A stretch of DNA of 64,000 nt from Streptomyces caelestis (lineage in GTDB: Bacteria; Actinomycetota; Actinomycetes; Streptomycetales; Streptomycetaceae), in NCBI RefSeq assembly GCF_001279005.1, contig NZ_LGCN01000240.1, forward strand, positions 62,001 through 126,000, written 5' to 3'. A program made the translations under genes and the position numbers. Positions 1-64,000 of the stretch are shown piece after piece; position 1 is the first letter of the stretch; every line of letters begins with the position of its first letter. The notes under the pieces were generated by a model, which worked only from the letters and a program-made list of their open reading frames with translations, did not search any database and was not told the DNA's origin.

Positions 1-442
1 TCGAGGTCTGTCCCGCGGGGACGTAGCGGTTGAAGTTGTACTCGGCGTCGAGATCGGTGTTGGTGTCGTTCGTGCCCTCGTAGAACCGCAGGGTCACATA
101 GATCATGACTCCGTCGGTGGCGTCCGTCTCCGCGGACACGTGCTTCTCCACACGGATCTCGCCCCCGCACGTGGTCTCCCACCACGCCGACGGCGTGCGA
201 ACCTCGTTCACCCACCCCTCGGAGGCGACGTCGCCGCTGCAGTACGTACCGGCGGCGAAAATGCCCTCGTCGTCGCGGATCGTGTAGGTGCCGGTCAGAG
301 CGATGTTCCGCCACACGGAGGCCGTGACCGCGTTCTCCCCCGCAGGCGCGGCCGCAACAGCAACCGGAGCTCCCGCCACCGTCAGACTCGCGACGGCTGT
401 GGCTGCGGCCAGCATCCCCATGGTCTTTCTTCGTATGGACAT
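1..442 (-). CDS. Secreted hypothetical protein, C-terminus outside the window
   Basis: The minus-strand frame opens at ATG 440-442 behind a GGGGAAG ribosome site and runs off the left edge after about 147 residues. Residues 1-30 form a signal peptide: basic MSIRRK start, hydrophobic Ala/Val core, then an AVAAPA-type cleavage site. The mature part holds two cysteines about 25 residues apart (TYCSGD and ETTCGGE) and many Asp/Thr/Tyr residues, as in small exported beta-rich proteins of streptomycetes. I do not recognise a family, so no function is assigned. The next gene on this strand ends about 1 kb upstream, so this is probably a single transcription unit. Confidence 0.75.
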   Translation of the reverse strand, partial: MSIRRKTMGMLAAATAVASLTVAGAPVAVAAAPAGENAVTASVWRNIALTGTYTIRDDEGIFAAGTYCSGDVASEGWVNEVRTPSAWWETTCGGEIRVEKHVSAETDATDGVMIYVTLRFYEGTNDTNTDLDAEYNFNRYVPAGQTS

Positions 443-839
443 CTCTTCCCCCTCGTTGTCGTCACCGAACGCGCCGAAGGCGGCTCACCGCCATCGACCG
501 GGTAAAGAGTGCCGTGGCCGGCCGGCATATCCCATCCCAGACATCTGGGGGGGCTCACCGCCGGCGCCCCGACCGTCCGGCAGCAGTCCGAACGGCCCGG
601 CCCGCACCGGACGAAAGGCGCCGCGCCGCCCCATGGCCGACGAGAGCCGCCGAGGTCCGCCGCAGGCAGCGCATGGACGGCGACCCGTCGGCTCCGGACC
701 CCCGTCGGCGTTCCGGCCGGCAGGCCGGGACGCTGTCGGCCGCAGCCGGCGCCACGGCCACGCTCACGCACCACGCGGGCACCGCGCCGGACCCCTGCCG
801 GCGACAAGGGCGGCCGCGGGTATCGCACATCTCCGCGCA
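443..839. other. Intergenic stretch without a supported gene
   Basis: Overlapping open frames here show no consistent codon bias or family resemblance. The promoter of the leftmost secreted protein must lie near 450-520. The right end may include the ruined 5' part of the neighbouring transposase remnant. Confidence 0.5.
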
Positions 840-1235
840 GGGGCAGTTCACGGATGTCCGCGACCAGGACCAGGATGTGCTCGCCGTTGCGCTCACCGGC
901 GGCGACCGGCACGACGTCACCCGGTCGCCGCCGCTGGTGGATGCGGTCCCTGCGCTCCGGGGCCCGCGGGGGCGTCCCCGCCACGGACTCCGACGCCGGC
1001 AGGCGGACCGGGGTCATGGCTTCGACAAGTACCGCCGCCGGCTGTGGAAGCGCGGCGTCAAGCCGATGACCGTCCGACGAGGCGCCGCCCACGACAGCGG
1101 ACTTGGCACAGTGCGCCTGGCTGCACCGGTTCGAGCGTCTGCGCATCCGCTACGAACGCCGAACCGCCCCGCACCAGGAGCTGCTGCGACCCGCCTGCTC
1201 GATCGTCTGGCCGCGGCGGCGCTCCCGGTCATTCC
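840..1235 (+). pseudogene. IS5-family transposase remnant (DDE domain, frameshifted)
   Basis: Translation in one frame gives GGDRHDV, then ADRGHGFDKYRRRLWKRG, RRGAAHDSGLG and related strings. A shift to another frame continues with AWLHRFERLRIRYERR. In order these are the hallmarks of the C-terminal half of Streptomyces IS5-type transposases (GGNRHDV, ADRGYD, RRGTAHGSGLG, WLHxFRRLRIRYERR). The N-terminal half is not recognisable, and at least one frameshift separates the last two blocks near 1100. No terminal repeats were seen. It is an old, immobile fragment between two minus-strand secreted-protein genes. Confidence 0.75.
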
Positions 1236-1386
1236 GGCCCCGGAAGTGCGGGGACCGGTGGGCCGTCCAGTGCGGGGGGAGGAGATCCAGGCTTCCCGCA
1301 CACGGTCGGAGGGTTCGTGCGGGGCGCCTGGGCCGCCATCTGGACTCTCTGTTCACCTGGTCCGCCTGCTTCCTGGCCGGCGGGGC

Positions 1387-1419
1387 GGAGCCCGGCCGTC
1401 CGGGGGACGGCCGGGCTCC
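1387..1419 (-). terminator. Strong hairpin terminator of the M4 protease gene
   Basis: A 15-bp perfect GC-rich stem (1387-1401 with 1405-1419) with a 3-nt loop lies 30 nt past the protease stop codon on the minus strand. Its position right after the stop fits a Streptomyces terminator, which often lacks a U-tract. Confidence 0.75.
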
Positions 1420-1448
1420 TCGGGGTCACGCCGCGGTGGACGGGAGCC

Positions 1449-3797
1449 TCAGAAGGTCAGGCTCCAGCCGTCGAGGTATCCGGGGTCGACGGTGAAGATG
1501 CCGGGGGTGTTGTCGGTGACGCGCAGCTTCCACGTGCCGTTGGCGGGCACGGCCGACGCGTCCACGGTGAACGTGTCGTGGAGTTCCGTGCCCTCGTCCC
1601 AGACGAAGTCCTTCACCAGGATCACCGTGCCGTCCTCGGCGACGAGGTTGATCACCTGTCCGCCGATGAAGTCGTGGACGAGGTCGACGGTCACCTTGAG
1701 GTCGTCGGGCGCGTTGCCGGCCCGCCCCGTGACGGTGATGGGTGACTCGACGGTGACCCAGTTGGGGATGTCGACCCGGGCCGGATTGGTGAAGAAGTCC
1801 CCGCCGGAGGCCAGCACGGACCAGGCGAAGGAGAGTTCGCGGGTCTCCGAGGCGGAGTTCGTGACGGTGACGACCGTGGAGAAGTCGCCCGCCGCCGTCG
1901 GGGTTCCGCTGATGACCCCGGTGGCGGTGTCGATGCTCAGTCCGGCCGGCAGGCCGGCCGCGGCGTAGCCGAGAGCGCCGGGACGGGTCGAGACCGCGTC
2001 GATCCGCAGTTCGGTGGGCTGGCCCACTGCGGACTTCTGAGTGGGCGGAACGACGGCCGCGATGGTGTTGACGTACGAGGGGCCGACGTTGACCGCGGCC
2101 CAGGCGTTGCCGACGGCCGTGTACGCGCCGTCGGCCATGCCGAAGAGATCGTCCGCGGCCCGGAGGGTGGCGACGCGGGCGCCCGCGTAGTCGGTGCGGC
2201 TGGTCATGTAGACCGTCAGGGCCCGGTACCAGATGGCGGCGGCGTTCTCGATGCCGATGCCGGCGACCGGGTTGCCGTCGTAGGTGGGGCTGTCGTACGC
2301 GATGCCGCTGATGGTCTTCCGGCCGCTGCCTTCGGCGAGCAGGTAGAAGAAGTGGTTGCCCACCCCGGAGCTGAAGTGGGGGTCGAGCTTCCTGGTCTCG
2401 GAGGTCCAGTAGTCCTGGGACGTCCCCTTCGAGGAGGCGTCCTTGGAGGGCCGGTCCATGTACCGGATCGGCCGGCCGGTGCCGCGCAGGTCGATCAGCT
2501 CGGCCATGGTGTAGTCCGGCGCGTCCAGCGGGTTGTCCGCGTAGAACTCCACGGCTGCGGCCATGATGTCGCTGGTCGCCTCGTTGAGGCCGCCCGACTC
2601 ACCCGAGTAGTGCAGGTTCGCGGTGGCGTAGGTGACGCCGTGGCTCATCTCGTGGGCCACGATGTCCATGGAGGTCACGGGCCGGGCGTCGCCGATGCCG
2701 TCACCGTAGGTCATGCAGAAGCACAGGTCGTCCCAGAAGGCGTTGGCGTATCCGCTGCCGTAGTGGACCCTCGAGCGGGATCCCACCCCGTCGTCGGCGA
2801 TGCCGTTGCGGCCGAATCGGTCATGGTAGAAGTCCCACGTCTTCTGTGCGCCGTACGCGGCGTCCACGGCAGCCGTCTGCTCGTGGGCCGCGGTGCCGTC
2901 GCCCCAGTGGTCGTCGTCGTCGGTGAGCAGGCTCTGTGTGTTGTCCTGGGCGAACGAGTAGGTCCGGTGATTGCCGCGCGCCGGGTCGGTCAACTCGTAC
3001 GCGGTGCCGTTGTGGACCGAGCCGATCCGCACGGGGCCGCTGTACTGGCTCCGGCCCTCACCGGCGCGGATCTGCTCCGCGCTGTGCAGTTGCTCGCCGG
3101 TGGTGGCGTCGGTCACCACCTGGAGGCGGCTCGGGGTGCCGTCCTGCCGGACGCCGGTGACGAAGGTCTCCCAGGCCAGCACGGGTTCGCCGGAGCCCGC
3201 CCAGACGACTTGGCGGGGGGCCTGCGGAGTGGCGGCCTTGGCGGTTCCTTTTTCCTTGCCCGCTGCCAGCGCCTCCTTCCTGGCGGCGCCGACGGTGACG
3301 GCGGGCTTGGTCGTGTCCACGGCAATCTGCGCCGCGGTGGCCTTGGTGACGGTCCTGGAGTCGCCGTCCTGGTGGACGACCAGGTCGCCGCCGAGCACCG
3401 GGAGCCCGGCGTAGGTGCGCTCGTAGCGGGTGTGGACGGTACCGTCCGCGTCCTTGACGACATCTCTCGGCACGAGTTTCTCGCGGTCGCCGAGCTTCAG
3501 CCGGCGGGCGGTGGCGGCACCGTCGGCGGCGGCCGACTCGAGCAGCTTCTCCCGCTCTTCGGCGGAGAGTTCGACGCTCCCGGACCCGGGCTCGGGCCGG
3601 ACCTCGATCCGCCGGGGCGCCCGGTCCTTGTCCTCGGCGAAGGCGGCCGGTCCCGCAGCCGTGACGGCCGGGAGCAGGAGCGCTCCCACGGTGAGCGCCG
3701 CGATCAGTACCGCGCGCTTGCGTGGAGTGGCCACGTCCCGACGAGGGTGAGATCCGGATATCGGAGCATGTCTTAACAGTGACGGTATGTCAGTCAT
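1449..3797 (-). CDS. Secreted M4 (thermolysin-type) metallopeptidase with Ig-like and P domains
   Basis: An exported zinc endopeptidase that digests extracellular protein. I chose ATG 3797 (MTDIPSLL) because GGAG lies 10 nt upstream; a longer frame exists but lacks a ribosome site. Layout of the 782 residues: signal peptide (about 20-55), FTP/PepSY-type propeptide (about 60-240), then the catalytic domain (about 255-560) with the zinc motif HEMSH in VAHEMSHGV and the third ligand in GLNEATSD. Next come a putative Ig-like segment (PAGLSIDTATGVISGTP, about 580-665) and a C-terminal proprotein-convertase P-domain (about 670-782) containing WKLRVTDN. This order is common in Streptomyces M4 enzymes. 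It is monocistronic and ends at a strong hairpin. Confidence 0.93.
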   Translation of the reverse strand: MTDIPSLLRHAPISGSHPRRDVATPRKRAVLIAALTVGALLLPAVTAAGPAAFAEDKDRAPRRIEVRPEPGSGSVELSAEEREKLLESAAADGAATARRLKLGDREKLVPRDVVKDADGTVHTRYERTYAGLPVLGGDLVVHQDGDSRTVTKATAAQIAVDTTKPAVTVGAARKEALAAGKEKGTAKAATPQAPRQVVWAGSGEPVLAWETFVTGVRQDGTPSRLQVVTDATTGEQLHSAEQIRAGEGRSQYSGPVRIGSVHNGTAYELTDPARGNHRTYSFAQDNTQSLLTDDDDHWGDGTAAHEQTAAVDAAYGAQKTWDFYHDRFGRNGIADDGVGSRSRVHYGSGYANAFWDDLCFCMTYGDGIGDARPVTSMDIVAHEMSHGVTYATANLHYSGESGGLNEATSDIMAAAVEFYADNPLDAPDYTMAELIDLRGTGRPIRYMDRPSKDASSKGTSQDYWTSETRKLDPHFSSGVGNHFFYLLAEGSGRKTISGIAYDSPTYDGNPVAGIGIENAAAIWYRALTVYMTSRTDYAGARVATLRAADDLFGMADGAYTAVGNAWAAVNVGPSYVNTIAAVVPPTQKSAVGQPTELRIDAVSTRPGALGYAAAGLPAGLSIDTATGVISGTPTAAGDFSTVVTVTNSASETRELSFAWSVLASGGDFFTNPARVDIPNWVTVESPITVTGRAGNAPDDLKVTVDLVHDFIGGQVINLVAEDGTVILVKDFVWDEGTELHDTFTVDASAVPANGTWKLRVTDNTPGIFTVDPGYLDGWSLTF

Positions 3798-4289
3798 TTC
3801 TGCAGCTCTCCTTGTGTCCGGCCGTACACGCGACGGCCGGTGACGCGGATGCCGGACGCGAACCGGCACAACCGGCCCCAGGCAGCGGTGCGCATCACCT
3901 GGAGCAGCTCGATGCTTTCAAGAAATTAAGCAAACGGGCAGGGGCCCTCGGCTGATTGTCCAAATCCCACCAACCGATCAACTGCTCTTCGAACTCACCC
4001 GAACAGAAACTTACTTGAGGCCACACTTTCCCACATCAAGCCTCTGAACAGCAGTTTCAGCGATGAATTTTCCCCAAGAAGAGCTCTTCCCGCCGCTGGA
4101 GGGCGCGCCCGCAGTCCACAGACAGTCAGATCACCTTTGCGCCACCCTCGGATCCGCATGTCACCTGCCGGCCATCCGGATGTAACAGAGTGAACGACTG
4201 ACGGAACTCACCTTCCTTTACCTTCGACTACTTGAAGGCAAATGAGGACTAAGAGTATGTATCGCCGACGAGTTCGTGCACGGCAGCCA
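3798..4289. other. Protease upstream region, comparatively AT-rich
   Basis: About 490 nt with no supported gene. Parts around 3910-4080 and 4190-4260 are noticeably less GC-rich than the neighbourhood, which fits promoter DNA for the protease gene (minus strand). I could not fix -35/-10 boxes with confidence. Confidence 0.4.
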
Positions 4290-4960
4290 GTGAGGCGTCG
4301 AAAGCCGTGGCGGGGCTCGGTGTTCACATCGGGTCGTGCTGCCGACAGGTCCGCGGTCTGCTGACGGCGGGGCGGGGTCCGCCGGTTCCACGGGTCAGCG
4401 ATGCCGTGTTCGACGCGGACGCGTCGTGAGGAATGTGTCTTGTGCTGCCGCTCGCACATCTCCTCGTACCGGTCGGGGGCGCTCTTCTCGAACGTGCGGT
4501 GCGGTGGGGTGATCACTTGTCCGCCGGCCTGCGCACCCGGCGTCGGCGACGATCTCCACGGCAGGCCCCTGGGCCAAGAGCCCGATCGGTCCCGGCCGAC
4601 AGGCGTGGAGGGATGTCCGCGCAGCTTCCCCGTGCGGTCGGACTGCAGAACAGCACCCGCTCGCCTTTGCCCGTGACCATCACGGTCCTGACGGCGTTCC
4701 GCCTGCGCTCACCGGGAGGAACGTGTCCCGGTCCTTGCGCTCGGCGGCCGGGCGTCGGACGCGGATCTCGGTGCCGCCGATGATGCCGGTCCTCCCGCCG
4801 GCGCCGGTGGTCGACGACCTCGGCCAGGATCCGCAGCCGCACACCGGCGCCGACGGGGCAGCGGTGTTCAGCGAGCAGGGGTCGCACTTCCCCGACGGCC
4901 CGGGGATGGTGGAGCGGTTCACGCCGAACCGGCAGGCCGTGGCCGCGTTCAGCCGCGTAT
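4290..4960 (-). pseudogene. DDE transposase remnant (IS5-type, second lineage)
   Basis: Spread over three minus-strand frames are the successive blocks of a Streptomyces DDE_Tnp_4-type transposase: GTEIRVRRPAAERKDRD, RTVMVTGKGERVLFCSPTA, RGSCADI, AQGPAVEIVADAGCAG, and TPPHRTFEKSAPDRYEEM followed by CERQHKTHSSRRVRVEHGIA. Intact relatives read this as one frame. Here at least two frameshifts are needed and the segment after VEHGIA is scrambled. It differs from the IS5 remnant near 1 kb. The element is dead and no inverted repeats were identified. Confidence 0.8.
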
Positions 4961-4974
4961 CGCACCGCGTCCGA

Positions 4975-7044
4975 TCACCGTACGGACCCGAGCGGGTCGT
5001 GGATCGCAGTTGCCGTCAGGGCCAGGACGGCGAGGTCGTCGCGCAGCCGTTCGCCCCACCAGCGGTGGGCGTCGTCCAGCAGTGCGGTGGCCACGTTCTC
5101 AGCGGGAGCCGGCTCATCGGCCGGTGGGAGGGAGGCGACGACGGCAGCGAGGTCCTCCGGACCGCGCTGGTCCACGGCGCCGGCTCCTTCGGTGAAGCCG
5201 TCGGTGTAGAGCACCAGGGTGTCGCCCGGTCGTAGTTCCACTTCGGTGACCGGGTGGTGTGACGTCTCCAGTACGCCCAGCAGGGTGCCTCGTGTCTCCA
5301 GCGGCGCCGTATCACCATTCGCTCGGCGCAGGAGCGGAGCGGGGTGGCCGGCGCTGGCGATCTGGAGGCGGGCGGGGGTGCAGGTGGCGTCGATGACCAC
5401 GTAGACGAGGGTGCAGAAGGGGGTTTTCTGGCGGCGCAGTGCGTTGTTGATCAAGCTGAGGACGTGATCGGGGTCGCTGGTGTGCTGGGCTGCGGCCCAC
5501 AGGGTGTGGCGGACCAGGCCGGTGATGGCGGCCGCGTCGGGGCCTTTGCCGCAGACGTCCCCGAGGACCAGGACGTGGCGGCCGTCGGGAGCGGTGAAGG
5601 CGTCGTAGAAGTCACCGCCGATGTGCAGACCCTTGCTGAACGGTGCATAGCGGGCGGCGAGATCGAAGCCGCGCAGCTCGGGCAGTCGGGGCGGGAGCAG
5701 GGGACGTTCGAGGGCACGGGTCGCCTCGCTGAGGCGGTTGAACAGGCGGTCCTGTTGCGTGCCGACGGCTATCTGGTCGGCGATGTTCTCCAAGGTGGCG
5801 AGGACGGTGGCGGGCAGCGCCAAGCGCGTGGTCAGCGACAGCACACCGAGCAGCTCCCCGCCGGAGACGAGCGGGAATCCAGTGAACAACCCTCGGTCGT
5901 TCGTCAGTCGATCCGCGTGCGAGTCGGTGCGGGGCGGGACGTCCAGGTACGGGCGGCGTGCCGCGACGACCTGGTGCGCCAGGGCGCGCTGAGCCGTCTC
6001 GCAGGAGATGCCGGGGGACTCGTCGTCGTCCTCGGTGCAGATGGCGTGGACCAGTTCGCCGCGGGCGTTCAGGTTCCAGATACAGACGCGGTCGGCGCCC
6101 AGGCGGTCGGTGGCGGCGCGTACGCATCTGTGCAGGCGTTCGTCCAGTGGTCCCGGTGCCGTCATGGCCGCGGCGACTTCGGCGGTGAGCAGAGCGTGGC
6201 TGGTGCGTTCGGCGAGTCTGCGCTGGGCGTGCAGGCGGTCGGTGACGTCCTCGGTCAGGACGAGGGTGCGGCTGCGTCCCTCGGTGTCCAGGACCTGCCG
6301 TACAGCCATGCGCAGGGCCTGAGAGGTGCCATCGCCGCGGACGCGTTCGAAGACCGCGTCGGGCTCGGCGTCACGGCGTTGTCCGGGAGTGGTCAGATGG
6401 TGGTGAAGCGCGGTTCGTTGATCCTCGGGGAACAGGTCGGTCACCGGCCGGCGCACCGAGTCCGGCTCGGTCAGATCCAGGACGTGGGCGGCTCGTCGGT
6501 TCCAGGCGATCATGGAGTCGCCGTCCAGCATGAGCACACCGATCGGGGCCTGGGTCAGGAACTGTCCCAGCAGCCGCCGCCCCAGCTGCCGGTCGATCGA
6601 GATGCCCGAGGACAGCCGCTGTTGGGCCGCGGCCTGCGCCGCGGCATGCGCTTGGCGGCGGGTGAGTCGCCGGAGCAGTTCACGCACCATATGGGTCATC
6701 CGCTGCGCTGTCTCGCCGCCCGCCACACGGCGAACGACATCGGAGGAGAACAGGAGCGGGAGTACGGCGAGCTTGTCCTCCGTGGCGGGGGTGGTCGTCA
6801 CCACGACAGCCAGATCCGCGGGGTGCGGCCGCAGGGAGTGGACGACGCCGACAGGCGCCGTCACCGTCTCCCCCAGCACCACCACCGTGGGCCGGCGCAG
6901 GCCGGGCGTTCCGCCGGTACGGGCCGGCACGTCCTCAGCGGTGCTCAGGAGGACCTCGGCAGTCGCGGCCAGCTCGGCGGTGACGGTGGTGGCCGTCTGC
7001 CGGGGGAGGTCGACCAGCAGCAGCAGGGGCAGGCTGTGGTCCAC
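4975..7044 (-). CDS. PAS-GAF-SpoIIE (PP2C) serine phosphatase, RsbU type
   Basis: A cytoplasmic signalling phosphatase expected to dephosphorylate an anti-anti-sigma factor in a partner-switching pathway. The start is GTG 7044, giving 689 residues. Residues 1-115 resemble a degenerate receiver-like fold, 150-275 a PAS domain (APIGVLMLDGDSMIAWNRRA), 280-430 a GAF domain (ERLHRCVRAATDRLGADRVCI nearby), and 450-680 the SpoIIE phosphatase. Metal-binding landmarks are present: GGDFYDAF, GDVCGKGPDA, YTDGFTEG and RDDLAVLAL. The acyl-CoA dehydrogenase stop lies only 4 nt upstream, so the two are probably co-transcribed. No HATPase domain is fused and the partner antagonist is not in the window. Confidence 0.92.
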   Translation of the reverse strand: MDHSLPLLLLVDLPRQTATTVTAELAATAEVLLSTAEDVPARTGGTPGLRRPTVVVLGETVTAPVGVVHSLRPHPADLAVVVTTTPATEDKLAVLPLLFSSDVVRRVAGGETAQRMTHMVRELLRRLTRRQAHAAAQAAAQQRLSSGISIDRQLGRRLLGQFLTQAPIGVLMLDGDSMIAWNRRAAHVLDLTEPDSVRRPVTDLFPEDQRTALHHHLTTPGQRRDAEPDAVFERVRGDGTSQALRMAVRQVLDTEGRSRTLVLTEDVTDRLHAQRRLAERTSHALLTAEVAAAMTAPGPLDERLHRCVRAATDRLGADRVCIWNLNARGELVHAICTEDDDESPGISCETAQRALAHQVVAARRPYLDVPPRTDSHADRLTNDRGLFTGFPLVSGGELLGVLSLTTRLALPATVLATLENIADQIAVGTQQDRLFNRLSEATRALERPLLPPRLPELRGFDLAARYAPFSKGLHIGGDFYDAFTAPDGRHVLVLGDVCGKGPDAAAITGLVRHTLWAAAQHTSDPDHVLSLINNALRRQKTPFCTLVYVVIDATCTPARLQIASAGHPAPLLRRANGDTAPLETRGTLLGVLETSHHPVTEVELRPGDTLVLYTDGFTEGAGAVDQRGPEDLAAVVASLPPADEPAPAENVATALLDDAHRWWGERLRDDLAVLALTATAIHDPLGSVR

Positions 7045-7048
7045 TGTT

Positions 7049-8230
7049 TCAACTCTCGAGCAGGGGTTCGTCGAGCAGGGCTCTGCCGGTCCATACCCGC
7101 AGCAGGTCGGTCACCGGGGACATCACGTGCGCGGCGCGGGCGTCGCGCAGCATGCGGTGCAGGGGTGAGTGCTCGCCGTAGCCGATACCGCCGACCAGGG
7201 TCAGGGCGTCGTTGACGGTGGCCTCGGCGGCCTCGGCCACCTCGGCCTTGGCGGAGGCCAGCCCCAACAGAGCCTGAGGTGCACCGATCTCAGCCTCGGC
7301 GGCGGCATGGTAGATCAGCCGCCGGGTGCGTTCCACGCGCGCCCACATCGTGCCCAGTCGGTGCTGGACCACCGGCTGGGCGGCAGCGGACCGTCCCACG
7401 CGCGCCTCCCTGTGCCGTAGCAGGTGGGAACAGGCCTCCTCCAGGGCCGCCGCGGCCACCCCCAGATAGGTGCCGGCCATGGCCATCAGGAAATAGGGGG
7501 CGACGACGTTGAAGACGTACCAGATCTCATCGCCCTCCTCCCCCAGCAGGCACCAGTCGGCGATCTCGGCGCCGCGCAGCTCCAGACCGCGCGAGGCGTT
7601 GCCGCGCATGCCGAAACCCTGCCACGACGGTCCCCACTCCAGTCCCGGCGCGGTGGCGTCGACCACCGTGCACGAGAACTGGCCCGGCGGCTTTCCCGGC
7701 CCGGCGGCCAGGGTCGACAGGACATAGGAATCCGCGTGGCCGGCGTTGGTCACGAAGCTCTTCGCTCCGGTCAGCCGCAGCATGCCCTCCCCGACACGCT
7801 CCATACGGGTCTGCGGCAGCCAGAACTCCCCGCCCGTCCCCGGCTCGGACAGGGCCAGAGTCGTCAGATGCTCACCGGCCGCAATCGGCTTCAGGTAGCG
7901 TTCCTCCTGCCGGCGACTGGCCTTCGCAGCGATCACCGCCGAGCCGACGAGATGCATACCGAAGCAAATCGACGTCGAGGCACAGGCACGCCCCGTCGCC
8001 TCACCGACCTGCGCCACCGCCAGCAAGCCGTGCCCCATCCCCCCGCACTCGGCCGGCATCACCAGCCCGCCCAGCCGGGACCGCAGCGCGGCCATGCCCT
8101 TCTCCGGCCATCTCCGCTCCTCGTCCACGGCCGCGGCCTCCGGGGCGAGAACCTGCTCACCGATCTCTCGCGCCGTGGCCACCGCAGCCCCGAGCTCCAC
8201 TCCCACCAACGCTGCACTCCGCTGCTTCAT
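7049..8230 (-). CDS. Acyl-CoA dehydrogenase family flavoprotein
   Basis: A 393-residue FAD enzyme expected to desaturate an acyl thioester. Residues 1-130 are the helical N-domain, 130-230 the beta domain with the FAD/substrate motif LSEPGTGG and the following TGAKSFVTNAGHAD, and 240-390 the C-terminal helical domain ending in VGGIGYGEHSPLHRMLRDARA. That last string is the usual C-terminal signature. The length matches the family. No strong ribosome site precedes ATG 8230. Its gene lies 4 nt upstream of the phosphatase gene, an uncommon pairing. The substrate cannot be told from the sequence; a secondary-metabolic or branched-acyl role is possible. Confidence 0.88.
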   Translation of the reverse strand: MKQRSAALVGVELGAAVATAREIGEQVLAPEAAAVDEERRWPEKGMAALRSRLGGLVMPAECGGMGHGLLAVAQVGEATGRACASTSICFGMHLVGSAVIAAKASRRQEERYLKPIAAGEHLTTLALSEPGTGGEFWLPQTRMERVGEGMLRLTGAKSFVTNAGHADSYVLSTLAAGPGKPPGQFSCTVVDATAPGLEWGPSWQGFGMRGNASRGLELRGAEIADWCLLGEEGDEIWYVFNVVAPYFLMAMAGTYLGVAAAALEEACSHLLRHREARVGRSAAAQPVVQHRLGTMWARVERTRRLIYHAAAEAEIGAPQALLGLASAKAEVAEAAEATVNDALTLVGGIGYGEHSPLHRMLRDARAAHVMSPVTDLLRVWTGRALLDEPLLES

Positions 8231-8334
8231 AGGGCCCGGTCGACGGCATCGGCGGGCACGACAGTCCTCCTTCGGCGCACTACTGCCAGACGCCCACGCA
8301 CCTCAACTCTACGGCGTACTCGGTCATCGCTGAC

Positions 8335-8450
8335 AGTCGGCTCCGGAGGCCGAGGTCGCCGCCTTGCGGCGGGAAATGCCGTGCTGAAGAAAGAACGCGC
8401 GACCCTGCGTGAGGCGGCCCGGTGTTTCGCCTCGGCGGCGGGCTGCCGAA
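8335..8450 (+). pseudogene. Possible IS3-family OrfA fragment
   Basis: One plus-strand frame reads AAGNAVLKKERATLREAARCF, with an upstream AEVAALRRE in a neighbouring frame. This resembles the coiled-coil end of IS3 OrfA proteins (LRRENAxLKKERxILRxAA). The fragment is only about 40 codons long and no OrfB could be recognised after it, so the assignment is tentative. Confidence 0.35.
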
Positions 8451-8859
8451 CTGCTGCCGGTCCGTGAGGGGCCCTCAGCGCCGTTACGGTGCCAAGCGGT
8501 TGTGCCGCACCCCGGGCGTCACCCGCTCGAGCTTCTCCACTGGAGCCGGAGTGCACCGCCGCGAGCGGCCCGCCGAAGCCGACGACCGCGCCGTCCCGGG
8601 CCGCTGGGAAGGCGAGCAGCCAGTCGGTCATGTCCGGCACACACTGATCGCTGTCGGCCCCCTTCCCCGTGCCGCCACCCCCTGCAGCCGTTCTTCATCT
8701 TCCGGGTTCGCTGTGCTCGTCCCCGCACGGCCGGGCGACGCGACCAGCGGCGCGGCGAGCAGTGCCGCGGTGTGAGGCACGCGGACGGAACTGCCGGCGT
8801 CCCCCATGAGCCCAGCACGTGACGCCGGCTTCGGCGAGGTCGTCGACGGCTCCGTCCTC
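8451..8859. other. Intergenic debris without a supported gene
   Basis: Several overlapping frames are open but none shows coherent codon bias or a recognisable domain. The segment sits between insertion-sequence fragments and is probably decayed mobile-element or flanking DNA. Confidence 0.4.
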
Positions 8860-9060
8860 TTGGCGCCGCCGTCAGGTCGTGTCTCGAGCGGGGCCGGACG
8901 GGCGGAATCCGTGGCAGCCGCCCGAACGGATCGGTCAGGTCCTGGACGTTCATGCCGTGGCGCTCGCATTTCCCGGATGCCACGGCCGGCAGTGGTCGAT
9001 CGGCGGCAGGGTGGCGTCCAGGATCACGAACGCAAGGCGGCCCCCGCCCCACGTCACGTC
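8860..9060 (-). pseudogene. IS5-type transposase fragment next to the crtU wreck
   Basis: Minus-strand frames contain FVILDATLPPIDHC, then SGKCERHGMNVQDLTDPFGRL and, after it, SRHDLTA. Intact Streptomyces IS5-type transposases read LDGTLLPIDR, YSGKHKRHGMNVQV, DPFGRLLWASP and THDLTAAR in that order. Frame changes occur between blocks. The fragment begins where similarity to the crtU remnant stops, so an insertion may have disrupted that gene. Confidence 0.7.
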
Positions 9061-9660
9061 GGACGAGGCAGGGGTCCGGCGTCGTCACCGTAGGGCGGTC
9101 TCCGAACCCTCCGGAAGGGAACAGCGGGCAGTCCGCGTGGAGTTCGTGGCCCTCGTCGACCACCGTGGCGTTCGCCGTCCCCGGATGGATTCGTCGCGTC
9201 TGCCGTGCCGGCCGTTGCCCACCTGCCGCGGGTCGGTGACGTGGGCAGGGCACAGGCGTGCAGTTCCACGACGCGTCCGCCGCTTCGCCGGGCCCACGCC
9301 CGTGCCTCGTCCTCGTAGCGGTCGAGCACGCCGACGTTGTCCAGGGGACCGAGTCCACCGGCGCCCAGGAAGGCGGGCCGGTCCGTGTTCAGCGGTCGGT
9401 CGAGCCACAGGCGCGAGACCAGGAAGGGAGGCGCGCTGCGCAGGCGCGTGATCCGTCGTCGCCGTTCCCGTCCTCCCAGGGGCGGCGAGGCCCCGACGGG
9501 GCGCCGCAGGCCCCGGGCGTCCACGGCGAGCACCACGGCGTCGACGGCGTGCTCCCCGGTCGCCGCTCCTGCCCCGGTCATGACTTCGAGGGCGGAGCGC
9601 CCGTCGATCGTCCTGGGGTCTGCGGCGCGGAAGGCAGGACTGTTCGCGGGCACCGCGCCG
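9061..9660 (-). pseudogene. crtU: Remnant of a CrtU-like carotenoid desaturase/methylase gene
   Basis: A minus-strand frame carries VDAVVLAVDARGLRR, PFLVSRLWLDRPLNTDRPAF, GLGPLDNVGVLDRYEDEARA and GGRVVELHACALP. In a shifted frame follow NATVVDEGHELHADCPLF and DRPTVTTPDPCLV. This is the order of the C-terminal half of actinobacterial isorenieratene synthase (beta-carotene desaturase/methyltransferase CrtU). The N-terminal FAD-binding half is missing, a frameshift lies near 9210, and the C-terminus is replaced by a transposase fragment. It is therefore non-functional, but it shows that the adjacent carotenoid genes once belonged to a larger, perhaps aryl-carotenoid, locus. Confidence 0.72.
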
Positions 9661-9743
9661 CCGTGTGGTCCGTACCGGTGAAGCTTCTGGTGCCGTTCCC
9701 GCCGCTTCGGCGGGGCACCAGGTCGTTTTCCTATGCTCACGGC

Positions 9744-10589
9744 ATGGTTCAGGTACAGGAACGGCCGGGGCTGCACCGCGGGCTCGGGGGTGATCGGCGG
9801 GCGGCCTGGTCACTGGCTGTGGCCGCCGTGCTGTGCCAGATTCCTTACCCGCTCGTGTCCGGTCCGCGGCGCGACGTGCTCACCGCCGTCGGCGTGGTGG
9901 TCTTCTGCCTGGCGTCCCTCGCGGCCGCCGCGCTGCGGCACGGTGTGCGGGGCCCCTTGGCGCTGTTCGTGGGGGCAGGGCTGGGGGGCCTGGCGGTGGA
10001 AGCCGTGGGGGTGCGTACGGGTTTCCCGTTCGGCGCCTACCACTACACGGGCTCTTTGGGGCCGAGCGTGGCGGGGGTGCCGGTGGTGGTGCCTCTCGCC
10101 TGGGTCATGATGGCCTGGCCCGCGCTGGAGGCCGGGCGCGTACTGGCCGGGGGCCGAAGGCGCGCCCGGACGCGTCCGGCCCGGGTGCGGACGGCGGTGA
10201 TCGGCGGGTGGGCGCTGGCCTCCTGGGACGTCTTCCTCGACCCGCAGATGGTTGATGCCGGTCACTGGATCTGGTCGGACCCCCACCCGGCGCTTCCCGG
10301 CGTGGAGGGCGTGCCGCTGACCAACTTCGCCGGGTGGGTGGCCGTGTCCGTGGTCATGGTCGCCGCCATGGACGTCGCCTCCGGGCGCTCGGTGCGACGA
10401 TCCGCCGGGAGCGGCGGGCACGACGGCCCGGCCCTCATGCTGTATCTGTGGACCTACGCCTCCTCGGTGACGGCCTGCCTGGTGTTCTTCGGCCGCCCGC
10501 AGGTGGCACTGGTGGGCGGAACCCTGATGGGCCTCGTCGCCGTGCCGCTGGCCGTGCGGATGACGGGTGCCGTCGGGAGACGAGGGTGA
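9744..10589 (+). CDS. CruF-like carotenoid 1',2'-hydratase (DUF422 membrane protein)
   Basis: An integral membrane protein of 281 residues from ATG 9744. About seven hydrophobic segments are visible (around 20-40, 48-62, 68-88, 112-130, 150-170, 195-215, 235-275). Typical CruF/DUF422 strings are present: FGAYHYTGSLGPSVAGVPV in the middle, SWDVFLDPQMVDAGHWIW, and GVPLTNFAGW. Family members add water to the acyclic psi-end of gamma-carotene-type pigments, or act as bacterioruberin-type hydratases. The next gene starts by a 4-nt GTGA overlap. No good ribosome site precedes the ATG, so the mRNA may be leaderless or the start slightly different. Confidence 0.85.
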   Translation: MVQVQERPGLHRGLGGDRRAAWSLAVAAVLCQIPYPLVSGPRRDVLTAVGVVVFCLASLAAAALRHGVRGPLALFVGAGLGGLAVEAVGVRTGFPFGAYHYTGSLGPSVAGVPVVVPLAWVMMAWPALEAGRVLAGGRRRARTRPARVRTAVIGGWALASWDVFLDPQMVDAGHWIWSDPHPALPGVEGVPLTNFAGWVAVSVVMVAAMDVASGRSVRRSAGSGGHDGPALMLYLWTYASSVTACLVFFGRPQVALVGGTLMGLVAVPLAVRMTGAVGRRG

Positions 10590-11710
10590 ACCGGTTCCGT
10601 CCCGTGCGGACGATGGTCGCGGCGGGAACGGTGCTGGCGGCCGCCGGTACCGCGCACAGCGCCTGGAACAGCACGGCCCTGCGGATCCCGCCGCCGGATC
10701 CGCCGCCGGTGACCGAGTACGTGTCCCTTCTGATGCCGGTGCGCAATGAGGCCGGACGGGTCGGTCCCGCGCTGCGGTCGCTGCTGGCGCAAGAACACCT
10801 GCCCCGGGCAGAGGTCATCGTGCTCGACGACCAGTCCACCGACGACACCGGTGACGTGGTCCGTCGCCTGTGCGGACCGTACCGGCACGCCCGGGTCGTG
10901 CGCGGCACGGCGCCGAAGCCGGGTTCTCCGGGCAAGGCCCATGCCTGCCACCAGCTCGCGTCGCTCGCGCGGGGCAGCGTGCTGGTCTTCGTGGACGCGG
11001 ACGTGGTGCTCGCGTCGCATGCGGTGGCGTCATCGGTGGCGCTGTTGCGTTCGACCGGGCTCGACCTGGTCTCCCCCTTTCCCCGCCAGGCCGCCGAGGG
11101 ACCCGCCAACCGGCTCGTCCAGCCACTGCTGCAGTGGTCGTGGCTCACGGCGCTGCCGTTGCGGAGGGCGGAGGCCTCACCGCGGCCGGCGCTGTCCGCG
11201 GCGAACGGCCAGTTCCTCGTCGTGGACGCCACCGCCCTGTACGGATGCGGCGGCTTCGCCGCGGTCACGGACGAGGTCCTCGAGGACATGGCACTCATCC
11301 GGGCTCTGAAGCGGGCCGGCGGTCAGGGCGGGATCGTGGACGGCAGCCGGATCGCGAGGTGCCGGATGTACGACGGCTGGCGCGACCTGCGTGAGGGGTA
11401 CGGCAAGTCCTTGTGGACGGCGTTCGGGTCCGGCGGTGGCGCGGCGGCGGTGTGCGCCCTCCTCGTCTGGGCCTACGTGGTGCCCCCGTTGGCAGCACTG
11501 CGGGGATCGCGCTGGGGAGCGGCCGGATACGTCGCGGCCGTGACGGGACGGACGCTGACCGCGCGGCGCACGGGTGGGCGGTGCTGGCCGGACGCGCTGG
11601 CTCACCCGGTGTCCGTGGGACTGCTGGTGGCGCTGACGGCGCGGTCCTGGCTCGGTCACCGCCGTTCCACGTTGACGTGGAAGGGCAGGCCGCTGCGGGG
11701 GTGGCACTGA
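10586..11710 (+). CDS. Membrane-anchored GT2 glycosyltransferase, CruG-like
   Basis: GTG 10586 overlaps the CruF stop (GTGA) and has GGGAG just upstream. The 374-residue product has an N-terminal hydrophobic anchor (about 5-25) and a GT-A domain with SLLMPVRNEAGRVGPAL, VIVLDDQSTDDT, VFVDADVVL (the DxD motif) and a later EDMALIRALKRAG acid-base region. It ends in two or three C-terminal membrane spans (about 275-345). In cyanobacteria CruG glycosylates the 2'-hydroxyl that arises on the CruF product. The same neighbourhood here suggests glycosylation of a hydroxylated carotenoid end group, which is inferred from context. Confidence 0.85.
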   Translation: MNRFRPVRTMVAAGTVLAAAGTAHSAWNSTALRIPPPDPPPVTEYVSLLMPVRNEAGRVGPALRSLLAQEHLPRAEVIVLDDQSTDDTGDVVRRLCGPYRHARVVRGTAPKPGSPGKAHACHQLASLARGSVLVFVDADVVLASHAVASSVALLRSTGLDLVSPFPRQAAEGPANRLVQPLLQWSWLTALPLRRAEASPRPALSAANGQFLVVDATALYGCGGFAAVTDEVLEDMALIRALKRAGGQGGIVDGSRIARCRMYDGWRDLREGYGKSLWTAFGSGGGAAAVCALLVWAYVVPPLAALRGSRWGAAGYVAAVTGRTLTARRTGGRCWPDALAHPVSVGLLVALTARSWLGHRRSTLTWKGRPLRGWH

Positions 11711-11711
11711 G

Positions 11712-13205
11712 GTGGCCCGCGTCGCCGTGATCGGTGCCGGCATGGGCGGGCTGGCGGTTGCCGCCCGGCTCGCCCGTCAGGGGCACCACGTCACCGTGTA
11801 CGAGCGAGCGGCCGTGTGCGGAGGCAAGCTCGGCACCGTGCGCCGAGACGGTTTCGCCTTCGACACCGGGCCGTCGCTGCTGACCATGCCCGAGGTCTAT
11901 CACCGGCTGTTCGCGGACACCGGCGCTCCCTTGGAGCGCTGCGTACCGCTGAGACCGGTGGAGCCGGCCTGCAGCTACCGGTTCGCCGACGGGACCCGGC
12001 TGGCGATGCCCGGTGACCCGTGCCTGGTGCCCGGTGCGCTGGACGAGGCGCTGGGCGAGGGGGCCGGAGCTCAGTGGGCCCGGCTGCACGCGGCCTCCGG
12101 CGAGCTGTGGCGGTTGGTGGGCGAGGACGTACTGCGGCGTCCGCTCGGCGGTCCGGCGGGACTGCTGCGCCGCTCGGCCCGTCCCCGCGATCTGGCGGCT
12201 GTCGCTCCCTGGCGCACCCTGCGGGGCACCGGCCGACGGTACCTGCGTGATCCCCGGCTGCGCATGTGGCTGGAGCGCTACGCCACGTACAGCGGCTCCG
12301 ATCCCCGGCGCGCGCCCGGTGTCATGGCGGTGGTCCCGTACGTGGAGCAGCGCTACGGCACCTGGTACGTGCCCGGTGGCCTCCGCCTGCTGGCCGAGGC
12401 CGTGGAGCAGCGTTGCGTCGACCTGGGGGTGCTGTTCCGCTACGGCTGCGGGATCACCGCGGTGGACACCTCGGGCCGGGGCGTCACCGGTGTCCGCCTG
12501 GCCGACGGCGGCACGGCAGCGGCGGACGTCGTCGTCTCCGGCGTCGACGCCGCGGTCCTTTACGGACGCCTGGCAGCGGACCGGCGCGGACACCGGCCTC
12601 TGACCGCCCTCGCACGTGCTCAGTCCTCGTTGGCCGGGTTCGTTCTCCTGCTCGCGCTGCGCGGGCGGGATCGCCGGGCACCGCACCATCGGGTGCTGTT
12701 TCCGGCGGACTACGACGCGGAGTTCGACGCCGTTTTCGGCGCTCCGGCCCGTCCCGCCGCCGACCCGACGGTGTACATCAGCTCTCCGGACGACGCCGCG
12801 CTGCGTCCCGATGACGCGCATGAGGCGTGGTTCGTCCTGGTCAATGCCCCCCGGCACTCACCGAGGGGGGCGCCCGGCACCGTCGACTGGACCGTCCCAG
12901 GGCTCAAGGAGTCCTACGCCGAGCGGATCCTGGACATCATGGCCGACCGCGGCACGGACGTGCGCCGGCGCCTGCTGTGGTACGAGGCCCGCACCCCCTT
13001 CGATCTGGAACACGCCACCGGAAGCCCGGGCGGAGCCATCTACGGCACCTCGTCCAACGGCATCCGCGCCGCTTTTCTCCGGCCGGCCAATCGCTCCCCC
13101 GTCCCCGGGCTCTTCCTCGTCGGCGGATCCGCCCATCCCGGCGGCGGCCTTCCGCTGGTGGCGCTGTCGGCTGAAATCGTCGCAGCGCAGATCGGTGACG
13201 CCTGA
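11712..13205 (+). CDS. Phytoene-desaturase-family (CrtI/CrtD-like) FAD oxidoreductase
   Basis: A 497-residue amine-oxidase-fold flavoenzyme starting at GTG 11712, one base after the glycosyltransferase stop. The N-terminal dinucleotide site is AVIGAGMGGLAVAARLARQG, followed by CGGKLGTVRRDGFAFDTGPS, the usual CrtI second block. The C-terminal FAD motif is GLFLVGGSAHPGGGLPLV. Length and motifs fit CrtI, CrtD (3,4-desaturase) or CrtN. No phytoene synthase (CrtB) or GGPP synthase lies beside it, so it more likely performs a late desaturation, such as CrtD acting on a hydrated end group. That choice is an inference. Confidence 0.87.
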   Translation: MARVAVIGAGMGGLAVAARLARQGHHVTVYERAAVCGGKLGTVRRDGFAFDTGPSLLTMPEVYHRLFADTGAPLERCVPLRPVEPACSYRFADGTRLAMPGDPCLVPGALDEALGEGAGAQWARLHAASGELWRLVGEDVLRRPLGGPAGLLRRSARPRDLAAVAPWRTLRGTGRRYLRDPRLRMWLERYATYSGSDPRRAPGVMAVVPYVEQRYGTWYVPGGLRLLAEAVEQRCVDLGVLFRYGCGITAVDTSGRGVTGVRLADGGTAAADVVVSGVDAAVLYGRLAADRRGHRPLTALARAQSSLAGFVLLLALRGRDRRAPHHRVLFPADYDAEFDAVFGAPARPAADPTVYISSPDDAALRPDDAHEAWFVLVNAPRHSPRGAPGTVDWTVPGLKESYAERILDIMADRGTDVRRRLLWYEARTPFDLEHATGSPGGAIYGTSSNGIRAAFLRPANRSPVPGLFLVGGSAHPGGGLPLVALSAEIVAAQIGDA

Positions 13206-13218
13206 TTCCGCGGGACCC

Positions 13219-14919
13219 TTACTTCAGCGTCCGCGCCACCCCGGCCGCCAGGTGCAGGAAGCCGACGGCTCCGGCCACCGTCCAGCACACCGCGCACACC
13301 GTCGCCCAGTCCCATCCCGTCCCCGGCGTGCCTTCGGACAGCAGACCGCTTCCCAGGCACGCGACCGCGCACAGCACCACCCGCAGCGGCCGTTCGGCGA
13401 CGCTCAGCGCCCCGATTCCGCGCATTCCCGCCGCGTTGGCCCGGGCCCGCGCGTACTCGTGCAGCTGAGCCAGAAAAGCGGCCGCCAGGCACCAAGGGGC
13501 CGGCGCCCCCAGGACGTACAGGATCACGACGAGCAGGAGGTCCGCCACCCGGTCGGCCAGAGCGTCCACCACGGCGCCCAGAGGGCGGGCCCGGCCGGTG
13601 ACCGCGGCGACCGCGCCGTCCAGCCCGTCGAACAGGCCGGACAGGACGACGAGCGCGCAGGAGGCCAACGGCCACGGGCCTCCCGCGGCCGCCGGTCCCA
13701 CGGCGGCGGCAACCGTGAGGGGACCGGCCAGCGAGAGGAGATCGGGCGGCACGGCGCGAAGCGGACGTGCGCGGGCGCAGCGCTGGACCAGCGCCACCCA
13801 CGTCGGGACCAGAACGCCGCCGGAGGGTTCGTACCCTCCGTGGAGCTCGGCCCACCGTGCCAGGGCGTCGGCGCGGTCGTGCGCCCCGGGGCCGGTGAAC
13901 ACCCTCCTGCGGCCGTGGGAGCGCGCTCCTGCGGCCCCGGTCGTTCCGGACCCCGGCCGGGTGGCGGGATCGCCGGCCAGGTGATCGCCCGGAGTACGGC
14001 TTCTCCGGAAAGGACGGGGCATCGCGAGAAGGGGGCCCGCGCGGCTGTCCAGACAGAGCATCAGCCGGTAGCCGACGAGCAGGACCGCGTGCAGCAGGTA
14101 CAGCCACAGGCCCAGCGCCACGGTGACACCGGGGACGACGAGTCCGCCGAACGGCACGCTCCAGTCGACCGGGACGGCCAGGAACACCACGAAGCCGCAG
14201 AGGAAACCGCACAAGAACGCCCCCGTCACGAACGCGGCCAGGACCGTCGCCCGGGAGCCGGCGACACCGACGCCGACGAACCGGAAGACCAGGAGCACCT
14301 CCGTGGAGAGCAGGAGCCACAGCAGGTGGAAGGCGAGGAGGGCGGACACCGCAGGGCGCCAGCCTCCGGCGTCGGCCAGTCGGGCCAGCGCCGGACCGGC
14401 GTACAAGGCGGCGCCCATGAGAAGCGGGGCCGCCATCAGTGCGGGCACCAGTCCCAGCCTGCCCCGCCAGCCGGTGAACGTGTCGTCCTCCGCCGCGACC
14501 GGGGACACGTGCAGGAAGCCTCGTCGCAGCCCTTCTCCGTACAGGGTGGCGGGCACCAGCGCGATGGCGAGAGCAGGCCAGGACAACTGGACCACCGCCT
14601 CGGCCAGGGTCCGCAGTCCTGCCTGCACTCCGTGCCCGTACGGAAGCGCGTCCGCGATCCGCGCCACGGCCCGCCGGGTGTCGTCCCCGCCGAGCGCGGC
14701 CGCGCACAGTCGGAGCAGCACCAGCGCCAGGGGAACGACGGAGACCATCCCGAAGAAGGAGATGCCCGCTGCCACCAAGGCCACCTGTCTGCCGTGCAGA
14801 CCGTCCCGCACCTCGCGGACGAGCAAGCGCAGCGCGCACCGCCGTGTGTGCGTAGCACCAGTCGGCACCGGTCGCTCCTCTGCACGTTCCCTGACCGATA
14901 TGCGCGCTTTGGACGACAA
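13219..14919 (-). CDS. Fusion of a YihY/BrkB membrane domain with a CDP-alcohol phosphatidyltransferase
   Basis: A 566-residue membrane protein convergent with the carotenoid genes (13-nt gap). Residues 25-310 form a YihY/BrkB-like region of about six spans, beginning REVRDGLHGRQVALVAAGIS and FFGMVSVVPLALVLL. Residues 315-360 are a hydrophilic linker. Residues 365-560 form a CDP-alcohol phosphatidyltransferase-like domain with LFDGLDGAVAAVTGRARPLG and AVVDALADRVAD. This keeps the four aspartates of D(x)2DG...G(x)3D(x)3D but has AV where AR is usual. Such enzymes join a CDP-alcohol to a second alcohol in phospholipid synthesis. I do not know this fusion as standard. It may be a membrane-lipid enzyme linked to carotenoid deposition, or it may be unrelated. 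Confidence 0.75.
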   Translation of the reverse strand: MSSKARISVRERAEERPVPTGATHTRRCALRLLVREVRDGLHGRQVALVAAGISFFGMVSVVPLALVLLRLCAAALGGDDTRRAVARIADALPYGHGVQAGLRTLAEAVVQLSWPALAIALVPATLYGEGLRRGFLHVSPVAAEDDTFTGWRGRLGLVPALMAAPLLMGAALYAGPALARLADAGGWRPAVSALLAFHLLWLLLSTEVLLVFRFVGVGVAGSRATVLAAFVTGAFLCGFLCGFVVFLAVPVDWSVPFGGLVVPGVTVALGLWLYLLHAVLLVGYRLMLCLDSRAGPLLAMPRPFRRSRTPGDHLAGDPATRPGSGTTGAAGARSHGRRRVFTGPGAHDRADALARWAELHGGYEPSGGVLVPTWVALVQRCARARPLRAVPPDLLSLAGPLTVAAAVGPAAAGGPWPLASCALVVLSGLFDGLDGAVAAVTGRARPLGAVVDALADRVADLLLVVILYVLGAPAPWCLAAAFLAQLHEYARARANAAGMRGIGALSVAERPLRVVLCAVACLGSGLLSEGTPGTGWDWATVCAVCWTVAGAVGFLHLAAGVARTLK

Positions 14920-14979
14920 TACACAGGACGTCGCGCGACAGCAGCCCTTTCACGGGCCCGCGTCCGCGTCGTCGCCCCG

Positions 14980-15545
14980 GTGCCGGTTCCGATCCTCACC
15001 GGTCGGCGAACGGGCCTGGTCGCGGACCGTCCCCGCGCCGTCAACCGGCTGTGGGCGCGACTGCCCGGACTCCTCCCCGGCCTTGAGCGGGTTCTGGACC
15101 TCACGAACACCGGCCCGCTCATCCTGCTGACCGGCCACCAGACCCCGGCCGCCCTGCGTCTGCTCGGTACCAGGCGGCCGGCGGCCTGGCTACGCGACCG
15201 CAGCGTTCGCAACGCCGACCAGCTCACGGAGACGGCCTCCCAGGCCGCCGGACGCCGGGCGCCGGCACACCAGCCTGCCCGGCGAAAGGCCGACCGCGCG
15301 GACGGTGCACACGCCGGCGCAGGAGGTGAGGACTCTCCACCTGCAGGTCGCCGAGCTCGACAAGCTCATCGAGGCTCGGTTTCGCGACCCCCGCCACTTC
15401 GATGTGATCACCGGCATGCCCGGGTCGGGCGTCATCCTCGGTGCCGAGTCCCCGGCCGCCTCGCCGACTTCGGCGGCGCGCCGGTTCCCCGTACCTCGGG
15501 CAAGATCAGCGGGAACCTGCGTCGGGGCGCAGGAATCGAGGACAA
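14980..15545 (+). pseudogene. IS110-family transposase remnant
   Basis: Plus-strand frames contain LVADRPRAVNRLWARLPGLL, then PGLERVLDLTNTGPLILLTG and HQTPAALRLLGTRRPAAWL. In a second frame follow VAELDKLIEARFRDPRHFDV and ITGMPGSGVILGAE, and in a third GGAPVPRTSGKISGNLRRG. These are the middle and C-terminal transposase_20 blocks of IS110/IS116 elements in the right order. Two frameshifts (near 15300 and 15470) and loss of the DEDD N-terminal domain make it non-functional. Confidence 0.85.
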
Positions 15546-15599
15546 GCCTCGTGTGCGTCCCGTTCCGGATCAAGAGGTGGTCGGGGGCCTCACGCCGCA

Positions 15600-16195
15600 G
15601 GGGTCCAATGATCTATTCGCGATGCGCGTTCGTCCGAGGGGCCGACGGTGCGGTCCTGACGATGTGGACGTCGTCGGCCTCGAAGACCGGACCGCATCGA
15701 AGGACTCGGTGCACTTCGCGTCCCGGTCGCGGAGCAGGAAATGCGGCGAGTCCACCCGAATGCCCAACTCGACGGCGGGGTTTCTTGCCTGTTGCACCGT
15801 CCAGGACCCGGTGGGACGGGCGGTCACCCCGGCGACGCGCAGCCTGCGTGTGCGGTGTTCGAGGAACACCAGCGCGTGGACCCGGCGCAGGCCGGCCAGG
15901 TCGACGGGGACGAAGTCGCAGGCGGCGGTGCCCTCGGCCTGCGCGGTCGGGAACTCGCGCCACGTCGGTCCGCTGCGGTGAGGATCTCCCGGACCGTCGT
16001 CGAACCGACCGGGTGTCCGAGCCGGACCGGTCCCCCCGGGTCCGTCGACAGCCCCAGCGGGGATCTCGCTTGACGAGCTACAGGACCAGAGCCTTCACCG
16101 GACTCGTGAGTTGCCTGCGCGGCAGCACCGCCGGAACCGCGAGCAGCCTGCGTACCACCCGGTACACCGGTGAGACGATCACCCGGACATGGTTC
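15600..16195 (-). pseudogene. Integrase-core (rve) transposase remnant
   Basis: Minus-strand frames give a start-like VYRVVRRLLAVPAVLPRR, then a jump to RLGHPVGSTTVREIL, TWREFPTAQAEG, ALVFLEHRTRRLRVAGVTAR, PTGSWTVQQARNPAVELG, FLLRDRDAKCTESFDA and, after a shift, APRTNAHRE. This is the order in Streptomyces integrase-core transposases (VFLEHGTRRLHITGVTAHPT, FLLRDRDSKYTxSFDAVF, APRANAHCER). The helix-turn-helix region is deleted and the 3' end is frameshifted. It abuts the IS110 remnant head to head, giving a small graveyard of elements. Confidence 0.83.
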
Positions 16196-16336
16196 CAGCA
16201 GACCGTGATGCCGCGCCGGCCCTCTCCGGGCAGCGGCGATGGGTTTCCGAACGGTACAGGGGCGCCGACGGCGGTGGCTCGGCGCCCGCGACGCTGTTCG
16301 CGCCGCGGGCCAGGGCCTTCGGGCATGGAGGCGCAC

Positions 16337-17101
16337 TTACGGGAGGACGATGTCGCGGCCGGGTCCGCCTTCGAGGACGTCCTTTCCGGCGCCACCGCAG
16401 ACGAGGTCGTCGCCGCCTTCGCCGTCCAGTGTGTCGTTGCCGGGGCCGCCGAGGACGATGTCGCGTCCGTCCCCGCCCATGGCGTGGTCGTCGCCGGGGC
16501 CGGCGTGCACGATGTCGTCACCGCCGTGGCCCTCGATCATGTCGTCGCCCCGGCCGCCCCACATCTGCTGATTGCCGCTGTCACCCATCAGGTGGTCCAT
16601 GCCGTCGCCGCCGTGCAGGACTGCGGGTCCCATGACCATGTCGTTCCCCGCGTCGCCCAGCACCGTGCGTGCGGTGTGGGCGTGCAGTTCGTCGTCGCCG
16701 GGGCCGCCGCTGACGGTGCCGATCCCGGGGGTGAAGGCGGCGATCGTGTCGTCGCCGTCGCCGAGGAGGACGTCGATCCTGTCGGGCCGGGGGCTGTCGG
16801 CGGGCAGTTCGCAGACGACGGAGGTGGTGTCCTCGGGCCTGGAGTACGCACAGTGGTCGCCCGGTTCGAGCGGGACCACGTCGCCGAAGCCGATCCGCCG
16901 GATCCCGTCGCTGGTGTACATGGAGAATATGTTGAGGTTGTTGGCCTGTCCTGCAGCGGCGGTGAAGACGATCGACTGAGTCGCCCAGTCGGCTCCGACA
17001 CGGGCCTTCGCCTCGGCGGCGGCCGCCGCCGGGCTGACGGCGAGGCCGGCGGTGAACAGGGATACGGCGACCGCGCTGGCGGTGGCTCGTTTTCGGTTCA
17101 T
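16337..17101 (-). CDS. Secreted RTX-type calcium-binding repeat protein
   Basis: A 254-residue exported protein with a signal peptide (1-30, ending PAAAAAEA). Residues 35-115 are a non-repeat domain with one likely disulfide pair (HCAYS and VVCELP). From about 115 to 250 there are haemolysin-type nonapeptides of the form GGxGxDxhx, including GGPGDDELH, GGRGDDMIE, GGPGNDTLDGEGGDD and GGPGRDIVLP. These normally fold into a parallel beta-roll that binds calcium outside the cell. ATG 17101 has GACGAGG upstream. No protease, lipase or type I secretion genes accompany it, and a Sec signal replaces the C-terminal RTX secretion signal of Gram-negatives. Its molecular role is unknown. Confidence 0.85.
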   Translation of the reverse strand: MNRKRATASAVAVSLFTAGLAVSPAAAAAEAKARVGADWATQSIVFTAAAGQANNLNIFSMYTSDGIRRIGFGDVVPLEPGDHCAYSRPEDTTSVVCELPADSPRPDRIDVLLGDGDDTIAAFTPGIGTVSGGPGDDELHAHTARTVLGDAGNDMVMGPAVLHGGDGMDHLMGDSGNQQMWGGRGDDMIEGHGGDDIVHAGPGDDHAMGGDGRDIVLGGPGNDTLDGEGGDDLVCGGAGKDVLEGGPGRDIVLP

Positions 17102-18310
17102 GAGACCTCGTCTCGGTGGAGTGACGGTGGACCGACCTGCTTGGCGTGGTGCTGCCGGGGACCGGGCGGCCCCGGTCGTAAAGGCAGTCTCCCCTGCTGG
17201 TCCGGATCCGCAAGACCGCGAATTGACGCGGCGTCACGGTAAGCCGATGCCCCTCCGGATGCGACGGTTGGGCTTCTTCGGTCAGCATGTTCCCGCTGTC
17301 GCCGCGACAGGGTTCATTACCTCAATTCTGTCTCAATAAAGGCGAGTTGGCCTAAGCAGTCGATGGCTGGGATTGCCGGAGGAGCGGAAGGCGGCTGCCC
17401 GGGTGCGGACGGAAGGGCTCCGCCTTCAGGCGGAACGAAGCGCGGTCGGAGCGTCGGGTGATCGACCGGGAGGAGCTCGTCGAGGCCCTGGCCGCTCCGG
17501 ACGTGGCGGGAGTGCCCGCTGCGGGCGCGCGGGGCGGTATCGGCCGTGGCCGAAGAGGCCCTTGGCGCGGGCACTGTCGTGTCGCACCGGCACGAGGCGG
17601 CGACCGTGGAGGTGCTCGCGGTGGACTGCCGACGGATCGTCCAGCCGGTGGCCGCTACGTGGGTGAGGGCGGAGGGCTCGGCGGGGGAACCGTCATCAGT
17701 GGGGGAACCGGCGACGGCCGAGCCGCAGCCCATGCCGCCCGCTCACCGCGGGGCAGCCCTGTCCGGAACGGCCGTGTCGGCCAACGCGGAACGGACCCGG
17801 GTGTGATCAGCGAGGCCTCTTCTCCATGGCCTGGCCGACGGTCCACCGGGAAGTGTTCCGGCGCCTGGTCCACGAGCGTCTTGGGGCCGCGGCGGCCCAG
17901 GTGAACGGGAGCGCGCCGAGACCGATCCGCGTTGCCGGCGGCTTCCCTCGCTACGGCATCCATGCTCCAGCGCCGTCGGTTCGGATCCGAGGAGTACGCA
18001 CGTTCCCGCTGCGTGCCATCGGCCGCGTTCCCCGCCCGATGCGCCTACCGTCACAGCTCCCACCAGGCAACTTGCCCGGCGGGGCCGATTCTGGTGTACG
18101 GAAGCGCACCCTTGGGACCCGGGATCTCGCGTGCCGGGGAACTGGACAGCCCTCACGCCGGAACCAGGTCTCGTTGCCATACCGCGAACGCTCCTCCCCG
18201 GCATCGCCCCGCACACCAGTCCAGGTCACGTCCTCGCTTTCCGGCCCCGGGAACGGTCCCGGCTCCCGACCCCCGGCTCGCCACCCATCCCTGTGATCAA
18301 CTCCGTTTAT
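17102..18310. other. 1.2-kb stretch with no recognisable gene
   Basis: Frames overlap on both strands (for example around 17370-17730 and 17740-18210), but none has a good start, coherent codon bias or a recognised domain. The segment near 17290-17345 is less GC-rich and may hold the RTX-gene promoter. Given the neighbouring transposase wrecks, the rest may be decayed coding DNA that I could not identify. Confidence 0.45.
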
Positions 18311-18314
18311 TTCA

Positions 18315-18342
18315 TTGACATTTCACTCAGAAGACGTACCGT
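18315..18342 (+). promoter_or_regulatory. Putative sigma70-type promoter of the LPMO gene
   Basis: A perfect TTGACA -35 box at 18315-18320 is followed after 16 bp by TACCGT (18337-18342) as a plausible -10 element. It lies 49 nt before the ATG and directly abuts the operator palindrome. Confidence 0.6.
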
Positions 18343-18356
18343 TGGGAGCGCTCCCA
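18343..18356 (+). promoter_or_regulatory. CebR/CelR-type operator TGGGAGCGCTCCCA
   Basis: The 14-bp perfect palindrome equals the known binding site of the LacI-family cellulose-utilisation repressors CebR (Streptomyces) and CelR (Thermobifida), which are released by cello-oligosaccharides. It sits just downstream of the -10 element, where a bound repressor would block transcription. Confidence 0.88.
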
Positions 18357-18390
18357 TAACAGTCTTGCAACTGGAAGGAGTTCCCCCCAC

Positions 18391-19065
18391 ATGCGTACAC
18401 AGAGCCCGTTGACCGGGCGTTCACGGTCGTCCCTCCGCCGGCCTCTCCAGGCACTCGTCATGGTGTTCGCCGTGGTCGTCGGCGCATTGGCCTGGTCGGC
18501 CCCCGCCCAGGCTCACGGCACCATCGTCAACCCCGCCTCCCGCGCGTACCAGTGCTGGAAGACGTGGGGCAGCAACCACACGAGCCCGGCCATGCAGACC
18601 GAAGACCCCATGTGTTATCAGGCGTTCCAGGCCAACTCCGACACCATGTGGAACTGGATGAGCGCGCTCCGCGACGGCCTCGGCGGCCAGTTCCAGGCGC
18701 GGACCCCCGACGGGACGCTCTGCAGCAACAACCTCTCGAGGAACGCCAGCCTGGACAAGCCCGGGCAGTGGAAGACGACCAACATCAGCAACAACTTCAC
18801 GGTCCAGCTGTACGACCAGGCGTCCCACGGCGCCGACTACTTCAAGGTCTACGTGAGCAAGCAGGGCTTCAACCCCAAGACCCAGACCCTGGGCTGGGGC
18901 AACCTCGACTTCATCACGCAGACCGGTCGCTACGCCCCGGCGCAGGACATCAGGTTCAACGTCAACACCTCCGGCTACACCGGACACCACGTCCTGTTCG
19001 TGATCTGGCAGGCCTCGCACCTCGACCAGGCCTACATGTGGTGCAGCGACGTGAACTTCGGCTGA
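18391..19065 (+). CDS. AA10 lytic polysaccharide monooxygenase, probably cellulose-active
   Basis: An exported copper enzyme that oxidatively cleaves crystalline polysaccharide. ATG 18391 follows AAGGAG. Residues 1-42 are a signal peptide ending AQA before HGTIVNP, so the mature protein starts with the copper-ligating histidine. The 224-residue precursor is one AA10 domain with no carbohydrate-binding module. The second ligand is probably His in YTGHHVLFVIWQASH, and the C-terminal AYMWCSDVNFG gives the axial aromatic residue. The SHLDQAYMWCSDV end resembles cellulose-active AA10 enzymes more than chitin-active ones. The CebR-type operator upstream supports induction by cellulose breakdown products. 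Confidence 0.93.
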   Translation: MRTQSPLTGRSRSSLRRPLQALVMVFAVVVGALAWSAPAQAHGTIVNPASRAYQCWKTWGSNHTSPAMQTEDPMCYQAFQANSDTMWNWMSALRDGLGGQFQARTPDGTLCSNNLSRNASLDKPGQWKTTNISNNFTVQLYDQASHGADYFKVYVSKQGFNPKTQTLGWGNLDFITQTGRYAPAQDIRFNVNTSGYTGHHVLFVIWQASHLDQAYMWCSDVNFG

Positions 19066-19130
19066 GCCGGAGAGCGCCGCGCACGGCACCGGCTTCGGCC
19101 GGGCGCCGGTAACCCGCCGCCCGGCCGACC

Positions 19131-19182
19131 GAGCCCCGTCGGGGCAGGGGACCCATTGGGTCACCCTGCCCCGACGGGGCTC
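19131..19182 (+). terminator. Strong hairpin downstream of the LPMO gene
   Basis: A 19-bp perfect stem (19131-19149 with 19164-19182) and a 14-nt loop follow the LPMO stop by 66 nt and precede the next plus-strand gene. This is consistent with rho-independent termination. Confidence 0.85.
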
Positions 19183-19339
19183 CCTGCGTTCCTGGTGTGA
19201 ACACGCCCGATCGCGCGGCAGTCTCCCGGCATCAGCGTCACCCCTCGGTCACAGAAGGCCGACAGGCCGCAACTTTCCCTGTGCGCCGTGGATCCAACCT
19301 GTGACCGCGACCCGTCTTCCCCGCGCATGGGAGCAGATC

Positions 19340-20830
19340 ATGACCCACAGACGTTCCACGGCGGTTGCCGCCGCGTCGTTCCTGCTGCTGAGCGGTGTGG
19401 CCCTCACCGCCGCGCCCGCGGCCTTCGCGGGCACGCCCGGCGGCACCTACGCCGACGACCGCGACAGCGACTTCGACGGCGACGGTTACGACGACGTCCT
19501 GACCGGCGCTCCGGGCGGCACCGACGGCGGCAAGAAGGGGGCGGGCTACGTCACCGTCCAGTACGGCGCCGCGAGCGGCATGGGCACCGCCACCAGCGTC
19601 CCCCGGGTCCGCACCGCCGTCTTCGGTCAGGCGACCGCGGGGGTCCCGGGCTCCGCCGAGTCCGGTGACGGCTTCGGCACCGCCGTGGCCACGGGGGACC
19701 TCGACGCCGACGGCTACGACGACGCGATCGTCGCCGCGCCGGGCGAGGACGAGGGTTCCATGAGCGACGCGGGCCGGGTGACGGTCCTCTACGGATCCCC
19801 GGCCGGCCTGACCCCCGCCCGCAGCGTCGCCCTGAGGTCGGACGCGCCCGCGGCGGACGCCCGGTTCGGCCTGGCCGTCGCCGCCGCCCGGCTCTCCGGA
19901 ACCGCACCGGGCGACGTCCTCGCCGTGGCCGACCGCGGGGGCGTCTCCCTGTTCACCTACGGCGCCGGCTCCCTGGAAGGAACGGGCCGGCTCGACACCG
20001 CCGGTGTCCCCGGCCGCGACTCGGTGCAGCCCGTTTCCCTGACCACCGGGAACTACGACGGCGACGGATACGCGGACCTGCTCGTGTCCGGCAGCAGCCT
20101 GGAGGAGGACTACAGGCCCCGGTCCTCCCTGTACATGGGTGCCGCGGACGGGCCGGCCTACACCCGCGACCTCGCCGGCGGCTCCGCCACGGCGTCCGGC
20201 GACATCAACGACGACGGATACGACGACCTGGTCTACGGCAGGCCCGACAAGCCCGAGGACGAGAACGAACCCCTCACGGGCGGATCCGCCGGCGTCTACC
20301 TGGGCTCCGAAGACGGCATGGAGAACGTGGACGAACTCGGCACTCCCGCACAGGTGTGGACCCAGTACACCGCCGGTGTGCCGGGCACCGCCGAACTCGG
20401 CGACGGCTTCGGCGCCGACGTCTCCCTCGCCGACATCGACGGTGACGGCTACGCCGACCTGGCCGTGGGCGTGCCCGGCGAGGACATCGGCGCCGTGGCG
20501 GACGCGGGCGGGGTGCGGATCCTGCGCGGTTCGGCCGCCGGGCTGACCGCGGTGGGCGCGAAGTCCTTCGACCAGAACTCGGCGGGCGTGCCCGGCACGG
20601 CGGAGAAGGGGGACCGCTGGGGCGGACAGGTCCGGCTCGCCGACACGGACGCCGACGGCCGCTGCGAGCTGCTGGCCGCGGCACCCGGCGAGAACACCGG
20701 CGACGGGGTGGTCTGGTGGCTCGCCGCCTCCACGACCGGGACGGTGAGCACCGGATCATGGTCGTACGGCGGAGGCTCACTCGGCGCTCCCGGAACCGAC
20801 GCGCGCTTCGGTACGTCGATCGACGAGTGA
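19340..20830 (+). CDS. Secreted FG-GAP (integrin alpha-like) repeat protein
   Basis: I start it at ATG 19340 (MTHRRSTAV) with GGGAG upstream rather than at the longer frame. Residues 1-32 form a signal peptide. The remaining 460 residues are FG-GAP/VCBS-type repeats with calcium-loop strings such as DFDGDGYDDVLTGAPG, LDADGYDDAIVAAPG, INDDGYDDLVYGRP, IDGDGYADLAVGVPG and TDADGRCELLAAAPG. About six to seven blades are visible, enough for one beta-propeller. Such proteins are exported or wall-associated in streptomycetes, with mostly unknown roles. The interspersed AGVPGTAE-GDGFG motifs match the family exactly. Confidence 0.9.
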   Translation: MTHRRSTAVAAASFLLLSGVALTAAPAAFAGTPGGTYADDRDSDFDGDGYDDVLTGAPGGTDGGKKGAGYVTVQYGAASGMGTATSVPRVRTAVFGQATAGVPGSAESGDGFGTAVATGDLDADGYDDAIVAAPGEDEGSMSDAGRVTVLYGSPAGLTPARSVALRSDAPAADARFGLAVAAARLSGTAPGDVLAVADRGGVSLFTYGAGSLEGTGRLDTAGVPGRDSVQPVSLTTGNYDGDGYADLLVSGSSLEEDYRPRSSLYMGAADGPAYTRDLAGGSATASGDINDDGYDDLVYGRPDKPEDENEPLTGGSAGVYLGSEDGMENVDELGTPAQVWTQYTAGVPGTAELGDGFGADVSLADIDGDGYADLAVGVPGEDIGAVADAGGVRILRGSAAGLTAVGAKSFDQNSAGVPGTAEKGDRWGGQVRLADTDADGRCELLAAAPGENTGDGVVWWLAASTTGTVSTGSWSYGGGSLGAPGTDARFGTSIDE

Positions 20831-21150
20831 GCCGACGCGGGCGCCGCTTCGCCGATCGTGCGGCGGACAGGTCCCGTCACAGGGTTCGTCAGGGGGCGGC
20901 CTCGGGGCCGCCAAGTCCCGCCGTGCTGTCCGAGCGGGCCTGAGGAGACCTTATGCGGGCGTGATGCGCACCGCATGCGTTGCGCGGCGAAGGAGGGACG
21001 GCTCCGGATCGCCGAGGCGGCCATGGGTGACGGCTGTACGAGGTTCGGGGCGCGTGCCGGGTCTGTGATCCGTCGTCAGGCGGCTGCCATCCGGCGGAGA
21101 CGGCAGGGTCGGCGAGGTGGTCGCACGGTGCTTGGGCGGAGGAACGTGTG
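20831..21150. other. Short gene-free region
   Basis: No supported gene between the FG-GAP protein and the tRNA terminator. A small plus-strand frame near 20860-21150 is rich in Arg and Gly and looks like chance. Confidence 0.5.
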
Positions 21151-21178
21151 AGGGGGCCCGGCTGACGCCGGGCCCCCT
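21151..21178 (-). terminator. Terminator of tRNA-fMet
   Basis: A 12-bp perfect stem (21151-21162 with 21167-21178) and 4-nt loop lie 6 nt beyond the tRNA 3' end on the minus strand. It could also stop plus-strand readthrough. Confidence 0.8.
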
Positions 21179-21184
21179 CTTTCG

Positions 21185-21258
21185 TAGCGGGGACAGGATT
21201 TGAACCTGCGACCTCTGGGTTATGAGCCCAGCGAGCTACCGAGCTGCTCCACCCCGCG
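21185..21258 (-). tRNA. tRNA-fMet (initiator), anticodon CAT
   Basis: The minus strand folds into a full cloverleaf of 74 nt without an encoded CCA. Anticodon loop CTCATAA sits on a stem closing with three G:C pairs (CTGGG/CCCAG). The first acceptor position is C and does not pair with its T partner. Both are initiator hallmarks. D-arm AGCTCGGTAGCT and T-arm GCAGGTTCAAATCCTGT are regular. Confidence 0.96.
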
Positions 21259-21289
21259 TCGGTAAGGACACTCTACACGGGTTTCAGAA

Positions 21290-21631
21290 GCCGGCGGGGA
21301 CGTCGGCCGCGGACGACGTTCTCGGCCTGGGGGCACCGCCTCGCCCATGAGCTCGGCTGTCCGGCGGTGGACGGCCGGTTCCGCCTCCAGTTCGGCGATC
21401 CGCCGTCGTGCGGCCACCGGCTCGGCCTGGTCCTCGCCGGCCGACACCGGGCAGTTGCCCGGTGTCGGCGAGGTGCTGACGGCGTCAGACGTAGATCGTC
21501 TGTTCACTGGCGCCGAGGTCGTGGGCAATCCGTCGGACGGGCCGGCCGGCTTCGACGGGAGCGAGGACCTCGTGCCGGAACTCGGCCGGGTGACTACGGG
21601 GTACGGAAGCCTCCTTGAGTGTCTGGAGCAT
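21290..21631 (-). pseudogene. IS3-family OrfA remnant next to the tRNA gene
   Basis: From ATG 21631 (GGAAG upstream) the frame reads MLQTLKEASVPRSHPAEF, EAGRPVRRIAHDLGASEQTI and then a stop. A shifted frame continues with VAARRRIAELEAEPAVHRRT and AELMGEAVPPG. Intact OrfA proteins read AEAVRLVEAGRPVRQVAHDLGVSDQTIYNW and then AKRRIAELETELAVHRRATELL. So this is an IS3 OrfA with a stop/frameshift near 21490. OrfB is absent. Its position about 30 nt from a tRNA gene fits tRNA flanks as insertion hot spots. Confidence 0.75.
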
Positions 21632-21743
21632 CTTCCGGCCGACAAGGTGACTCCACCGGGCCCGGGGCGCATCAGAGCCTCCATCAGACCCGGAGCGGTT
21701 CGGTTCCGGCGCGAGGTGCGCGGTTTCGCTGTCTGTGTCTTGG

Positions 21744-22682
21744 TCAGCGGGCCGGTCGTGCTGTGGTCGTTCGTCCGCTCAGGAGGGCGGTTTCGTAGTC
21801 CTTGAGGGTGCGGCCGGCTGTCCATCCTCGGGACTGGGCTTTGGACACGTCCAGGACCACGGAGTGCGCCAGTTGGTCCACGGCGTAGCGGGTGAGCGGC
21901 GGCTCCGCGCGCGGGCGCAGTCGGGCCGGCGTCCGGGCGGCGGCTGCCGCGGCCCGGGCCGCGGGCAGCGGGATGTGGCCGATGCGTGTCCGTACGCCGT
22001 GGGCGCGCAGGACCGTCCGGATCGCTTCGTCCCGGTCGTAGGGCGTCGGGTCGGCGATGTTGTAGGCGCCCGGCGGCCAGTCGGCGGCTGTGAGGCAGGC
22101 GTCGGTGAGGTTCTCGACGGCGGTCAGGCTGAGGCGGACGCTGGGTCCTGGCAGCATGAGCAGGCCGTGGCGGACGCGGGAGAGCAGCCGGGGCGCCAGG
22201 TGCGGGTCCCCCGCTCCGTAGACGGCCCGCGGTCGCAGTACGACGGCGCCCGCGGCGAGTGCCAGTGCTTCACCGGCGGCTTTGGTGCGGCCGTATGCGT
22301 TCAGGTGTCCGCGCACCGGATGGTCCTCGGTGATGCGGGCTCGCCCGGGGATGGGCGCGTAGACGCTGGCGCTGCTCACCCACACCACCGGCCGGCCGGC
22401 GGCCGCCTGCAGCAGCCGTGCCGTGCCGTCGACGTTGACGGCGTGCATGGTGGCCTCCGCCGTGGAGCCGGGCGCGGGGTCGCCGACGGCCGCCGCGCAG
22501 TGCACGACGAGGTCGGCGCCGGACAGGTCCGGCACCTGGCGGGTGGCGTCCCAGGGGGTGTGCCGGCCGACCGGGCCGGGGCGTCTGCCGACGCACAGGA
22601 CGTCGGCGCCGCGGGCGGCGGCTGTGGTGGCGATGTGCGAGCCGCAGAAGCCGCTCGCGCCGGTGACGGCGATGGTGGTCAT
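21744..22682 (-). CDS. OleD-like NAD(P)-dependent 2-alkyl-3-ketoacid reductase (SDR)
   Basis: A 312-residue extended SDR that ends the six-gene operon. The cofactor motif is TGASGFCGSHIA (residues 7-18). The catalytic serine lies in WVSSASVYAP and the YxxxK in NAYGRTKAAGE. OleD enzymes reduce the 2-alkyl-3-ketoacyl product of OleA to the 3-hydroxyacid that OleC then lactonises. Here the gene overlaps the P450 stop by 4 nt (ATGA). The operon context (OleA- and OleC-like genes on the same mRNA) is the main reason to prefer this role over a general epimerase or sugar reductase. Confidence 0.75.
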   Translation of the reverse strand: MTTIAVTGASGFCGSHIATTAAARGADVLCVGRRPGPVGRHTPWDATRQVPDLSGADLVVHCAAAVGDPAPGSTAEATMHAVNVDGTARLLQAAAGRPVVWVSSASVYAPIPGRARITEDHPVRGHLNAYGRTKAAGEALALAAGAVVLRPRAVYGAGDPHLAPRLLSRVRHGLLMLPGPSVRLSLTAVENLTDACLTAADWPPGAYNIADPTPYDRDEAIRTVLRAHGVRTRIGHIPLPAARAAAAAARTPARLRPRAEPPLTRYAVDQLAHSVVLDVSKAQSRGWTAGRTLKDYETALLSGRTTTARPAR

Positions 22683-23827
22683 CGGTTTTCCGCGGTTCGG
22701 CGGGCGTCGGTCGCCCGGATGGTGAGGGAGCGCCAGGTGGGCAGGGCCGCGCGCCGGTCCACGCGGGCGCGCAGGATGGCAGGGCGGTGGGGGGCGAGTG
22801 CGGCGAGGACGTCGTCGAGCTGGGTACGGGCCAGGCGTGCGCCGGGGCAGGCGTGGGGGCCGGCGCCGAAGACGAGCTGGGCCACGGCGGGTGGAGCGGG
22901 GTGCCGGGCGTTCGGTGGTTGGTCATGGGCCCGTGCGGCGTGCCGTGCCACCAGGAGCAGGCGGTCCCCGGCTCGTACCGGGCAGCGGTCCAGCTCCGCG
23001 TCGGCCCCCGCCACTCGGGGCAGCAGCGGGGAGGGGGCGGTCACTCGCAGTAGTTCGCCCACCAGGGCCGGGCGCAGTCGGTCGTCGGCCGCCTGCTCCC
23101 AGAGGCCCGCGTCGGCGCACCAGGCGGCGGCGCGCGGGAGGGCGGCGACGGTGGTGTTGACGGCGGCGAGCGCGAGCATGGCCCGCAGGGCCGGTCGGGT
23201 GGTTTCGCCGGATGCCGGGGTGAGCAGTGCCTCCAGTCGTGCCGTCGCTCCGGCGGCCGTGCGTGCGCTGCCCGGTCGCCGGGGACCGGGCAGGTGGTCG
23301 CGTACGGCGGCGGCCGCCGCCTCGGCTGCCGCCGCGGCGATGTCCTGCGGGTCGCCGCTCGTGCCCAGCAGCACGCACACGGTGGCTCCGGCCAGTTCAC
23401 GGGCCAGCGGTACGAGGTCGACGTCGCGGCCCGCGCGGAGCGGGGCGAGGCGGCGGTCCAGGACGTTCTGCCACACCGGGCGCAGTCGCTCCACTCCGGC
23501 GGTGCCGAGTTCGTCGGCGATGGCGCGTCGGGTGGCGCGGTGCTCGGCGCCTTCCTGGTCGAACAGCGTGCCGCCCTCGGACAGTTGTCGGGCGGCGCCG
23601 CCGGTGGTGCCGGTGGCGGTGCGGTTCAGCGGGACCTGGGTGAGGGCCTGTCGGTAGGGGGTGGCGCCGTGCACCAGCACCGTGCGGCCGATGCGGGTGA
23701 CCGTGCGGCGGCGGGCGGCGGCGAGGAGGGCGAACAGCACGGGGTGGGAGCGGGTGTACACGCGCCGGTCGCGGCGCCGGGCGGCGCGGAGTGTGGATGC
23801 GGTGGGGGTGGCGGGAGATGTGCTCAT
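22679..23827 (-). CDS. Cytochrome P450
   Basis: A 382-residue soluble bacterial P450. The haem loop is FGAGPHACPGARLAR with Cys about residue 335. An ExxR is seen in GELLRVTAP (about 272-276). The C-terminal half otherwise looks normal. The length is slightly under the usual 400. The substrate is presumably the lipid made by the surrounding Ole-like enzymes: hydroxylation or epoxidation of an alkyl chain is an inference. ATGA overlaps couple it to the genes before and after. The I-helix acid-alcohol pair is not obvious by eye, so an atypical oxygen-activation site is possible. No ferredoxin or reductase gene is nearby. Confidence 0.88.
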   Translation of the reverse strand: MSTSPATPTASTLRAARRRDRRVYTRSHPVLFALLAAARRRTVTRIGRTVLVHGATPYRQALTQVPLNRTATGTTGGAARQLSEGGTLFDQEGAEHRATRRAIADELGTAGVERLRPVWQNVLDRRLAPLRAGRDVDLVPLARELAGATVCVLLGTSGDPQDIAAAAAEAAAAAVRDHLPGPRRPGSARTAAGATARLEALLTPASGETTRPALRAMLALAAVNTTVAALPRAAAWCADAGLWEQAADDRLRPALVGELLRVTAPSPLLPRVAGADAELDRCPVRAGDRLLLVARHAARAHDQPPNARHPAPPAVAQLVFGAGPHACPGARLARTQLDDVLAALAPHRPAILRARVDRRAALPTWRSLTIRATDARRTAENR

Positions 23828-24519
23828 CTGGCGTGTACCTGTTTGGGGTCGGTGGGCCGGCAGCGGTGGTCCCCGTACTGCGGGAGGGTCCGGTGGGCGT
23901 CCCGGGTCCGTAGGCGGCGCGGGCCGGTGCGGGCCGCCATCGGCTCGGCACGGGTGTCGCGGTCGTTGTGCTCATGCGTCCGGGGGAAGAGGACGATGTC
24001 CTCGGGCGGTCCCTCCATCGGGGTGTGGGGTGTGCCGCCGCAGCGCGGGTGGGGCGCGGCCGCGAGGGCGAGGGGGTGGCCGTGGCGCAGCATGTGGGGT
24101 GTGCGGTGGCGCGGGTGTCCGGTGCGGTGGTGCCCGTGCGGTGCGATCGTCCCGGGGGCCGTCGGGAACAGGTGCCGCTCGGCGGGTGAGGGCTGCTCGT
24201 CCCGGCGTGGCAGGCCGCGGCCGCGGGCCGTCTGCGTTCCTCGCGCGAGCTCTGCGCGCGTCTGAGCGGTCCGGTCGGCGACGGGCAGGCAGTCGGCCGT
24301 GCGCACGAGCCGTCGGGGGCCGTGTGTGAGGGCGTACCGGAAGCCGGTGTCGGCGGCGCCGGTGTTCCGCTTCTCCTCGCGGACGAGGTGTGCGGGGAAG
24401 GGCGCGGTGGCGGCGCGGTGGCGTGCGAGGGCGGCGGTCGCGTCGGTGGGGGCGTTGTCGACGACGGTGCGCGCGACGCCGGTGTCGCTCCGGGAGGCGA
24501 GCGCGGCGGGGGCGGTCAT
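23824..24519 (-). CDS. Strongly diverged second GT2-like protein, probably non-catalytic
   Basis: ATG 24519 overlaps the ligase stop (ATGA), and its own stop overlaps the P450 start, so the 231-codon frame is fully embedded in the operon. Piecewise it resembles the intact GT2 encoded two genes upstream: VVDNAPTDATAALARH versus VVDNASTDGTAALAHD, ADTGFRYALTHG versus VDTGFRYAIEHG, RTADCLP versus RTDADCLP, and PMEGPPEDIVLF-like downstream blocks of GT2 relatives. The N-terminal nucleotide-sugar strand (VVVPAHQE) is absent and one Asp of the DxD is lost. The second half is rich in His, Pro, Arg and Thr. Either it is decaying without a frameshift or it has become a non-catalytic partner. Confidence 0.6.
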   Translation of the reverse strand: MTAPAALASRSDTGVARTVVDNAPTDATAALARHRAATAPFPAHLVREEKRNTGAADTGFRYALTHGPRRLVRTADCLPVADRTAQTRAELARGTQTARGRGLPRRDEQPSPAERHLFPTAPGTIAPHGHHRTGHPRHRTPHMLRHGHPLALAAAPHPRCGGTPHTPMEGPPEDIVLFPRTHEHNDRDTRAEPMAARTGPRRLRTRDAHRTLPQYGDHRCRPTDPKQVHAR

Positions 24520-25994
24520 CCCCGGCTCCGTTCGGCGAGGCGCCGGGCGGCGAGGCGCGCGGTCTCGGCACGGTCGGGCTTGCGGGAGCGGCCGGACACC
24601 GGGATGTCGGCGAACAGCACCGCGTCCGGCCGGGCGGTGCCCATGCGCTCCAGCGGTCCGTGCAGGGCTGCCCGCAGCGCGGCGCGGTCCGCCCCGCCGC
24701 CCGGCTGGACGACGGCGACCAGGCGCTCGTCGCCGTCGCCGGCCGGCACGCCCACGAGCAGGGCCAGTTCGACGCCTGGTACGTGCAGCGCCGGCTCGTA
24801 CAGTCCCGGGTAGATGTTCTCGGCGCGCCGCAGGACCATGTCCTTGCAGCGGCCTTCCAGTACGATCCGGCCGCCGTCGAAGCGTGCCCGGTCGCCGGTG
24901 GCGACCCACGGGTCGGGCTCTTCGCCCAGGTAGCGGTCCCGGGCGGCGGGGCCCGACAGCAGCAGTTCCCCGCGGGCGTCGGTCTTGGCCGCCACTTCGG
25001 GAAGGGGCGTGCCGACCAGGTCCCCGTCGCCGGTGAAGGCGGCCTTGTCGGCCTGCTCGACCGCCGCGGCGGGGAACAGCTCGGTCAGCGCGTAGACGCC
25101 CCACGCCTCCTCGGCGCCCGCGCGCTTGACGCGGGTGAGCAGGTCGGCGCTCGCGGGGGCCGAACCGGTCCACACCCGTCCGCAGAACCGGCCGTCCTTC
25201 GCGAGCAGCTGCCGCAGCTGTGGCGGCGTCAGATAGGTGGCCTGCGGCGCGAGGCGGCGCAGTTGCCGTGCCAGGACGTGCGGCGAGCGGGCGGGCAGGG
25301 CCACCGGCGCGCCGCTCGCGAGGGACGGCAGGAGGACGAAGAAGGTGCCGCCGAGGACGGGCCGTCCGGGCTCGGGCCGTACCAGCTCGGTCACCGTGGT
25401 CATGCCGGCGGCGAGCGAGGAGCGTGTGTGCACCACCGCGCGGGGTTGGGCGGTGGTGCCCGAGGTGAAGACGATGACCGCGTCGCCGTCCTCGTCCATA
25501 GGGGGCGGCAGCGGTACGGTTCGGACGTCGGCGTCCAGGGCCGGGGCGCAGCCGGGCGCTCGGGGTCCGATGGTGGCCACCGGTCCCAGCTCGGCGAGGT
25601 CGGGCAGGGCCAGGCGGGCTCGATGGGCGAGCGGCCGGGCCCATCCGGCGGCGGCCTGGGCGGCGGCGTCGGCGAGGACGATGCCGGGGCGTGCCAGGGC
25701 GAGTCGGGCACGCAGTACGTCCGCTCCGACGCCGGGGTCGAGCACCGCGGCGCGTGCCCCGAGCCGGTGCACGGCGAGCATCACCGCGAGGGCGCGGGGT
25801 CCGGGCCGGACAGCGACGCCGACGGTGGCGCCGCGTGCGACGCCCCGTCCGCGCAGGGCGGCCGTGTAGCGGTCGGCGAGGTCGGCCAGGTCTCCGTAGG
25901 TGGCCTTGGTGCGTACGGCGCCGGTGCGGGTGGCGCCCAGGACGGCGGGCCGGCCGGGGTGGCGCCGCAGGGTACGGGCGAGGGTGTCGAGCAT
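24516..25994 (-). CDS. OleC-like AMP-dependent synthetase (candidate beta-lactone synthetase)
   Basis: A 492-residue ANL-superfamily enzyme. The phosphate loop is VIVFTSGTTAQPRAVVHT (A3-type, about residue 170), followed by GVYALTELF (A5), WVATGDRARF (A7), GRCKDMVLRRAENIYPG (A8) and SGRSRKPDR with the A10 lysine. OleC adenylates a 2-alkyl-3-hydroxyacid and closes it to a beta-lactone. Ordinary acyl-CoA or fatty-acyl-AMP ligases share these motifs, so the Ole role rests on the company of OleA- and OleD-like genes. The start ATG overlaps the preceding glycosyltransferase stop (TGATG) and its stop overlaps the next start (ATGA). Confidence 0.75.
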   Translation of the reverse strand: MLDTLARTLRRHPGRPAVLGATRTGAVRTKATYGDLADLADRYTAALRGRGVARGATVGVAVRPGPRALAVMLAVHRLGARAAVLDPGVGADVLRARLALARPGIVLADAAAQAAAGWARPLAHRARLALPDLAELGPVATIGPRAPGCAPALDADVRTVPLPPPMDEDGDAVIVFTSGTTAQPRAVVHTRSSLAAGMTTVTELVRPEPGRPVLGGTFFVLLPSLASGAPVALPARSPHVLARQLRRLAPQATYLTPPQLRQLLAKDGRFCGRVWTGSAPASADLLTRVKRAGAEEAWGVYALTELFPAAAVEQADKAAFTGDGDLVGTPLPEVAAKTDARGELLLSGPAARDRYLGEEPDPWVATGDRARFDGGRIVLEGRCKDMVLRRAENIYPGLYEPALHVPGVELALLVGVPAGDGDERLVAVVQPGGGADRAALRAALHGPLERMGTARPDAVLFADIPVSGRSRKPDRAETARLAARRLAERSRG

Positions 25995-26734
25995 CAGCGA
26001 GGGTCCTCCCCGTGGCGGCCCGGGCCCTTGTCGAGGTACCAGCGGGCGGTGCCGACAAGGCCGTAGGCGCGCAGCCGGCGGGTGGAGTTCTCCACGAGCA
26101 TGCCGGGGGCGTGGACGATGGCGGTGGTGCGGCGGCGCACCCGGTTCAGGAAGAGCCGGTCGGTGGGGGACGGGCGGCGTGGCATCCCGCCGACGGCCTC
26201 GTACAGTGCGGCCGTGACGGCCATGTTGTTCCCGGCGTGCATCCGGTAGGGGGTGAGGTAGCCGTGGCGGCGATGGTGGGCGGGGCGTATGCGGCCGAAG
26301 AGGGCGGCCGTGCGGACCAGCAGGCGGAAGGCGGCCCGTCCCAGCGGCCCGTGCTCGTCGCGGCGTGCGTCGACGCGCCCGCAGACCAGGCCCGCGCCGC
26401 GCCGCAGGGCGCCGCGGGCGCCGGCTGTCCAGCCCGGGTGCGGCAGGCAGTCGGCATCGGTGCGGGCCAGCCAGGTCGCCCCGTGCTCGATCGCGTACCG
26501 GAAGCCGGTGTCCACCGCGCAGCCCACGCCCTTGTCCGGCTCGCTGAGGACGTGGACGGGGAAGGGCGCCCAGCGGGCGAAGTCGTGGGCGAGGGCGGCG
26601 GTGCCGTCGGTGGAGGCGTTGTCCACGACGACGAGAGTGAAGTCGCGGTCGTGCTGGGCCGCGAGTGCGTTCAGCGTGGCGCCGATGCGTGCGGCCTCCT
26701 GGTGCGCGGGCACCACCACCCACAGGGTGCTCAT
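25994..26734 (-). CDS. GT2-family glycosyltransferase in the Ole-like operon
   Basis: A soluble 246-residue GT-A enzyme with VVVPAHQEAARIGATLNALA, VVVDNASTDGTAAL, the DxD-type LARTDADCLPHPG and a later GNNMAVTAALYEAVGGMPRR, as in small actinobacterial GT2 proteins. The start overlaps the OleA-like stop (ATGA) and the stop overlaps the ligase start. A family-2 transferase in an Ole-type operon is unusual. It could glycosylate the lipid hydroxyl, or use its fold for another transfer. No sugar-nucleotide biosynthesis gene accompanies it, so a common pool donor is likely (inference). Confidence 0.88.
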   Translation of the reverse strand: MSTLWVVVPAHQEAARIGATLNALAAQHDRDFTLVVVDNASTDGTAALAHDFARWAPFPVHVLSEPDKGVGCAVDTGFRYAIEHGATWLARTDADCLPHPGWTAGARGALRRGAGLVCGRVDARRDEHGPLGRAAFRLLVRTAALFGRIRPAHHRRHGYLTPYRMHAGNNMAVTAALYEAVGGMPRRPSPTDRLFLNRVRRRTTAIVHAPGMLVENSTRRLRAYGLVGTARWYLDKGPGRHGEDPR

Positions 26735-27762
26735 GTCTTCTCCCAGACCATCGTCATGATGCTGACGCCGCCGCCCAGGCCGACGAACAGGACCCGGTCG
26801 CCGGGGTGCAGCCGCTCGTGGACGCGGTCGAGCTGGACGCCGAGGGTGGCGCTGGCCATGTTCCCGAGCTCGGGCACGGTGACGACGAGCCGGTCCCGGG
26901 GGACGCCGGTGAGTTCGACGAACCGCTCCAGGTACGGCACGGTGACCTGGTGCACCAGGATGTGCCGGAAGTCGTCCCACGCCAGTTCGGTGCGTTGCCG
27001 CATCCGGTCGAGCACCGATGTGCCGACCTTCTCGAACACCTCGCGCAGCTCGCTGCCGTCACCGTGGAAGTAGGTGTGCTCGTCCCCGCGGGGGTGACGC
27101 GAACCGCCGCCGAAGATGCCCCCGACCGACCAGTGCCCGGAGTGTGTCTCGGTGTCCACGTCGAGGATGCCGCCTTGCTCCACCGGCTCCAGGACGACCG
27201 CGGCCCCGGCGTCGCCGAAGGTGTATCCGGCGAAGCCGTCCCGTAGCTGGTCGGGGCCGGACGGGGCGTGGCGGACCGCACGGCTGGGGGTCTCCCCGGT
27301 GACGACCAGGGCGCGGCGGGCACGGCCGGCGAGAATCATCGCCCGTGCCGTGTCGATGCCGTTGACGAAGCTGTTGCACGCGTTGGTCACGTCCAGCGCG
27401 TGTGCCCGGGAGCCGAGTTCGGCTTGGACGATGTGCGCGGTCGCCGGTTCGGCCACGTCCCGGGTGGCGGAGGCGAACACCAGCAGGTCCACGTCGTAAG
27501 GGGTGAGAGCGGCCTTGTCCAGTGCGGTGCGGGCGGCGCGCACCGCGAGCGTCGAGGCGTACTCGCCCTGCGCGGCCGCCCGGCGTGAGGTGATGCCGGT
27601 GACCCGTTCGAGGATACGCGCCGGCAGGGGCAGCCCTGAGGCCGCGGTGATCTGTTCCTGGAGCTGCCGTGACGTCACTTCGCGTTCGGGGAGGCAGGAG
27701 GCCACCGCGGTGATGCCCACACGGGGGCGCCCCGGGTCGAAAGCAGCGTGGTGTATGTGCAT
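26731..27762 (-). CDS. OleA-like thiolase (3-oxoacyl-ACP synthase III fold)
   Basis: First gene of the operon, 343 residues from ATG 27762 (MHIHHAAFD). The active-site Cys is in DVTNACNSFVNG, His in HILVHQVTVPY and Asn in PELGNMASA, the KAS III triad. GFAGYTFGDAGAAVVLEP is the usual FabH-fold glycine-rich block. OleA joins two fatty acyl-CoAs head to head by a non-decarboxylative Claisen condensation; ordinary FabH proteins use malonyl-ACP. Lack of ACP or PKS genes and the presence of OleC/OleD-like genes favour the OleA role. The ribosome site is weak. An inverted repeat lies 35 nt upstream and is a likely operator. Confidence 0.82.
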   Translation of the reverse strand: MHIHHAAFDPGRPRVGITAVASCLPEREVTSRQLQEQITAASGLPLPARILERVTGITSRRAAAQGEYASTLAVRAARTALDKAALTPYDVDLLVFASATRDVAEPATAHIVQAELGSRAHALDVTNACNSFVNGIDTARAMILAGRARRALVVTGETPSRAVRHAPSGPDQLRDGFAGYTFGDAGAAVVLEPVEQGGILDVDTETHSGHWSVGGIFGGGSRHPRGDEHTYFHGDGSELREVFEKVGTSVLDRMRQRTELAWDDFRHILVHQVTVPYLERFVELTGVPRDRLVVTVPELGNMASATLGVQLDRVHERLHPGDRVLFVGLGGGVSIMTMVWEKT

Positions 27763-27797
27763 GCGCCGAACGCTATGAGCGGGTCGGGGCGGGGTGC

Positions 27798-27815
27798 TTG
27801 AGTACGGGTACTCAA
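27798..27815 (-). promoter_or_regulatory. Perfect inverted repeat upstream of the Ole-like operon
   Basis: TTGAGTAC-GG-GTACTCAA: two perfect 8-bp arms with a 2-bp spacer, in the promoter region 35-53 nt before the OleA start codon. Its symmetry and size fit the site of a dimeric regulator. The regulator itself is not next to the operon. Confidence 0.6.
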
Positions 27816-28261
27816 CTGTCATGGGTGGTTGGCCGTGCCGGAGAGACCAACGGCTGCGGCGTGAACTCTCCCCCGGTGATGCCGGACGCGGTGGAATCCG
27901 CCGCGGATCCGGGTGACAGGTGGTTCGCCTCGTGCCCCTCCCCCTCCCCCCTGGAAGCGTGTACGGCCCGGCCGGCAGATCACCACGCACGAGGACCGAA
28001 CCGTGACCGGGACCGCCGTCGCCGTGGAAGTTCATCGCCCTGCCGCCACCATGCCCGAAGGATGACGTGACCGGCTGCCGGCCTCACTGCCGGTGCACGT
28101 GTCCCCGTACTCGGCGGAGCGCTCACAGAAGGTACGCCGACCGCAGGAGCGGGACGCCCGGATCACGAAGCGCCGCGGCGACAGGCGCATCACGGACGGT
28201 ACCGCCGGCCGCTGGGTCACCACTTCGGCCGGGACGCTGACCGGCCGGCACCGCGGGCCCC
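27816..28261. other. Gene-free region upstream of the Ole-like operon
   Basis: About 445 nt without a supported gene. It contains the rest of the operon's upstream region and the 3' flank of the minus-strand cyclic-phosphodiesterase gene. Nothing else recognisable was seen. Confidence 0.5.
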
Positions 28262-28798
28262 TCAGGAACAGGGCTCCAGCACCTCTACGACACCGGTCTC
28301 GGTGTCGTAGCTGCGCAGGGCGATGAGCCGGGCTGGCATCGGCGGTGCCGGCAGCAGTTCGGGGACCCGCCGGCCGGCGAAGGCACCTGCCCGCCGGGTA
28401 CGGCCGAGGGTGATGTGCGGGCTCCAGCGCCCGGGTTCGTGGAAAGGGCTGAGAGTTCCGGGCGGGCTGTCCGAGACGACCGCCTCCCACACCCGGCGGT
28501 GCAAGCCGGTCAGCGCGGCGTCGCGGTCCAGTGCCCAGGCCAGCACCGAGGTGGGCCGCTCGAAGCGAACCACGCCGGTGAACCGCACCGGCAGCGGCAG
28601 GGCGGCGGCCACCTCGGCGAGCTCCCAGCGGATCGGGGCGGTCAGCTCCGGGCAGGCGGCCAGGGTGAGGTGCGGGCTGTTGGTCGGTGAGCGGTGACGC
28701 GCCTGACTGGGCAGCCCCGCGTCCGCGAGCCGCCGCCAGGCCTCCCGGACCGCCGACTCCGCCGCCTCGTCCAGCAAAAACTCGACCGTGCGCACCAC
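28262..28798 (-). CDS. thpR: RNA 2',3'-cyclic phosphodiesterase (2'-5' RNA ligase family)
   Basis: A 178-residue 2H-phosphoesterase. The two catalytic HxT/Sx motifs are HLTLA (about residue 43) and HITLG (about 128), at the normal spacing. Family members open 2',3'-cyclic phosphates at RNA ends. The start is the first of two consecutive GTG codons. The gene is isolated, with no operon partners, and is a common housekeeping-type singleton in streptomycetes. Confidence 0.88.
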   Translation of the reverse strand: MVRTVEFLLDEAAESAVREAWRRLADAGLPSQARHRSPTNSPHLTLAACPELTAPIRWELAEVAAALPLPVRFTGVVRFERPTSVLAWALDRDAALTGLHRRVWEAVVSDSPPGTLSPFHEPGRWSPHITLGRTRRAGAFAGRRVPELLPAPPMPARLIALRSYDTETGVVEVLEPCS

Positions 28799-29365
28799 CG
28801 CAGCCTACCGGCGGTCTGTGCGTGAGCACGCCCCTCACGGACAGACCGCACTGTCCGGGAAACACAACGGAACACGGCAACGAGACCGATCACCAAGGTG
28901 TCGCTTCCGGAGGTGGGGGCTCGCTGATGTCGTACGCGCATCCCGGACGAGACTCGTGGCCGGCTTGTCGTGAGGTCGGCGGTGTCGTTCCCGCGTCCGG
29001 AGGAGCGGCGGTTGCTGACGGCCGCGGCGGGCGCACCGCGCTCGAGGTGGAGGCGGAGCTGTTCCGGCCGGTCCGCTGGGCGAGCTGTTGAAGGCGGGTG
29101 ACGTCGGCCGGGTCGGAGTACCGCCGGCCGTGGTGCACGTGACGGCCGTCGACCAGCACGATCCCCCGTTCGAAACGGGCCGGCCACCGCGCCCGCATCC
29201 GACCGTGAGCATGCTGCGCCGCGGCCTGTCCTCCCGCGAGCTTCCCAACGGCAGCCGTCTCGACGGCGCGGCGGCCAGACGATACCGATCAGCCGGGCGG
29301 ACGTCCTGGCCACCTGGCACAGTCCGGCCACATTTGTCATGCGCAAGCCAAAAGACTAGGGTGTC
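28799..29365. other. Gene-free region with possible truncation debris
   Basis: No supported intact gene. A minus-strand frame at 28890-29198 (VLVDGRHVHHGRRYSDPADV) and a plus-strand frame ending ATFVMRKPKD at a TAG (29357-29359) are open but unrecognised. The latter is in the same frame as the truncated oxygenase that follows and may mark a deletion junction. Confidence 0.4.
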
Positions 29366-29848
29366 GGGGTCAGCACCGCCGACGCGGACGCCTACCCGCA
29401 CGTGTGGCGGGTGTCCGCGGCCATGCTCGGCGTCGACGACGAGTACATCCCCGCGACCTGGGAGGCGGCCGAGGCCCAGTCCCGGCAGGTCCTCGACCCG
29501 ATCCTGCTCCGTACCGCCGAGGGCGATGCGCTGACCGACGTCCTCCTCGGCATCGTGGCCGAGATCGACGGTGGTCTGACGCGTCCCCTGATCAGCGCGT
29601 TCTCCAGGTACACGCTCGGCGACCGGGTCGGCGACATGATCGGGCTGTCCAAGGAGCCGCTCCCACAACCGCCGATCGCGACGGCCTGGCCGCTGCTGGT
29701 GGCCTTCCGCGAGGGGCTGATCCTCCTGCCCGGCATCCCGGCGATCGTCTGGACCCTGGAGGAGGCCCTGCGCCGGTTCGTCCTGCTCTTCCTCGCCGAG
29801 GCACAGCCGGTCAGCATCGAGATCCCGGACGCGAACCGCCCGTCCTGA
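29366..29848 (+). pseudogene. 5'-truncated MpaB-family (DUF2236) oxygenase
   Basis: The frame begins right after an in-frame TAG and reads STADADAYPHVWRVSAAMLG, GVDDEYIPATWEAAEAQSRQ, DVLLGIVAEIDGGLTRPL and FSRYTLGDRVGDMIGL to a normal stop. This is the C-terminal third of oxygenase MpaB / rubber-oxygenase-like DUF2236 proteins. The N-terminal haem-binding part is missing. A GTG at 29402 could start a 148-residue remnant, but there is no ribosome site. I treat it as a truncated gene, not a small functional protein. Confidence 0.65.
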
Positions 29849-29895
29849 CCGCCCCTGCCGGCCGACAGCCGACGCCGGAGCCCGGCGCCGCTCGG

Positions 29896-29952
29896 GTCCC
29901 GGCCCCGCCGGGGCAGTGGCGCTTCCTCCCCCTGCCCCGGCGGGGCCGGGAC
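29896..29952 (+). terminator. Long hairpin between the oxygenase remnant and the SGNH hydrolase
   Basis: A 21-bp perfect stem (29896-29916 with 29932-29952) and 15-nt loop follow the truncated oxygenase stop by about 48 nt. It also lies downstream of the minus-strand SGNH gene, so it may work in both directions. Confidence 0.78.
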
Positions 29953-30142
29953 GCATCACCGGCCGACATGTCCAAAGGCTTTGCCAGGGCCGCCGAGGAG
30001 CCCTTCGCGCACGCGTCCGCACCGGCGGACTCCCCCGGACCGAGCCCCTGTCCCCACCCCGCCGGCCGTACGGACGGACAGTCGTCGTGTCGCACCGCGG
30101 CGGGCGGTCCGGGTCCGAGGAAGGCCCGGGCCGTCCTCCCGG

Positions 30143-31279
30143 TCACCACTTCAGCGGCAGAGCGGCGAGATGCCGGTCGAGCAGGCCGGAGATGATCCGG
30201 TGGTCGCGGAGCGAGGGGTGCCAGTCGCAGCCGAGCCGGTCCAGGCCGGGATCGTCGTAGTACCAGTGGCTGACCCGGTCGTCCCCCCGCGCGTTGCGGT
30301 CCTCGACGATGCCTCGGGCGGTGTCGGCGAAGGCGGTGCCGGACACCGGGGTGGCGCTGACCACCAGGAACGTCTTGCTTCCGTAGCGGGACCGCAGCTT
30401 GTCGAGGAAGCCGTGGTAGGCGCTCGTGTAGGCGGCGATCAGCTCGCTCTGGGTGGCCCACGGCTCGCCCGGGTGGAGCGGGGTCGAGAAATCGTTGATG
30501 CCGAGGCCGATGACGACGACCTGCGGCCGCCAGCCGCGCGGCTTTCGCCAGACGTCGCCGACGACGTTCAGCAGGGCCCGGTCGTAGTAGGTGCGGTAAT
30601 CGGTGCCGGGCTCACCACCGTTGTAGTTGCGGACCATGCCACGGCCGGAGAACGCGTTCTGCTGGTAGTCGGCGCCGAGCTCTCGGGCGGTGAGGGCGCC
30701 GAAGGCGAGGTCCGCGTTGCTGTTCCGGTCGACTCCTCCGTTGGCGGAGCAGTCGCGCGTAGCCGACACGTTGCCGTATCCGGCGGTGAAGGAGTCGCCG
30801 ATGAACTCGATCTGCCTGCTCCGCGCCGCGGGGGCGGCGAGGACCTCTCCTCCCCGAGCGGCGGCGAATCCGCCGAAGCGGCCGGCGGCCCACGGGCTCT
30901 CCGTCCGCTTGACGAGCCGCACGGTGTGCTCGGTGTCGGTGAGATTCCTGATCCAGGACGTGGTGCGCCCGGGAGTAACCAGTGTGCCGACGGTCGTTCC
31001 GTCGATCTGGACGTCGTAGTCGTTGGCGGGGTCGTCGAGCACGATCCCCACGCCGGTACCGCGGAACCGGCCTTCGAAGGCGATGCCGGGCCAGGTGTAC
31101 CGCACCGAACCGTCAGCCGCCTTCTTGACCCGGCCCACCGTGCGGAACCCGCCGAAGGCGGAGGACGGCCGGGAGCGGTGGGCGACGGACGCCTGGGAGG
31201 GAGCGGCCGCGGCGGCGGTGACGCTCGCGGCGGCGGCCGTGAGCAGTGCCCGCCGGGAGAGGTGGGGAGCGGTGCGCAT
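30143..31279 (-). CDS. Secreted SGNH-type esterase, CE2-like (acetylxylan esterase)
   Basis: A 378-residue exported hydrolase. The N-terminus HLSRRALLTAAAASVTAAAA is a twin-arginine-style signal. Residues 45-150 form a beta-sandwich (GRFRGTGVGIVLDDPANDYD), and 155-378 the SGNH hydrolase with FIGDSFTAGYG (catalytic Ser), VIGLGINDFS (the GxND-type block) and DWHPSLRDHRII (Asp-His). This layout is that of carbohydrate-esterase family 2, which removes acetyl groups from xylan and similar polymers. A GGGAGCGCTCCC palindrome 45 nt upstream suggests LacI-type control shared with the LPMO. Confidence 0.87.
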   Translation of the reverse strand: MRTAPHLSRRALLTAAAASVTAAAAAPSQASVAHRSRPSSAFGGFRTVGRVKKAADGSVRYTWPGIAFEGRFRGTGVGIVLDDPANDYDVQIDGTTVGTLVTPGRTTSWIRNLTDTEHTVRLVKRTESPWAAGRFGGFAAARGGEVLAAPAARSRQIEFIGDSFTAGYGNVSATRDCSANGGVDRNSNADLAFGALTARELGADYQQNAFSGRGMVRNYNGGEPGTDYRTYYDRALLNVVGDVWRKPRGWRPQVVVIGLGINDFSTPLHPGEPWATQSELIAAYTSAYHGFLDKLRSRYGSKTFLVVSATPVSGTAFADTARGIVEDRNARGDDRVSHWYYDDPGLDRLGCDWHPSLRDHRIISGLLDRHLAALPLKW

Positions 31280-31323
31280 GAGCGGTCCTTCCGGTGTCGG
31301 GAGATCTGCACGTGCGGTGGTGC

Positions 31324-31335
31324 GGGAGCGCTCCC
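31324..31335 (-). promoter_or_regulatory. Partial CebR/CelR-type operator GGGAGCGCTCCC
   Basis: A perfect 12-bp palindrome matching the core of the 14-bp site seen at 18343-18356; the outer T/A pair is C/C here. It lies upstream of the SGNH esterase start. Confidence 0.65.
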
Positions 31336-31441
31336 CTCATGGCCGTGCCGGTGCGGTGTGGGGAGTGGTCGGTGTCGACGGGTACGGAAGACGCCGATGA
31401 GAGGACCGGTCGCCGGCCGGTCCGGCGCGGTGCCGGACGGC

Positions 31442-33025
31442 TCACGGAGGCGGCGGGCCGGCGTCGCCGGTCGGCCGGAGCAGCTCGGCCAGCTCCCTCT
31501 TGAGCACCTTTCCGCTCGATCCCAGGGGCAGACGGTCGAGGAAGACCACCCGCCGGGGGCGCCGGTAGGCCGCGATGTGGCGTTCACCCCAGGCCACCAG
31601 GGAGTCCGCCAGCTCCGCGCCCGGCGTCAGACCGTCCCGCGGCACCACCACGGCGCACACCTCCTGGCCGTGGACCGGATCGGGGAGCCCGACCACCGCG
31701 ACCCGGGCGACCGCGGGGTGCCGGAGCAGCGCGTCCTCGACCTCTCGGGGGTAGACGTTGTATCCGCCCCGCAGGATCACGTCCTTCTTGCGGTCGACGA
31801 CGGTCAGGTACCCCTCGTCGTCCAGCGTTCCGAGGTCTCCGGTGCGGAACCAGCCGGCGACGAACGCGGCGGCCGTGGCATCGGGGTCGTCGACGTATCC
31901 GGCCATCAGGTTGTGCCCGCGCACGACGATCTCGCCCACCTCTCCGGCGGGGAGCGGCTCCACGGTGTCCTCGGCCTCGGGGCGGGCCACGGCGACCTCC
32001 ACGCCCCAGACCGGTTTGCCGACCGTGCCGGGTCTCCTCGGCCAGTCGCGCTGGTTGTAGGCGACGCAGGGGGACGTCTCGGTGAGGCCGTACCCCTCGT
32101 AGACCGGGCAGCCGAAGCCGTCCTCGAACGCGGCGAGCGTGTGCGCCGGCAGGGCCGCACCCCCGGAGTAGGCGCGTTCCAGCCTCGGCCGTACGGGACG
32201 GCGGGAGGCCGCCTCGACGAGGGCGAAGTACATGGTGGGCACGCCCATCAGGACCGTGCACCCCTCGGTCTCCATCAGGTCCAGCGCGTCCTCGGCGGTG
32301 AACCTCCGCATCAGCACCAGCCTCGCCCCGGCCCGGAAGGACGTCCCCATGCCGCAGATCTGGCCGAAGGTGTGGGAGAGCGGCAGGCAGCCGAGCAGCA
32401 CGTCGGCGGAGCTCATCTCGAAGGGGGAGAGCATCGTGGTGGCGACGTTCATCACCAGGTTGAGGTGCGTGATCGCCGCGCCCTTGGGGCGGCCGGTGGT
32501 GCCGGAGGTGTAGAGGATCACCGCGATGTCGCCCGGGGCGCGGGGCACGGGTCCCGCCATCGGCGCGGCGGTGGCGGCGAGTTCGTCGAGCGCGGGGTGC
32601 GGGTCGTGGCCTTCGCCCGCGCCGACGGTGAGGACGGGGGTGCCCGCCGCCTCGGCCGCGGGCTCCGCCTCCCCCAGTGACTCGGCCGAGCAGACGAGGG
32701 CCCGGGCTTTCGAGTGGCGGAGGATGTAGGCGATGTCGTCGGTCTTCAGCAACACGTTCACGGGCACGGCGGTCGCGCCGAGGGCGAGGATCGCGAAGTA
32801 CGCCATCGGAAAGTGCGGCGAGTTGGTCACCAGCAGGCCGATCCGGTCGCCGGGGCCCGTTCCCCGCTCGCGCAGCACCGCCGCGTACCGGAGCGCCGAG
32901 CTCCAGAGCGAGCCGTAGGTGATCCGCTCGGCGCCGGCGACCAGCGCGATGCGATCCGGCCACCGGCCCGCGGAGTCCGAGAGGATCGTGGCCGCCGAAA
33001 GCGTCGAATTCCTGTAAGCACTCAT
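31442..33025 (-). CDS. Acyl-CoA ligase of the C5N pathway (MoeA4-like)
   Basis: A 527-residue class I adenylate-forming acyl-CoA ligase. I choose ATG 33025, with GGAG 5 nt upstream, over the preceding GTG. Motifs: VILYTSGTTGRPKGAAIT, GYGLTETSPCVAYNQ, GWFRTGDLGTLDDEGYL, DRKKDVILRGGYNVYPREVE and SSGKVLKRE. In moenomycin and manumycin-type clusters such a ligase activates 5-aminolevulinate as its CoA ester, which cyclises to 2-amino-3-hydroxycyclopent-2-enone (C5N). It is transcribed divergently from the 5-aminolevulinate synthase gene, with about 140 nt between them. An ordinary fatty-acyl-CoA ligase is the alternative; the neighbour makes the C5N role likely. Confidence 0.82.
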   Translation of the reverse strand: MSAYRNSTLSAATILSDSAGRWPDRIALVAGAERITYGSLWSSALRYAAVLRERGTGPGDRIGLLVTNSPHFPMAYFAILALGATAVPVNVLLKTDDIAYILRHSKARALVCSAESLGEAEPAAEAAGTPVLTVGAGEGHDPHPALDELAATAAPMAGPVPRAPGDIAVILYTSGTTGRPKGAAITHLNLVMNVATTMLSPFEMSSADVLLGCLPLSHTFGQICGMGTSFRAGARLVLMRRFTAEDALDLMETEGCTVLMGVPTMYFALVEAASRRPVRPRLERAYSGGAALPAHTLAAFEDGFGCPVYEGYGLTETSPCVAYNQRDWPRRPGTVGKPVWGVEVAVARPEAEDTVEPLPAGEVGEIVVRGHNLMAGYVDDPDATAAAFVAGWFRTGDLGTLDDEGYLTVVDRKKDVILRGGYNVYPREVEDALLRHPAVARVAVVGLPDPVHGQEVCAVVVPRDGLTPGAELADSLVAWGERHIAAYRRPRRVVFLDRLPLGSSGKVLKRELAELLRPTGDAGPPPP

Positions 33026-33162
33026 CACGACTCCGCTTCGCGTTCCGGTAATCGGCGGTCATCGGCCGTACGGCAGCAGGAAACGTATTCTGTGCAAGTC
33101 CCGCGGTGGATCCTAGGATGAGCCCGACCCATTGGGAAGCGGAAAAGGAGCGGACCTTGGAC

Positions 33163-34359
33163 ATGTCCCCGTACATGGACTTCTTCGTGCGCCTCGCCCA
33201 CGAAACCGGTGATCGAAAGCGGGAGTTCCTCGAACTGGGCCGCAAGGCGGGCCGATTCCCTGCGGCGAGCACCTCGGATGGCGAGATCTCCATCTGGTGC
33301 AGCAACGATTATCTGGGTATGGGGCAGCATCCGGACGTCCTGGACGCGATGAAGCGCGCCGTGGACGAATACGGCGCCGGATCAGGGGGTTCCCGGAACA
33401 TCGGCGGCACGAATCACTGCCATGTGGCTCTGGAGCGCGAGTTGGCCGACCTGCACGGCAAGGAGGACGCCGTTCTCTTCGCCTCGGGATATTCGGCCAA
33501 CGAGGGATCGCTGTCGGTGCTCGCGGGTGTCGTCGACGACTGCCAGGCGTTCTCGGATTCGGCGAACCACGCGTCCATCATCGACGGGTTACGGCACAGC
33601 GGCGCCCGCAAGCACATATTCCGTCACAACGACGGGCAGCACCTGGAGGAGCTGCTGGCCGCGGCCGATCCGGACCGGCCGAAACTGGTCGTCCTGGAGT
33701 CCGTGCACTCGATGCGGGGCGACATCGCGCCCCTGGCGGAGGTCGCCGGTCTGGCCAAGCGGTACGGAGCCGTCACGTTCCTCGACGAGGTGCACGCGGT
33801 CGGCATGTACGGGCCGGAGGGTGCGGGGATCGCGGCTCGCGCCGGTCTCGACTCCGATTTCACGGTGGTGATGGGGACCCTCGCCAAGGCCTTCGGCATG
33901 ACGGGCGGCTATGTCGCGGGACCGGCCGTGCTCATGGACGCGGTACGGGCCCACGCCCGTTCCTTCATCTTCACGACGGCGCTGCCGCCCGCGGTCGCGG
34001 CGGGCGCGCTCGCCGCGGCACGGCATCTGCGCGGCTCGGTCGTGGAGCGGGAGCGACTGGCGCGGAACGCCCGACTGATGCACGGGCTGCTGCGTGAGCG
34101 GGGCATTCCCGTGCTGTCGGACGAGTCCCACATCGTCCCCGTCCTGGTCGGCGAGGACGGGATGTGCCGGCGGATGTCGGTGCTGCTGCTGGAACGGCAC
34201 GGCGCGTACGTCCAGGCCATCGACGCGCCCAGCGTCCCGGTCGGTGAGGAGATCCTGCGGATCGCGCCCTCGGCGGTGCACGAGCCCGATGAGATCCACC
34301 GGTTCGTGGGCGCCCTGGACGGCGTCTGGTCCGAGCTGGGGGCGGCCCGGAAGGTCTGA
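33163..34359 (+). CDS. 5-Aminolevulinate synthase for the C5N unit (MoeC4-like)
   Basis: A PLP enzyme of the alpha-oxoamine synthase family that condenses glycine with succinyl-CoA. Streptomycetes make haem from glutamate, so an ALAS marks C5N synthesis. I start at ATG 33163 ([15 protein letters not shown] 12 nt upstream); TTG 33157 and ATG 33118 are alternatives. Motifs: [40 protein letters not shown] and the PLP lysine in [12 protein letters not shown]. Codon 143 is TTA (33589-33591), so translation needs the bldA tRNA. It converges on the ABC exporter gene with a 13-nt gap. Confidence 0.93.
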
Positions 34360-34372
34360 GGCCCCGCGGGTG

Positions 34373-36319
34373 TCACCGTCCGGGAGGGCCGGGCGGAGCG
34401 GGCCCGGCGTCCGCGGTCGCGTCTCCCGGACCCGTGCCGCTCCAGATCCTGCCCATCTCGGGGGATGCCGCCATGACCTCGTCGAAGGCGCCCGATGCCT
34501 CCACCCGCCCGTCCACGAGCACCACCACGCGGTCGGCCGCGCGCAGCAGCGCCGGCCGGTGGGAGACCGCGAGCACGGTGCGCGTCCCGTCCAGCAGCCT
34601 CTCCCACAGCAGGTGCTCGGTGTCCGGGTCCAGGGCGCTGGAGACGTCGTCCAGCACCAGGAGTTCGGGGCCGCCCGCCAGCATGCGGGCGATGGCGGCG
34701 CGCTGGACCTGTCCGCCCGACAGGCGCAGGCCGCGCGGGCCCACCACGGTGTCCGGTCCGTCCTGCATCGTCGCGAGGTCGGGCTCCATCACGGCGAGGC
34801 GGACGGCCTCGTCGAAGGCCGCGCCGTCCCGGCCCAGGAGGACGTTCTCCCGCACCGTCCCGCTGAACAGCCGCGGGACCTGCGGGGTGTATCCGCAGCG
34901 GGGTGCGATCAGGAACGAGGCCGGGTCGGTGACGGGTTCGCCGTTCCACAGGACGGTGCCCCCGTCGTGCGGCAGCAGTCCGAGCACGGCCCGGACGAGG
35001 GTGCTCTTGCCGGAGCCGACGCGGCCGGTGACCACGGTGACGGTGTGCCGCTCCACCACCAGGTCCACGTCCGCTATGCCGTGCGGTGTGCCGGGGTGGC
35101 GGGCCGTCAGGCGGCGGACGGTCAGTTCCCGCAGGGGCGACTCCCCTGGGGGCAGTCCCCGTGCGGGCGATTCCCGCGGGGACGGGGCGGGTCGCGGGTC
35201 GGTGTCCGGGGCGGCGGCCTTCTCCTCCGCTTCCGGTACGAGGGGCGGACCGGCCCGCTCCGGGGACCACCGCAGCCGGCCGCCGAGGAAACCGGCGACC
35301 CGTCCCAGCGCCACGGAGACCCGCTGCAGCCGTACGGACAGCATGCCGATCGAACCGAGGGCCTCGGTCAGGACCTGCAGGTAGAAGGCGAACAGGGCGA
35401 GGTCGCCGACGCTGAAGGCCCCCTCGTCCATCCGGCCCGCGACCAGCAGGAGCACCATGGCGACCCCGATCGGAGCCGCGTTGCCGATCACCGTGCGCTG
35501 GACGACGGCGTACAGTTCCTCCCGCACCGCGGCTCGGGCACGGACACCGTTCAGCCGGGTGACGTGCGCGGCGACCCGCGGTTCGGCGGCGGCCGCCTGC
35601 ACCGCTCCGACGGCGCCCACCATCTCCCGCAGGGCTCCCGCCACCTCGCCGGACGCGGCCCGGGTGGCGCGCCGGTAGCGCAGGAACCGGCTGTGGGCCA
35701 GTGCGGTGACCAGCGTCAGCAGGACGAGGAGGGCGAGAAGGGCGCCGGTGACCGCGGCGTCGACGCGCATCATCACCGTGACCGACGCGGCGACGAACAG
35801 CCAGTGGGCGAGGTTGGTCGGCGCCCAGGCGACGAAGAACCCCGTCTCGTCGACGTCCTCGCCCACGGTGCGCAGGGACTCACCGGGCGTGGTGCGGGCG
35901 GTCACCTCCGGCCCGCGCAGAGCCGAGCCGAGCAGGGCGTGCCGCAGCCGGGCCGTGGTGCCGTACTGGACCTTCGGCTCCAGCCTGGTGATGATCACGC
36001 CGAACTGGAGAAAGAGGCGTCCCGCCTCGATCCCGGCCACCAGGGCGATGATCAGCCATACGCCGCCGTCCGCGCCGAGCGCGTCGAACAGCCGCTGGAA
36101 CAGCAGCCCCACCGCGAGCGTGCCCAGCCGCAGGAGGATCCACAGACCGGTGAGGGTCCAGTAGACGCGGGCGGACCCGCGCAGCACGTCCACGAGCCGC
36201 CCGAGGACGGACCGCCGCTCGGCTCCCCCGGCCGCGGGCCCCGTCCGTTCCCGCTCCGCCTCCCGGTCCGCCGGCCCTCCTCCGTCGTCCGCCCGCTCCA
36301 CGGGCCGCAGCCGGGTCAC
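34373..36319 (-). CDS. ABC exporter half-transporter, second of a pair (MoeD5/MoeJ5-like)
   Basis: A fused membrane/ATPase exporter subunit of 648 residues, from GTG 36319. Residues 45-350 hold about six spans. The nucleotide-binding domain (about 420-625) has VVTGRVGSGKSTLVRAVLG (Walker A), LRLSGGQVQRAAIARML (signature) and LLVLDDVSSALDPDT (Walker B with D rather than E as the next residue). That degenerate catalytic acid is typical of the non-canonical half of heterodimeric exporters. It lies 17 nt downstream of the other exporter subunit, so they surely pair. The expected cargo is the phosphoglycolipid. The stretch 365-415 is a Pro/Ser-rich insertion before the ATPase. Confidence 0.9.
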   Translation of the reverse strand: MTRLRPVERADDGGGPADREAERERTGPAAGGAERRSVLGRLVDVLRGSARVYWTLTGLWILLRLGTLAVGLLFQRLFDALGADGGVWLIIALVAGIEAGRLFLQFGVIITRLEPKVQYGTTARLRHALLGSALRGPEVTARTTPGESLRTVGEDVDETGFFVAWAPTNLAHWLFVAASVTVMMRVDAAVTGALLALLVLLTLVTALAHSRFLRYRRATRAASGEVAGALREMVGAVGAVQAAAAEPRVAAHVTRLNGVRARAAVREELYAVVQRTVIGNAAPIGVAMVLLLVAGRMDEGAFSVGDLALFAFYLQVLTEALGSIGMLSVRLQRVSVALGRVAGFLGGRLRWSPERAGPPLVPEAEEKAAAPDTDPRPAPSPRESPARGLPPGESPLRELTVRRLTARHPGTPHGIADVDLVVERHTVTVVTGRVGSGKSTLVRAVLGLLPHDGGTVLWNGEPVTDPASFLIAPRCGYTPQVPRLFSGTVRENVLLGRDGAAFDEAVRLAVMEPDLATMQDGPDTVVGPRGLRLSGGQVQRAAIARMLAGGPELLVLDDVSSALDPDTEHLLWERLLDGTRTVLAVSHRPALLRAADRVVVLVDGRVEASGAFDEVMAASPEMGRIWSGTGPGDATADAGPAPPGPPGR

Positions 36320-36336
36320 GGCCCGTCCCCCGTCCC

Positions 36337-38088
36337 TCACCGGGCGGCCCCCGCCGTGCGGAGGAGTTCGTGGAAGTGCGACGAGGGGTCGGCGGCGAGG
36401 GCGGTCCGCTCCCCCTCCTCGGCGACCTCGCCGTCCTCCAGTACCAGGATCCGGTCGGCGTTGCGCAGCAGGTGCGGCCGGTGCTCGACCACGACGGCGG
36501 TCCTGCCGTCGAGAAGCCGCTCCAGCGCGGGCACCAGAAGCCGCTCGCTGTACGGATCCAGCCGGGCCGTCGGCTCGTCCATCAGGACCAGTCCCGGATC
36601 GCGCAGGAACACCCTGGCCAGCGCGAGTTGTTGCTCCTCGCCCGCGGACATGCCGCGGGCGCCGGCGCCGAGCAGCGTGTCCAGACCGTCGGGCAGGGTG
36701 CGCAGCCAGGGGCCGAGCCCCGCCTCGCCCAGCGCGGCGTGCAGCCGGTCGTCGGAAACGGTGCGGTCGAAGAAGGTGAGGTTGTCGCGCAGTGCGGCGT
36801 GGAAGACGTGCACCTCCTGCGTGACCAGCGCGACCCGGCCGCGCAACGCCCGGGGGTCGAGTTCCGTCACGTCCAGGCCTCCGGCCGACACCGTGCCCGT
36901 CACCGGCCGGTGGAGCCCGAACAGCAGCCGCACCACGGTGGACTTGCCGCTCCCGGTGCGCCCCACGACGCCGAGGCGTTCGCCGGGGCGCAGGGTGAAG
37001 GAGACGTCCCGCAGCACCGGCTCGTCGGGCTCGTAGGAGAAGGAGACCCGGTCGAAGCGGACGCCGGGCCGCCCGGCCGGCAGGGTCCGGTTCCCCGTGC
37101 GGGGCGCCGTCCCGTGGCCCAGCAGGTCCCTCAGCCGCTGGACGCTCGCGGCGGCGTCCTCCAGGTCGCGGAAGCGGGTGGTGACCGCGAGCAGGGGGCG
37201 GCGCAGCAGCATGGCGTAGGACAGGGAGGCGAAGGCCGTCCCGGTGGAGAGCTGGCCGCGGGAGTGCAGCCAGGCGCTGACCGCCAGGGCGAGGACGACG
37301 CTGACGGCGGACAGGCCCTGCACGGTGGCGGGCCAGCGGGCCGAGACACGGGCGGCCTCCCGGGCCTTGCGGTACAGGTCGTCCTGGCGCTCGCCGAGTT
37401 CCCGCAGCGTGTACCGCGCGGCCCCGTTGGAGCGCAGGTCCTCCGCCGCCGCGAGGCGCTCCTCGAGGAAGCCCTGCAGGTCCGCCGCCACCCGCTGCCG
37501 TGCGGTGACGAAGGGCATGGCGCGGCCCACCAGGGTCCGCAGCAGCAGAAGGGTGCCTGCCGCGAACGGGGCGAAGACCAGGGCGAGCCGCCACTCCAGC
37601 CGGAACAGGGCGACGAGGACGCCGACGATCAGCAGCGCCTGGGCCAGCAGCTCCAGCAGCAGCGCCGACATCACCGCGGCGAGCCGGGTGACGTCGCCGT
37701 CCATCCGCTCGACGAGTTCGCCCGGAGGATGTGCGCGGTAGAAGTCCGGCGGCCGGCTCAGGCAGTGCGCGACCAGGTCCGCACGGAGCCGGTCGGTGCT
37801 GCGCCAGGCCAGCCGCGAGGACAGCGCCTCGGTGCCCGTGGTGACCACGAGCACGCCCAGGGCGGCGGCCAGGGACCAGGCGGCCAGGTCCGTCAGCGCG
37901 CCGCCGGAGTCGCCCGAGAGCGTCCCGTCGATGAACCCGCGCAGCAGGTAGGGCGCCACGAGCTGGAGCACGATCCCGGAAGGGACCAGCAGGGCCAGCA
38001 GCGTCATGGCGGTCCGTTCGCCGCGCAGGTAGCGGACGAGCATGGAAAGGTGCCGTAACGGGCTGCCTGCCAACGTATCCTCCCCCAT
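36337..38088 (-). CDS. ABC exporter half-transporter, first of a pair (MoeD5/MoeJ5-like)
   Basis: 583 residues with an ABC_membrane domain of about six spans (20-310). Its ATPase domain has VVGRTGSGKSTVVRLLFG, GMSAGEEQQLALARVFL (signature with SAGEE) and LVLMDEPTARLDPYS (Walker B with catalytic Glu). It therefore carries the competent ATP site of the heterodimer. The start is uncertain: ATG 38088 lacks a ribosome site, while GGGGGAGG lies just before an in-frame TTG (38073). Both starts include a TTA codon at 38056-38058; a later ATG at 38043 would exclude it. It is divergent from the moeE5-like gene across a 328-nt promoter region. Confidence 0.9.
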   Translation of the reverse strand: MGEDTLAGSPLRHLSMLVRYLRGERTAMTLLALLVPSGIVLQLVAPYLLRGFIDGTLSGDSGGALTDLAAWSLAAALGVLVVTTGTEALSSRLAWRSTDRLRADLVAHCLSRPPDFYRAHPPGELVERMDGDVTRLAAVMSALLLELLAQALLIVGVLVALFRLEWRLALVFAPFAAGTLLLLRTLVGRAMPFVTARQRVAADLQGFLEERLAAAEDLRSNGAARYTLRELGERQDDLYRKAREAARVSARWPATVQGLSAVSVVLALAVSAWLHSRGQLSTGTAFASLSYAMLLRRPLLAVTTRFRDLEDAAASVQRLRDLLGHGTAPRTGNRTLPAGRPGVRFDRVSFSYEPDEPVLRDVSFTLRPGERLGVVGRTGSGKSTVVRLLFGLHRPVTGTVSAGGLDVTELDPRALRGRVALVTQEVHVFHAALRDNLTFFDRTVSDDRLHAALGEAGLGPWLRTLPDGLDTLLGAGARGMSAGEEQQLALARVFLRDPGLVLMDEPTARLDPYSERLLVPALERLLDGRTAVVVEHRPHLLRNADRILVLEDGEVAEEGERTALAADPSSHFHELLRTAGAAR

Positions 38089-38416
38089 TCGCCCGGCGGC
38101 GAACGACCAGCATAAAGTCCCCCGCGTCTCCTTGTGAATGACACCGGAATGCCGATTGCGCCCCTCCCGACCAGGGACTGAAGCATGCTATTGCTCGTGA
38201 TTGACGCGTGCTGTTAGACTCCCCAGGTCTCTTGGTCCGGACATGTGTTTCTCGACGCCAAAAGCCTGGTCAGCCGCGTTCTTCACCGCCGCACAGCGCC
38301 ACGGGCGTCCGGGCGGTCGGACCGGTCGATCCGGAGGCAGACGCGCGCACGTGCACCGAATGCACCGCCCAAGCACCGCCTTGAACAGCCACATGTGAGC
38401 GAAACAAGGGGGATTC
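38089..38416. other. Divergent promoter region between exporter genes and the moeE5-like gene
   Basis: 328 nt without a gene, driving the ABC pair leftward and the moeE5-moeM5 block rightward. A weak candidate promoter for the right side is TTGCTC (38191-38196) with TAGACT (38215-38220) at 18-bp spacing. No clear operator was seen. Confidence 0.45.
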
Positions 38417-39439
38417 ATGCCGAGCGACACACGCGGTACGGACTCAACGGACGACAACGTTCTGGTCACCGGTGCGGCCGGTTTCATCGGATCGCATCTC
38501 GTGACGGAATTGAGGAGTTCCGGCAGAAACGTTGTGGCGTTGGACCGCAAGCCATTTCCTGACGACTTGGAGAGGCGGCCGCCAGGCCTTTCCGGATCAC
38601 TCCGGACGATACGCGGCGATCTGAACTCGCTCCGTCTGGCGGACTGCCTGGAAAACACCTCGACGGTGTTCCACCTGGCCGCATTACCCGGGGTCCGCCC
38701 GTCGTGGACCCAATTCCCCGAGTACCTCCAGTGCAACGTACTGGCGACCCAGCGCCTGCTGGAGGCCTGCGTCCAGGCCGGAGTGGAACGCGTGGTGGTC
38801 GCCTCGTCGTCCAGCGTGTACGGCGGCGCGGACGGCGCGATGAGCGAGGACGACCTGCCCCGTCCGCTCTCCCCCTACGGGGTCACCAAGCTCGCCGCGG
38901 AGCGGCTGGCCCTGGCCTTCGCCGCCCGGGACGACGCCAAACTGTCGGTCGGCGCCCTGCGGTTCTTCACCGTCTACGGTCCCGGACAGCGCCCGGACAT
39001 GTTCATCTCCCGCCTGATCCGGTCGACGCTGCGCAACGAGCCCGTCGAGATCTACGGCGACGGGACCCAGCTCCGCGACTTCACCCACGTGTCCGACGTG
39101 GTGCGCGCGCTGGTGCTGGCCGCGGCGGTCCGGGACCGGGGCAGCGCGGTCCTGAACATCGGCACGGGGAACGCCGTCTCGGTCAACGAAGTGGTTTCCA
39201 TGACCACCGAGTTGACCGGATCGCGCCCGTGCACCTCGTACGGCGCGGCCCGCATCGGCGACGTCCGCTCGACCACCGCCGACGTCCGGCGGGCGGCCGG
39301 CGTCCTGGGCTTCACGGCCCGGACGGGACTGCGCGAGGGACTCGCCACCCAGATCGAGTCGACCCGGCGGTCGCTGGCCCGCGAAGCGCAGGACGCCGTC
39401 GCGGTCGACGGTTCCACGGCGTCCGCACCGCGGCTGTAG
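38417..39439 (+). CDS. moeE5: UDP-glucuronate 4-epimerase-like SDR (MoeE5-like)
   Basis: A 340-residue extended SDR with AAGGGGG ahead of ATG 38417. The NAD motif is VTGAAGFIGSHLV, the catalytic block SSSSVYGG, and YxxxK lies in YGVTKLAAERLA. LRFFTVYGPGQRPDM is the usual substrate-side string. In the moenomycin pathway MoeE5 supplies UDP-galacturonic acid for the first and the terminal sugar. Codon 90 is TTA (38684-38686), giving bldA dependence. The moeF5-like gene starts 5 nt after its stop, opening a seven-gene rightward block. A general UDP-hexose 4-epimerase is the alternative, but order and context favour MoeE5. Confidence 0.85.
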   Translation: MPSDTRGTDSTDDNVLVTGAAGFIGSHLVTELRSSGRNVVALDRKPFPDDLERRPPGLSGSLRTIRGDLNSLRLADCLENTSTVFHLAALPGVRPSWTQFPEYLQCNVLATQRLLEACVQAGVERVVVASSSSVYGGADGAMSEDDLPRPLSPYGVTKLAAERLALAFAARDDAKLSVGALRFFTVYGPGQRPDMFISRLIRSTLRNEPVEIYGDGTQLRDFTHVSDVVRALVLAAAVRDRGSAVLNIGTGNAVSVNEVVSMTTELTGSRPCTSYGAARIGDVRSTTADVRRAAGVLGFTARTGLREGLATQIESTRRSLAREAQDAVAVDGSTASAPRL

Positions 39440-39444
39440 CCGGC

Positions 39445-41394
39445 ATGTGCGGATTCGTCGGATTCAGTGACTCGGGCTTCGCGCGGGAGGACAGGTGGGC
39501 CACGGCCGAGCACATGCTCGCCGCCGTGGCGCACCGCGGCCCCGACGGCTCGGGCCGGCTGCACCACCGGGGCGTCACCCTCGCGCACTGCGCCCTGACC
39601 TTCACCGACCCGGATCACGGCACGCAGCCGTTCGTCTCCGCGTCGGGAGCGACCGCCCTGGTGTTCAACGGCGAGATCTACAACCACGCCGAACTGCGCG
39701 CCGAGCTACGGGCCGCCGGCGTCGCGCTGCGCACCGGCAGCGACACCGAGGTCCTGGTGGAGCTGTACGAGTTGCGGGGAACGCGGATGCTCGAGCGGCT
39801 GCGGGGCATGTTCGCCTTCGCCCTGCACGACGCCCGTACCGGCACCACCGTGCTGGCCCGCGACCCGATGGGCAAGAAGCCCCTCTACTACACCCGGGTG
39901 CCGAACGGCATCGCCTTCGCCTCCGAGCTCACCGCCCTGCTGCGGCACCCCGCCGCACCGCGCGTCCCCGATCCCGGCGCGCTCGCCGACTACCTGGTGT
40001 TCCAGGCGTTCTGCGCCCCCGCCTCGGCCGTGCGGGGAGTGAGCAAGGTACGCCCCGGAAGCTGTGTCACCCACGAGCGCGGAAAGTTGCGGGAGACCGA
40101 GTTCTGGCGGCCCCGCCTCGCCCCCGGCAGCGGAGCGCGCCGGGGTCCCGGACTGCGGGAGGCCGAGCGGCAGTTCGAGGAGTTGTTCCGGGCCGCCGTC
40201 GCCCGGCGCGTCACCAGCACCGACCGCCGCCTGGGCGTGCTGCTCAGCGGCGGACTGGACTCCAGCGCGGTGGCCGCGGTGGCCCAGCAGCTCCGGCCGG
40301 AGCGGCCGGTGCCCACCTTCAGCGCGGGGTTCGTGGACCCGGACTTCGACGAGAGCGACCACGCCCTGGCGGTGGCACGCCATCTCGGCACCGAACACCA
40401 TGTGGTGCGGATCGGCGGCCCGGACCTGGCGGACGTGGTGGAGTCCGAACTGGCTTACGCGGACGAGCCGTTGGCCGACCCCTCCCTGCTGCCGACGCGT
40501 CTGGTCTGCCGGGCGGCCCGCGCGCACGTGCGGGGCGTCCTCACCGGTGACGGCGCGGACGAACTACTCCTGGGGTACCGCTACTTCCAGGCCGAGCGGG
40601 CGATCGAGCTGCTGCTGCGCGTTCTGCCCGCCCCCCGGCTGGAGGCTCTCGCCCGGCAGCTCGCGCGCCGGCTGCCGGCCCGTTCCGGCAACCTTCCCGT
40701 GGCGGCGGCCCTCGGTCTGCTGGCCAGGGGACTGCGCGCCTCCCCCGAGCACCGCTTCTATCTCTCGACGGCACCCTTCACCCCGGGTGAGCTGCCGGAG
40801 GTGCTCACCCCCGAGGCCGGGGCCGAGCTGACCGGGCACGATCCGTTCGCCGAGATCTCACGCCTGCTCCGGGACCAGCCCGGCCTCTCCCAGGTCCAGC
40901 TCAGCCAACTCGCCGTGACGACCCACTTCCTGCGGGACGTGATCCTCACCAAGACGGACCGGGGCGGCATGCGCAGCGCCCTCGAACTGCGGTCGCCCTT
41001 CCTCGACCTGGACCTGGTCGAGTACGGCAACTCCCTGCCCACCGGCCTGAAACTGCACCGGTTCACCGGCAAGTACCTGCTGCGGCGGATCGCCGCCGAC
41101 TGGCTTCCCCCCGCCGTCGTGCGCAGGACCAAACGGGGCTTCCGCGCGCCGACGGCCGCTCTGCTCCGCGGGGAGCTGCGGCCCCTGCTCCTGGACACCC
41201 TCTCCACGGCGTCGCTGCGCCGCGGCGGTCTGTTCGACACCGGGGCGGTGCGCCTGCTGATCGACGACCACCTCGGCGGCCGGCGGGACACGTCCCGCAA
41301 GCTGTGGGCCCTCCTGGTCTACCAGCTCTGGGCCGAGAACCTGACGGCCCGGCCCCGCGCCTCCGAGTCCCCCGCGTACCCGGCCCTCTCCTAG
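39445..41394 (+). CDS. moeF5: Glutamine-dependent amidotransferase, asparagine-synthase type (MoeF5-like)
   Basis: A 649-residue AsnB homologue. It begins MCGFVGFSD, so after Met removal Cys is the glutaminase nucleophile. HRGPDGSG, VFNGEIYNH and the 75-110 SDTEVLVELY block complete the N-terminal class II glutaminase. The synthetase half has the PP-loop VLLSGGLDSSAVAAVA, LTGDGADELLLGY and RSPFLDLDLVEY. MoeF5 converts the carboxylate of the first galacturonate (unit F) to the carboxamide, using glutamine nitrogen. The start is 5 nt behind the moeE5-like stop and the next gene follows after 7 nt. Confidence 0.88.
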   Translation: MCGFVGFSDSGFAREDRWATAEHMLAAVAHRGPDGSGRLHHRGVTLAHCALTFTDPDHGTQPFVSASGATALVFNGEIYNHAELRAELRAAGVALRTGSDTEVLVELYELRGTRMLERLRGMFAFALHDARTGTTVLARDPMGKKPLYYTRVPNGIAFASELTALLRHPAAPRVPDPGALADYLVFQAFCAPASAVRGVSKVRPGSCVTHERGKLRETEFWRPRLAPGSGARRGPGLREAERQFEELFRAAVARRVTSTDRRLGVLLSGGLDSSAVAAVAQQLRPERPVPTFSAGFVDPDFDESDHALAVARHLGTEHHVVRIGGPDLADVVESELAYADEPLADPSLLPTRLVCRAARAHVRGVLTGDGADELLLGYRYFQAERAIELLLRVLPAPRLEALARQLARRLPARSGNLPVAAALGLLARGLRASPEHRFYLSTAPFTPGELPEVLTPEAGAELTGHDPFAEISRLLRDQPGLSQVQLSQLAVTTHFLRDVILTKTDRGGMRSALELRSPFLDLDLVEYGNSLPTGLKLHRFTGKYLLRRIAADWLPPAVVRRTKRGFRAPTAALLRGELRPLLLDTLSTASLRRGGLFDTGAVRLLIDDHLGGRRDTSRKLWALLVYQLWAENLTARPRASESPAYPALS

Positions 41395-41401
41395 GAGAAC
41401 C

Positions 41402-42610
41402 ATGGCTGCTCCCGACCGACCGCACATCCACGTGCTCTCCCCCCGGACCTGGGGCGAGTTCGGCAACTACCTGGCCGCGACGCGCTTCTCCCGCGCCCTG
41501 CGGAGCGCGATCGACGCGGAGGTGACCCTCCTGGAGGCGGAACCGATCCTGCCGTGGATCGGGGAGGCCGGGGCGGAGATCCGGACCATCTCCCTGGAGA
41601 GCCCCGACGCGGTGGTCCGCAACCAGCGGTACATGGCTCTCATGGACCGCCTCCAGACGCGTTTCCCGGAAGGGTTCGAGGCCGACCCCACGCCCGCCCA
41701 GCGGGCCGACCTGGAGCCCCTCACCCGGCATCTGCGCCGTACCGCCCCGGACGCGGTGGTCGGCACGAAGGGGTTCGTGGCGAGGCTGTGCGTCGCCGCC
41801 GTCCGGCTGGCCGGAACGTCCACCCGGGTGGTCAGCCACGTGACCAACCCCGGGCTGCTGCACCTGCCGCTGCACCGCAGCCGGTACCCGGACCTGACGT
41901 TGGTCGGCTTCCCCCGGGCGAAGGAGCACCTGCTCGCCACGGCCGGCGGCGACCCGGAGCGCGTACGGGTGGTGGGGCCGCTCGTCGCGCAGCACGACCT
42001 GCGGGACTTCATGACCAGCGAGTCGGCCGCCTCCGACGCGGGCCCCTGGGGCGCCGGTCCGGGCCCGGACCGGCCCCGGGTGATCGTCTTCTCCAACCGG
42101 GGCGGGGACACGTACCCGGAGCTGGTGCGGCGCCTCGCCGACCGGCACCCCGGCATCGACCTCGTCTTCGTCGGCTACGGCGACCCCGAGCTGGCCCGTC
42201 GCACCGCGGCCGTCGGACGACCCCACTGGCGGTTCCACAGCGTGCTCGGGCAGAACGAGTACTTCGACTACATCCGCCGTGCCTCCCGGTCGAGGTACGG
42301 GCTCCTCATCTCGAAGGCCGGCCCCAACACCACCCTCGAGGCGGCCTACTTCGGCATACCGGTGCTGATGCTCGAATCGGGGCTGCCCATGGAGCAGTGG
42401 GTGCCGGGACTCATCGACGAGGAGGGGCTGGGCCGCGCCTGCGCCACACCCGAGGAGCTCTTCGGCACGGCGGACGACTGGCTGTCCCGCCCCTCGGTGA
42501 TCGAGGGGCACAAGAAGGCCGCGCTCTCCTTCGCCGACTCCGTGCTGGACCAGGACGCGGTGACGGACCGGATCGGAGCCGCCCTCCGGGCCCTGCTGGA
42601 AGCCCGGTGA
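41402..42610 (+). CDS. moeGT1: GT-B glycosyltransferase, MurG-like (MoeGT1-like)
   Basis: 402 residues behind a strong AGGAGAACC site. The fold is GT-B: N-domain with VLSPRTWGEFGNYLAATRFS and a C-domain with VIVFSNRGGDTYPELV, FHSVLGQNEYFDYI and ISKAGPNTTLEAAYFGIPVLM. The last string matches the nucleotide-sugar-binding end of MurG/MGDG-synthase-type enzymes (SGPGTxxEAxxxGxP). In moenomycin, MoeGT1 puts galacturonic acid on farnesyl-phosphoglycerate. Its place between MoeF5- and MoeH5-like genes is the basis for the symbol. Its stop overlaps the next start (GTGA). Confidence 0.8.
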   Translation: MAAPDRPHIHVLSPRTWGEFGNYLAATRFSRALRSAIDAEVTLLEAEPILPWIGEAGAEIRTISLESPDAVVRNQRYMALMDRLQTRFPEGFEADPTPAQRADLEPLTRHLRRTAPDAVVGTKGFVARLCVAAVRLAGTSTRVVSHVTNPGLLHLPLHRSRYPDLTLVGFPRAKEHLLATAGGDPERVRVVGPLVAQHDLRDFMTSESAASDAGPWGAGPGPDRPRVIVFSNRGGDTYPELVRRLADRHPGIDLVFVGYGDPELARRTAAVGRPHWRFHSVLGQNEYFDYIRRASRSRYGLLISKAGPNTTLEAAYFGIPVLMLESGLPMEQWVPGLIDEEGLGRACATPEELFGTADDWLSRPSVIEGHKKAALSFADSVLDQDAVTDRIGAALRALLEAR

Positions 42611-44148
42611 CCGTCCGCCGCGGAGCCGCGCCCGCCCCCCGCCTCCTCCTGGTCGCGGGGGCCGGCGGGGTGCGCGCGGAGGGCGACGCGGAGGTGCGCC
42701 TCGGGCACCCCCTCACCGGCGACCACCTGGACCCGGGCCCGCCGGCCGAAGGCGTCTTCGCCGGGTGGCGCTGGGACGGCGAACGCCTGGTGGCCCGCAA
42801 CGACCGGTACGGCGTCCGCCCTCTCTTCTACCGGTCCGGCGGCGCCTCGCTCGCCCTCTCCCCCGACCCGCTGGCGCTGCTGCCGGACGACGGGCCCGCC
42901 GAGCTGGACCACGACGCGCTGGCCGTCTTCCTCCGGCTGGGGTTCTTCCTCGCCGAGGACACCGCCTTCGCCGGGATCCACGCGCTGCCCCCGGCGGCCA
43001 CGCTCACCTGGGACACCGGCGGGACGCGGCTTCGGTCCGCAGGGCTGCCGTGCCCCGGACCCACCGGGATGACCGAGGAGCAGGCGGTCGACGGCTTCAT
43101 CGACCTGTTCCGCGCCTCGGTGGCTCGCCGGGCGCCCGGCGAGCCGTACGAACTGCCGCTCAGCGGCGGCCGGGACTCCCGGCACATCCTGCTCGAACTG
43201 TGCCGCCTGGCAGCGCCGCCGCGACGGTGCGTGAGCGGTTCGAAGTTCCCTCCCGATCCGGGGGCCGACGCCCGCGTCGCGGCCGCTCTCGCGGCCCGGC
43301 TGGGCCTGCCGCACACGGTGGTGCCCCGTCCGCGCGCGCAGTTCCGCGCCGAACTGTCCGCGCTGCCCGCGCAGGGCATGACGACCCTGGACGGCGCGTG
43401 GACCCAGCCGCTCCTGGCCCACCTGCGCCGCCACAGCCGCGTCTCCTACGACGGACTCGGCGGCGGGGAGCTGGCCCAGAACCCGAGCGTCGCCTTCATC
43501 CGGGCCCATCCCTACGATCCCTCCGGCCTGCCCGGCCTGGCGGACCGGCTGCTGGACGCGGGCCGGACCGGCCCGCACCTGGAGCACCTGCTGGGTCCGC
43601 GCACGAGCGTGCTGTGGAGTCGGCAGGCGGCCCGGCGGCGTCTGGTCACCGAGCTGGCCCGGCACGCGGACAGCGCCTGCCCGCTCAGTTCCTTCTTCTT
43701 CTGGAACCGGACCCGGCGCTCCATCTCCGCGGCCCCGTTCGCCCTGGGCGACGGACGGCTCGTGACGCACACCCCCTATCTCGACCACGCCCTCTTCGAC
43801 CACCTCGCCGCGGTGCCGCGCCGGTTCCTGGTCGACGGGACGTTCCACGACCGGGCGCTGCACCGGGCCTTCCCCGAGCACGCGGACCTGGGTTTCGCCT
43901 CGTCGGCGCCCCAGCTGCACGGGCCCCCGCTGGTCGCGCACCGGCTGGCGTACCTGCTGCGGTTCCTCGCGCACGCGGTGGCCGTGGAACCGCGGTGGTG
44001 GCGCAGCCCCGACCGCTTCCTGCAACGGCTGCTGGCCGCCGGCCGGGGGCCCGGGGCGCCGCAGCGCGTCAGCCGGCTCCAGCCCCTGGCGCTCTATCTG
44101 TTGCAACTGGAGGGCTTCGCCACCCGGCGGTCCGGCCACCGGTCCTAG
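42607..44148 (+). CDS. moeH5: Asparagine-synthase-like amide-forming enzyme without glutaminase Cys (MoeH5-like)
   Basis: GTG 42607 overlaps the MoeGT1 stop. Of 513 residues, 1-150 resemble the class II glutaminase fold (VARNDRYGVRPLFYRS, then ALPPAATLTWD) but the N-terminus is MTVRRGAAPAP, with no Cys at position 2. The synthetase half keeps a PP-loop SGGRDSRHILLEL and a YDGLGGGELAQN block. The lost nucleophile resembles beta-lactam synthetase. It suggests that the amine comes not from glutamine but directly from a substrate such as the C5N amine or free ammonia. MoeH5 installs the amide on the terminal galacturonate (unit B) in moenomycin. The direct-amine idea is an inference. Confidence 0.82.
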   Translation: MTVRRGAAPAPRLLLVAGAGGVRAEGDAEVRLGHPLTGDHLDPGPPAEGVFAGWRWDGERLVARNDRYGVRPLFYRSGGASLALSPDPLALLPDDGPAELDHDALAVFLRLGFFLAEDTAFAGIHALPPAATLTWDTGGTRLRSAGLPCPGPTGMTEEQAVDGFIDLFRASVARRAPGEPYELPLSGGRDSRHILLELCRLAAPPRRCVSGSKFPPDPGADARVAAALAARLGLPHTVVPRPRAQFRAELSALPAQGMTTLDGAWTQPLLAHLRRHSRVSYDGLGGGELAQNPSVAFIRAHPYDPSGLPGLADRLLDAGRTGPHLEHLLGPRTSVLWSRQAARRRLVTELARHADSACPLSSFFFWNRTRRSISAAPFALGDGRLVTHTPYLDHALFDHLAAVPRRFLVDGTFHDRALHRAFPEHADLGFASSAPQLHGPPLVAHRLAYLLRFLAHAVAVEPRWWRSPDRFLQRLLAAGRGPGAPQRVSRLQPLALYLLQLEGFATRRSGHRS

Positions 44149-44226
44149 CGACCGGACACCCGCACACCCGTCAGACCCGCACACCGCACCCGACCACAGC
44201 CGCAGGGCCCAGAAGGAGCGCACCGC

Positions 44227-45741
44227 ATGCGGAAGACATTGCCCGTGATCAGCACAGGTCCCGCCGCGGGGACGGCTTCGGGCGGCTGCTCGACCCCGGC
44301 CGCGGCCCCGGCCCGTTCGGCACTGCCGCTCTGGCGCAAGCGCAGGCTGCGCATCGCCCTCGTGCGCCACCACGACCTGTGCCTGAACACCCGGCAGATA
44401 ACCCGGGTCCAGAAGCGGGCCGGTGTACTGCCGCACCTCGGACTGGGCTACATCCACACCGCGCTGAAGTCGGCCGGGTTCCACAACGTCATCCAGGTCG
44501 ACACCCCCGCCCTGGGCCTCGACAGCGAAGGGCTGCGCAAACTGCTCGCGGACTTCGGACCGGACCTGGTCGGGGTGAGCACCACGACGCCCGGCCTGCC
44601 CGGCGCCATCGAGGCGTGCGAAGCGGCCAGGAGCACCGGGGCCAAGGTGATCCTGGGCGGGCCGCACACGGAGGTGTACGCGCAGGAGAACCTCGTCCAT
44701 GACTGCATCGACTACATCGGCGTCGGCGAAGGCATCACGATCATGCCGGAACTGGCGGAGGCGATGGAGCGGGGCGAGGACCCGGAGGGCATCCGCGGCC
44801 TGGTGACCCGCAAGCACGACGGTGGCGCCGCGCCCATGGTGAACCTGGAGGAGGTCGGCTGGCCGGAACGCTCCGGGCTCCCGATGGACAGCTACTACTC
44901 CATCATGGCCCCGCGGCCGTTCGCGACGATGATCTCCAGCCGCGGCTGCCCCTTCAAGTGCAGCTTCTGCTTCAAGCAGGCCGTGGACAAGAAGTCCATG
45001 TACCGCAGTCCCGAGGACGTCGTCGGCGAGATGACGGAGCTCAAGGAGCGGTGGGGGGTGAAGGAGATCATGTTCTACGACGACGTGTTCACCCTGCACC
45101 GCGGCCGGGTGCGGGAGATCTGCGCGCTCATCAAGGAGCGGGGCCTCAAGGTCCGCTGGGAGGCGCCCACCCGCGTCGACCTGGTGCCCGAACCGCTGTT
45201 GGAGGCGATGGCCGGGGCCGGGTGCGTGCGCCTGCGGTTCGGCATCGAGCACGGCGACACCGAGATCCTCGAGCGGATGCGCAAGGAGAGCAACATCGAG
45301 AAGATCGAGAAGGCGGTCACCTCCGCCCACGAGGCCGGGATCAAGGGCTTCGGGTACTTCATCGTCGGCTGGCTCGGCGAGACCCGGGAGCAGTTCCGCA
45401 AGACCGTCGACCTCGCCTGCCGGCTCCCCCTGGACTACGCCAGCTTCTACACCGCGACGCCCCTGCCCGGCACCCCCCTGCACACGGAGTCCGTGGCCGC
45501 CGGCCGGATTCCGTCCGACTACTGGGACCGGTTCGTGCGGGGCGAGTTCGACGCGCGGATCGGATACCTGGTGCCGGACGCGCAGGAGCGTGCCCAGCGG
45601 GCGTACCGGTCCTTCTTCATGCGCCGTGCGATGGTCGGGCCGCTGCTGTCGCACATGGCGGTGACCGGCCAGTGGCGCAACACCCTGGACGGCCTGCGCA
45701 GCCTGCACCGGTCCACGTCCAACACCGAACGTGACTTCTGA
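44227..45741 (+). CDS. moeK5: Cobalamin-dependent radical SAM C-methyltransferase (MoeK5-like)
   Basis: 504 residues from ATG 44227 with AAGGAG upstream. Residues 40-180 are a B12-binding-type domain (DFGPDLVGVSTTTPGLPGAI, VILGGPHTEVY). Residues 235-450 form the radical SAM core with the cluster motif RGCPFKCSFCFKQA (CxxxCxxC) and IMFYDDVFTLHRGR. Family members methylate unactivated carbons. MoeK5 adds the C4 methyl that makes moenuronic acid. The first 35 residues are low-complexity Ala/Ser/Pro. The following glycosyltransferase starts 11 nt inside its end. The gene predicts a C-methylated unit F in the product. Confidence 0.9.
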   Translation: MRKTLPVISTGPAAGTASGGCSTPAAAPARSALPLWRKRRLRIALVRHHDLCLNTRQITRVQKRAGVLPHLGLGYIHTALKSAGFHNVIQVDTPALGLDSEGLRKLLADFGPDLVGVSTTTPGLPGAIEACEAARSTGAKVILGGPHTEVYAQENLVHDCIDYIGVGEGITIMPELAEAMERGEDPEGIRGLVTRKHDGGAAPMVNLEEVGWPERSGLPMDSYYSIMAPRPFATMISSRGCPFKCSFCFKQAVDKKSMYRSPEDVVGEMTELKERWGVKEIMFYDDVFTLHRGRVREICALIKERGLKVRWEAPTRVDLVPEPLLEAMAGAGCVRLRFGIEHGDTEILERMRKESNIEKIEKAVTSAHEAGIKGFGYFIVGWLGETREQFRKTVDLACRLPLDYASFYTATPLPGTPLHTESVAAGRIPSDYWDRFVRGEFDARIGYLVPDAQERAQRAYRSFFMRRAMVGPLLSHMAVTGQWRNTLDGLRSLHRSTSNTERDF

Positions 45742-47041
45742 GCCCGCGGCCCCGGCCGCCCCGCGTCCGCCGGCCCGTCCGGGGCCGCCGGTCCCCCTCA
45801 ACCGTCCGCTCGGGCGGCACAGGCGCCGGCCGTCCGGTGAGGGATGGCTGACGCACCATCTGCGCAGCACGATGGCCCGGGGTTTCAGGCCCCCGGAATC
45901 CTGGGACGTCCCGGTCCGGCACGTGCTGCCGGGGCTGCCGGCGGACGGGACCGTGCGGGCCGAGGAGGCGGCGGCGGCGCTGCGCACCCCCGCCGGGCAG
46001 CCGGGCATCGCCATGGTCGTGCCGACCTACGTCGCCCGGACCGGCCTGGCGCGGCAGCGGGAATGGTTCGGCGCGTTGCTGGACCAGGCGGCCGCGGTGG
46101 CCGGGGACCATCCTCGGGTGCCCCTGGTGCTGTTCGTCGGCATGCAGTGGTCGTCGGCCGGCGAGGAGGCGGAGTCGCTGCGGCGCCTGCGCGTGCTGCT
46201 GGACGACGCCCGCGTCCGGCTGCCCGGTCTGCGGGTCTGCGGTCTCTCGCTGCCCGGGCCGGGCAAGCCCCGTACCCTCAACGGGGCGATCGCGGTCGCC
46301 GAGCTCCTCGGCTGCGCGGGCGTCGGGTGGGCCGACGACGACGTGGCCCTGGAGGACGGCTGCCTGTCCCGGCTGGTGCGGGACTTCCTGGCGGCGGGGT
46401 GCCGCGGCGCGGTCGGCGCGACCAAGATCGCGCACACCCACGCGTACGCCACTTCCCGGCTGCTGTCCCGGGCCAAGGCGATCGCCGCGCCGGCGACGAA
46501 CTACCCGCACGGCTGCTGCCTCCTGGTGGCCACCGACGTGGTGGCCGGCGGGCTGCCGGGGCGGTACGTGTCCGACGACGGCTATGTGTGCTTCCGTCTC
46601 CTCGACCCCGCGCTGCCCGACCCGCTGGCCCGCCTGCGGCTGGTTCCGGACGCCCGGTGCCACTACTACGTGGCGGGGCCGGCCGGTGAGACCCGCCGCA
46701 GGATCCGCAGGCTGCTGCTCAACCACCTCGTCGACGTCGCCGACTGGCCGCTGCCCGTGGTCCGTCACTACTTCGGCCACGTCCTCTTCGGCGGCATGTG
46801 GCCCCTGACCGGTTTCGACTCCTCCCACGGCGCCCGCCACGGCGTGCAGAAGGCGCTCATCAAGTGGCTGTACTTCGCCTGGTTCGCGGGCATCGGGGGC
46901 GAGCTGTACGCGCGTGGACTGTGCGGCAGGCCGCTGCGCGGCATCGAGTGGGCCCCGTACTCGGACCTCCGCAGGATCACGCCGTCGTCCCCGTCGCCCG
47001 CCGCGTCCCCACCGTCCTCCTCCACGCGTCAGGAGAGCTGA
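45731..47041 (+). CDS. GT-A glycosyltransferase, paralogue of the gene at 52.7 kb (MoeGT4/GT5 candidate)
   Basis: GTG 45731 overlaps the radical SAM gene by 11 nt. Of 436 residues, 1-45 are Pro-rich. The GT-A core holds GIAMVVPTYVARTGLARQRE, LPGPGKPRTLNGAI, VGWADDDVALEDGCL (acidic DDD in the DxD position), SDDGYVCFRLLDP and HVLFGGMWPLTGFD. The same blocks recur in the 52.7-kb gene, so the two arose by duplication. Two related enzymes that add the N-acetyl-amino sugars of the chain would fit, as MoeGT4 and MoeGT5 do in moenomycin; which is which is not decidable here. The stop overlaps the next ATG (TGATG). Confidence 0.82.
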   Translation: MTSEPAAPAAPRPPARPGPPVPLNRPLGRHRRRPSGEGWLTHHLRSTMARGFRPPESWDVPVRHVLPGLPADGTVRAEEAAAALRTPAGQPGIAMVVPTYVARTGLARQREWFGALLDQAAAVAGDHPRVPLVLFVGMQWSSAGEEAESLRRLRVLLDDARVRLPGLRVCGLSLPGPGKPRTLNGAIAVAELLGCAGVGWADDDVALEDGCLSRLVRDFLAAGCRGAVGATKIAHTHAYATSRLLSRAKAIAAPATNYPHGCCLLVATDVVAGGLPGRYVSDDGYVCFRLLDPALPDPLARLRLVPDARCHYYVAGPAGETRRRIRRLLLNHLVDVADWPLPVVRHYFGHVLFGGMWPLTGFDSSHGARHGVQKALIKWLYFAWFAGIGGELYARGLCGRPLRGIEWAPYSDLRRITPSSPSPAASPPSSSTRQES

Positions 47042-48633
47042 TGAAGGTACTCTCACTCCACTCCGCCGGGCACGACACCGGCGTCGCCTACTTCGAGGAC
47101 GGGCGACTGGTCTTCGCCGTCGAGACCGAACGGCTCACCCGGGTCAAGCACGACCACCGCTGCGACGTCGCCCTGCGCCACGTGCTCGCGCAGGAGTGCG
47201 TGGACACCGACGGCATCGACCTGGTGGCCGTGAGCACGCCGGTGCGCAGCGGGCTGCTGCGCATCCCCGACATGGACCGGGCCCTGGAGCGGACGGCGGC
47301 GGGCGCGCTCCACCACCGGACCGTCTGCGAGATGCTGGGACGCCGGGTGGAATGCGTCGTGGTCACCCACGAGGTCTCCCATGCGGCGCTGGCCGCCCAC
47401 TACGCGGGCTGGGAGGAGGGCGCCGTCGTCCTCGTCAACGAGGGCCGCGGACAGCTCACCCGCAGCTCCCTGTTCCGGGTGTCGGAGGGGGCCCTGAAGT
47501 GGGTCGACAAGGACCCGCTGCCCTGGTACGGCAACGGCTTCGGGTGGACGGCGATCGGGTACCTCCTCGGTTTCGGCCCGAGCCCCAGCGTGGCCGGCAA
47601 GGTGATGGCCCTGGGCGGCTACGGGCAGCCCGACGCCCGCATCCGCGAACAGTTGCTGGCGGTCGACCCGGACGTGATGAACGACCGGGACCTCGCCGAA
47701 CGGGTGCGCGCGGACCTGGCCGCCCGGCCCGAGTTCGGCTCCGGGTTCGAGACGGCCTCGCACGTGGTGGCGACGTTACAGGAGATGTTCACCGGGGCCG
47801 TCCGGGAGGTGCTCGACCGGTACGTGACGCGCACGGACGCCGGGGCGGGCCCGATCGCCCTCGGCGGCGGCTGCGCCCTGAACATCGTGGCCAACTCGGC
47901 GCTGCGGGCGGAGTACGGACGGGACATCGCCGTCCCGCCCGCCTGCGGGGACGCGGGGCACCTGACGGGAGCCGGCCTCTACGCGCTCTCCCAGGTGGCC
48001 GGTGTGACACCGGAGCCGTTCGCCGTCTACCGCAACGGCGGGGGCGACAGCCGCGCCGACGTCCTGGAGGCGGTGGAGCGCGCGGGACTGCGGGCCGTCG
48101 ACTACGACCGGTCCGAGGTCGCCGGGGTGCTGGCCGCGGGCGGGGTCGTGGCGCTGACGCAGGGGGCGGCGGAACTGGGGCCGCGCGCGCTGGGGCACCG
48201 GTCGCTGCTGGGCTCTCCCTCGGTGCCGGGCATGCGCGAGCGCATGAGCGAGAAGCTGAAACAGCGCGAGTGGTACCGGCCGCTGGGCGCCGTGATGCGC
48301 GACGAGCGGTTCGCCGCGCTGTATCCGGGGCAGGCGCCGTCGCCGTACATGCTCTTCGAGTACCGGCTGCCGGACGGGACCGCGCCCGAGGCCCGGCACG
48401 TCAACGGCACCTGCCGGATCCAGACCCTGGGCCCCGGCGAGGACCGGCTGTACGGTCTGCTCGACGCGTTCGAGGGGCTGACCGGCGTGCCCGCGCTGAT
48501 CAACACCTCGCTCAACGGGCCGGGCCGGCCCATCGCGCACACCGCCCGGGACGTACTCGACGACTTCGCGCACACGGACGTCGACCTCTTCGTGTTCGAC
48601 GACCTGATGGTGCGGGGCGGTGCGGCACGCTGA
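47041..48633 (+). CDS. moeM5: Carbamoyltransferase (MoeM5-like)
   Basis: A 530-residue NodU/CmcH-family enzyme. The N-terminal Kae1-like domain starts VLSLHSAGHDTGVAYFEDG and has the metal-binding HEVSHAALAAHYAG. The C-terminal YrdC-like part has GPRALGHRSLLGSPS, QREWYRPLGAVM and LINTSLNGPG. It carbamoylates a sugar hydroxyl using carbamoyl phosphate and ATP; MoeM5 acts on unit F of moenomycin. Codon 246 is TTA (47776-47778). The ATG overlaps the preceding stop by one base. It is the last gene of the rightward block and faces a convergent hairpin. Confidence 0.92.
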   Translation: MKVLSLHSAGHDTGVAYFEDGRLVFAVETERLTRVKHDHRCDVALRHVLAQECVDTDGIDLVAVSTPVRSGLLRIPDMDRALERTAAGALHHRTVCEMLGRRVECVVVTHEVSHAALAAHYAGWEEGAVVLVNEGRGQLTRSSLFRVSEGALKWVDKDPLPWYGNGFGWTAIGYLLGFGPSPSVAGKVMALGGYGQPDARIREQLLAVDPDVMNDRDLAERVRADLAARPEFGSGFETASHVVATLQEMFTGAVREVLDRYVTRTDAGAGPIALGGGCALNIVANSALRAEYGRDIAVPPACGDAGHLTGAGLYALSQVAGVTPEPFAVYRNGGGDSRADVLEAVERAGLRAVDYDRSEVAGVLAAGGVVALTQGAAELGPRALGHRSLLGSPSVPGMRERMSEKLKQREWYRPLGAVMRDERFAALYPGQAPSPYMLFEYRLPDGTAPEARHVNGTCRIQTLGPGEDRLYGLLDAFEGLTGVPALINTSLNGPGRPIAHTARDVLDDFAHTDVDLFVFDDLMVRGGAAR

Positions 48634-48650
48634 CGCCGGGCCCCGGGTGA

Positions 48651-48675
48651 GCCGGCCGGAGGGGCTCCGGCCGGC
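48651..48675. terminator. Bidirectional hairpin between convergent moeM5- and moeN5-like genes
   Basis: An 11-bp perfect stem (48651-48661 with 48665-48675) with a 3-nt loop fills the 48-nt gap between two convergent stop codons. Confidence 0.8.
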
Positions 48676-48681
48676 TTCCGG

Positions 48682-49512
48682 TCATCCGCCCAGGTGCCGG
48701 GGGACGAGCCGGGTCAGCACGTCGTCCGTGTAGAGGTGGACGACCTGCACCAGGCCGGGGGCGCCGGGGGGCGCCTGGACGGCGGCCAGCGCCCGCCCGC
48801 GCAGTTCCTCCAGCTGGGCCACGACGTCCTGGCCAGCGACCGCCCCGGTCCGCATCAGATGGGCGAGGTTGCCGTCCCGCTCGCCGTTGCGGTCGTAGTC
48901 GGTCAGGTCGTCGGCCGTGGTGATGGTCAGGGCGAAGGCCTCCGCGAACTCCCTCACGGCGTGGCCCGGTTGGCCGTCTCCGCCGCAGGCGGCCGCGAGC
49001 GCCCCGTAGCGGCCCAGGAAGGCGGCGCCGTAGGTGCTCGCGTGGGCGCGCCACTCCTGGAGGTTCGTCGCCCGGCTGCGTTTGGTGCCTATCTGACCGC
49101 CGCAGAGGTAGACGGCGTCCCGCTCCAGGATGTCCGTCACCGCCTTGGGCTCCCGGGCGAGGGAGGCCAGTTCGTGGAGGGCCCGCAGATGCAGGCGGAG
49201 GCAGACACAGGCGAGTTCGACCCGGTCGAGGCCGGTGTCGTCGTCCATCAGGTCGTCGAGGAGCTTCATGGAGACGATGTCGAGGGCCAGCGCGCGGGAG
49301 ACCGCGGCCCGCCGGTCGGGGTCGGTCGTCCACTCGGTGAGGAAGTGGGGGACCCGCAGGTACAGGCGGAGGGCGGCGGTGTGGGCCACCAGGTCCGGCG
49401 ATCCCCCGGTCTCGGCGACGCAACGGGTGACGTGGTCGCGGTTGGCGGCCTCGGCGGCGAGCATGGACCGCGTGTAGTCCGCGGGCAGGGCCGTGACCGG
49501 GGCGGCCGTCAC
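48682..49512 (-). CDS. moeN5: Prenyltransferase forming the moenocinol-type C25 chain (MoeN5-like)
   Basis: 276 residues, all-helical, from GTG 49512, which overlaps the MoeO5 stop. Acid-rich motifs sit where isoprenoid synthases bind magnesium: KLLDDLMDDDTG (about residue 83) and TTADDLTDYDRNGERDGN (about 195). MoeN5 couples geranyl diphosphate to the farnesyl group of the lipid-sugar intermediate, producing the branched C25 chain. Size, motifs and the coupling to a MoeO5-like gene make this very likely. Terpene cyclases share the fold but not the context. Confidence 0.87.
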   Translation of the reverse strand: MTAAPVTALPADYTRSMLAAEAANRDHVTRCVAETGGSPDLVAHTAALRLYLRVPHFLTEWTTDPDRRAAVSRALALDIVSMKLLDDLMDDDTGLDRVELACVCLRLHLRALHELASLAREPKAVTDILERDAVYLCGGQIGTKRSRATNLQEWRAHASTYGAAFLGRYGALAAACGGDGQPGHAVREFAEAFALTITTADDLTDYDRNGERDGNLAHLMRTGAVAGQDVVAQLEELRGRALAAVQAPPGAPGLVQVVHLYTDDVLTRLVPRHLGG

Positions 49513-50354
49513 CGCCCGCTCCCCGGGCGGGCCGGGGCCGCGGAGCGTTCCCCGCCGATCTCGGCGAGGGTGGCCCGCCAGTCCGGGTGTTCCAGCGCTC
49601 CGGCGAATCCCACGCGGTCGGCCCCGCTGTCGAGGTAGTCGGTGACCTGCCGGCCGGTGCGGACGTTGCCGCTCACGAAGAGGACCTGGTCGGGTCCGAG
49701 CCCTTTGCGGAAGTGCCGTACGACCTCGGGGGGCACGTGGTCGTTGCGCGAGTACAGGTAGACCATGTGGAAGCCGAAGGTACGGGCGACGTGGAGGTGC
49801 CGGTCGATCTCCTCGGTGCTCGTGGTGCTCACCGGCATGGTGCCGAGCAGGTCCCCGGTGCGCCGGTCCTCGCCGAAGGTGAGGGCGACGGTGAGGATCA
49901 GCTCGGGCCACTCCTCGCGGGGTATGCGGCCGGGACAGGCGGCCAGGGTCTCCAGGAAGCTCTTCCACACGAAGTAGTCGTCGCCGGAGCCCAGCAACGC
50001 GGGCAGCAGCACCGCGTCCGCGCCGCGGACCACCGGGAACCCGGCCCCCGGGCGGGGTGGGAAGTGCAGGACGACCGGCAGCGTCGTGACCGCCTTCACC
50101 GCCGCCACGTACGGTTCCATGTGCGACTCGAACGACTCGTAGTCCGTGCTGGCCAGGATGACGGCGGCGAAGCCCAGCCGCGTGAGTTCCGCCGCCTTCT
50201 CGACCGCCTCCGTCACCGGGACCTTGAAGGGGTCGATGATGTGGACGGGACCCGGCCGGTGGTCGCGCAGCCGGGCGAGTACACGCCCCGGCTGCCAGAG
50301 CGGTGGTGCGGCGTGGAGTTCGGTGTGGTGGTCGAGCCGTGGTAAGGCGTTCAC
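49509..50354 (-). CDS. moeO5: Farnesyl-3-phosphoglycerate synthase (MoeO5-like, PcrB/GGGPS fold)
   Basis: A 281-residue TIM-barrel prenyltransferase that attaches farnesyl (2Z,6E) to 3-phosphoglycerate, the committed step of phosphoglycolipids. GTG 50354 follows GGGGGAAG. Family landmarks: VHIIDPFKVPVTEAVEKAAE, ILASTDYESFESHMEP, GADAVLLPALLGSGDDYFVW, HMVYLYSRNDHVPPEVV (the YLE/YLYS-type strand) and VSGNVRTGRQVTDYLDSGAD. Codon 4 is TTA (50343-50345), which would stop translation almost at once without bldA tRNA. It is coupled to moeN5 by GTGA. This gene is the best diagnostic of the cluster type. Confidence 0.92.
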   Translation of the reverse strand: MNALPRLDHHTELHAAPPLWQPGRVLARLRDHRPGPVHIIDPFKVPVTEAVEKAAELTRLGFAAVILASTDYESFESHMEPYVAAVKAVTTLPVVLHFPPRPGAGFPVVRGADAVLLPALLGSGDDYFVWKSFLETLAACPGRIPREEWPELILTVALTFGEDRRTGDLLGTMPVSTTSTEEIDRHLHVARTFGFHMVYLYSRNDHVPPEVVRHFRKGLGPDQVLFVSGNVRTGRQVTDYLDSGADRVGFAGALEHPDWRATLAEIGGERSAAPARPGSGR

Positions 50355-50861
50355 CAGCGTCTTCCCCCTTGTCGTCCGGGCGGGTCGCGCGACGAGGTGC
50401 CGGCCGCGTCACGCGTTCGGATGAGGTGTCGCACGTTCGGGCGGCTGTGCGGGGCGCCCTGACCCTCGGGGTCGTTCCCCGACCGGTCGCGAGTGACCGG
50501 CGCGGCGTCGCCGATGCCGGAGCGGGCGCCTGCCCCGGCGCGCCACCTCGCGGTGTTCCGTCATGCTCGTACGGAGGGCCACCGGGCCGTTTTGGCATCC
50601 GCCGAGGCCGGGGTGGAGGAGGAGCGCTCCGGAATCCTTCGGCGAGCCCGCCCGGCGGATTCACCGGCGGACGAACCAAGGGCCTCGTTCACGTGCTCCC
50701 CTTCCATTGGAGAGACGAACAGCGGGTCCACCGGGCCGCGTCGAGAACAAGGAGCGGCAGGGCGGTTGCCGATACTACACGCGTTCGTTTCCACGGGGTA
50801 GGGAGACTTTGCGCGACGGTTATGAAGGCCGGTCGCACCGAAGTCCGCGCACCGAAACAGG
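50355..50861. other. Gene-free region upstream of the moeO5-like gene
   Basis: About 500 nt holding the moeO5-moeN5 promoter (minus strand). Parts around 50760-50830 are less GC-rich. No gene and no clear operator could be supported. Confidence 0.45.
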
Positions 50862-50892
50862 AACGCCCCGGCACTTTGCCGCGCGGGGCGTT
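50862..50892 (-). terminator. Hairpin after the ABC permease gene
   Basis: A 9-bp perfect stem (50862-50870 with 50884-50892) with a 13-nt loop, 21 nt beyond the permease stop on the minus strand. Confidence 0.65.
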
Positions 50893-50913
50893 TCCAGCGG
50901 TCCGGGGCGTAAT

Positions 50914-51594
50914 TCACGCGAATTGCAGATGGCGTCGGCGCCGCAATCGGCCCGCCATCACGCATCCGCTCGCCGCGCCCAGCAGCAGCGTCACTCCGAC
51001 GGCGTGCGTCACCCCGGAGGCGAACGAACCGGCGTCGGCGCCGTCGACGGCGTAGGTGATGATCTCCCGGGTCGACCAGAAGGGCAGCGCCTTGGCCGAA
51101 TCCTTGGCCGGGTCCATCACCATCTGGGCGCCGATGACGGAGATCAGCAGCAGGGCGCCCTCCATGTCCCTCGGCACCACCGCCCCGAGCAGCAGCCCCA
51201 GGGGCACGGCGACCAGCGTGGTCAGCAACAGTTCCACCAGGACGGCCTGCGGGTGCTGCACGTCCTGCCCGACCAGGATCACCACCGCGTAGAGGGCGCT
51301 GACGCCCAGGCCCGCGGTGAGGAGGGCCAGCAGGCGCCCCGCGAAGAGCTGGAGCGGACGGAACCCGGAGAGGGCCAGGAGCGGTTCGATCTCCCGGCCG
51401 CCGACCGTGGAGAAGAGGGCCGCGGCGCTGACCGCGAAGCCCACGCCGAGGCTGGCGAAGCGGACGGCCTGCCCGGTCTGGTCGTAGCGCCCGAGGTAGA
51501 AGACGAGCGGGACCAGCAGCAGCAGGCCCAGCACGCCTCGTCGGCGCAGCAGTTCGCGGAAGGTCATGTCCGCCATCCGCAGGGTGGCTGTCAT
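50914..51594 (-). CDS. ABC transporter permease (MoeX5/MoeP5-type)
   Basis: A 226-residue ABC-2-like membrane protein with about six spans (for example GVLGLLLLVPLVFYLGRY, VELLLTTLVAVPLGLLLG, LASGVTHAVGVTLLLG-like end). Its ATG overlaps the ATPase stop (ATGA). Together with that ATPase it forms a small two-component exporter, the second transporter in the cluster. In moenomycin producers two transporter pairs are also present. The C-terminus is basic (RLRRRRHLQF). The cargo is unknown but presumably the glycolipid or an intermediate. Confidence 0.82.
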   Translation of the reverse strand: MTATLRMADMTFRELLRRRGVLGLLLLVPLVFYLGRYDQTGQAVRFASLGVGFAVSAAALFSTVGGREIEPLLALSGFRPLQLFAGRLLALLTAGLGVSALYAVVILVGQDVQHPQAVLVELLLTTLVAVPLGLLLGAVVPRDMEGALLLISVIGAQMVMDPAKDSAKALPFWSTREIITYAVDGADAGSFASGVTHAVGVTLLLGAASGCVMAGRLRRRRHLQFA

Positions 51595-52262
51595 CGGATG
51601 CCCCTGTCCTTGCCGGGGGTGAGATCCAGCACCTGGTCCACCTGGTCGAGTTGGTTGAGCATGTGGGTGACCACGACGACGGCCCTGCCGGCCTCGCGCC
51701 ATGCCCGGACGCTCCGCCAGAAGTCCACGTACGAACCGTGGTCGAACCCCTGGTAGGGCTCGTCGAGCAGCAGCAGGTCGGGGGCGCCGAGGGCCGACAG
51801 CACGACGTTCAGCTTCTGACGGGTGCCACCCGACAGGTCCTTGGCGAGGACGCCCCGCGCGGGGGACCAGTCGAGCTCTCCCGCGAGTTTCCGGCCACGG
51901 TGGTCGGACTCCTTGCGGCTCAGACCCCGGCCGGCGCCGAAGAGGGTGAAGTGCTCCCCGGGGGTCAGGAAACCCATGACGCCGGCGTTCTGCGGGCAGT
52001 AACCGAGGCTGCCGGAGACGGTGACCCGCCCCTTGTCGGGGGAGATCAGGCCGGCGCAGATCTTGAGCAGGGTGGACTTGCCCGCCCCGTTGCCGCCGAC
52101 GATCGCGGCGATCTCGCCCGCGTGCACGACGAGGTCCACACCGGTCAGGACGCGGCGGCGTTTGTAGCGCTTCGCGATGCCCCGCGCCTGCAGGAGGACT
52201 TTACGGCCGGCGGGCTCGGACATGCCGTGGAACCCCTCTCGGGCACCGACGGAATAGCCCAT
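51591..52262 (-). CDS. ABC transporter ATP-binding protein (MoeX5/MoeP5-type)
   Basis: A cytoplasmic ATPase. ATG 52262 (AAAGGTGG upstream) gives 223 residues; ATG 52223 (MSEPAG, GAGGGG upstream) is also plausible. Motifs: AIVGGNGAGKSTLLKICAG (Walker A), KDLSGGTRQKLNVVLSALG (signature LSGGT) and LLLLDEPYQGFDHG (Walker B), with VVVTHMLNQLDQVDQVLDL as switch region. It is coupled to the permease. It lies divergently from the glycosyltransferase at 52.7 kb across about 450 nt. Confidence 0.92.
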   Translation of the reverse strand: MGYSVGAREGFHGMSEPAGRKVLLQARGIAKRYKRRRVLTGVDLVVHAGEIAAIVGGNGAGKSTLLKICAGLISPDKGRVTVSGSLGYCPQNAGVMGFLTPGEHFTLFGAGRGLSRKESDHRGRKLAGELDWSPARGVLAKDLSGGTRQKLNVVLSALGAPDLLLLDEPYQGFDHGSYVDFWRSVRAWREAGRAVVVVTHMLNQLDQVDQVLDLTPGKDRGIR

Positions 52263-52714
52263 GGCTGCCACCTTTCTGCCGACCGCGACAAACGGCACGC
52301 GTTGCCGGCCTCAATGGTCAGGATGTGTGTCCCGGCCGGGTTCGCCGCCCCGGCCGACGCTCGCGGACTCAGCCTGCCACACGCGGCGTGCGGGGCGGCC
52401 GGGGCCGCGATTCCCCGGAAGTCCGGGTCTCCCGCGAGCCGGTTTCGGGGGATCCTACGGGGCGGCCGGCCGGTGGCGGGATCCCTGCCCCGCATTTCGG
52501 CCATCTGTTTCCCCCGCCCGGAACCGCTCTTGCAGGCCCGCCCAACGGCTGGTTAGCGTACCGACCCAGCCACACTCATCGCTCACTCGTGCGTTGCCCG
52601 CATTCGTGTTCAATTCGCCTCTTCCGGAGTTCACCGCCGGAACGGGAACCGGTGGGCCGCACCCCGTGTCAGGACCAGAGGGAATTTCCGCTCGGAACGA
52701 CGAAGGGGACGTGG
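52263..52714. other. Divergent promoter region
   Basis: About 450 nt between the ABC ATPase (minus) and a glycosyltransferase (plus). Longer plus-strand frames through it lack coding character. It should contain both promoters; I could not fix their boxes. Confidence 0.45.
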
Positions 52715-53923
52715 ATGCGCGGGGGGACCGTGGACCGTCGTGTGTGGTGGCAGCGGGCCGTGGCCCGTGGTTTCGCGCCACCGCCCGCCCGCCCCACCCC
52801 GTTCGTCCTGGTGGGACGCGAGGGACCGGACTCGGACGTCCGCGGCGAGGTGCGCGAGGACGGCGTGAGCGGCGTGCGGCCCGGCGGGGCGGCGTTCCCG
52901 CTGCCGTCCGGTGGCCTCGGGGTGCTGCTGCCCACCTATGTGGGGCGGTGCGACGCCACGGCGCACGAGCAGACGTTCCGTCATGTGCTGGACTCCCTGG
53001 CGGAGGTGCGGCAGGCCCACCCGTCCCTTCCGCTGTCGGTGTGGGTGGGTCTGCAGTACGGTCCCGGAGAGGACGAAGAGGCGCTGCGCAGGCTGCGCCG
53101 GCTGGCCGGGCTGGTCCCCGAGGACCCGGACCTCACCCTGGTCGGCCTGGCCCTTCCCGGGCCGGGGAAGCTGCGCACGGTGAGCACGGTGCTGCGGCTC
53201 TCCGAGGATCTCGGCTACTCGGGCTGGCTGTGGACGGACGACGACGTCGAGATCGCCCCCCGCTGCCTCGCCCTGCTGGTCTCCCGGTTCCTCGAACGCG
53301 GCGAACGGGGCGCGGTCGGGGCGCACTCGGTGGCACTGGCCCGGGAGACGGCCACCTCGCAGGCCATGGACCGGGTCTCGGGCGTCACCGCTCCGCCGAA
53401 GGCCTGCCCGGCGGCGGCCTGTCTGGTGGTCGCGACGGACGTGCTGGGCACCGGCATCCCGGTCAGACGCCTGACCGACGACGGGTACGTGGTGTTCGAG
53501 CTGCTCGACGCCGAGGCGGCCGATCCGCTGCACGACCTGGAGGTGCTGCCGGAGGCCCGGATCAGCTTCTACCGCGTCAGCCGCACCCACGACACGTTCC
53601 AGCGGCTGCGCCGCTCCCTCTACAGCCATGTGACCTGCGTCGCCGACTACCCCTGGCCCACCTCACGGGTCTACCTGACCCGGGTCCTCTTCCACGGCCT
53701 GTGGCCGCTCGCGGCCTGGGACGGCAGCCGCGGTCCCGTGCGCGGCGTGCAGCGCTGGCTGATCAAGGGACTGCACTTCACCTGGTTCTGCGGCGTGGCC
53801 GGCTCCCTGGCGGTGCGCGGTGCGACGGGACGGCCCCTGCGCCACGTGGCGTGGGGCGACGAGGGGGACTTCCGCAGCCCCACCGTCGAGGAACCCGCCG
53901 CGGGAGCGGCTGCCGGGCACTGA
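52715..53923 (+). CDS. GT-A glycosyltransferase, paralogue of the gene at 45.7 kb (MoeGT4/GT5 candidate)
   Basis: I start at ATG 52715 (MRGGTVDRRVWW) with AAGGGG upstream, giving 402 residues rather than the 532 of the open frame. Core blocks: LGVLLPTYVGRCDATAHEQT, LALPGPGKLRTVSTVL, WLWTDDDVEIAPRCL (acidic DxD), LTDDGYVVFELLDAEAADPL, VLFHGLWPLAAWDG and LIKGLHFTWFCGVAGSLAVRG. They align block by block with the 45.7-kb enzyme, which also ends with an LIKWLYFAWFAGIGGELYARG-type segment. It begins a three-gene glycosyltransferase run. Confidence 0.82.
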   Translation: MRGGTVDRRVWWQRAVARGFAPPPARPTPFVLVGREGPDSDVRGEVREDGVSGVRPGGAAFPLPSGGLGVLLPTYVGRCDATAHEQTFRHVLDSLAEVRQAHPSLPLSVWVGLQYGPGEDEEALRRLRRLAGLVPEDPDLTLVGLALPGPGKLRTVSTVLRLSEDLGYSGWLWTDDDVEIAPRCLALLVSRFLERGERGAVGAHSVALARETATSQAMDRVSGVTAPPKACPAAACLVVATDVLGTGIPVRRLTDDGYVVFELLDAEAADPLHDLEVLPEARISFYRVSRTHDTFQRLRRSLYSHVTCVADYPWPTSRVYLTRVLFHGLWPLAAWDGSRGPVRGVQRWLIKGLHFTWFCGVAGSLAVRGATGRPLRHVAWGDEGDFRSPTVEEPAAGAAAGH

Positions 53924-53963
53924 CACACGAGGCCGCCCCGAGGGCGGCCCGGAAGGAGACCCG

Positions 53964-54779
53964 ATGGCGACAGCCGGTCCGACCGGGGCGGCGGTGACCG
54001 TCATCCTGCCCCACCACGACTGTGCGGCGTACCTGGGTGCGGCCGTCGCGTCGGTGCTCGCCCAGGACCGTCCGGACCTCCGGCTGACGGTGGTGGACGA
54101 CTGCTCACCCGACGAGAAGTGGGTCCCCGAGCTCCGTCCGTACGCCGGCGACCCGCGGCTGACGGTGCTGCGCACCTCCCGGAACGTCGGGCACCTGCGG
54201 ATCAAGAACAAGGTCCTGGAGTCGGTGGACACCCCCTACGTGGCCTTTCAGGACAGCGACGACATCAGCCTGCCGGGCCGGCTCCGCCATCAACTGGCCG
54301 CCCTGGAGAAGGACCGTGCCGACCTGGTCGGGTGCGCCTACTCCTGCATCGACGAGGCCGGCCGCACGACGGGGCGGCGACGCATGCCCCGCAACGGCAA
54401 CCTGTGGATGCGGCTGGGGCGGACGACCGTGCTCCTGCATCCGTCCTCGGTGGTGCGGCGCTCGGTGCTGGAGACCCTCGGCGGCTTCGACGGCACCGTG
54501 CGGCTGGGCGCCGACACCGACTTCCACCTCCGGGCGGCCCGCCTGTACCGGCTGCGCAGCGTGCGCAAGGTGCTCTACCGGTACCGGATCTGGCCCAAGT
54601 CGCTCACCCAGGCGCCCGACACCGGATTCGGGTCCGCGCAACGACGGGCGTACACGGAGGCGATGACCGCCCAGGAGGAGCGAAGGCGACGGGCCCGCAC
54701 CCGTGAGGAGCTGCTCCCGCTGCTGATCGCCCCGCCCAACGACATCGACTTCACCCTGACCCGGGTCGAGCTCGGTTAG
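53964..54779 (+). CDS. GT2 glycosyltransferase, single domain (MoeGT2/GT3 candidate)
   Basis: 271 residues behind a perfect GGAAGGAG. GT-A motifs: VTVILPHHDCAAYLGAAVAS, LTVVDDCSPDEKWVPEL, YVAFQDSDDISLPGRLRHQL (the DxD as DSDD) and LGADTDFHLRAARLYRL, which carries the likely catalytic Asp region. Family-2 enzymes of this compact type add hexoses to glycans. It follows the preceding transferase by 40 nt and precedes the next by 8 nt. It could add the branching glucose or the terminal galacturonate; the sequence does not settle which. Confidence 0.87.
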   Translation: MATAGPTGAAVTVILPHHDCAAYLGAAVASVLAQDRPDLRLTVVDDCSPDEKWVPELRPYAGDPRLTVLRTSRNVGHLRIKNKVLESVDTPYVAFQDSDDISLPGRLRHQLAALEKDRADLVGCAYSCIDEAGRTTGRRRMPRNGNLWMRLGRTTVLLHPSSVVRRSVLETLGGFDGTVRLGADTDFHLRAARLYRLRSVRKVLYRYRIWPKSLTQAPDTGFGSAQRRAYTEAMTAQEERRRRARTREELLPLLIAPPNDIDFTLTRVELG

Positions 54780-54787
54780 GGGCGGGT

Positions 54788-56389
54788 GTGGACGACGTGG
54801 ACGGCGCTCCGGCGGGGAACGCGGACGCGCCGCTGCCCCGGATCGCGGTGGTGGTGGCCGATCCGGACGGCGACGGGGAGCGCACGGTGCGCGCTCTCCT
54901 CGCCCAGACGGTGCGGCCCGTCTCCGTGACGGTGGTGACGGCGGCCTCCGGGCCGCCCGGAGACGGCCCGGCGCCCTGGGACGACGGCGCCCGCTCTTCC
55001 CGTACGGCCGGGAGCCCGGACGACGCGGGAGCGCCGGCCGTACGGGTCGTCCGGTGTGCCCACGAGGAACTCGGGCCGGCGTGTGTCGACGCGGCCAGGA
55101 ACGCGGGGGCGCCGTACGTCGCCGTGCTGCGCGGCGGCGACGAGGCCCTCCCCCACTGTCTGGAGCACCTGTCGCGGGCGGCCCGCGACGGCGGCGGGGA
55201 CGGCGGTGCTCCGGTCGGCCTGGTGCAGTGCGGCACGCTCGGGCTGCGGGACGACGGTCTCGTGGACGGGTTCACCCTGCCGTCCACGGCCGCCGGCCCC
55301 CCGCCCTCTCCCCGGGACCTCCTCGACGGCGCCTACCTGGTGCGGCGCGCACTGCTGGACGCGGAGCGCTCCATGGCGGCCTGGGTCGCCCTGCCCATGC
55401 TGCTGGTCCGTCGGAGGACCGGCACCGCCGGGAACCCCGCCGTCGCCCTGGCCCCCGGCATGCGCGTCGTCCGGCGGACCCGCCTGGTCCGGCGCGGACA
55501 CCGGGCGCCCGCCGCCGCACCGCGCGACAAAAGCACGCCCCGTCTCGTGTCGGTGGTCGTCCCGGTGCGCGACGGCGCCCGCACGCTCGCCGCCCAGCTG
55601 ACCGCCCTGTCCCGGCAGACCGGCGCCGTTCCGTACGAGGTCCTGGTCGTGGACAACGGCTCGACGGACGCCACCCGCGAGGTGGCCGAACGGGCCCGCG
55701 CCGGACTGCGGAACCTGCGGATCGTCGACGCGTCCGACCGCCCCGGGGAGAGCCGCGCCCGCAACCGGGGCATCGCCGCGGCGCGCGGCGACTTCGTCGC
55801 GTTCTGCGACGCGGACGACGTCGCCGACTCCGGCTGGCTGGCCGCGATGACGGAGGCGGCCAAGGGGGCCGACCTGGTGGGCGGCGGCCTGGACACGTCC
55901 GTGCTCAGCCCTGCCCACACCGACGAGCAGCCCCTGCCGATGGACGCGCAGACGGACTTCCTGCCGTTCGCCCGGGGAGCGAACTGCGGTGCCTGGAAGG
56001 ACGTCCTGACGGCGATGGGCGGCTGGGACGAGCGCTACCGGGGCGGCGGGGAGGACATGGACCTCTCCTGGCGCGCCCAGCTCTGCGGCTACCTCGTCCG
56101 TTACGCGGGCGACGCCGTCATGCACTACCGGCTGCGGGAGGACCTGACCGCGCTGGCGAGGCAGAAGTGGAACTACGGCCGTTCCGGCGCCCAGTTGTAC
56201 GCCGCGTACCGCCGCGCCGGATTCCGGCGGCGGGAGGGCCGGGTGGTCGTCATGAACTGGTGCTGGCTGGTGCTGCACGTTCCGGACCTGGTGCGGTCGC
56301 CCGCGCCGCGCCGGCGCTACGTCCGTTACGGGGCGCGGCTGGCCGGGTTCCTGGCGGGAAGCGTGCGGCGGGGCGTCCGGTACCTGTGA
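54788..56389 (+). CDS. Tandem GT2 glycosyltransferase with a degenerate first domain (MoeGT2/GT3 candidate)
   Basis: GTG 54788 gives 533 residues. Residues 15-235 look like a GT-A domain worn down: IAVVVADPDGDGERTVRALL starts normally but the metal site reads LRGGDEALPH. Residues 250-520 are a complete GT2 domain: VSVVVPVRDGARTLAAQLTA, VLVVDNGSTDATREVAERA, FCDADDVADSGWLA (DADD), and GGWDERYRGGGEDMDLSWRA (the ED acid-base block). The second domain should be catalytic and the first structural or acceptor-binding. It ends the rightward transferase run and faces the moeR5-like gene convergently. Confidence 0.85.
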   Translation: MDDVDGAPAGNADAPLPRIAVVVADPDGDGERTVRALLAQTVRPVSVTVVTAASGPPGDGPAPWDDGARSSRTAGSPDDAGAPAVRVVRCAHEELGPACVDAARNAGAPYVAVLRGGDEALPHCLEHLSRAARDGGGDGGAPVGLVQCGTLGLRDDGLVDGFTLPSTAAGPPPSPRDLLDGAYLVRRALLDAERSMAAWVALPMLLVRRRTGTAGNPAVALAPGMRVVRRTRLVRRGHRAPAAAPRDKSTPRLVSVVVPVRDGARTLAAQLTALSRQTGAVPYEVLVVDNGSTDATREVAERARAGLRNLRIVDASDRPGESRARNRGIAAARGDFVAFCDADDVADSGWLAAMTEAAKGADLVGGGLDTSVLSPAHTDEQPLPMDAQTDFLPFARGANCGAWKDVLTAMGGWDERYRGGGEDMDLSWRAQLCGYLVRYAGDAVMHYRLREDLTALARQKWNYGRSGAQLYAAYRRAGFRRREGRVVVMNWCWLVLHVPDLVRSPAPRRRYVRYGARLAGFLAGSVRRGVRYL

Positions 56390-56536
56390 GGACCTGCTTC
56401 CGGTGCACGTGAGGACGGAAGGCCGTACGGGTGGGGACAAAAGCCCGGCACACGTGAGCAGGGGCGGCGCCCGTGAGGCGTGGAGTCCGTACGTGAGACG
56501 GCGCGCCGGACGGGTCCGGCGCACCGTCCGCCCGGA

Positions 56537-57658
56537 TCAGACCAGCCGGTGGCCGGTTTCCGGCGCCACGGAGTCGCCCTCCATGGCCCGGCAGGTGGCC
56601 CGCAGGGCGGCGACGACGGCGTGGTCCTCCCCCCAGGCGTCGAGGTCCGGGCCGTCCCCTGTCTTCAGGGCCGGCACCGGCACCTCCATGATCTTCGGGT
56701 GCACGTACCGGACCGGGGTTTCGGAGGGGGCCACCAAGGACTCGGTGAGTTTCTCCCCCGGTCTCAGTCCGACGTAGTGGACCGGAAGCTCCGCGCCCGC
56801 CCGCGCGATGACCCTTCGTGCGATGTCGAGGATCCGGACCTGCTCCCCCATGTCCAGCACCAGGGCGTGACCGACGCTGCCCAGCGCGGCCGACTGGACG
56901 ACCAGTTCCACGGCCTCCTGCACGGTCATCAGATAACGCGTCACCCCCGGGTGGGTGACCGTCACCGGGTTTCCGGCCGCGACCTGGCGGGCGAAGACGT
57001 CGAGGAAGGACCCCTGGCAGCCGAGCACGTTGCCGAACCGCACGCTCACGTACGGCCTGCCCGCCTGGATGGCGGCCGCCGCGGTGAGTCCCTCGGCTAT
57101 GCGCTTGGAGTATCCGAGCACCCCGACCGGGTCGACCGCCTTGTCGGTCGAGATGTTCACCAGGAACGCGACGTCCGCGGCCAGCGCCGCGTCCAGGACC
57201 GCCCGGGTGCCGAAGACGTTCGTCTTGACGGCCTCGCCGGGGAACTCCTCGAGGATGGGGACCCACTTGAGGGCCGCCGCGTGGAAGACGATGTCCGGTC
57301 GGCACCGGTGGAAGAGCCGCGTGAGCCCCCTGGAGTCCCTGATGTCGGCGAGGAGGATGCCGGGGCGCACCGACGAGGGGCCGTCCGCGACGCTGCCGGC
57401 CGCCAGGTGAAGAGCCGTCTCGTTGCGGTCGAGCATCATGAGGCTCTCGGGTGCCCACCGGCTGAGCTGCCGGCACAGCTCCGATCCGATGTAGCCGCCG
57501 GCCCCGGTGACCAGGATCCGCCGGCCGCGCAGGAATCCGGCACTGCTCTCGAGGCCGGTCCTTATCCGCTGCCGACCGAGAATTCCTTCGAGGTCCAGGG
57601 CGGGATGGTCGCCGGTTGGCAGGTGCGCACCGTACCCTGCGGAATTATCGTCAAACAT
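56537..57658 (-). CDS. moeR5: UDP-GlcNAc 4,6-dehydratase, CapD/FlaA1 type (MoeR5-like)
   Basis: ATG 57658 (MFDDNSAGYG) with AAAGGAAG upstream gives 373 residues. The Rossmann motif is VTGAGGYIGSELCRQL, followed by ILLADIRD, FHAAALKWVPILEEFP (the AALKHVP-type block of this family), NISTDKAVDPVGVLGYSKR (SDR Ser/Thr and YxxxK) and VRFGNVLGCQGSF. It lacks the N-terminal membrane region of long CapD proteins, so it is cytosolic. MoeR5 makes UDP-4-keto-6-deoxy-GlcNAc for chinovosamine. Its partner reductase lies 313 nt upstream on the same strand. Confidence 0.87.
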   Translation of the reverse strand: MFDDNSAGYGAHLPTGDHPALDLEGILGRQRIRTGLESSAGFLRGRRILVTGAGGYIGSELCRQLSRWAPESLMMLDRNETALHLAAGSVADGPSSVRPGILLADIRDSRGLTRLFHRCRPDIVFHAAALKWVPILEEFPGEAVKTNVFGTRAVLDAALAADVAFLVNISTDKAVDPVGVLGYSKRIAEGLTAAAAIQAGRPYVSVRFGNVLGCQGSFLDVFARQVAAGNPVTVTHPGVTRYLMTVQEAVELVVQSAALGSVGHALVLDMGEQVRILDIARRVIARAGAELPVHYVGLRPGEKLTESLVAPSETPVRYVHPKIMEVPVPALKTGDGPDLDAWGEDHAVVAALRATCRAMEGDSVAPETGHRLV

Positions 57659-57971
57659 GCAGTCACACTTCCTTTTTGACAAGAGCCATGACTGATGTGC
57701 CGACCGACACGACGAACTGGACCGACGTGTCGTCTTGGTGCTTTCTTCGCCGACACCATTGCGCTGTCTTCCCGGGGCGTTGTGCCCGAGGACCACATTC
57801 CGGCGGCCGTTCGCCACCTGCCGCACCGGCTCCGTCGACGTCGGGCGGATCCGCGTGGACGTCCGGAGGCGGCCGGGATCGTCACCTTATCGAGGGGCGG
57901 GCCGGCGCGGGGCGATTTCCTCGACCGCCGCCGGACACGCCCGGCGGCGCCGGGCGGTGAGCCGGGCCGGC
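57659..57971. other. Upstream region of the moeR5-like gene
   Basis: 313 nt between two codirectional minus-strand genes. No gene is supported. The segment at 57650-57700 is less GC-rich and probably carries the moeR5-like promoter. Confidence 0.45.
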
Positions 57972-58802
57972 TCACGGGCCGCCGACGCCGAGGAATTCGC
58001 GCGCGCCCCGCAAGCGGGTCCGGACCCGGGCCCGGGTGGCGTCGGTGACGAGGCGGATGTCCAGCCCTCCCGGCGGGTCCACGTCGCTGCGCAGCCCGGC
58101 CGGCAGCCGGGCGGGGTCCAGTCCGTCGCGCCGGGCGATGAGGACGCCCAGTTCGTGACGGTTCATCGCGTCCGGTCCGGCCACGTGGAACACACCGGAT
58201 CCGTCCGACTCCGTGATCTCCAGGAGGGCGGAGGCCAGATCGTCGACGTGGACCGGGCAGCGGGTGTCGTCCGTGAACAGGACGCCGGCGCGGGTACCGG
58301 CCGCGAGGGCGTGCACGGCCTTCTCGTGGGCGGACCGGCCATGCCCCACGATGAGCGAGGTGCGCACCACTGCGGCCTCGGGCACCGTCACCCTCACGGC
58401 CGTCTCCGCCGCGGCCTTGGCGGCTCCGTAACGGGAGACGGGGTCGGGGAGCGCGTCCTCGCGGTAGTGGACGTCGGCTCCGGAGAACACCGCGTCGGAG
58501 GAGACGTGGACCAGCCGGCACCCGGCCCGCGCCGCGTGCAGGGCCAGCCGGACCGCGCCGTCGGCCGTGACCGCCCAGTCGGTGTGCCCGCCGGCCGTGT
58601 TGATCACCGCGGCCGGACGGGCCCGGTCCAGTACTTCTTCCATCCGCCCCGCATCACGCAGGTCGGCCCGGTACCAGGTGACCGGCAGCAGGTCTCCCGG
58701 GGTGGTCCGGTAGGTCGCGGCCACGTCCCATCCGGCGGCCACGGCCCGGCGGAGCACTTCGCGCCCGAGGAACCCGCTCCCGCCGACGACAAGCACTCTC
58801 AC
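57972..58802 (-). CDS. moeS5: NDP-4-keto-6-deoxysugar reductase, RmlD-like SDR (MoeS5-like)
   Basis: 276 residues. The cofactor motif is VVGGSGFLGREVLRRAVAAG, the RmlD-type VINTAGGHTDW appears in the middle, and the catalytic part has VHVSSDAVFSG with YxxxK in SRYGAAKAAAE. FHVAGPDAMNRHELGVLIAR is the usual C-terminal RmlD-like block. It would reduce the 4-keto product of the MoeR5-like dehydratase to UDP-N-acetylchinovosamine. It is the rightmost recognisable cluster gene. The symbol rests mainly on the MoeR5-like neighbour. Confidence 0.8.
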   Translation of the reverse strand: MRVLVVGGSGFLGREVLRRAVAAGWDVAATYRTTPGDLLPVTWYRADLRDAGRMEEVLDRARPAAVINTAGGHTDWAVTADGAVRLALHAARAGCRLVHVSSDAVFSGADVHYREDALPDPVSRYGAAKAAAETAVRVTVPEAAVVRTSLIVGHGRSAHEKAVHALAAGTRAGVLFTDDTRCPVHVDDLASALLEITESDGSGVFHVAGPDAMNRHELGVLIARRDGLDPARLPAGLRSDVDPPGGLDIRLVTDATRARVRTRLRGAREFLGVGGP

Positions 58803-58991
58803 GCATCGCCCCCCTGACGTCCGGACTTCCCCGATCGCTCCCAGGAGTACGGGGGATGGCCCACGCGACCGTGTCGAGCCGTGATTCCTGGGGGCCGATG
58901 CTACTGAAGGCCGCGGGTCACGGGGAAGGCGCCCGCCGGACGGCTTCGCCGGTCAGGGAGGGGCCGGGGAGAACCGGTGGGCTGCCGGTGC

Positions 58992-59190
58992 TCAGCGGCG
59001 GTACGCGGCTGCCGCGATCGTGACGAAGGACCGGATCGACGGGTTGGTGTCACCTTCGTTCCGCACGGCCACCACTCGGCTCGGCACCATGTCGATCAGC
59101 GGTACCACGGCCGGCTCCGCGGGCAGGTCGTGTCCGGGCGGCACAAGGCCGGCCGTGCCGTTCCACGGCACGGCCCGCAGGCATTCCCGG
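58992..59190 (-). pseudogene. C-terminal fragment of a LysR-type regulator
   Basis: One minus-strand frame reads VRECLRAVPWNGTAGLVPPG, HDLPAEPAVVPLIDMVPSRV and VAVRNEGDTNPSIRSFVTIA, ending AAAYRR-stop. This looks like the last 65 residues of a LysR effector-binding domain (GVALVP..., VRPLxxxPPTR, SPxIRxFV). The helix-turn-helix and most of the effector domain are absent, and no start or ribosome site was found. It lies just outside the phosphoglycolipid cluster. Confidence 0.55.
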
Positions 59191-59368
59191 ACGGGCGCCG
59201 GCCGTGTGGGATCCGGTCTTCGCCGGCGCCCCCGCTCGTGGAGGCAAGCGGGCCCTGCGGTCGCGCCACAAACTGCGCGCGCCGCAGCCGCACCACCCGG
59301 CCGGGAGGGCCAGGAGGTGAAGGCCAGGGGCAGGGGATCGACCGCGCTCGCCGTGCCGGGTCTCCGGC

Positions 59369-60868
59369 TCAGTGATCGGCACCCCGGTCCGCCGTGGCCC
59401 CCCTTCCCTCGTTCTTCCGCGCCTTCCTTTCCTCCTTCTGCGCCTTTCCCCGGTTCCTCTCGGCCGTTTCGGACGTGCCGGGCCGTTCGCCGGAGGTCTT
59501 CGCCCCGGTCCGCTTCTCCCTGTCGGGGAGGTTTGTGGTCAGGCCGCCCCGAGCACCGTCCGAGTGGGAGCGGGGCGTTGAGGCTCCGGCGCCGTGTGCG
59601 GCTGTCCCGGCGCCTGGATTCCGGACCGGATCAGCCGGGGCGGAACGAGGGCCTCGTCCCGAAGAGGCGTCACGGGGCGGCTCGGCCGGGGCGTCGGGAA
59701 CGGAGGACGACGGGGCCGTGGATGCCGTGTCATTCCCTTTGGCGGCGGTGTGCGGCGGGGCGGTCGGCGCGGAGGAGCGGCTGACGGCCCGTGTCTCCTT
59801 CTCGCCGCTTTCCTGGTGTGAGGAGCCGTCAGGGAGGGCGAGGGCAGTGGTCAGCGCGGCAGCGAGCGCGGCAGTCCCACCGGCGACCAGCATGCGGCGC
59901 CGTGCGGCGGCGGCTTTCGGTCCGGGCGCGCTGTCCGCGGGCAACGGGTTCGGGTGCGTGCTCTCGGCATCCCGCACCGGCCTCCGGCTCGGCGCGACGC
60001 TCGTAGCGCGGGGCGCGGAGGGGACGGTCACGGAATCCGCCGTGCCGGCGAGGGCGGTCAGCATCCGGGCGCACTCGTGCGCCGTCGGGCGTTCCCCCTC
60101 GTCCAGGGCGGTCATCTTCCGCAGCAGGGCCGCGAGGTCTTTCGGCAGGGAGGCGGGCAGTACGGGCCGGCGGTGGAGGCGTGCGACCGCTGCCTCGAGA
60201 GGGCTTCCGCCGTATTCGAGCCTGCCTGTGAGGCACTCGAGGAGTACGAGACCGAGGGCGTAGATGTCGGCGGGCCGGCCGACGGGCCGGCCGAGCACCT
60301 GCTCGGGGGACAGGTACGCGGCGGTGCCGATGAGTGTGCCGGTGGCGGTACGGGTGGTGGCGTCGAGCAGTCGGGAGATACCGAAGTCGGTCAGGTGAGG
60401 ACGCCCGGATGCGTCCAGGATGATGTTGGACGGCTTCACATCACGGTGGACGATCCCCGCTTCATGCGCGTGGGCCAGGGCCTCGGCGAGGTCGGCGCCG
60501 AGGGCGGCCGCCGCTTCGGGGGACAGAGGGCCTTCGGTGATGCGGCCTTTCAGCGTGGGGCCTTCGACCAGTTGCATGACCAGGTAGGCGCGGTCCTTGT
60601 GCCGTCCGGCGTCATAGGCCGTGACCAGCCCGGGATGTTGCATCCTGGCCAGAATGACCGCTTCGTCCTGGAAACGTTCCTCCATGTCGAGGTCGGCTCC
60701 AGGGCGGAAGACCTTGACGGCTACCGGTCGCCTCAGACGCAGGTCGAAGCCGCGGTGGACGTCGGCGGCACCGCCCGAGCCGAGGAGCGCGTCCAGACGG
60801 TACCGTCCGGCCAGCACCGCGGCGGAATACCGGGAGGTCAGCGCCAACGCCGACTCGCGGAGCCTCAT
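59369..60868 (-). CDS. Membrane-anchored Ser/Thr protein kinase (PknB type) with a Pro/Ser/Thr-rich tail
   Basis: ATG 60868 (MRLRESALAL) with GGAG 8 nt upstream gives 499 residues. The kinase domain spans 20-280: LLGSGGAADVHRGFD (P-loop), VAVKVFRPGAD (Lys), HEAGIVHRDVKPSNII (catalytic loop), LTDFGISRLL (DFG) and GTAAYLSPEQVLGRP (activation end). One membrane span (MLVAGGTAALAAALTTALAL) follows at about 332-352. An outer tail of about 145 residues, rich in Pro, Ser, Thr, Lys and Arg, has no PASTA repeats or other fold. The sensed signal and substrates are unknown. It is monocistronic. Confidence 0.93.
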   Translation of the reverse strand: MRLRESALALTSRYSAAVLAGRYRLDALLGSGGAADVHRGFDLRLRRPVAVKVFRPGADLDMEERFQDEAVILARMQHPGLVTAYDAGRHKDRAYLVMQLVEGPTLKGRITEGPLSPEAAAALGADLAEALAHAHEAGIVHRDVKPSNIILDASGRPHLTDFGISRLLDATTRTATGTLIGTAAYLSPEQVLGRPVGRPADIYALGLVLLECLTGRLEYGGSPLEAAVARLHRRPVLPASLPKDLAALLRKMTALDEGERPTAHECARMLTALAGTADSVTVPSAPRATSVAPSRRPVRDAESTHPNPLPADSAPGPKAAAARRRMLVAGGTAALAAALTTALALPDGSSHQESGEKETRAVSRSSAPTAPPHTAAKGNDTASTAPSSSVPDAPAEPPRDASSGRGPRSAPADPVRNPGAGTAAHGAGASTPRSHSDGARGGLTTNLPDREKRTGAKTSGERPGTSETAERNRGKAQKEERKARKNEGRGATADRGADH

Positions 60869-61175
60869 TCCATCTCCTACTTCTTCGAAGAGGTGTCCGT
60901 ACAGGCGCTCGTCGCCTACGGGGTTCCGGACACACGTACCCGTGAGGGATCGGGCTACCCCGACGGCCCGGCGGCCACCGGTCCGCCCGCCCAAGACCCG
61001 GGCGATCAGCCGGTGAAGCCCTTGCGACGGGAATGGTCACCGGTCCGGACACCGATCCCGCCGACGACGTCGACAAGCCCGTACAGGACCACTGGCCGCG
61101 GCCGCGAAGACCTCACCCGGCGCCGGCCGTCAGGACGACTCCACCGCCGCGCCGGAGGAAACCGCGGGAAACCCT
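60869..61175. other. Gene-free region
   Basis: About 300 nt between the kinase start and the minus-strand GNAT-like gene stop. It includes the kinase promoter. No other feature was supported. Confidence 0.5.
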
Positions 61176-61670
61176 TCACCCCGCGCTCCTGGCGACGGCA
61201 GCAGACCGGAGATGGGAGCAGGGGTCCTCGGCGGCCGCCCGGGGGATGCGCATCCTGTGCAACAGGTCACGCGTGAGGCGATGGCCGTCGGTGGCGCGCC
61301 AGGTGACGCCGGGGTACCGCGAACGCAGATGCGACAGCGCCCTGGTGCCCAGTCCGCTGTCACGGAACGAACCGTCGATGACCACGTCGGTGATCACGCC
61401 CTTGGCGCACTCCTCGCACGTCCGGTAGGTCACCTGGCCGACCACCCTGCGGATATGGACCAGCAGCAGGCACTCCTCCCCTGCTGCACCGGGCGCGGGC
61501 GACTGCAGCAGCCCGACCGCGCGATAGGCCAGGAGCCTGCGCCGCCACCGGCCCCTACGCCGTCCGGCGCGCCGGTGCCTGCCTCCGCTCCCCCGTGGCG
61601 ACACGACGGACTGCGGCTCCGGCGACCGACCGTGCGCGACGTCCCTGACGGGTGTGTGATCGTGATGCAT
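61176..61670 (-). CDS. Small GNAT-fold-like protein
   Basis: I start at ATG 61670 (MHHDHTPVRD), giving 164 residues, though the start is uncertain. Residues 1-50 are Arg/Gly-rich. From about 60 a GNAT-like pattern is visible: ECLLLVHIRRVVGQVTYRTC, CAKGVITDVVIDGSFRDSGL (beta4 and the start of the pyrophosphate loop GLGTRAL), ALSHLRSRYPGVTWRAT and LTRDLLHRMRIPR. The acetyl-CoA loop SGLGTRAL is a fair match to (Q/R)xxGxG/A. Substrate unknown. A ubiquitous streptomycete small protein with this pattern is what I recall, without a known function. Confidence 0.6.
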   Translation of the reverse strand: MHHDHTPVRDVAHGRSPEPQSVVSPRGSGGRHRRAGRRRGRWRRRLLAYRAVGLLQSPAPGAAGEECLLLVHIRRVVGQVTYRTCEECAKGVITDVVIDGSFRDSGLGTRALSHLRSRYPGVTWRATDGHRLTRDLLHRMRIPRAAAEDPCSHLRSAAVARSAG

Positions 61671-62034
61671 GGAGTAGCTGGTTCCCCGTTGTGCGGGAGC
61701 GATGTCCGCGTCTCCCCCGGTGGAGCGGAACCGGTGAAGGCCGCGTTCCCCGTCCGTCGGCCGGCGGTCCACACCGACACCGTCCGCCCGGCGATCTGCC
61801 GAGGAAGCCTCCGGTCGTCAAAAGGCCGTCAAAAGGCTGCGTGCCAGAGGGACGGGGAGGCGGCCCGCCCTCGGGTTCACCCTCGGCACGGCAGTACACG
61901 CTGAAAACGCTCCCTGTTTCCTCCGGGTCCGGAAGGACGCGCACACGCTCGGCGCACCGGCCGGGTGACGTCAGTGTCCGCCGGATGCCGGAGTGCCTCG
62001 TGTGAGAGAAGGGGCGACGGGCAACGCATCCTGC
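61671..62034. other. Divergent intergenic region
   Basis: About 360 nt between the GNAT-like gene (minus) and the SDR gene (plus). It should hold the promoters of both. No gene or obvious operator was seen. Confidence 0.45.
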
Positions 62035-63099
62035 ATGCGCATCGTGGTCACCGGGGTGACCGGAAACATCGGTTCTGTCGTCGTGCGGCGCTTGCGTGCC
62101 GAGGGCGGGCACGACCTTGTGGGTCTGGCCCGGCGGCTGCCCGAGGGCACCGACAGCCGGGGCGTCGACTGGCGCTCTGCGGACCTCAGCGTCGAGGCCT
62201 GCCACGGCACACTCGTCGAGGCCTTCACCGGCGCGGACGCGGTCGTCCACCTGGCATGGGGCTTCCAGCCGTCCCACGATCTCGCCTATCTCACCGAACT
62301 CGGCGTCGGCGGTACCCGCCGCGTGCTCCGGGCCGTCGCCGACACCGGTGTCCCGCACCTGATCCACATGTCCTCGGTCGGGGCCTACTCACCGAAGAAG
62401 GACGACCGTCCGGTGGACGAGTCCTGGCCCACCGGAGGCGTGCGCAGTTCGCGGTACAGCCGGCACAAATCGGCGGCCGAACACCTCCTCGACCGGCATG
62501 AGGCCTCCGGCGCCGGCACGCTCGTCACCCGCCTCCGGCCGGGAATCGTCGGGCAGCGCGCCGCCGGCAGCGCTCTCCTGCGGTACGGCGTGCCCGCCCT
62601 CGTGCCCTCCAGGGTGCTCGGTCTGCTGCCGGTCCTGCCGATGGACCGGAGGCTGACCATCCCGATGGTTCACACCGACGACGTCGCCGAGGCGATCGTC
62701 ACGGTGTTGCACCGGCGCGCGGCGGGTCCGTTCAACCTCGCCGCCGACACGCCCGTGACCGCGGCGGTCCTCGCGGACGCGCTCGGCGCCAGGCTGGTGC
62801 ACGTGCCCTCCGCCGTGGTCCGCGCCGTCATGTCGGCCGCCTGGCACGCACGCCTGCAACCGGTCGACACCGGGTGGCTCGACATGGGCTTCGCGCTCCC
62901 GACGCTGGATACGACCCGGGCGCGCACGGAGCTCGACTGGGCCCCGGTCAAGGACGGCCCGCAGGTGCTCGCCGAGGTGATCGAGGGCATGAGGGAGGCC
63001 GCGTCCGGCCGGACACCCGTGCTGCGCCCACGCACCGTCCTCGGGGCGCTCGGCGACGCGGCCCGTCGTGGACCGGTCGCTGTGCGGCGACGCCCGTGA
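62035..63099 (+). CDS. NAD-dependent epimerase/dehydratase (SDR)
   Basis: ATG 62035 (MRIVVTGVTGNIG) gives 354 residues; an upstream GTG at 61993 is in frame. The Rossmann motif is VTGVTGNIGSVVVRRLR, VHLAWGFQPSHD follows, the catalytic block is HMSSVGAYSP and YxxxK lies in SRYSRHKSAAEHLL. NLAADTPVTAAVLADALGAR is the usual nucleoside-side element. Its stop overlaps the UbiA start (GTGA), so it opens a coupled operon. A reductase or epimerase acting on a sugar, lipid or terpenoid is possible; nothing here decides it. Confidence 0.85.
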   Translation: MRIVVTGVTGNIGSVVVRRLRAEGGHDLVGLARRLPEGTDSRGVDWRSADLSVEACHGTLVEAFTGADAVVHLAWGFQPSHDLAYLTELGVGGTRRVLRAVADTGVPHLIHMSSVGAYSPKKDDRPVDESWPTGGVRSSRYSRHKSAAEHLLDRHEASGAGTLVTRLRPGIVGQRAAGSALLRYGVPALVPSRVLGLLPVLPMDRRLTIPMVHTDDVAEAIVTVLHRRAAGPFNLAADTPVTAAVLADALGARLVHVPSAVVRAVMSAAWHARLQPVDTGWLDMGFALPTLDTTRARTELDWAPVKDGPQVLAEVIEGMREAASGRTPVLRPRTVLGALGDAARRGPVAVRRRP

Positions 63100-63932
63100 C
63101 CGCCGGCACGGCACCGACGCGCTCCGGACCGCCGCCCGTGGTCGCGCTGCTCTCCGCCGCCCACGGCGGGCCGGCTCTGGCGGTCGCCGCCGTCGCGGGC
63201 CTGCTCGCGCTCCGCGGCGACCTGTACCCGTTCGACACCGCCGTCGTCACCGCCGCGGTACTCGCCGGTCAGCTCACGATCGGCTGGGGCAACGACCTGC
63301 GGGACCTCCCCCGCGACCGCGCCGTCGGCCGGACCGGCAAGCCGTTGGTCACCGGAGCCCTCCCGGTCGCCTGGGTGGTGCGCGCCCTGGCCGTGGCCGG
63401 ACTCGCCTGCATCGTGCTGTCCGCGCTCGCCGGACGGCGCAGCGCGCTGGTCAACATCGTCCTCGTCGCCGGCGCGGGCCACGCCTACAACCTGGGGCTC
63501 AAGGCGACCTGGTGGTCGTGGGCGCCGTACGCCAGTGCCTTCGGGACGCTGCCCTCGGTCGTCACCCTCGCCGGCCCCGCCCCGGCCTGGGCGCCGCTGT
63601 GGACGACCGGCGCCGGAGCCGCGCTCGGTGTCGGGGCGCATCTGCTCAACACGCTGCCCGACCTCGCCGACGACGAACGCACCGGCGTCCGCGGCCTGCC
63701 GCACCGGCTCGGCGAGCGCCTTTCACGCGTCCTGGCCGCCGTGCTGCTGGCCGTCGCCTCGCTGCTGGCCGTGCTCGGCCCCGCCGGGCCTCCTCCGGCG
63801 TGGGCGCCGGCGGTCCTCGCCCCGGTGGCGGTCCTCGTCGTGCTCACGTGGGCCGCCCACGGCCGTACCCCCTTCCGGGCCGCGGTGGCTGTCGCCCTGC
63901 TCGATGTCGTGCTGCTCGTGGCGGCCGGTTGA
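63096..63932 (+). CDS. UbiA-family prenyltransferase
   Basis: A 278-residue membrane enzyme from GTG 63096 with about eight spans. The two magnesium-diphosphate motifs are GWGNDLRDLPRDRAVGRTGK (NDxxDxxxD, about residue 70) and LLNTLPDLADDERTG (DxxDDxxxG, about 190). AGAGHAYNLGLKATWWSWAP lies between them. Such enzymes attach a prenyl group to an aromatic or lipid acceptor. Coupling to an SDR before and an FAD oxidoreductase after suggests a prenyl-lipid or meroterpenoid pathway continuing beyond the window. The acceptor is unknown. Confidence 0.9.
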   Translation: MTAGTAPTRSGPPPVVALLSAAHGGPALAVAAVAGLLALRGDLYPFDTAVVTAAVLAGQLTIGWGNDLRDLPRDRAVGRTGKPLVTGALPVAWVVRALAVAGLACIVLSALAGRRSALVNIVLVAGAGHAYNLGLKATWWSWAPYASAFGTLPSVVTLAGPAPAWAPLWTTGAGAALGVGAHLLNTLPDLADDERTGVRGLPHRLGERLSRVLAAVLLAVASLLAVLGPAGPPPAWAPAVLAPVAVLVVLTWAAHGRTPFRAAVAVALLDVVLLVAAG

Positions 63933-64000
63933 TGGCGCCTGCATCCACTCGCTGGGACCTCGCGGTGGTCGGCGCCGGACCCGCCGGCGCCGCCGCCGCC
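63932..64000 (+). CDS. FAD-dependent oxidoreductase, N-terminus only
   Basis: ATG 63932 overlaps the UbiA stop (TGATG). The 23 visible codons encode MAPASTRWDLAVVGAGPAG and then Ala repeats, the FAD-binding GxGxxG start of a geranylgeranyl-reductase or aromatic-hydroxylase-type flavoprotein. After a UbiA gene a prenyl-chain reductase would make sense, but the rest lies outside the window. Confidence 0.75.
   Translation, partial: MAPASTRWDLAVVGAGPAGAAAA

Follow-up and report, generated by a model that had tools for sequence, protein, structure and literature searches.

The window, a 64,000-nucleotide stretch of Streptomyces caelestis DNA, contains 20 moe cluster genes within a block of 27.4 kb (positions 31442-58796), recognised from Pfam matches, PDB matches and synteny. 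They are listed here with coordinates, strand, assignment and the evidence for each.

31442..33025, minus: C5N acyl-CoA ligase ('all', moeB5-type), 527 aa, full length; Pfam AMP-binding and C-terminal domain
33118..34359, plus: predicted cyclizing ALA synthase (cALAS, moeA5-type), 413 aa; TIGR01821, PDB 7x98, tree
34373..36319, minus: ABC exporter half-transporter (moeD5-like); PF00005, PF00664, syntenic in relatives
36337..38088, minus: ABC exporter half-transporter (moeJ5-like); PF00664, PF00005, syntenic
38417..39439, plus: nucleotide-sugar epimerase (moeE5-like), TTA at codon 90; PF01370
39445..41394, plus: glutamine-dependent amidotransferase (moeF5-like); PF13537 and PF00733
41402..42610, plus: probable glycosyltransferase, GT-B type of fold (moeGT1-like); structure model
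42607..44148, plus: Asn-synthetase-like amidotransferase (moeH5-like), no recognised glutaminase domain; PF00733 only
44227..45741, plus: B12-dependent radical SAM methylase (moeK5-like); PF04055 and PF02310, CxxxCxxC at 241
45731..47041, plus: probable GT-A-fold glycosyltransferase; structure model, paralogue of the gene at 52715-53923
47041..48633, plus: carbamoyltransferase (moeM5-like); PF16861 and PF02543 on the longer frame 46798-48633
48682..49512, minus: MoeN5 prenyltransferase; PDB 5b00
49509..50354, minus: MoeO5, TTA at codon 4; PDB 3vk5, PcrB/MoeO5 in Pfam
50914..51594, minus: ABC-2 permease (moeX5-like), start from the gene caller; PF12698/PF01061 below their cut-offs
51591..52298, minus: ABC ATPase (moeP5-like); PF00005
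52715..53923, plus: probable glycosyltransferase; paralogue of the 45731 gene
53964..54779, plus: GT2 glycosyltransferase; PF00535
54788..56389, plus: GT2 glycosyltransferase (GT2b) with a 250-residue N-terminal extension; PF00535 at 255-369
56537..57658, minus: NDP-sugar dehydratase (moeR5-like); PF02719, adjoins GT2b in four relatives
57972..58796, minus: RmlD-like ketoreductase (moeS5-like); PF04321, adjoins R5 in four relatives

The moeM5-like start was read at 47041, where it overlaps the stop of the preceding gene (TGATG), and the moeH5-like protein carries SGGRDS at 186. An earlier note on this DNA had placed homologues of the moe genes within about 27 kb and read them as a moenomycin-type phosphoglycolipid cluster; both statements are upheld by the domain and PDB matches and by the same gene order in relatives. 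Chance is excluded as the source of this gene set because four relatives share the order at 77-97% protein identity.

Core enzymes and glycosyltransferases

MoeO5 joins farnesyl to 3-phosphoglycerate. In the PDB search the window protein matches the solved MoeO5 (3vk5) with an E value of 5.7e-174 and 580 bits, against 7.3e-9 and 38.5 bits for the best GGGPS, and it is 90% identical to a S. viridosporus protein. MoeN5, which has no Pfam match, matches the solved MoeN5 (5b00) with an E value of 5.6e-158 and 527 bits. The possibility that the two are an unrelated GGGPS or terpene synthase, which the earlier note had named as a check on its reading, is rejected by these far better matches. Besides the two TTA codons listed above, the cALAS gene carries one at codon 158. 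In S. ghanaensis ATCC 14672, moeO5 and moeE5 are likewise reported to contain TTA codons, those of the epimerase MoeE5 in PMC3814723.

Homologues of K5, M5, O5, N5 and H5 are present as had been claimed, together with five glycosyltransferase-like genes; the count of five glycosyltransferases stands for genes of that likeness, and three of their products (41402, 45731 and 52715, the last searched as frame 52325-53923) have no Pfam match and were assigned from a model or from paralogy. The model of the 41402 protein (pLDDT 87.2) matches GT-B glycosyltransferases and UDP-GlcNAc 2-epimerases in Foldseek (best E 1.2e-10), suggesting a GT-B type of fold, one that non-hydrolysing epimerases share, and a probable glycosyltransferase. 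That of the 45731 protein (pLDDT 82.5) matches hyaluronan synthase (E 1.4e-9) and a mannosyltransferase (1.4e-8) and is probably a GT-A-fold glycosyltransferase, and the 52715 protein, 41% identical to it over 385 alignment columns, is by paralogy probably another. The GT2 gene with the N-terminal extension (54788-56389) has an omega of 0.41-0.71 in six comparisons.

The C5N genes and a second locus

The ligase and cALAS genes at the left edge of the block are both full length and under purifying selection, with omega within the range of the core genes. The ligase carries the motif TSGTTGRPKG and has an omega of 0.29-0.43 (six comparisons). Searched against its own genome it finds itself at 1179 bits and a next best match of 238 bits at 36% identity, the remaining matches reaching at most 39% when full length and 46% as shorter pieces. 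No second close ligase was found in this 287-contig assembly, from which one could be missing because of that fragmentation, despite a completeness given as 99.98%. The cALAS scores 521 bits with TIGR01821 (cut-off 338.55), matches PDB 7x98 with an E value of 1.3e-125 and retains the PLP-lysine motif GTLAKAFG in the alignment; as a member of the ALAS family with the catalytic lysine motif, on a branch with other C5N enzymes, the product of 33118-34359 is predicted to be a cyclizing ALA synthase. Its omega is 0.11-0.25 (seven comparisons), a low value being silent on which step the enzyme serves.

The same genome has a second, moeC4-type locus on another contig (C214), with a cALAS and an amide synthetase and no ligase. 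In the tree, the window cALAS groups with cluster-1 (moeA5-type) enzymes (support 0.994) and lies outside the moeC4 branch, whose reference is S. viridosporus P0090, moeC4 by inference; the C214 cALAS pairs with P0090 at 96% identity. The C5N pair adjoining the core consists of cluster-1 paralogues, a moeA5-type cALAS and an acyl-CoA ligase, and not of moeA4-B4-C4. It had been proposed that moeA4-B4-C4 flank the core here; two C5N genes do so, but these are only two members of the triad of acyl-CoA ligase, cALAS and amide synthetase. No amide synthetase was found in the window, where the C214 amide synthetase used as query matches only the ligase itself, at 31%. A further AMP-ligase gene of the window (24516-25994), set among KASIII-like and P450-like proteins and 27% identical to the ligase, was rejected as the missing enzyme, the C214 amide synthetase having no match to it at E 1e-3.

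Comparison with Streptomyces sp. JHA26 shows that a deletion of roughly 1.56 kb has removed the C214 acyl-CoA ligase, leaving 14 of 16 N-terminal ligase residues recognisable. JHA26 has the opposite loss, retaining the ligase in its C4 locus and lacking it beside the moe cALAS. Because the C214 locus lost its ligase, the moe locus must supply this enzyme in the S. caelestis strain. This reverses the source described for S. ghanaensis ATCC 14672 in PMC4525017, where the cluster-1 ligase is reported as truncated, the cluster-1 cALAS as non-functional and the C5N genes of cluster 2 as intact; in the S. caelestis genome both cluster-1 genes are full length, and it is the second locus that is without a ligase. 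Both ligase and cALAS are kept in all eight genomes whose only cALAS is the moe-locus one, and a clear amide synthetase was found in none of the eight. These data led us to propose, at odds we would put slightly short of even, that in moenomycin strains with a C4-type locus a single acyl-CoA ligase serves both loci and either copy can be lost, and that the moe locus represents a minimal C5N system, the amide synthetase having been replaced by MoeH5. MoeO5 was found in so few genomes (5 of 392 in the genus and 2 of 296 relatives, the own genome in both counts) that the comparison of reciprocal losses could not be extended to more moe genomes.

The pair could instead be a relic within a moenomycin-type cluster, the product then being nosokomycin-like and lacking the C5N ring since neither C5N locus alone amounts to a full triad. 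The missing amide synthetase of the window, the missing ligase of C214 and the naming of the S. ghanaensis cluster-1 cALAS as non-functional (PMC4525017) are consistent with this; however, both window genes have intact frames and motifs and an omega like that of core genes, MoeH5 is reported to transfer C5N (PMC13096315), so that an amide synthetase may be unnecessary, and the eight genomes with the moe-locus cALAS only keep both genes. An intact frame and motif are themselves no proof of cALAS activity, because the enzyme of S. viridosporus NRRL 2414, 90% identical to that of the window, has no visible lesion and the cluster-1 cALAS of S. ghanaensis was called non-functional. On balance, we regard a relic pair as unlikely.

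Gene order in relatives

The statement in the earlier note that moeA4-B4-C4 lie apart from the core in S. ghanaensis agrees with PMC4525017. That these genes and moeR5-S5 have here been newly gathered to the core in an unusual compact cluster is, in contrast, scarcely credible. Genes of these types do stand on either side of the core, but the C5N pair consists of cluster-1 paralogues. Among the 11 Streptomyces relatives with a readable flank, all have the cALAS at this position and 10 have the ligase there. In four relatives, S. viridosporus NRRL 2414 among them, moeR5/S5 lie next to GT2b, and the C4-type locus is on a separate contig in this genome also. Tree and synteny both contradict the proposal; compactness is the rule and no novelty.

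S. viridosporus (ghanaensis) is represented here by NRRL 2414, the C5N genes of ATCC 14672 being cited from PMC4525017. In the parts that were read, cluster 1 of NRRL 2414 agrees with the window in gene content and order, at 79-93% protein identity, with a full-length ligase; it is split over two contigs, one read for D5, A5 and B5 and the other from F5 to S5, with E5 and J5 outside the part read. No second cALAS above 39% was found in its draft genome. Streptomyces sp. DH41, JHA26 and S. fumanus JCM 4477 share the order at 77-97% identity with moeR5/S5 adjoining, apart from the ligase missing in JHA26, and DH41 carries an additional C5N triad, whose cALAS belongs to a different branch. The plasmid cluster of S. 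clavuligerus ATCC 27064 keeps the order from the ligase to GT2a (60-88% identity), with no match to moeR5/S5 or GT2b in the 14.7 kb past GT2a. The phosphoglycolipid clusters of Actinoplanes rectilineatus and A. subtropicus have homologues of O5, K5, M5, N5, E5, F5, GT and D5/J5 in common with the window, at 39-80% identity and in rearranged order, with H5 matched in part only (31-35%); no cALAS-like match above 39% was found in A. subtropicus or A. liguriensis.

Proposed pathway and its meaning

Homology and the known pathway together suggest how the product may be made. MoeO5 would join farnesyl and 3-phosphoglycerate, E5, R5 and S5 would provide nucleotide sugars, and GT1 with four more glycosyltransferases would build the sugar chain, which F5 may amidate, K5 C-methylate and M5 carbamoylate, with N5 giving the C25 lipid. 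The ligase (31442) and cALAS (33118) would form the C5N ring, the moeH5-like product (42607-44148) is predicted to attach it, and two ABC pairs would serve export; the TTA codons point to bldA dependence, as in S. ghanaensis. By inference from its gene content, the locus would fit a C-methylated, carbamoylated, five-sugar product with a C25 lipid. With high confidence, we read it as a complete, apparently functional moe cluster 1 of the S. viridosporus/ghanaensis type, whose C5N ring would rely on the moe-locus ligase.

Moenomycin A, for which PMC12402327 prints an ion of 1582.667, is described in PMC13096315 as the sole known compound that inhibits peptidoglycan glycosyltransferases directly and at nanomolar levels. 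In S. ghanaensis a second locus is reportedly required; if the C5N pair works beside MoeH5, a single 27 kb fragment of the window would hold the entire pathway and could be used for heterologous expression. The reciprocal loss of the C5N ligase is the sole fresh point in a cluster otherwise of known type and, should it hold in further strains, would clearly exemplify how two antibiotic clusters can depend on each other's genes.

Gene content of the moenomycin block

The window, whose DNA is of high GC (genome 8.62 Mb in 287 contigs), holds 20 genes with the domains (Pfam/TIGRFAM) of a moenomycin cluster between 31442 and 58796, which bears out the moenomycin-type cluster that an earlier note had claimed at 31442-58802. 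In a sequence search of solved structures, MoeO5 scored 580 bits against the sequence of its solved counterpart and 38.5 bits against the best GGGPS, and MoeN5 scored 527 bits against solved MoeN5; the suspicion that these might be an unrelated GGGPS and an unrelated terpene synthase was thus checked and fell away. The remaining moe gene names in the window are presumed from gene order and domain, in part following the earlier note. The roles of MoeO5, MoeN5 and MoeH5 follow the accessible part of PMC13096315, and that of PMC3814723 describes MoeE5 as an epimerase.

Pfam gave no match for three glycosyltransferase candidates (45731-47041, 41402-42610 and 52715-53923). The model of the first (pLDDT 82.5) resembles GT-A enzymes, with listed query TM-scores of about 0.3-0.45, and that of the second (pLDDT 87.2) resembles the GT-B type of fold common to glycosyltransferases and UDP-GlcNAc 2-epimerases, with listed query TM-scores of about 0.4-0.65. 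Because these scores are modest, the models support a fold class for the two candidates and not a substrate. The third is a paralogue of the 45731-47041 protein (41% identity). A short contig of a Cellulomonas MAG carries relatives of MoeO5 (54%) and MoeN5 (48%) with one glycosyltransferase, matched by both the 45731 and the 52715 proteins, and is possibly a simpler phosphoglycolipid cluster.

O5 and E5, the genes with reported TTA codons and bldA dependence (PMC3814723, accessible part), each carry a TTA codon here, at positions 4 and 90 respectively. Others lie in the cyclizing ALA synthase (cALAS, codon 158), in M5 as read, and in J5 (codon 11, depending on the chosen start).

Boundaries and layout among relatives

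A non-exhaustive pattern scan of 84,980 species, one genome per species, found 15 loci with a MoeO5 relative, and the window genes were placed on the flanks of these loci. The block conserved in the relatives' stretches begins with the ligase (31442) and ends with moeS5 (58796). Its neighbours in the window are:

30143-31279, GDSL esterase
59369-60868, kinase
62035-63932, epimerase and UbiA

These neighbours are probably not members of the moe block, since they were unmatched in the relatives' stretches at E 1e-8, some of which have short flanks, with the one exception of the epimerase (42% over a third of its length in A. subtropicus). A separate small gene group at 21744-28035 holds an epimerase, a P450-like protein, an AMP-ligase and a KASIII-like protein.

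The cALAS adjoins the D5/J5 exporter in all ten Streptomyces clusters whose contig reaches there (DH41, JHA26, fumanus, viridosporus NRRL 2414, BV286, lavendofoliae, WAC 04229, noursei, lincolnensis and IMTB 2501), or 11/11 with S. clavuligerus; S. calidiresistens, the eleventh Streptomyces found in the scan, stands outside this count, as the 15.7 kb read stops in F5 and 8.4 kb of its contig is unread. The ligase lies beside the cALAS in 10 of these 11, being absent only from JHA26. The genes moeR5/S5 adjoin the glycosyltransferase gene GT2b in DH41, JHA26, fumanus and S. viridosporus NRRL 2414, and were not found at the locus in BV286, lavendofoliae, noursei and lincolnensis (8-12 kb past GT2b) or at the S. 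clavuligerus cluster; WAC 04229 and IMTB 2501 (about 2 kb past GT2b) and S. calidiresistens (none) are left out. The compact layout and the flanking moeR5/S5 were correctly observed in the earlier note, and neither is the novelty it took them for. That moeR5/S5 (56537-58796) lie beside the core in the four closest relatives and not in the five others judged suggests a clade-specific deoxy sugar. MoeO5 was found in 5 of 392 genus genomes, our own included, and such clusters are therefore uncommon yet well known.

Identity and integrity of the C5N pair

According to the accessible part of PMC4525017, the C5N genes of S. ghanaensis cluster 1 are impaired, with a non-functional moeA5, a truncated ligase and no amide synthetase; moeA4-B4-C4 elsewhere in the genome compensate for these defects, and the same holds for S. 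viridosporus T7A and S. bambergiensis. In a midpoint-rooted tree of 52 cALAS sequences (every fourth of 120 listed proteins plus chosen ones), the window enzyme and the 11 others from moe loci form one clade (support 0.994). The partner of the second cALAS of the same genome, encoded on contig C214, is S. viridosporus P0090 (96% identity). From this placement we read the window pair as A5/B5, with the C4-type locus separate in this genome too, and not as the moeA4-B4-C4 genes previously proposed.

Both reading frames are open and full length, with adenylation and PLP-lysine motifs present. Nei-Gojobori omega was 0.11-0.25 for the cALAS (seven comparisons) and 0.29-0.43 for the ligase (six), inside the range of the core genes (O5 0.10-0.52, N5 0.16-0.50, H5 0.22-0.47). 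The cALAS match of BV286 and lincolnensis contains a stop around residue 14 of the window protein, a position that most likely precedes the true start. In S. viridosporus NRRL 2414, whose draft genome has no second cALAS above 39%, the ligase is full length and the cALAS without visible lesion, so either the reported ATCC 14672 defects are strain-specific or loss of function is invisible in sequence.

The GT2 glycosyltransferase at 54788-56389, which has a long N-terminal extension, showed the highest omega of the cluster when compared with 4/4 close relatives (0.41-0.71) and not against the two more distant relatives measured; it is possibly a site of product diversification.

Ligase loss and the amide synthetase

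Two genes on C214 (stretch L083) are arranged head to head, one for a cALAS (L083:5073-6329) and one for an adenylating enzyme (L083:6667-8232). The adenylating enzyme shares 78% identity with the one encoded between ligase and cALAS in the complete triad on JHA26 contig C30, and is read as the amide synthetase. The alignment with JHA26, assumed to stand in for the ancestor, covers the amide synthetase into the ligase start and resumes past the ligase end, which is read as a deletion of about 1.56 kb; the two alignments overlap by 8 bases, 14 of 16 N-terminal ligase residues are still recognisable, and neither stretch compared contains an N. Integrase-core (transposase) genes lie on both sides of the pair, and no polyketide synthase was found among ten C214 proteins scanned. 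This orphan pair amid transposase genes (L083:5073-8283 and 8895-9764) is likely the remnant of a C4-type C5N locus.

JHA26 presents the mirror image: its moe cALAS has no ligase beside it, the most that may be left being a 22-residue trace (E 0.4), and its C30 locus retains one. A further ligase (C16:47708), which lies 7.6 kb away and shares only 50% identity, may serve the same step. DH41, with a ligase in both C5N loci, speaks neither for nor against the C4-type case, because the cALAS of its second locus branches elsewhere in the tree. Reciprocal loss is based on two genomes read and one from print; we recognised no report of it in the literature searched (titles and abstract starts, the original moe papers lying outside it).

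When the C214 amide synthetase was searched against 12 genomes (E 1e-50), matches as strong as that of DH41 (302 bits) came only from our own genome, JHA26 and DH41; our own genome gave C214 and a 43% match on contig C62, where no cALAS-like match was found. The other nine gave at most 196 bits, or none at this threshold. In eight of these the moe cALAS is the sole cALAS above 39%, and all eight retain the ligase. A diverged amide synthetase could have been overlooked, since that of DH41 is only 39% identical to the query. Because transfer of C5N to galacturonate has been reported for MoeH5 (PMC13096315, accessible part), the moe locus would need no amide synthetase. The S. calidiresistens genome has a moe cluster, yet gave no match resembling a cALAS with an E-value below 2e-7, and given this its moe product is predicted to be made without the C5N ring.
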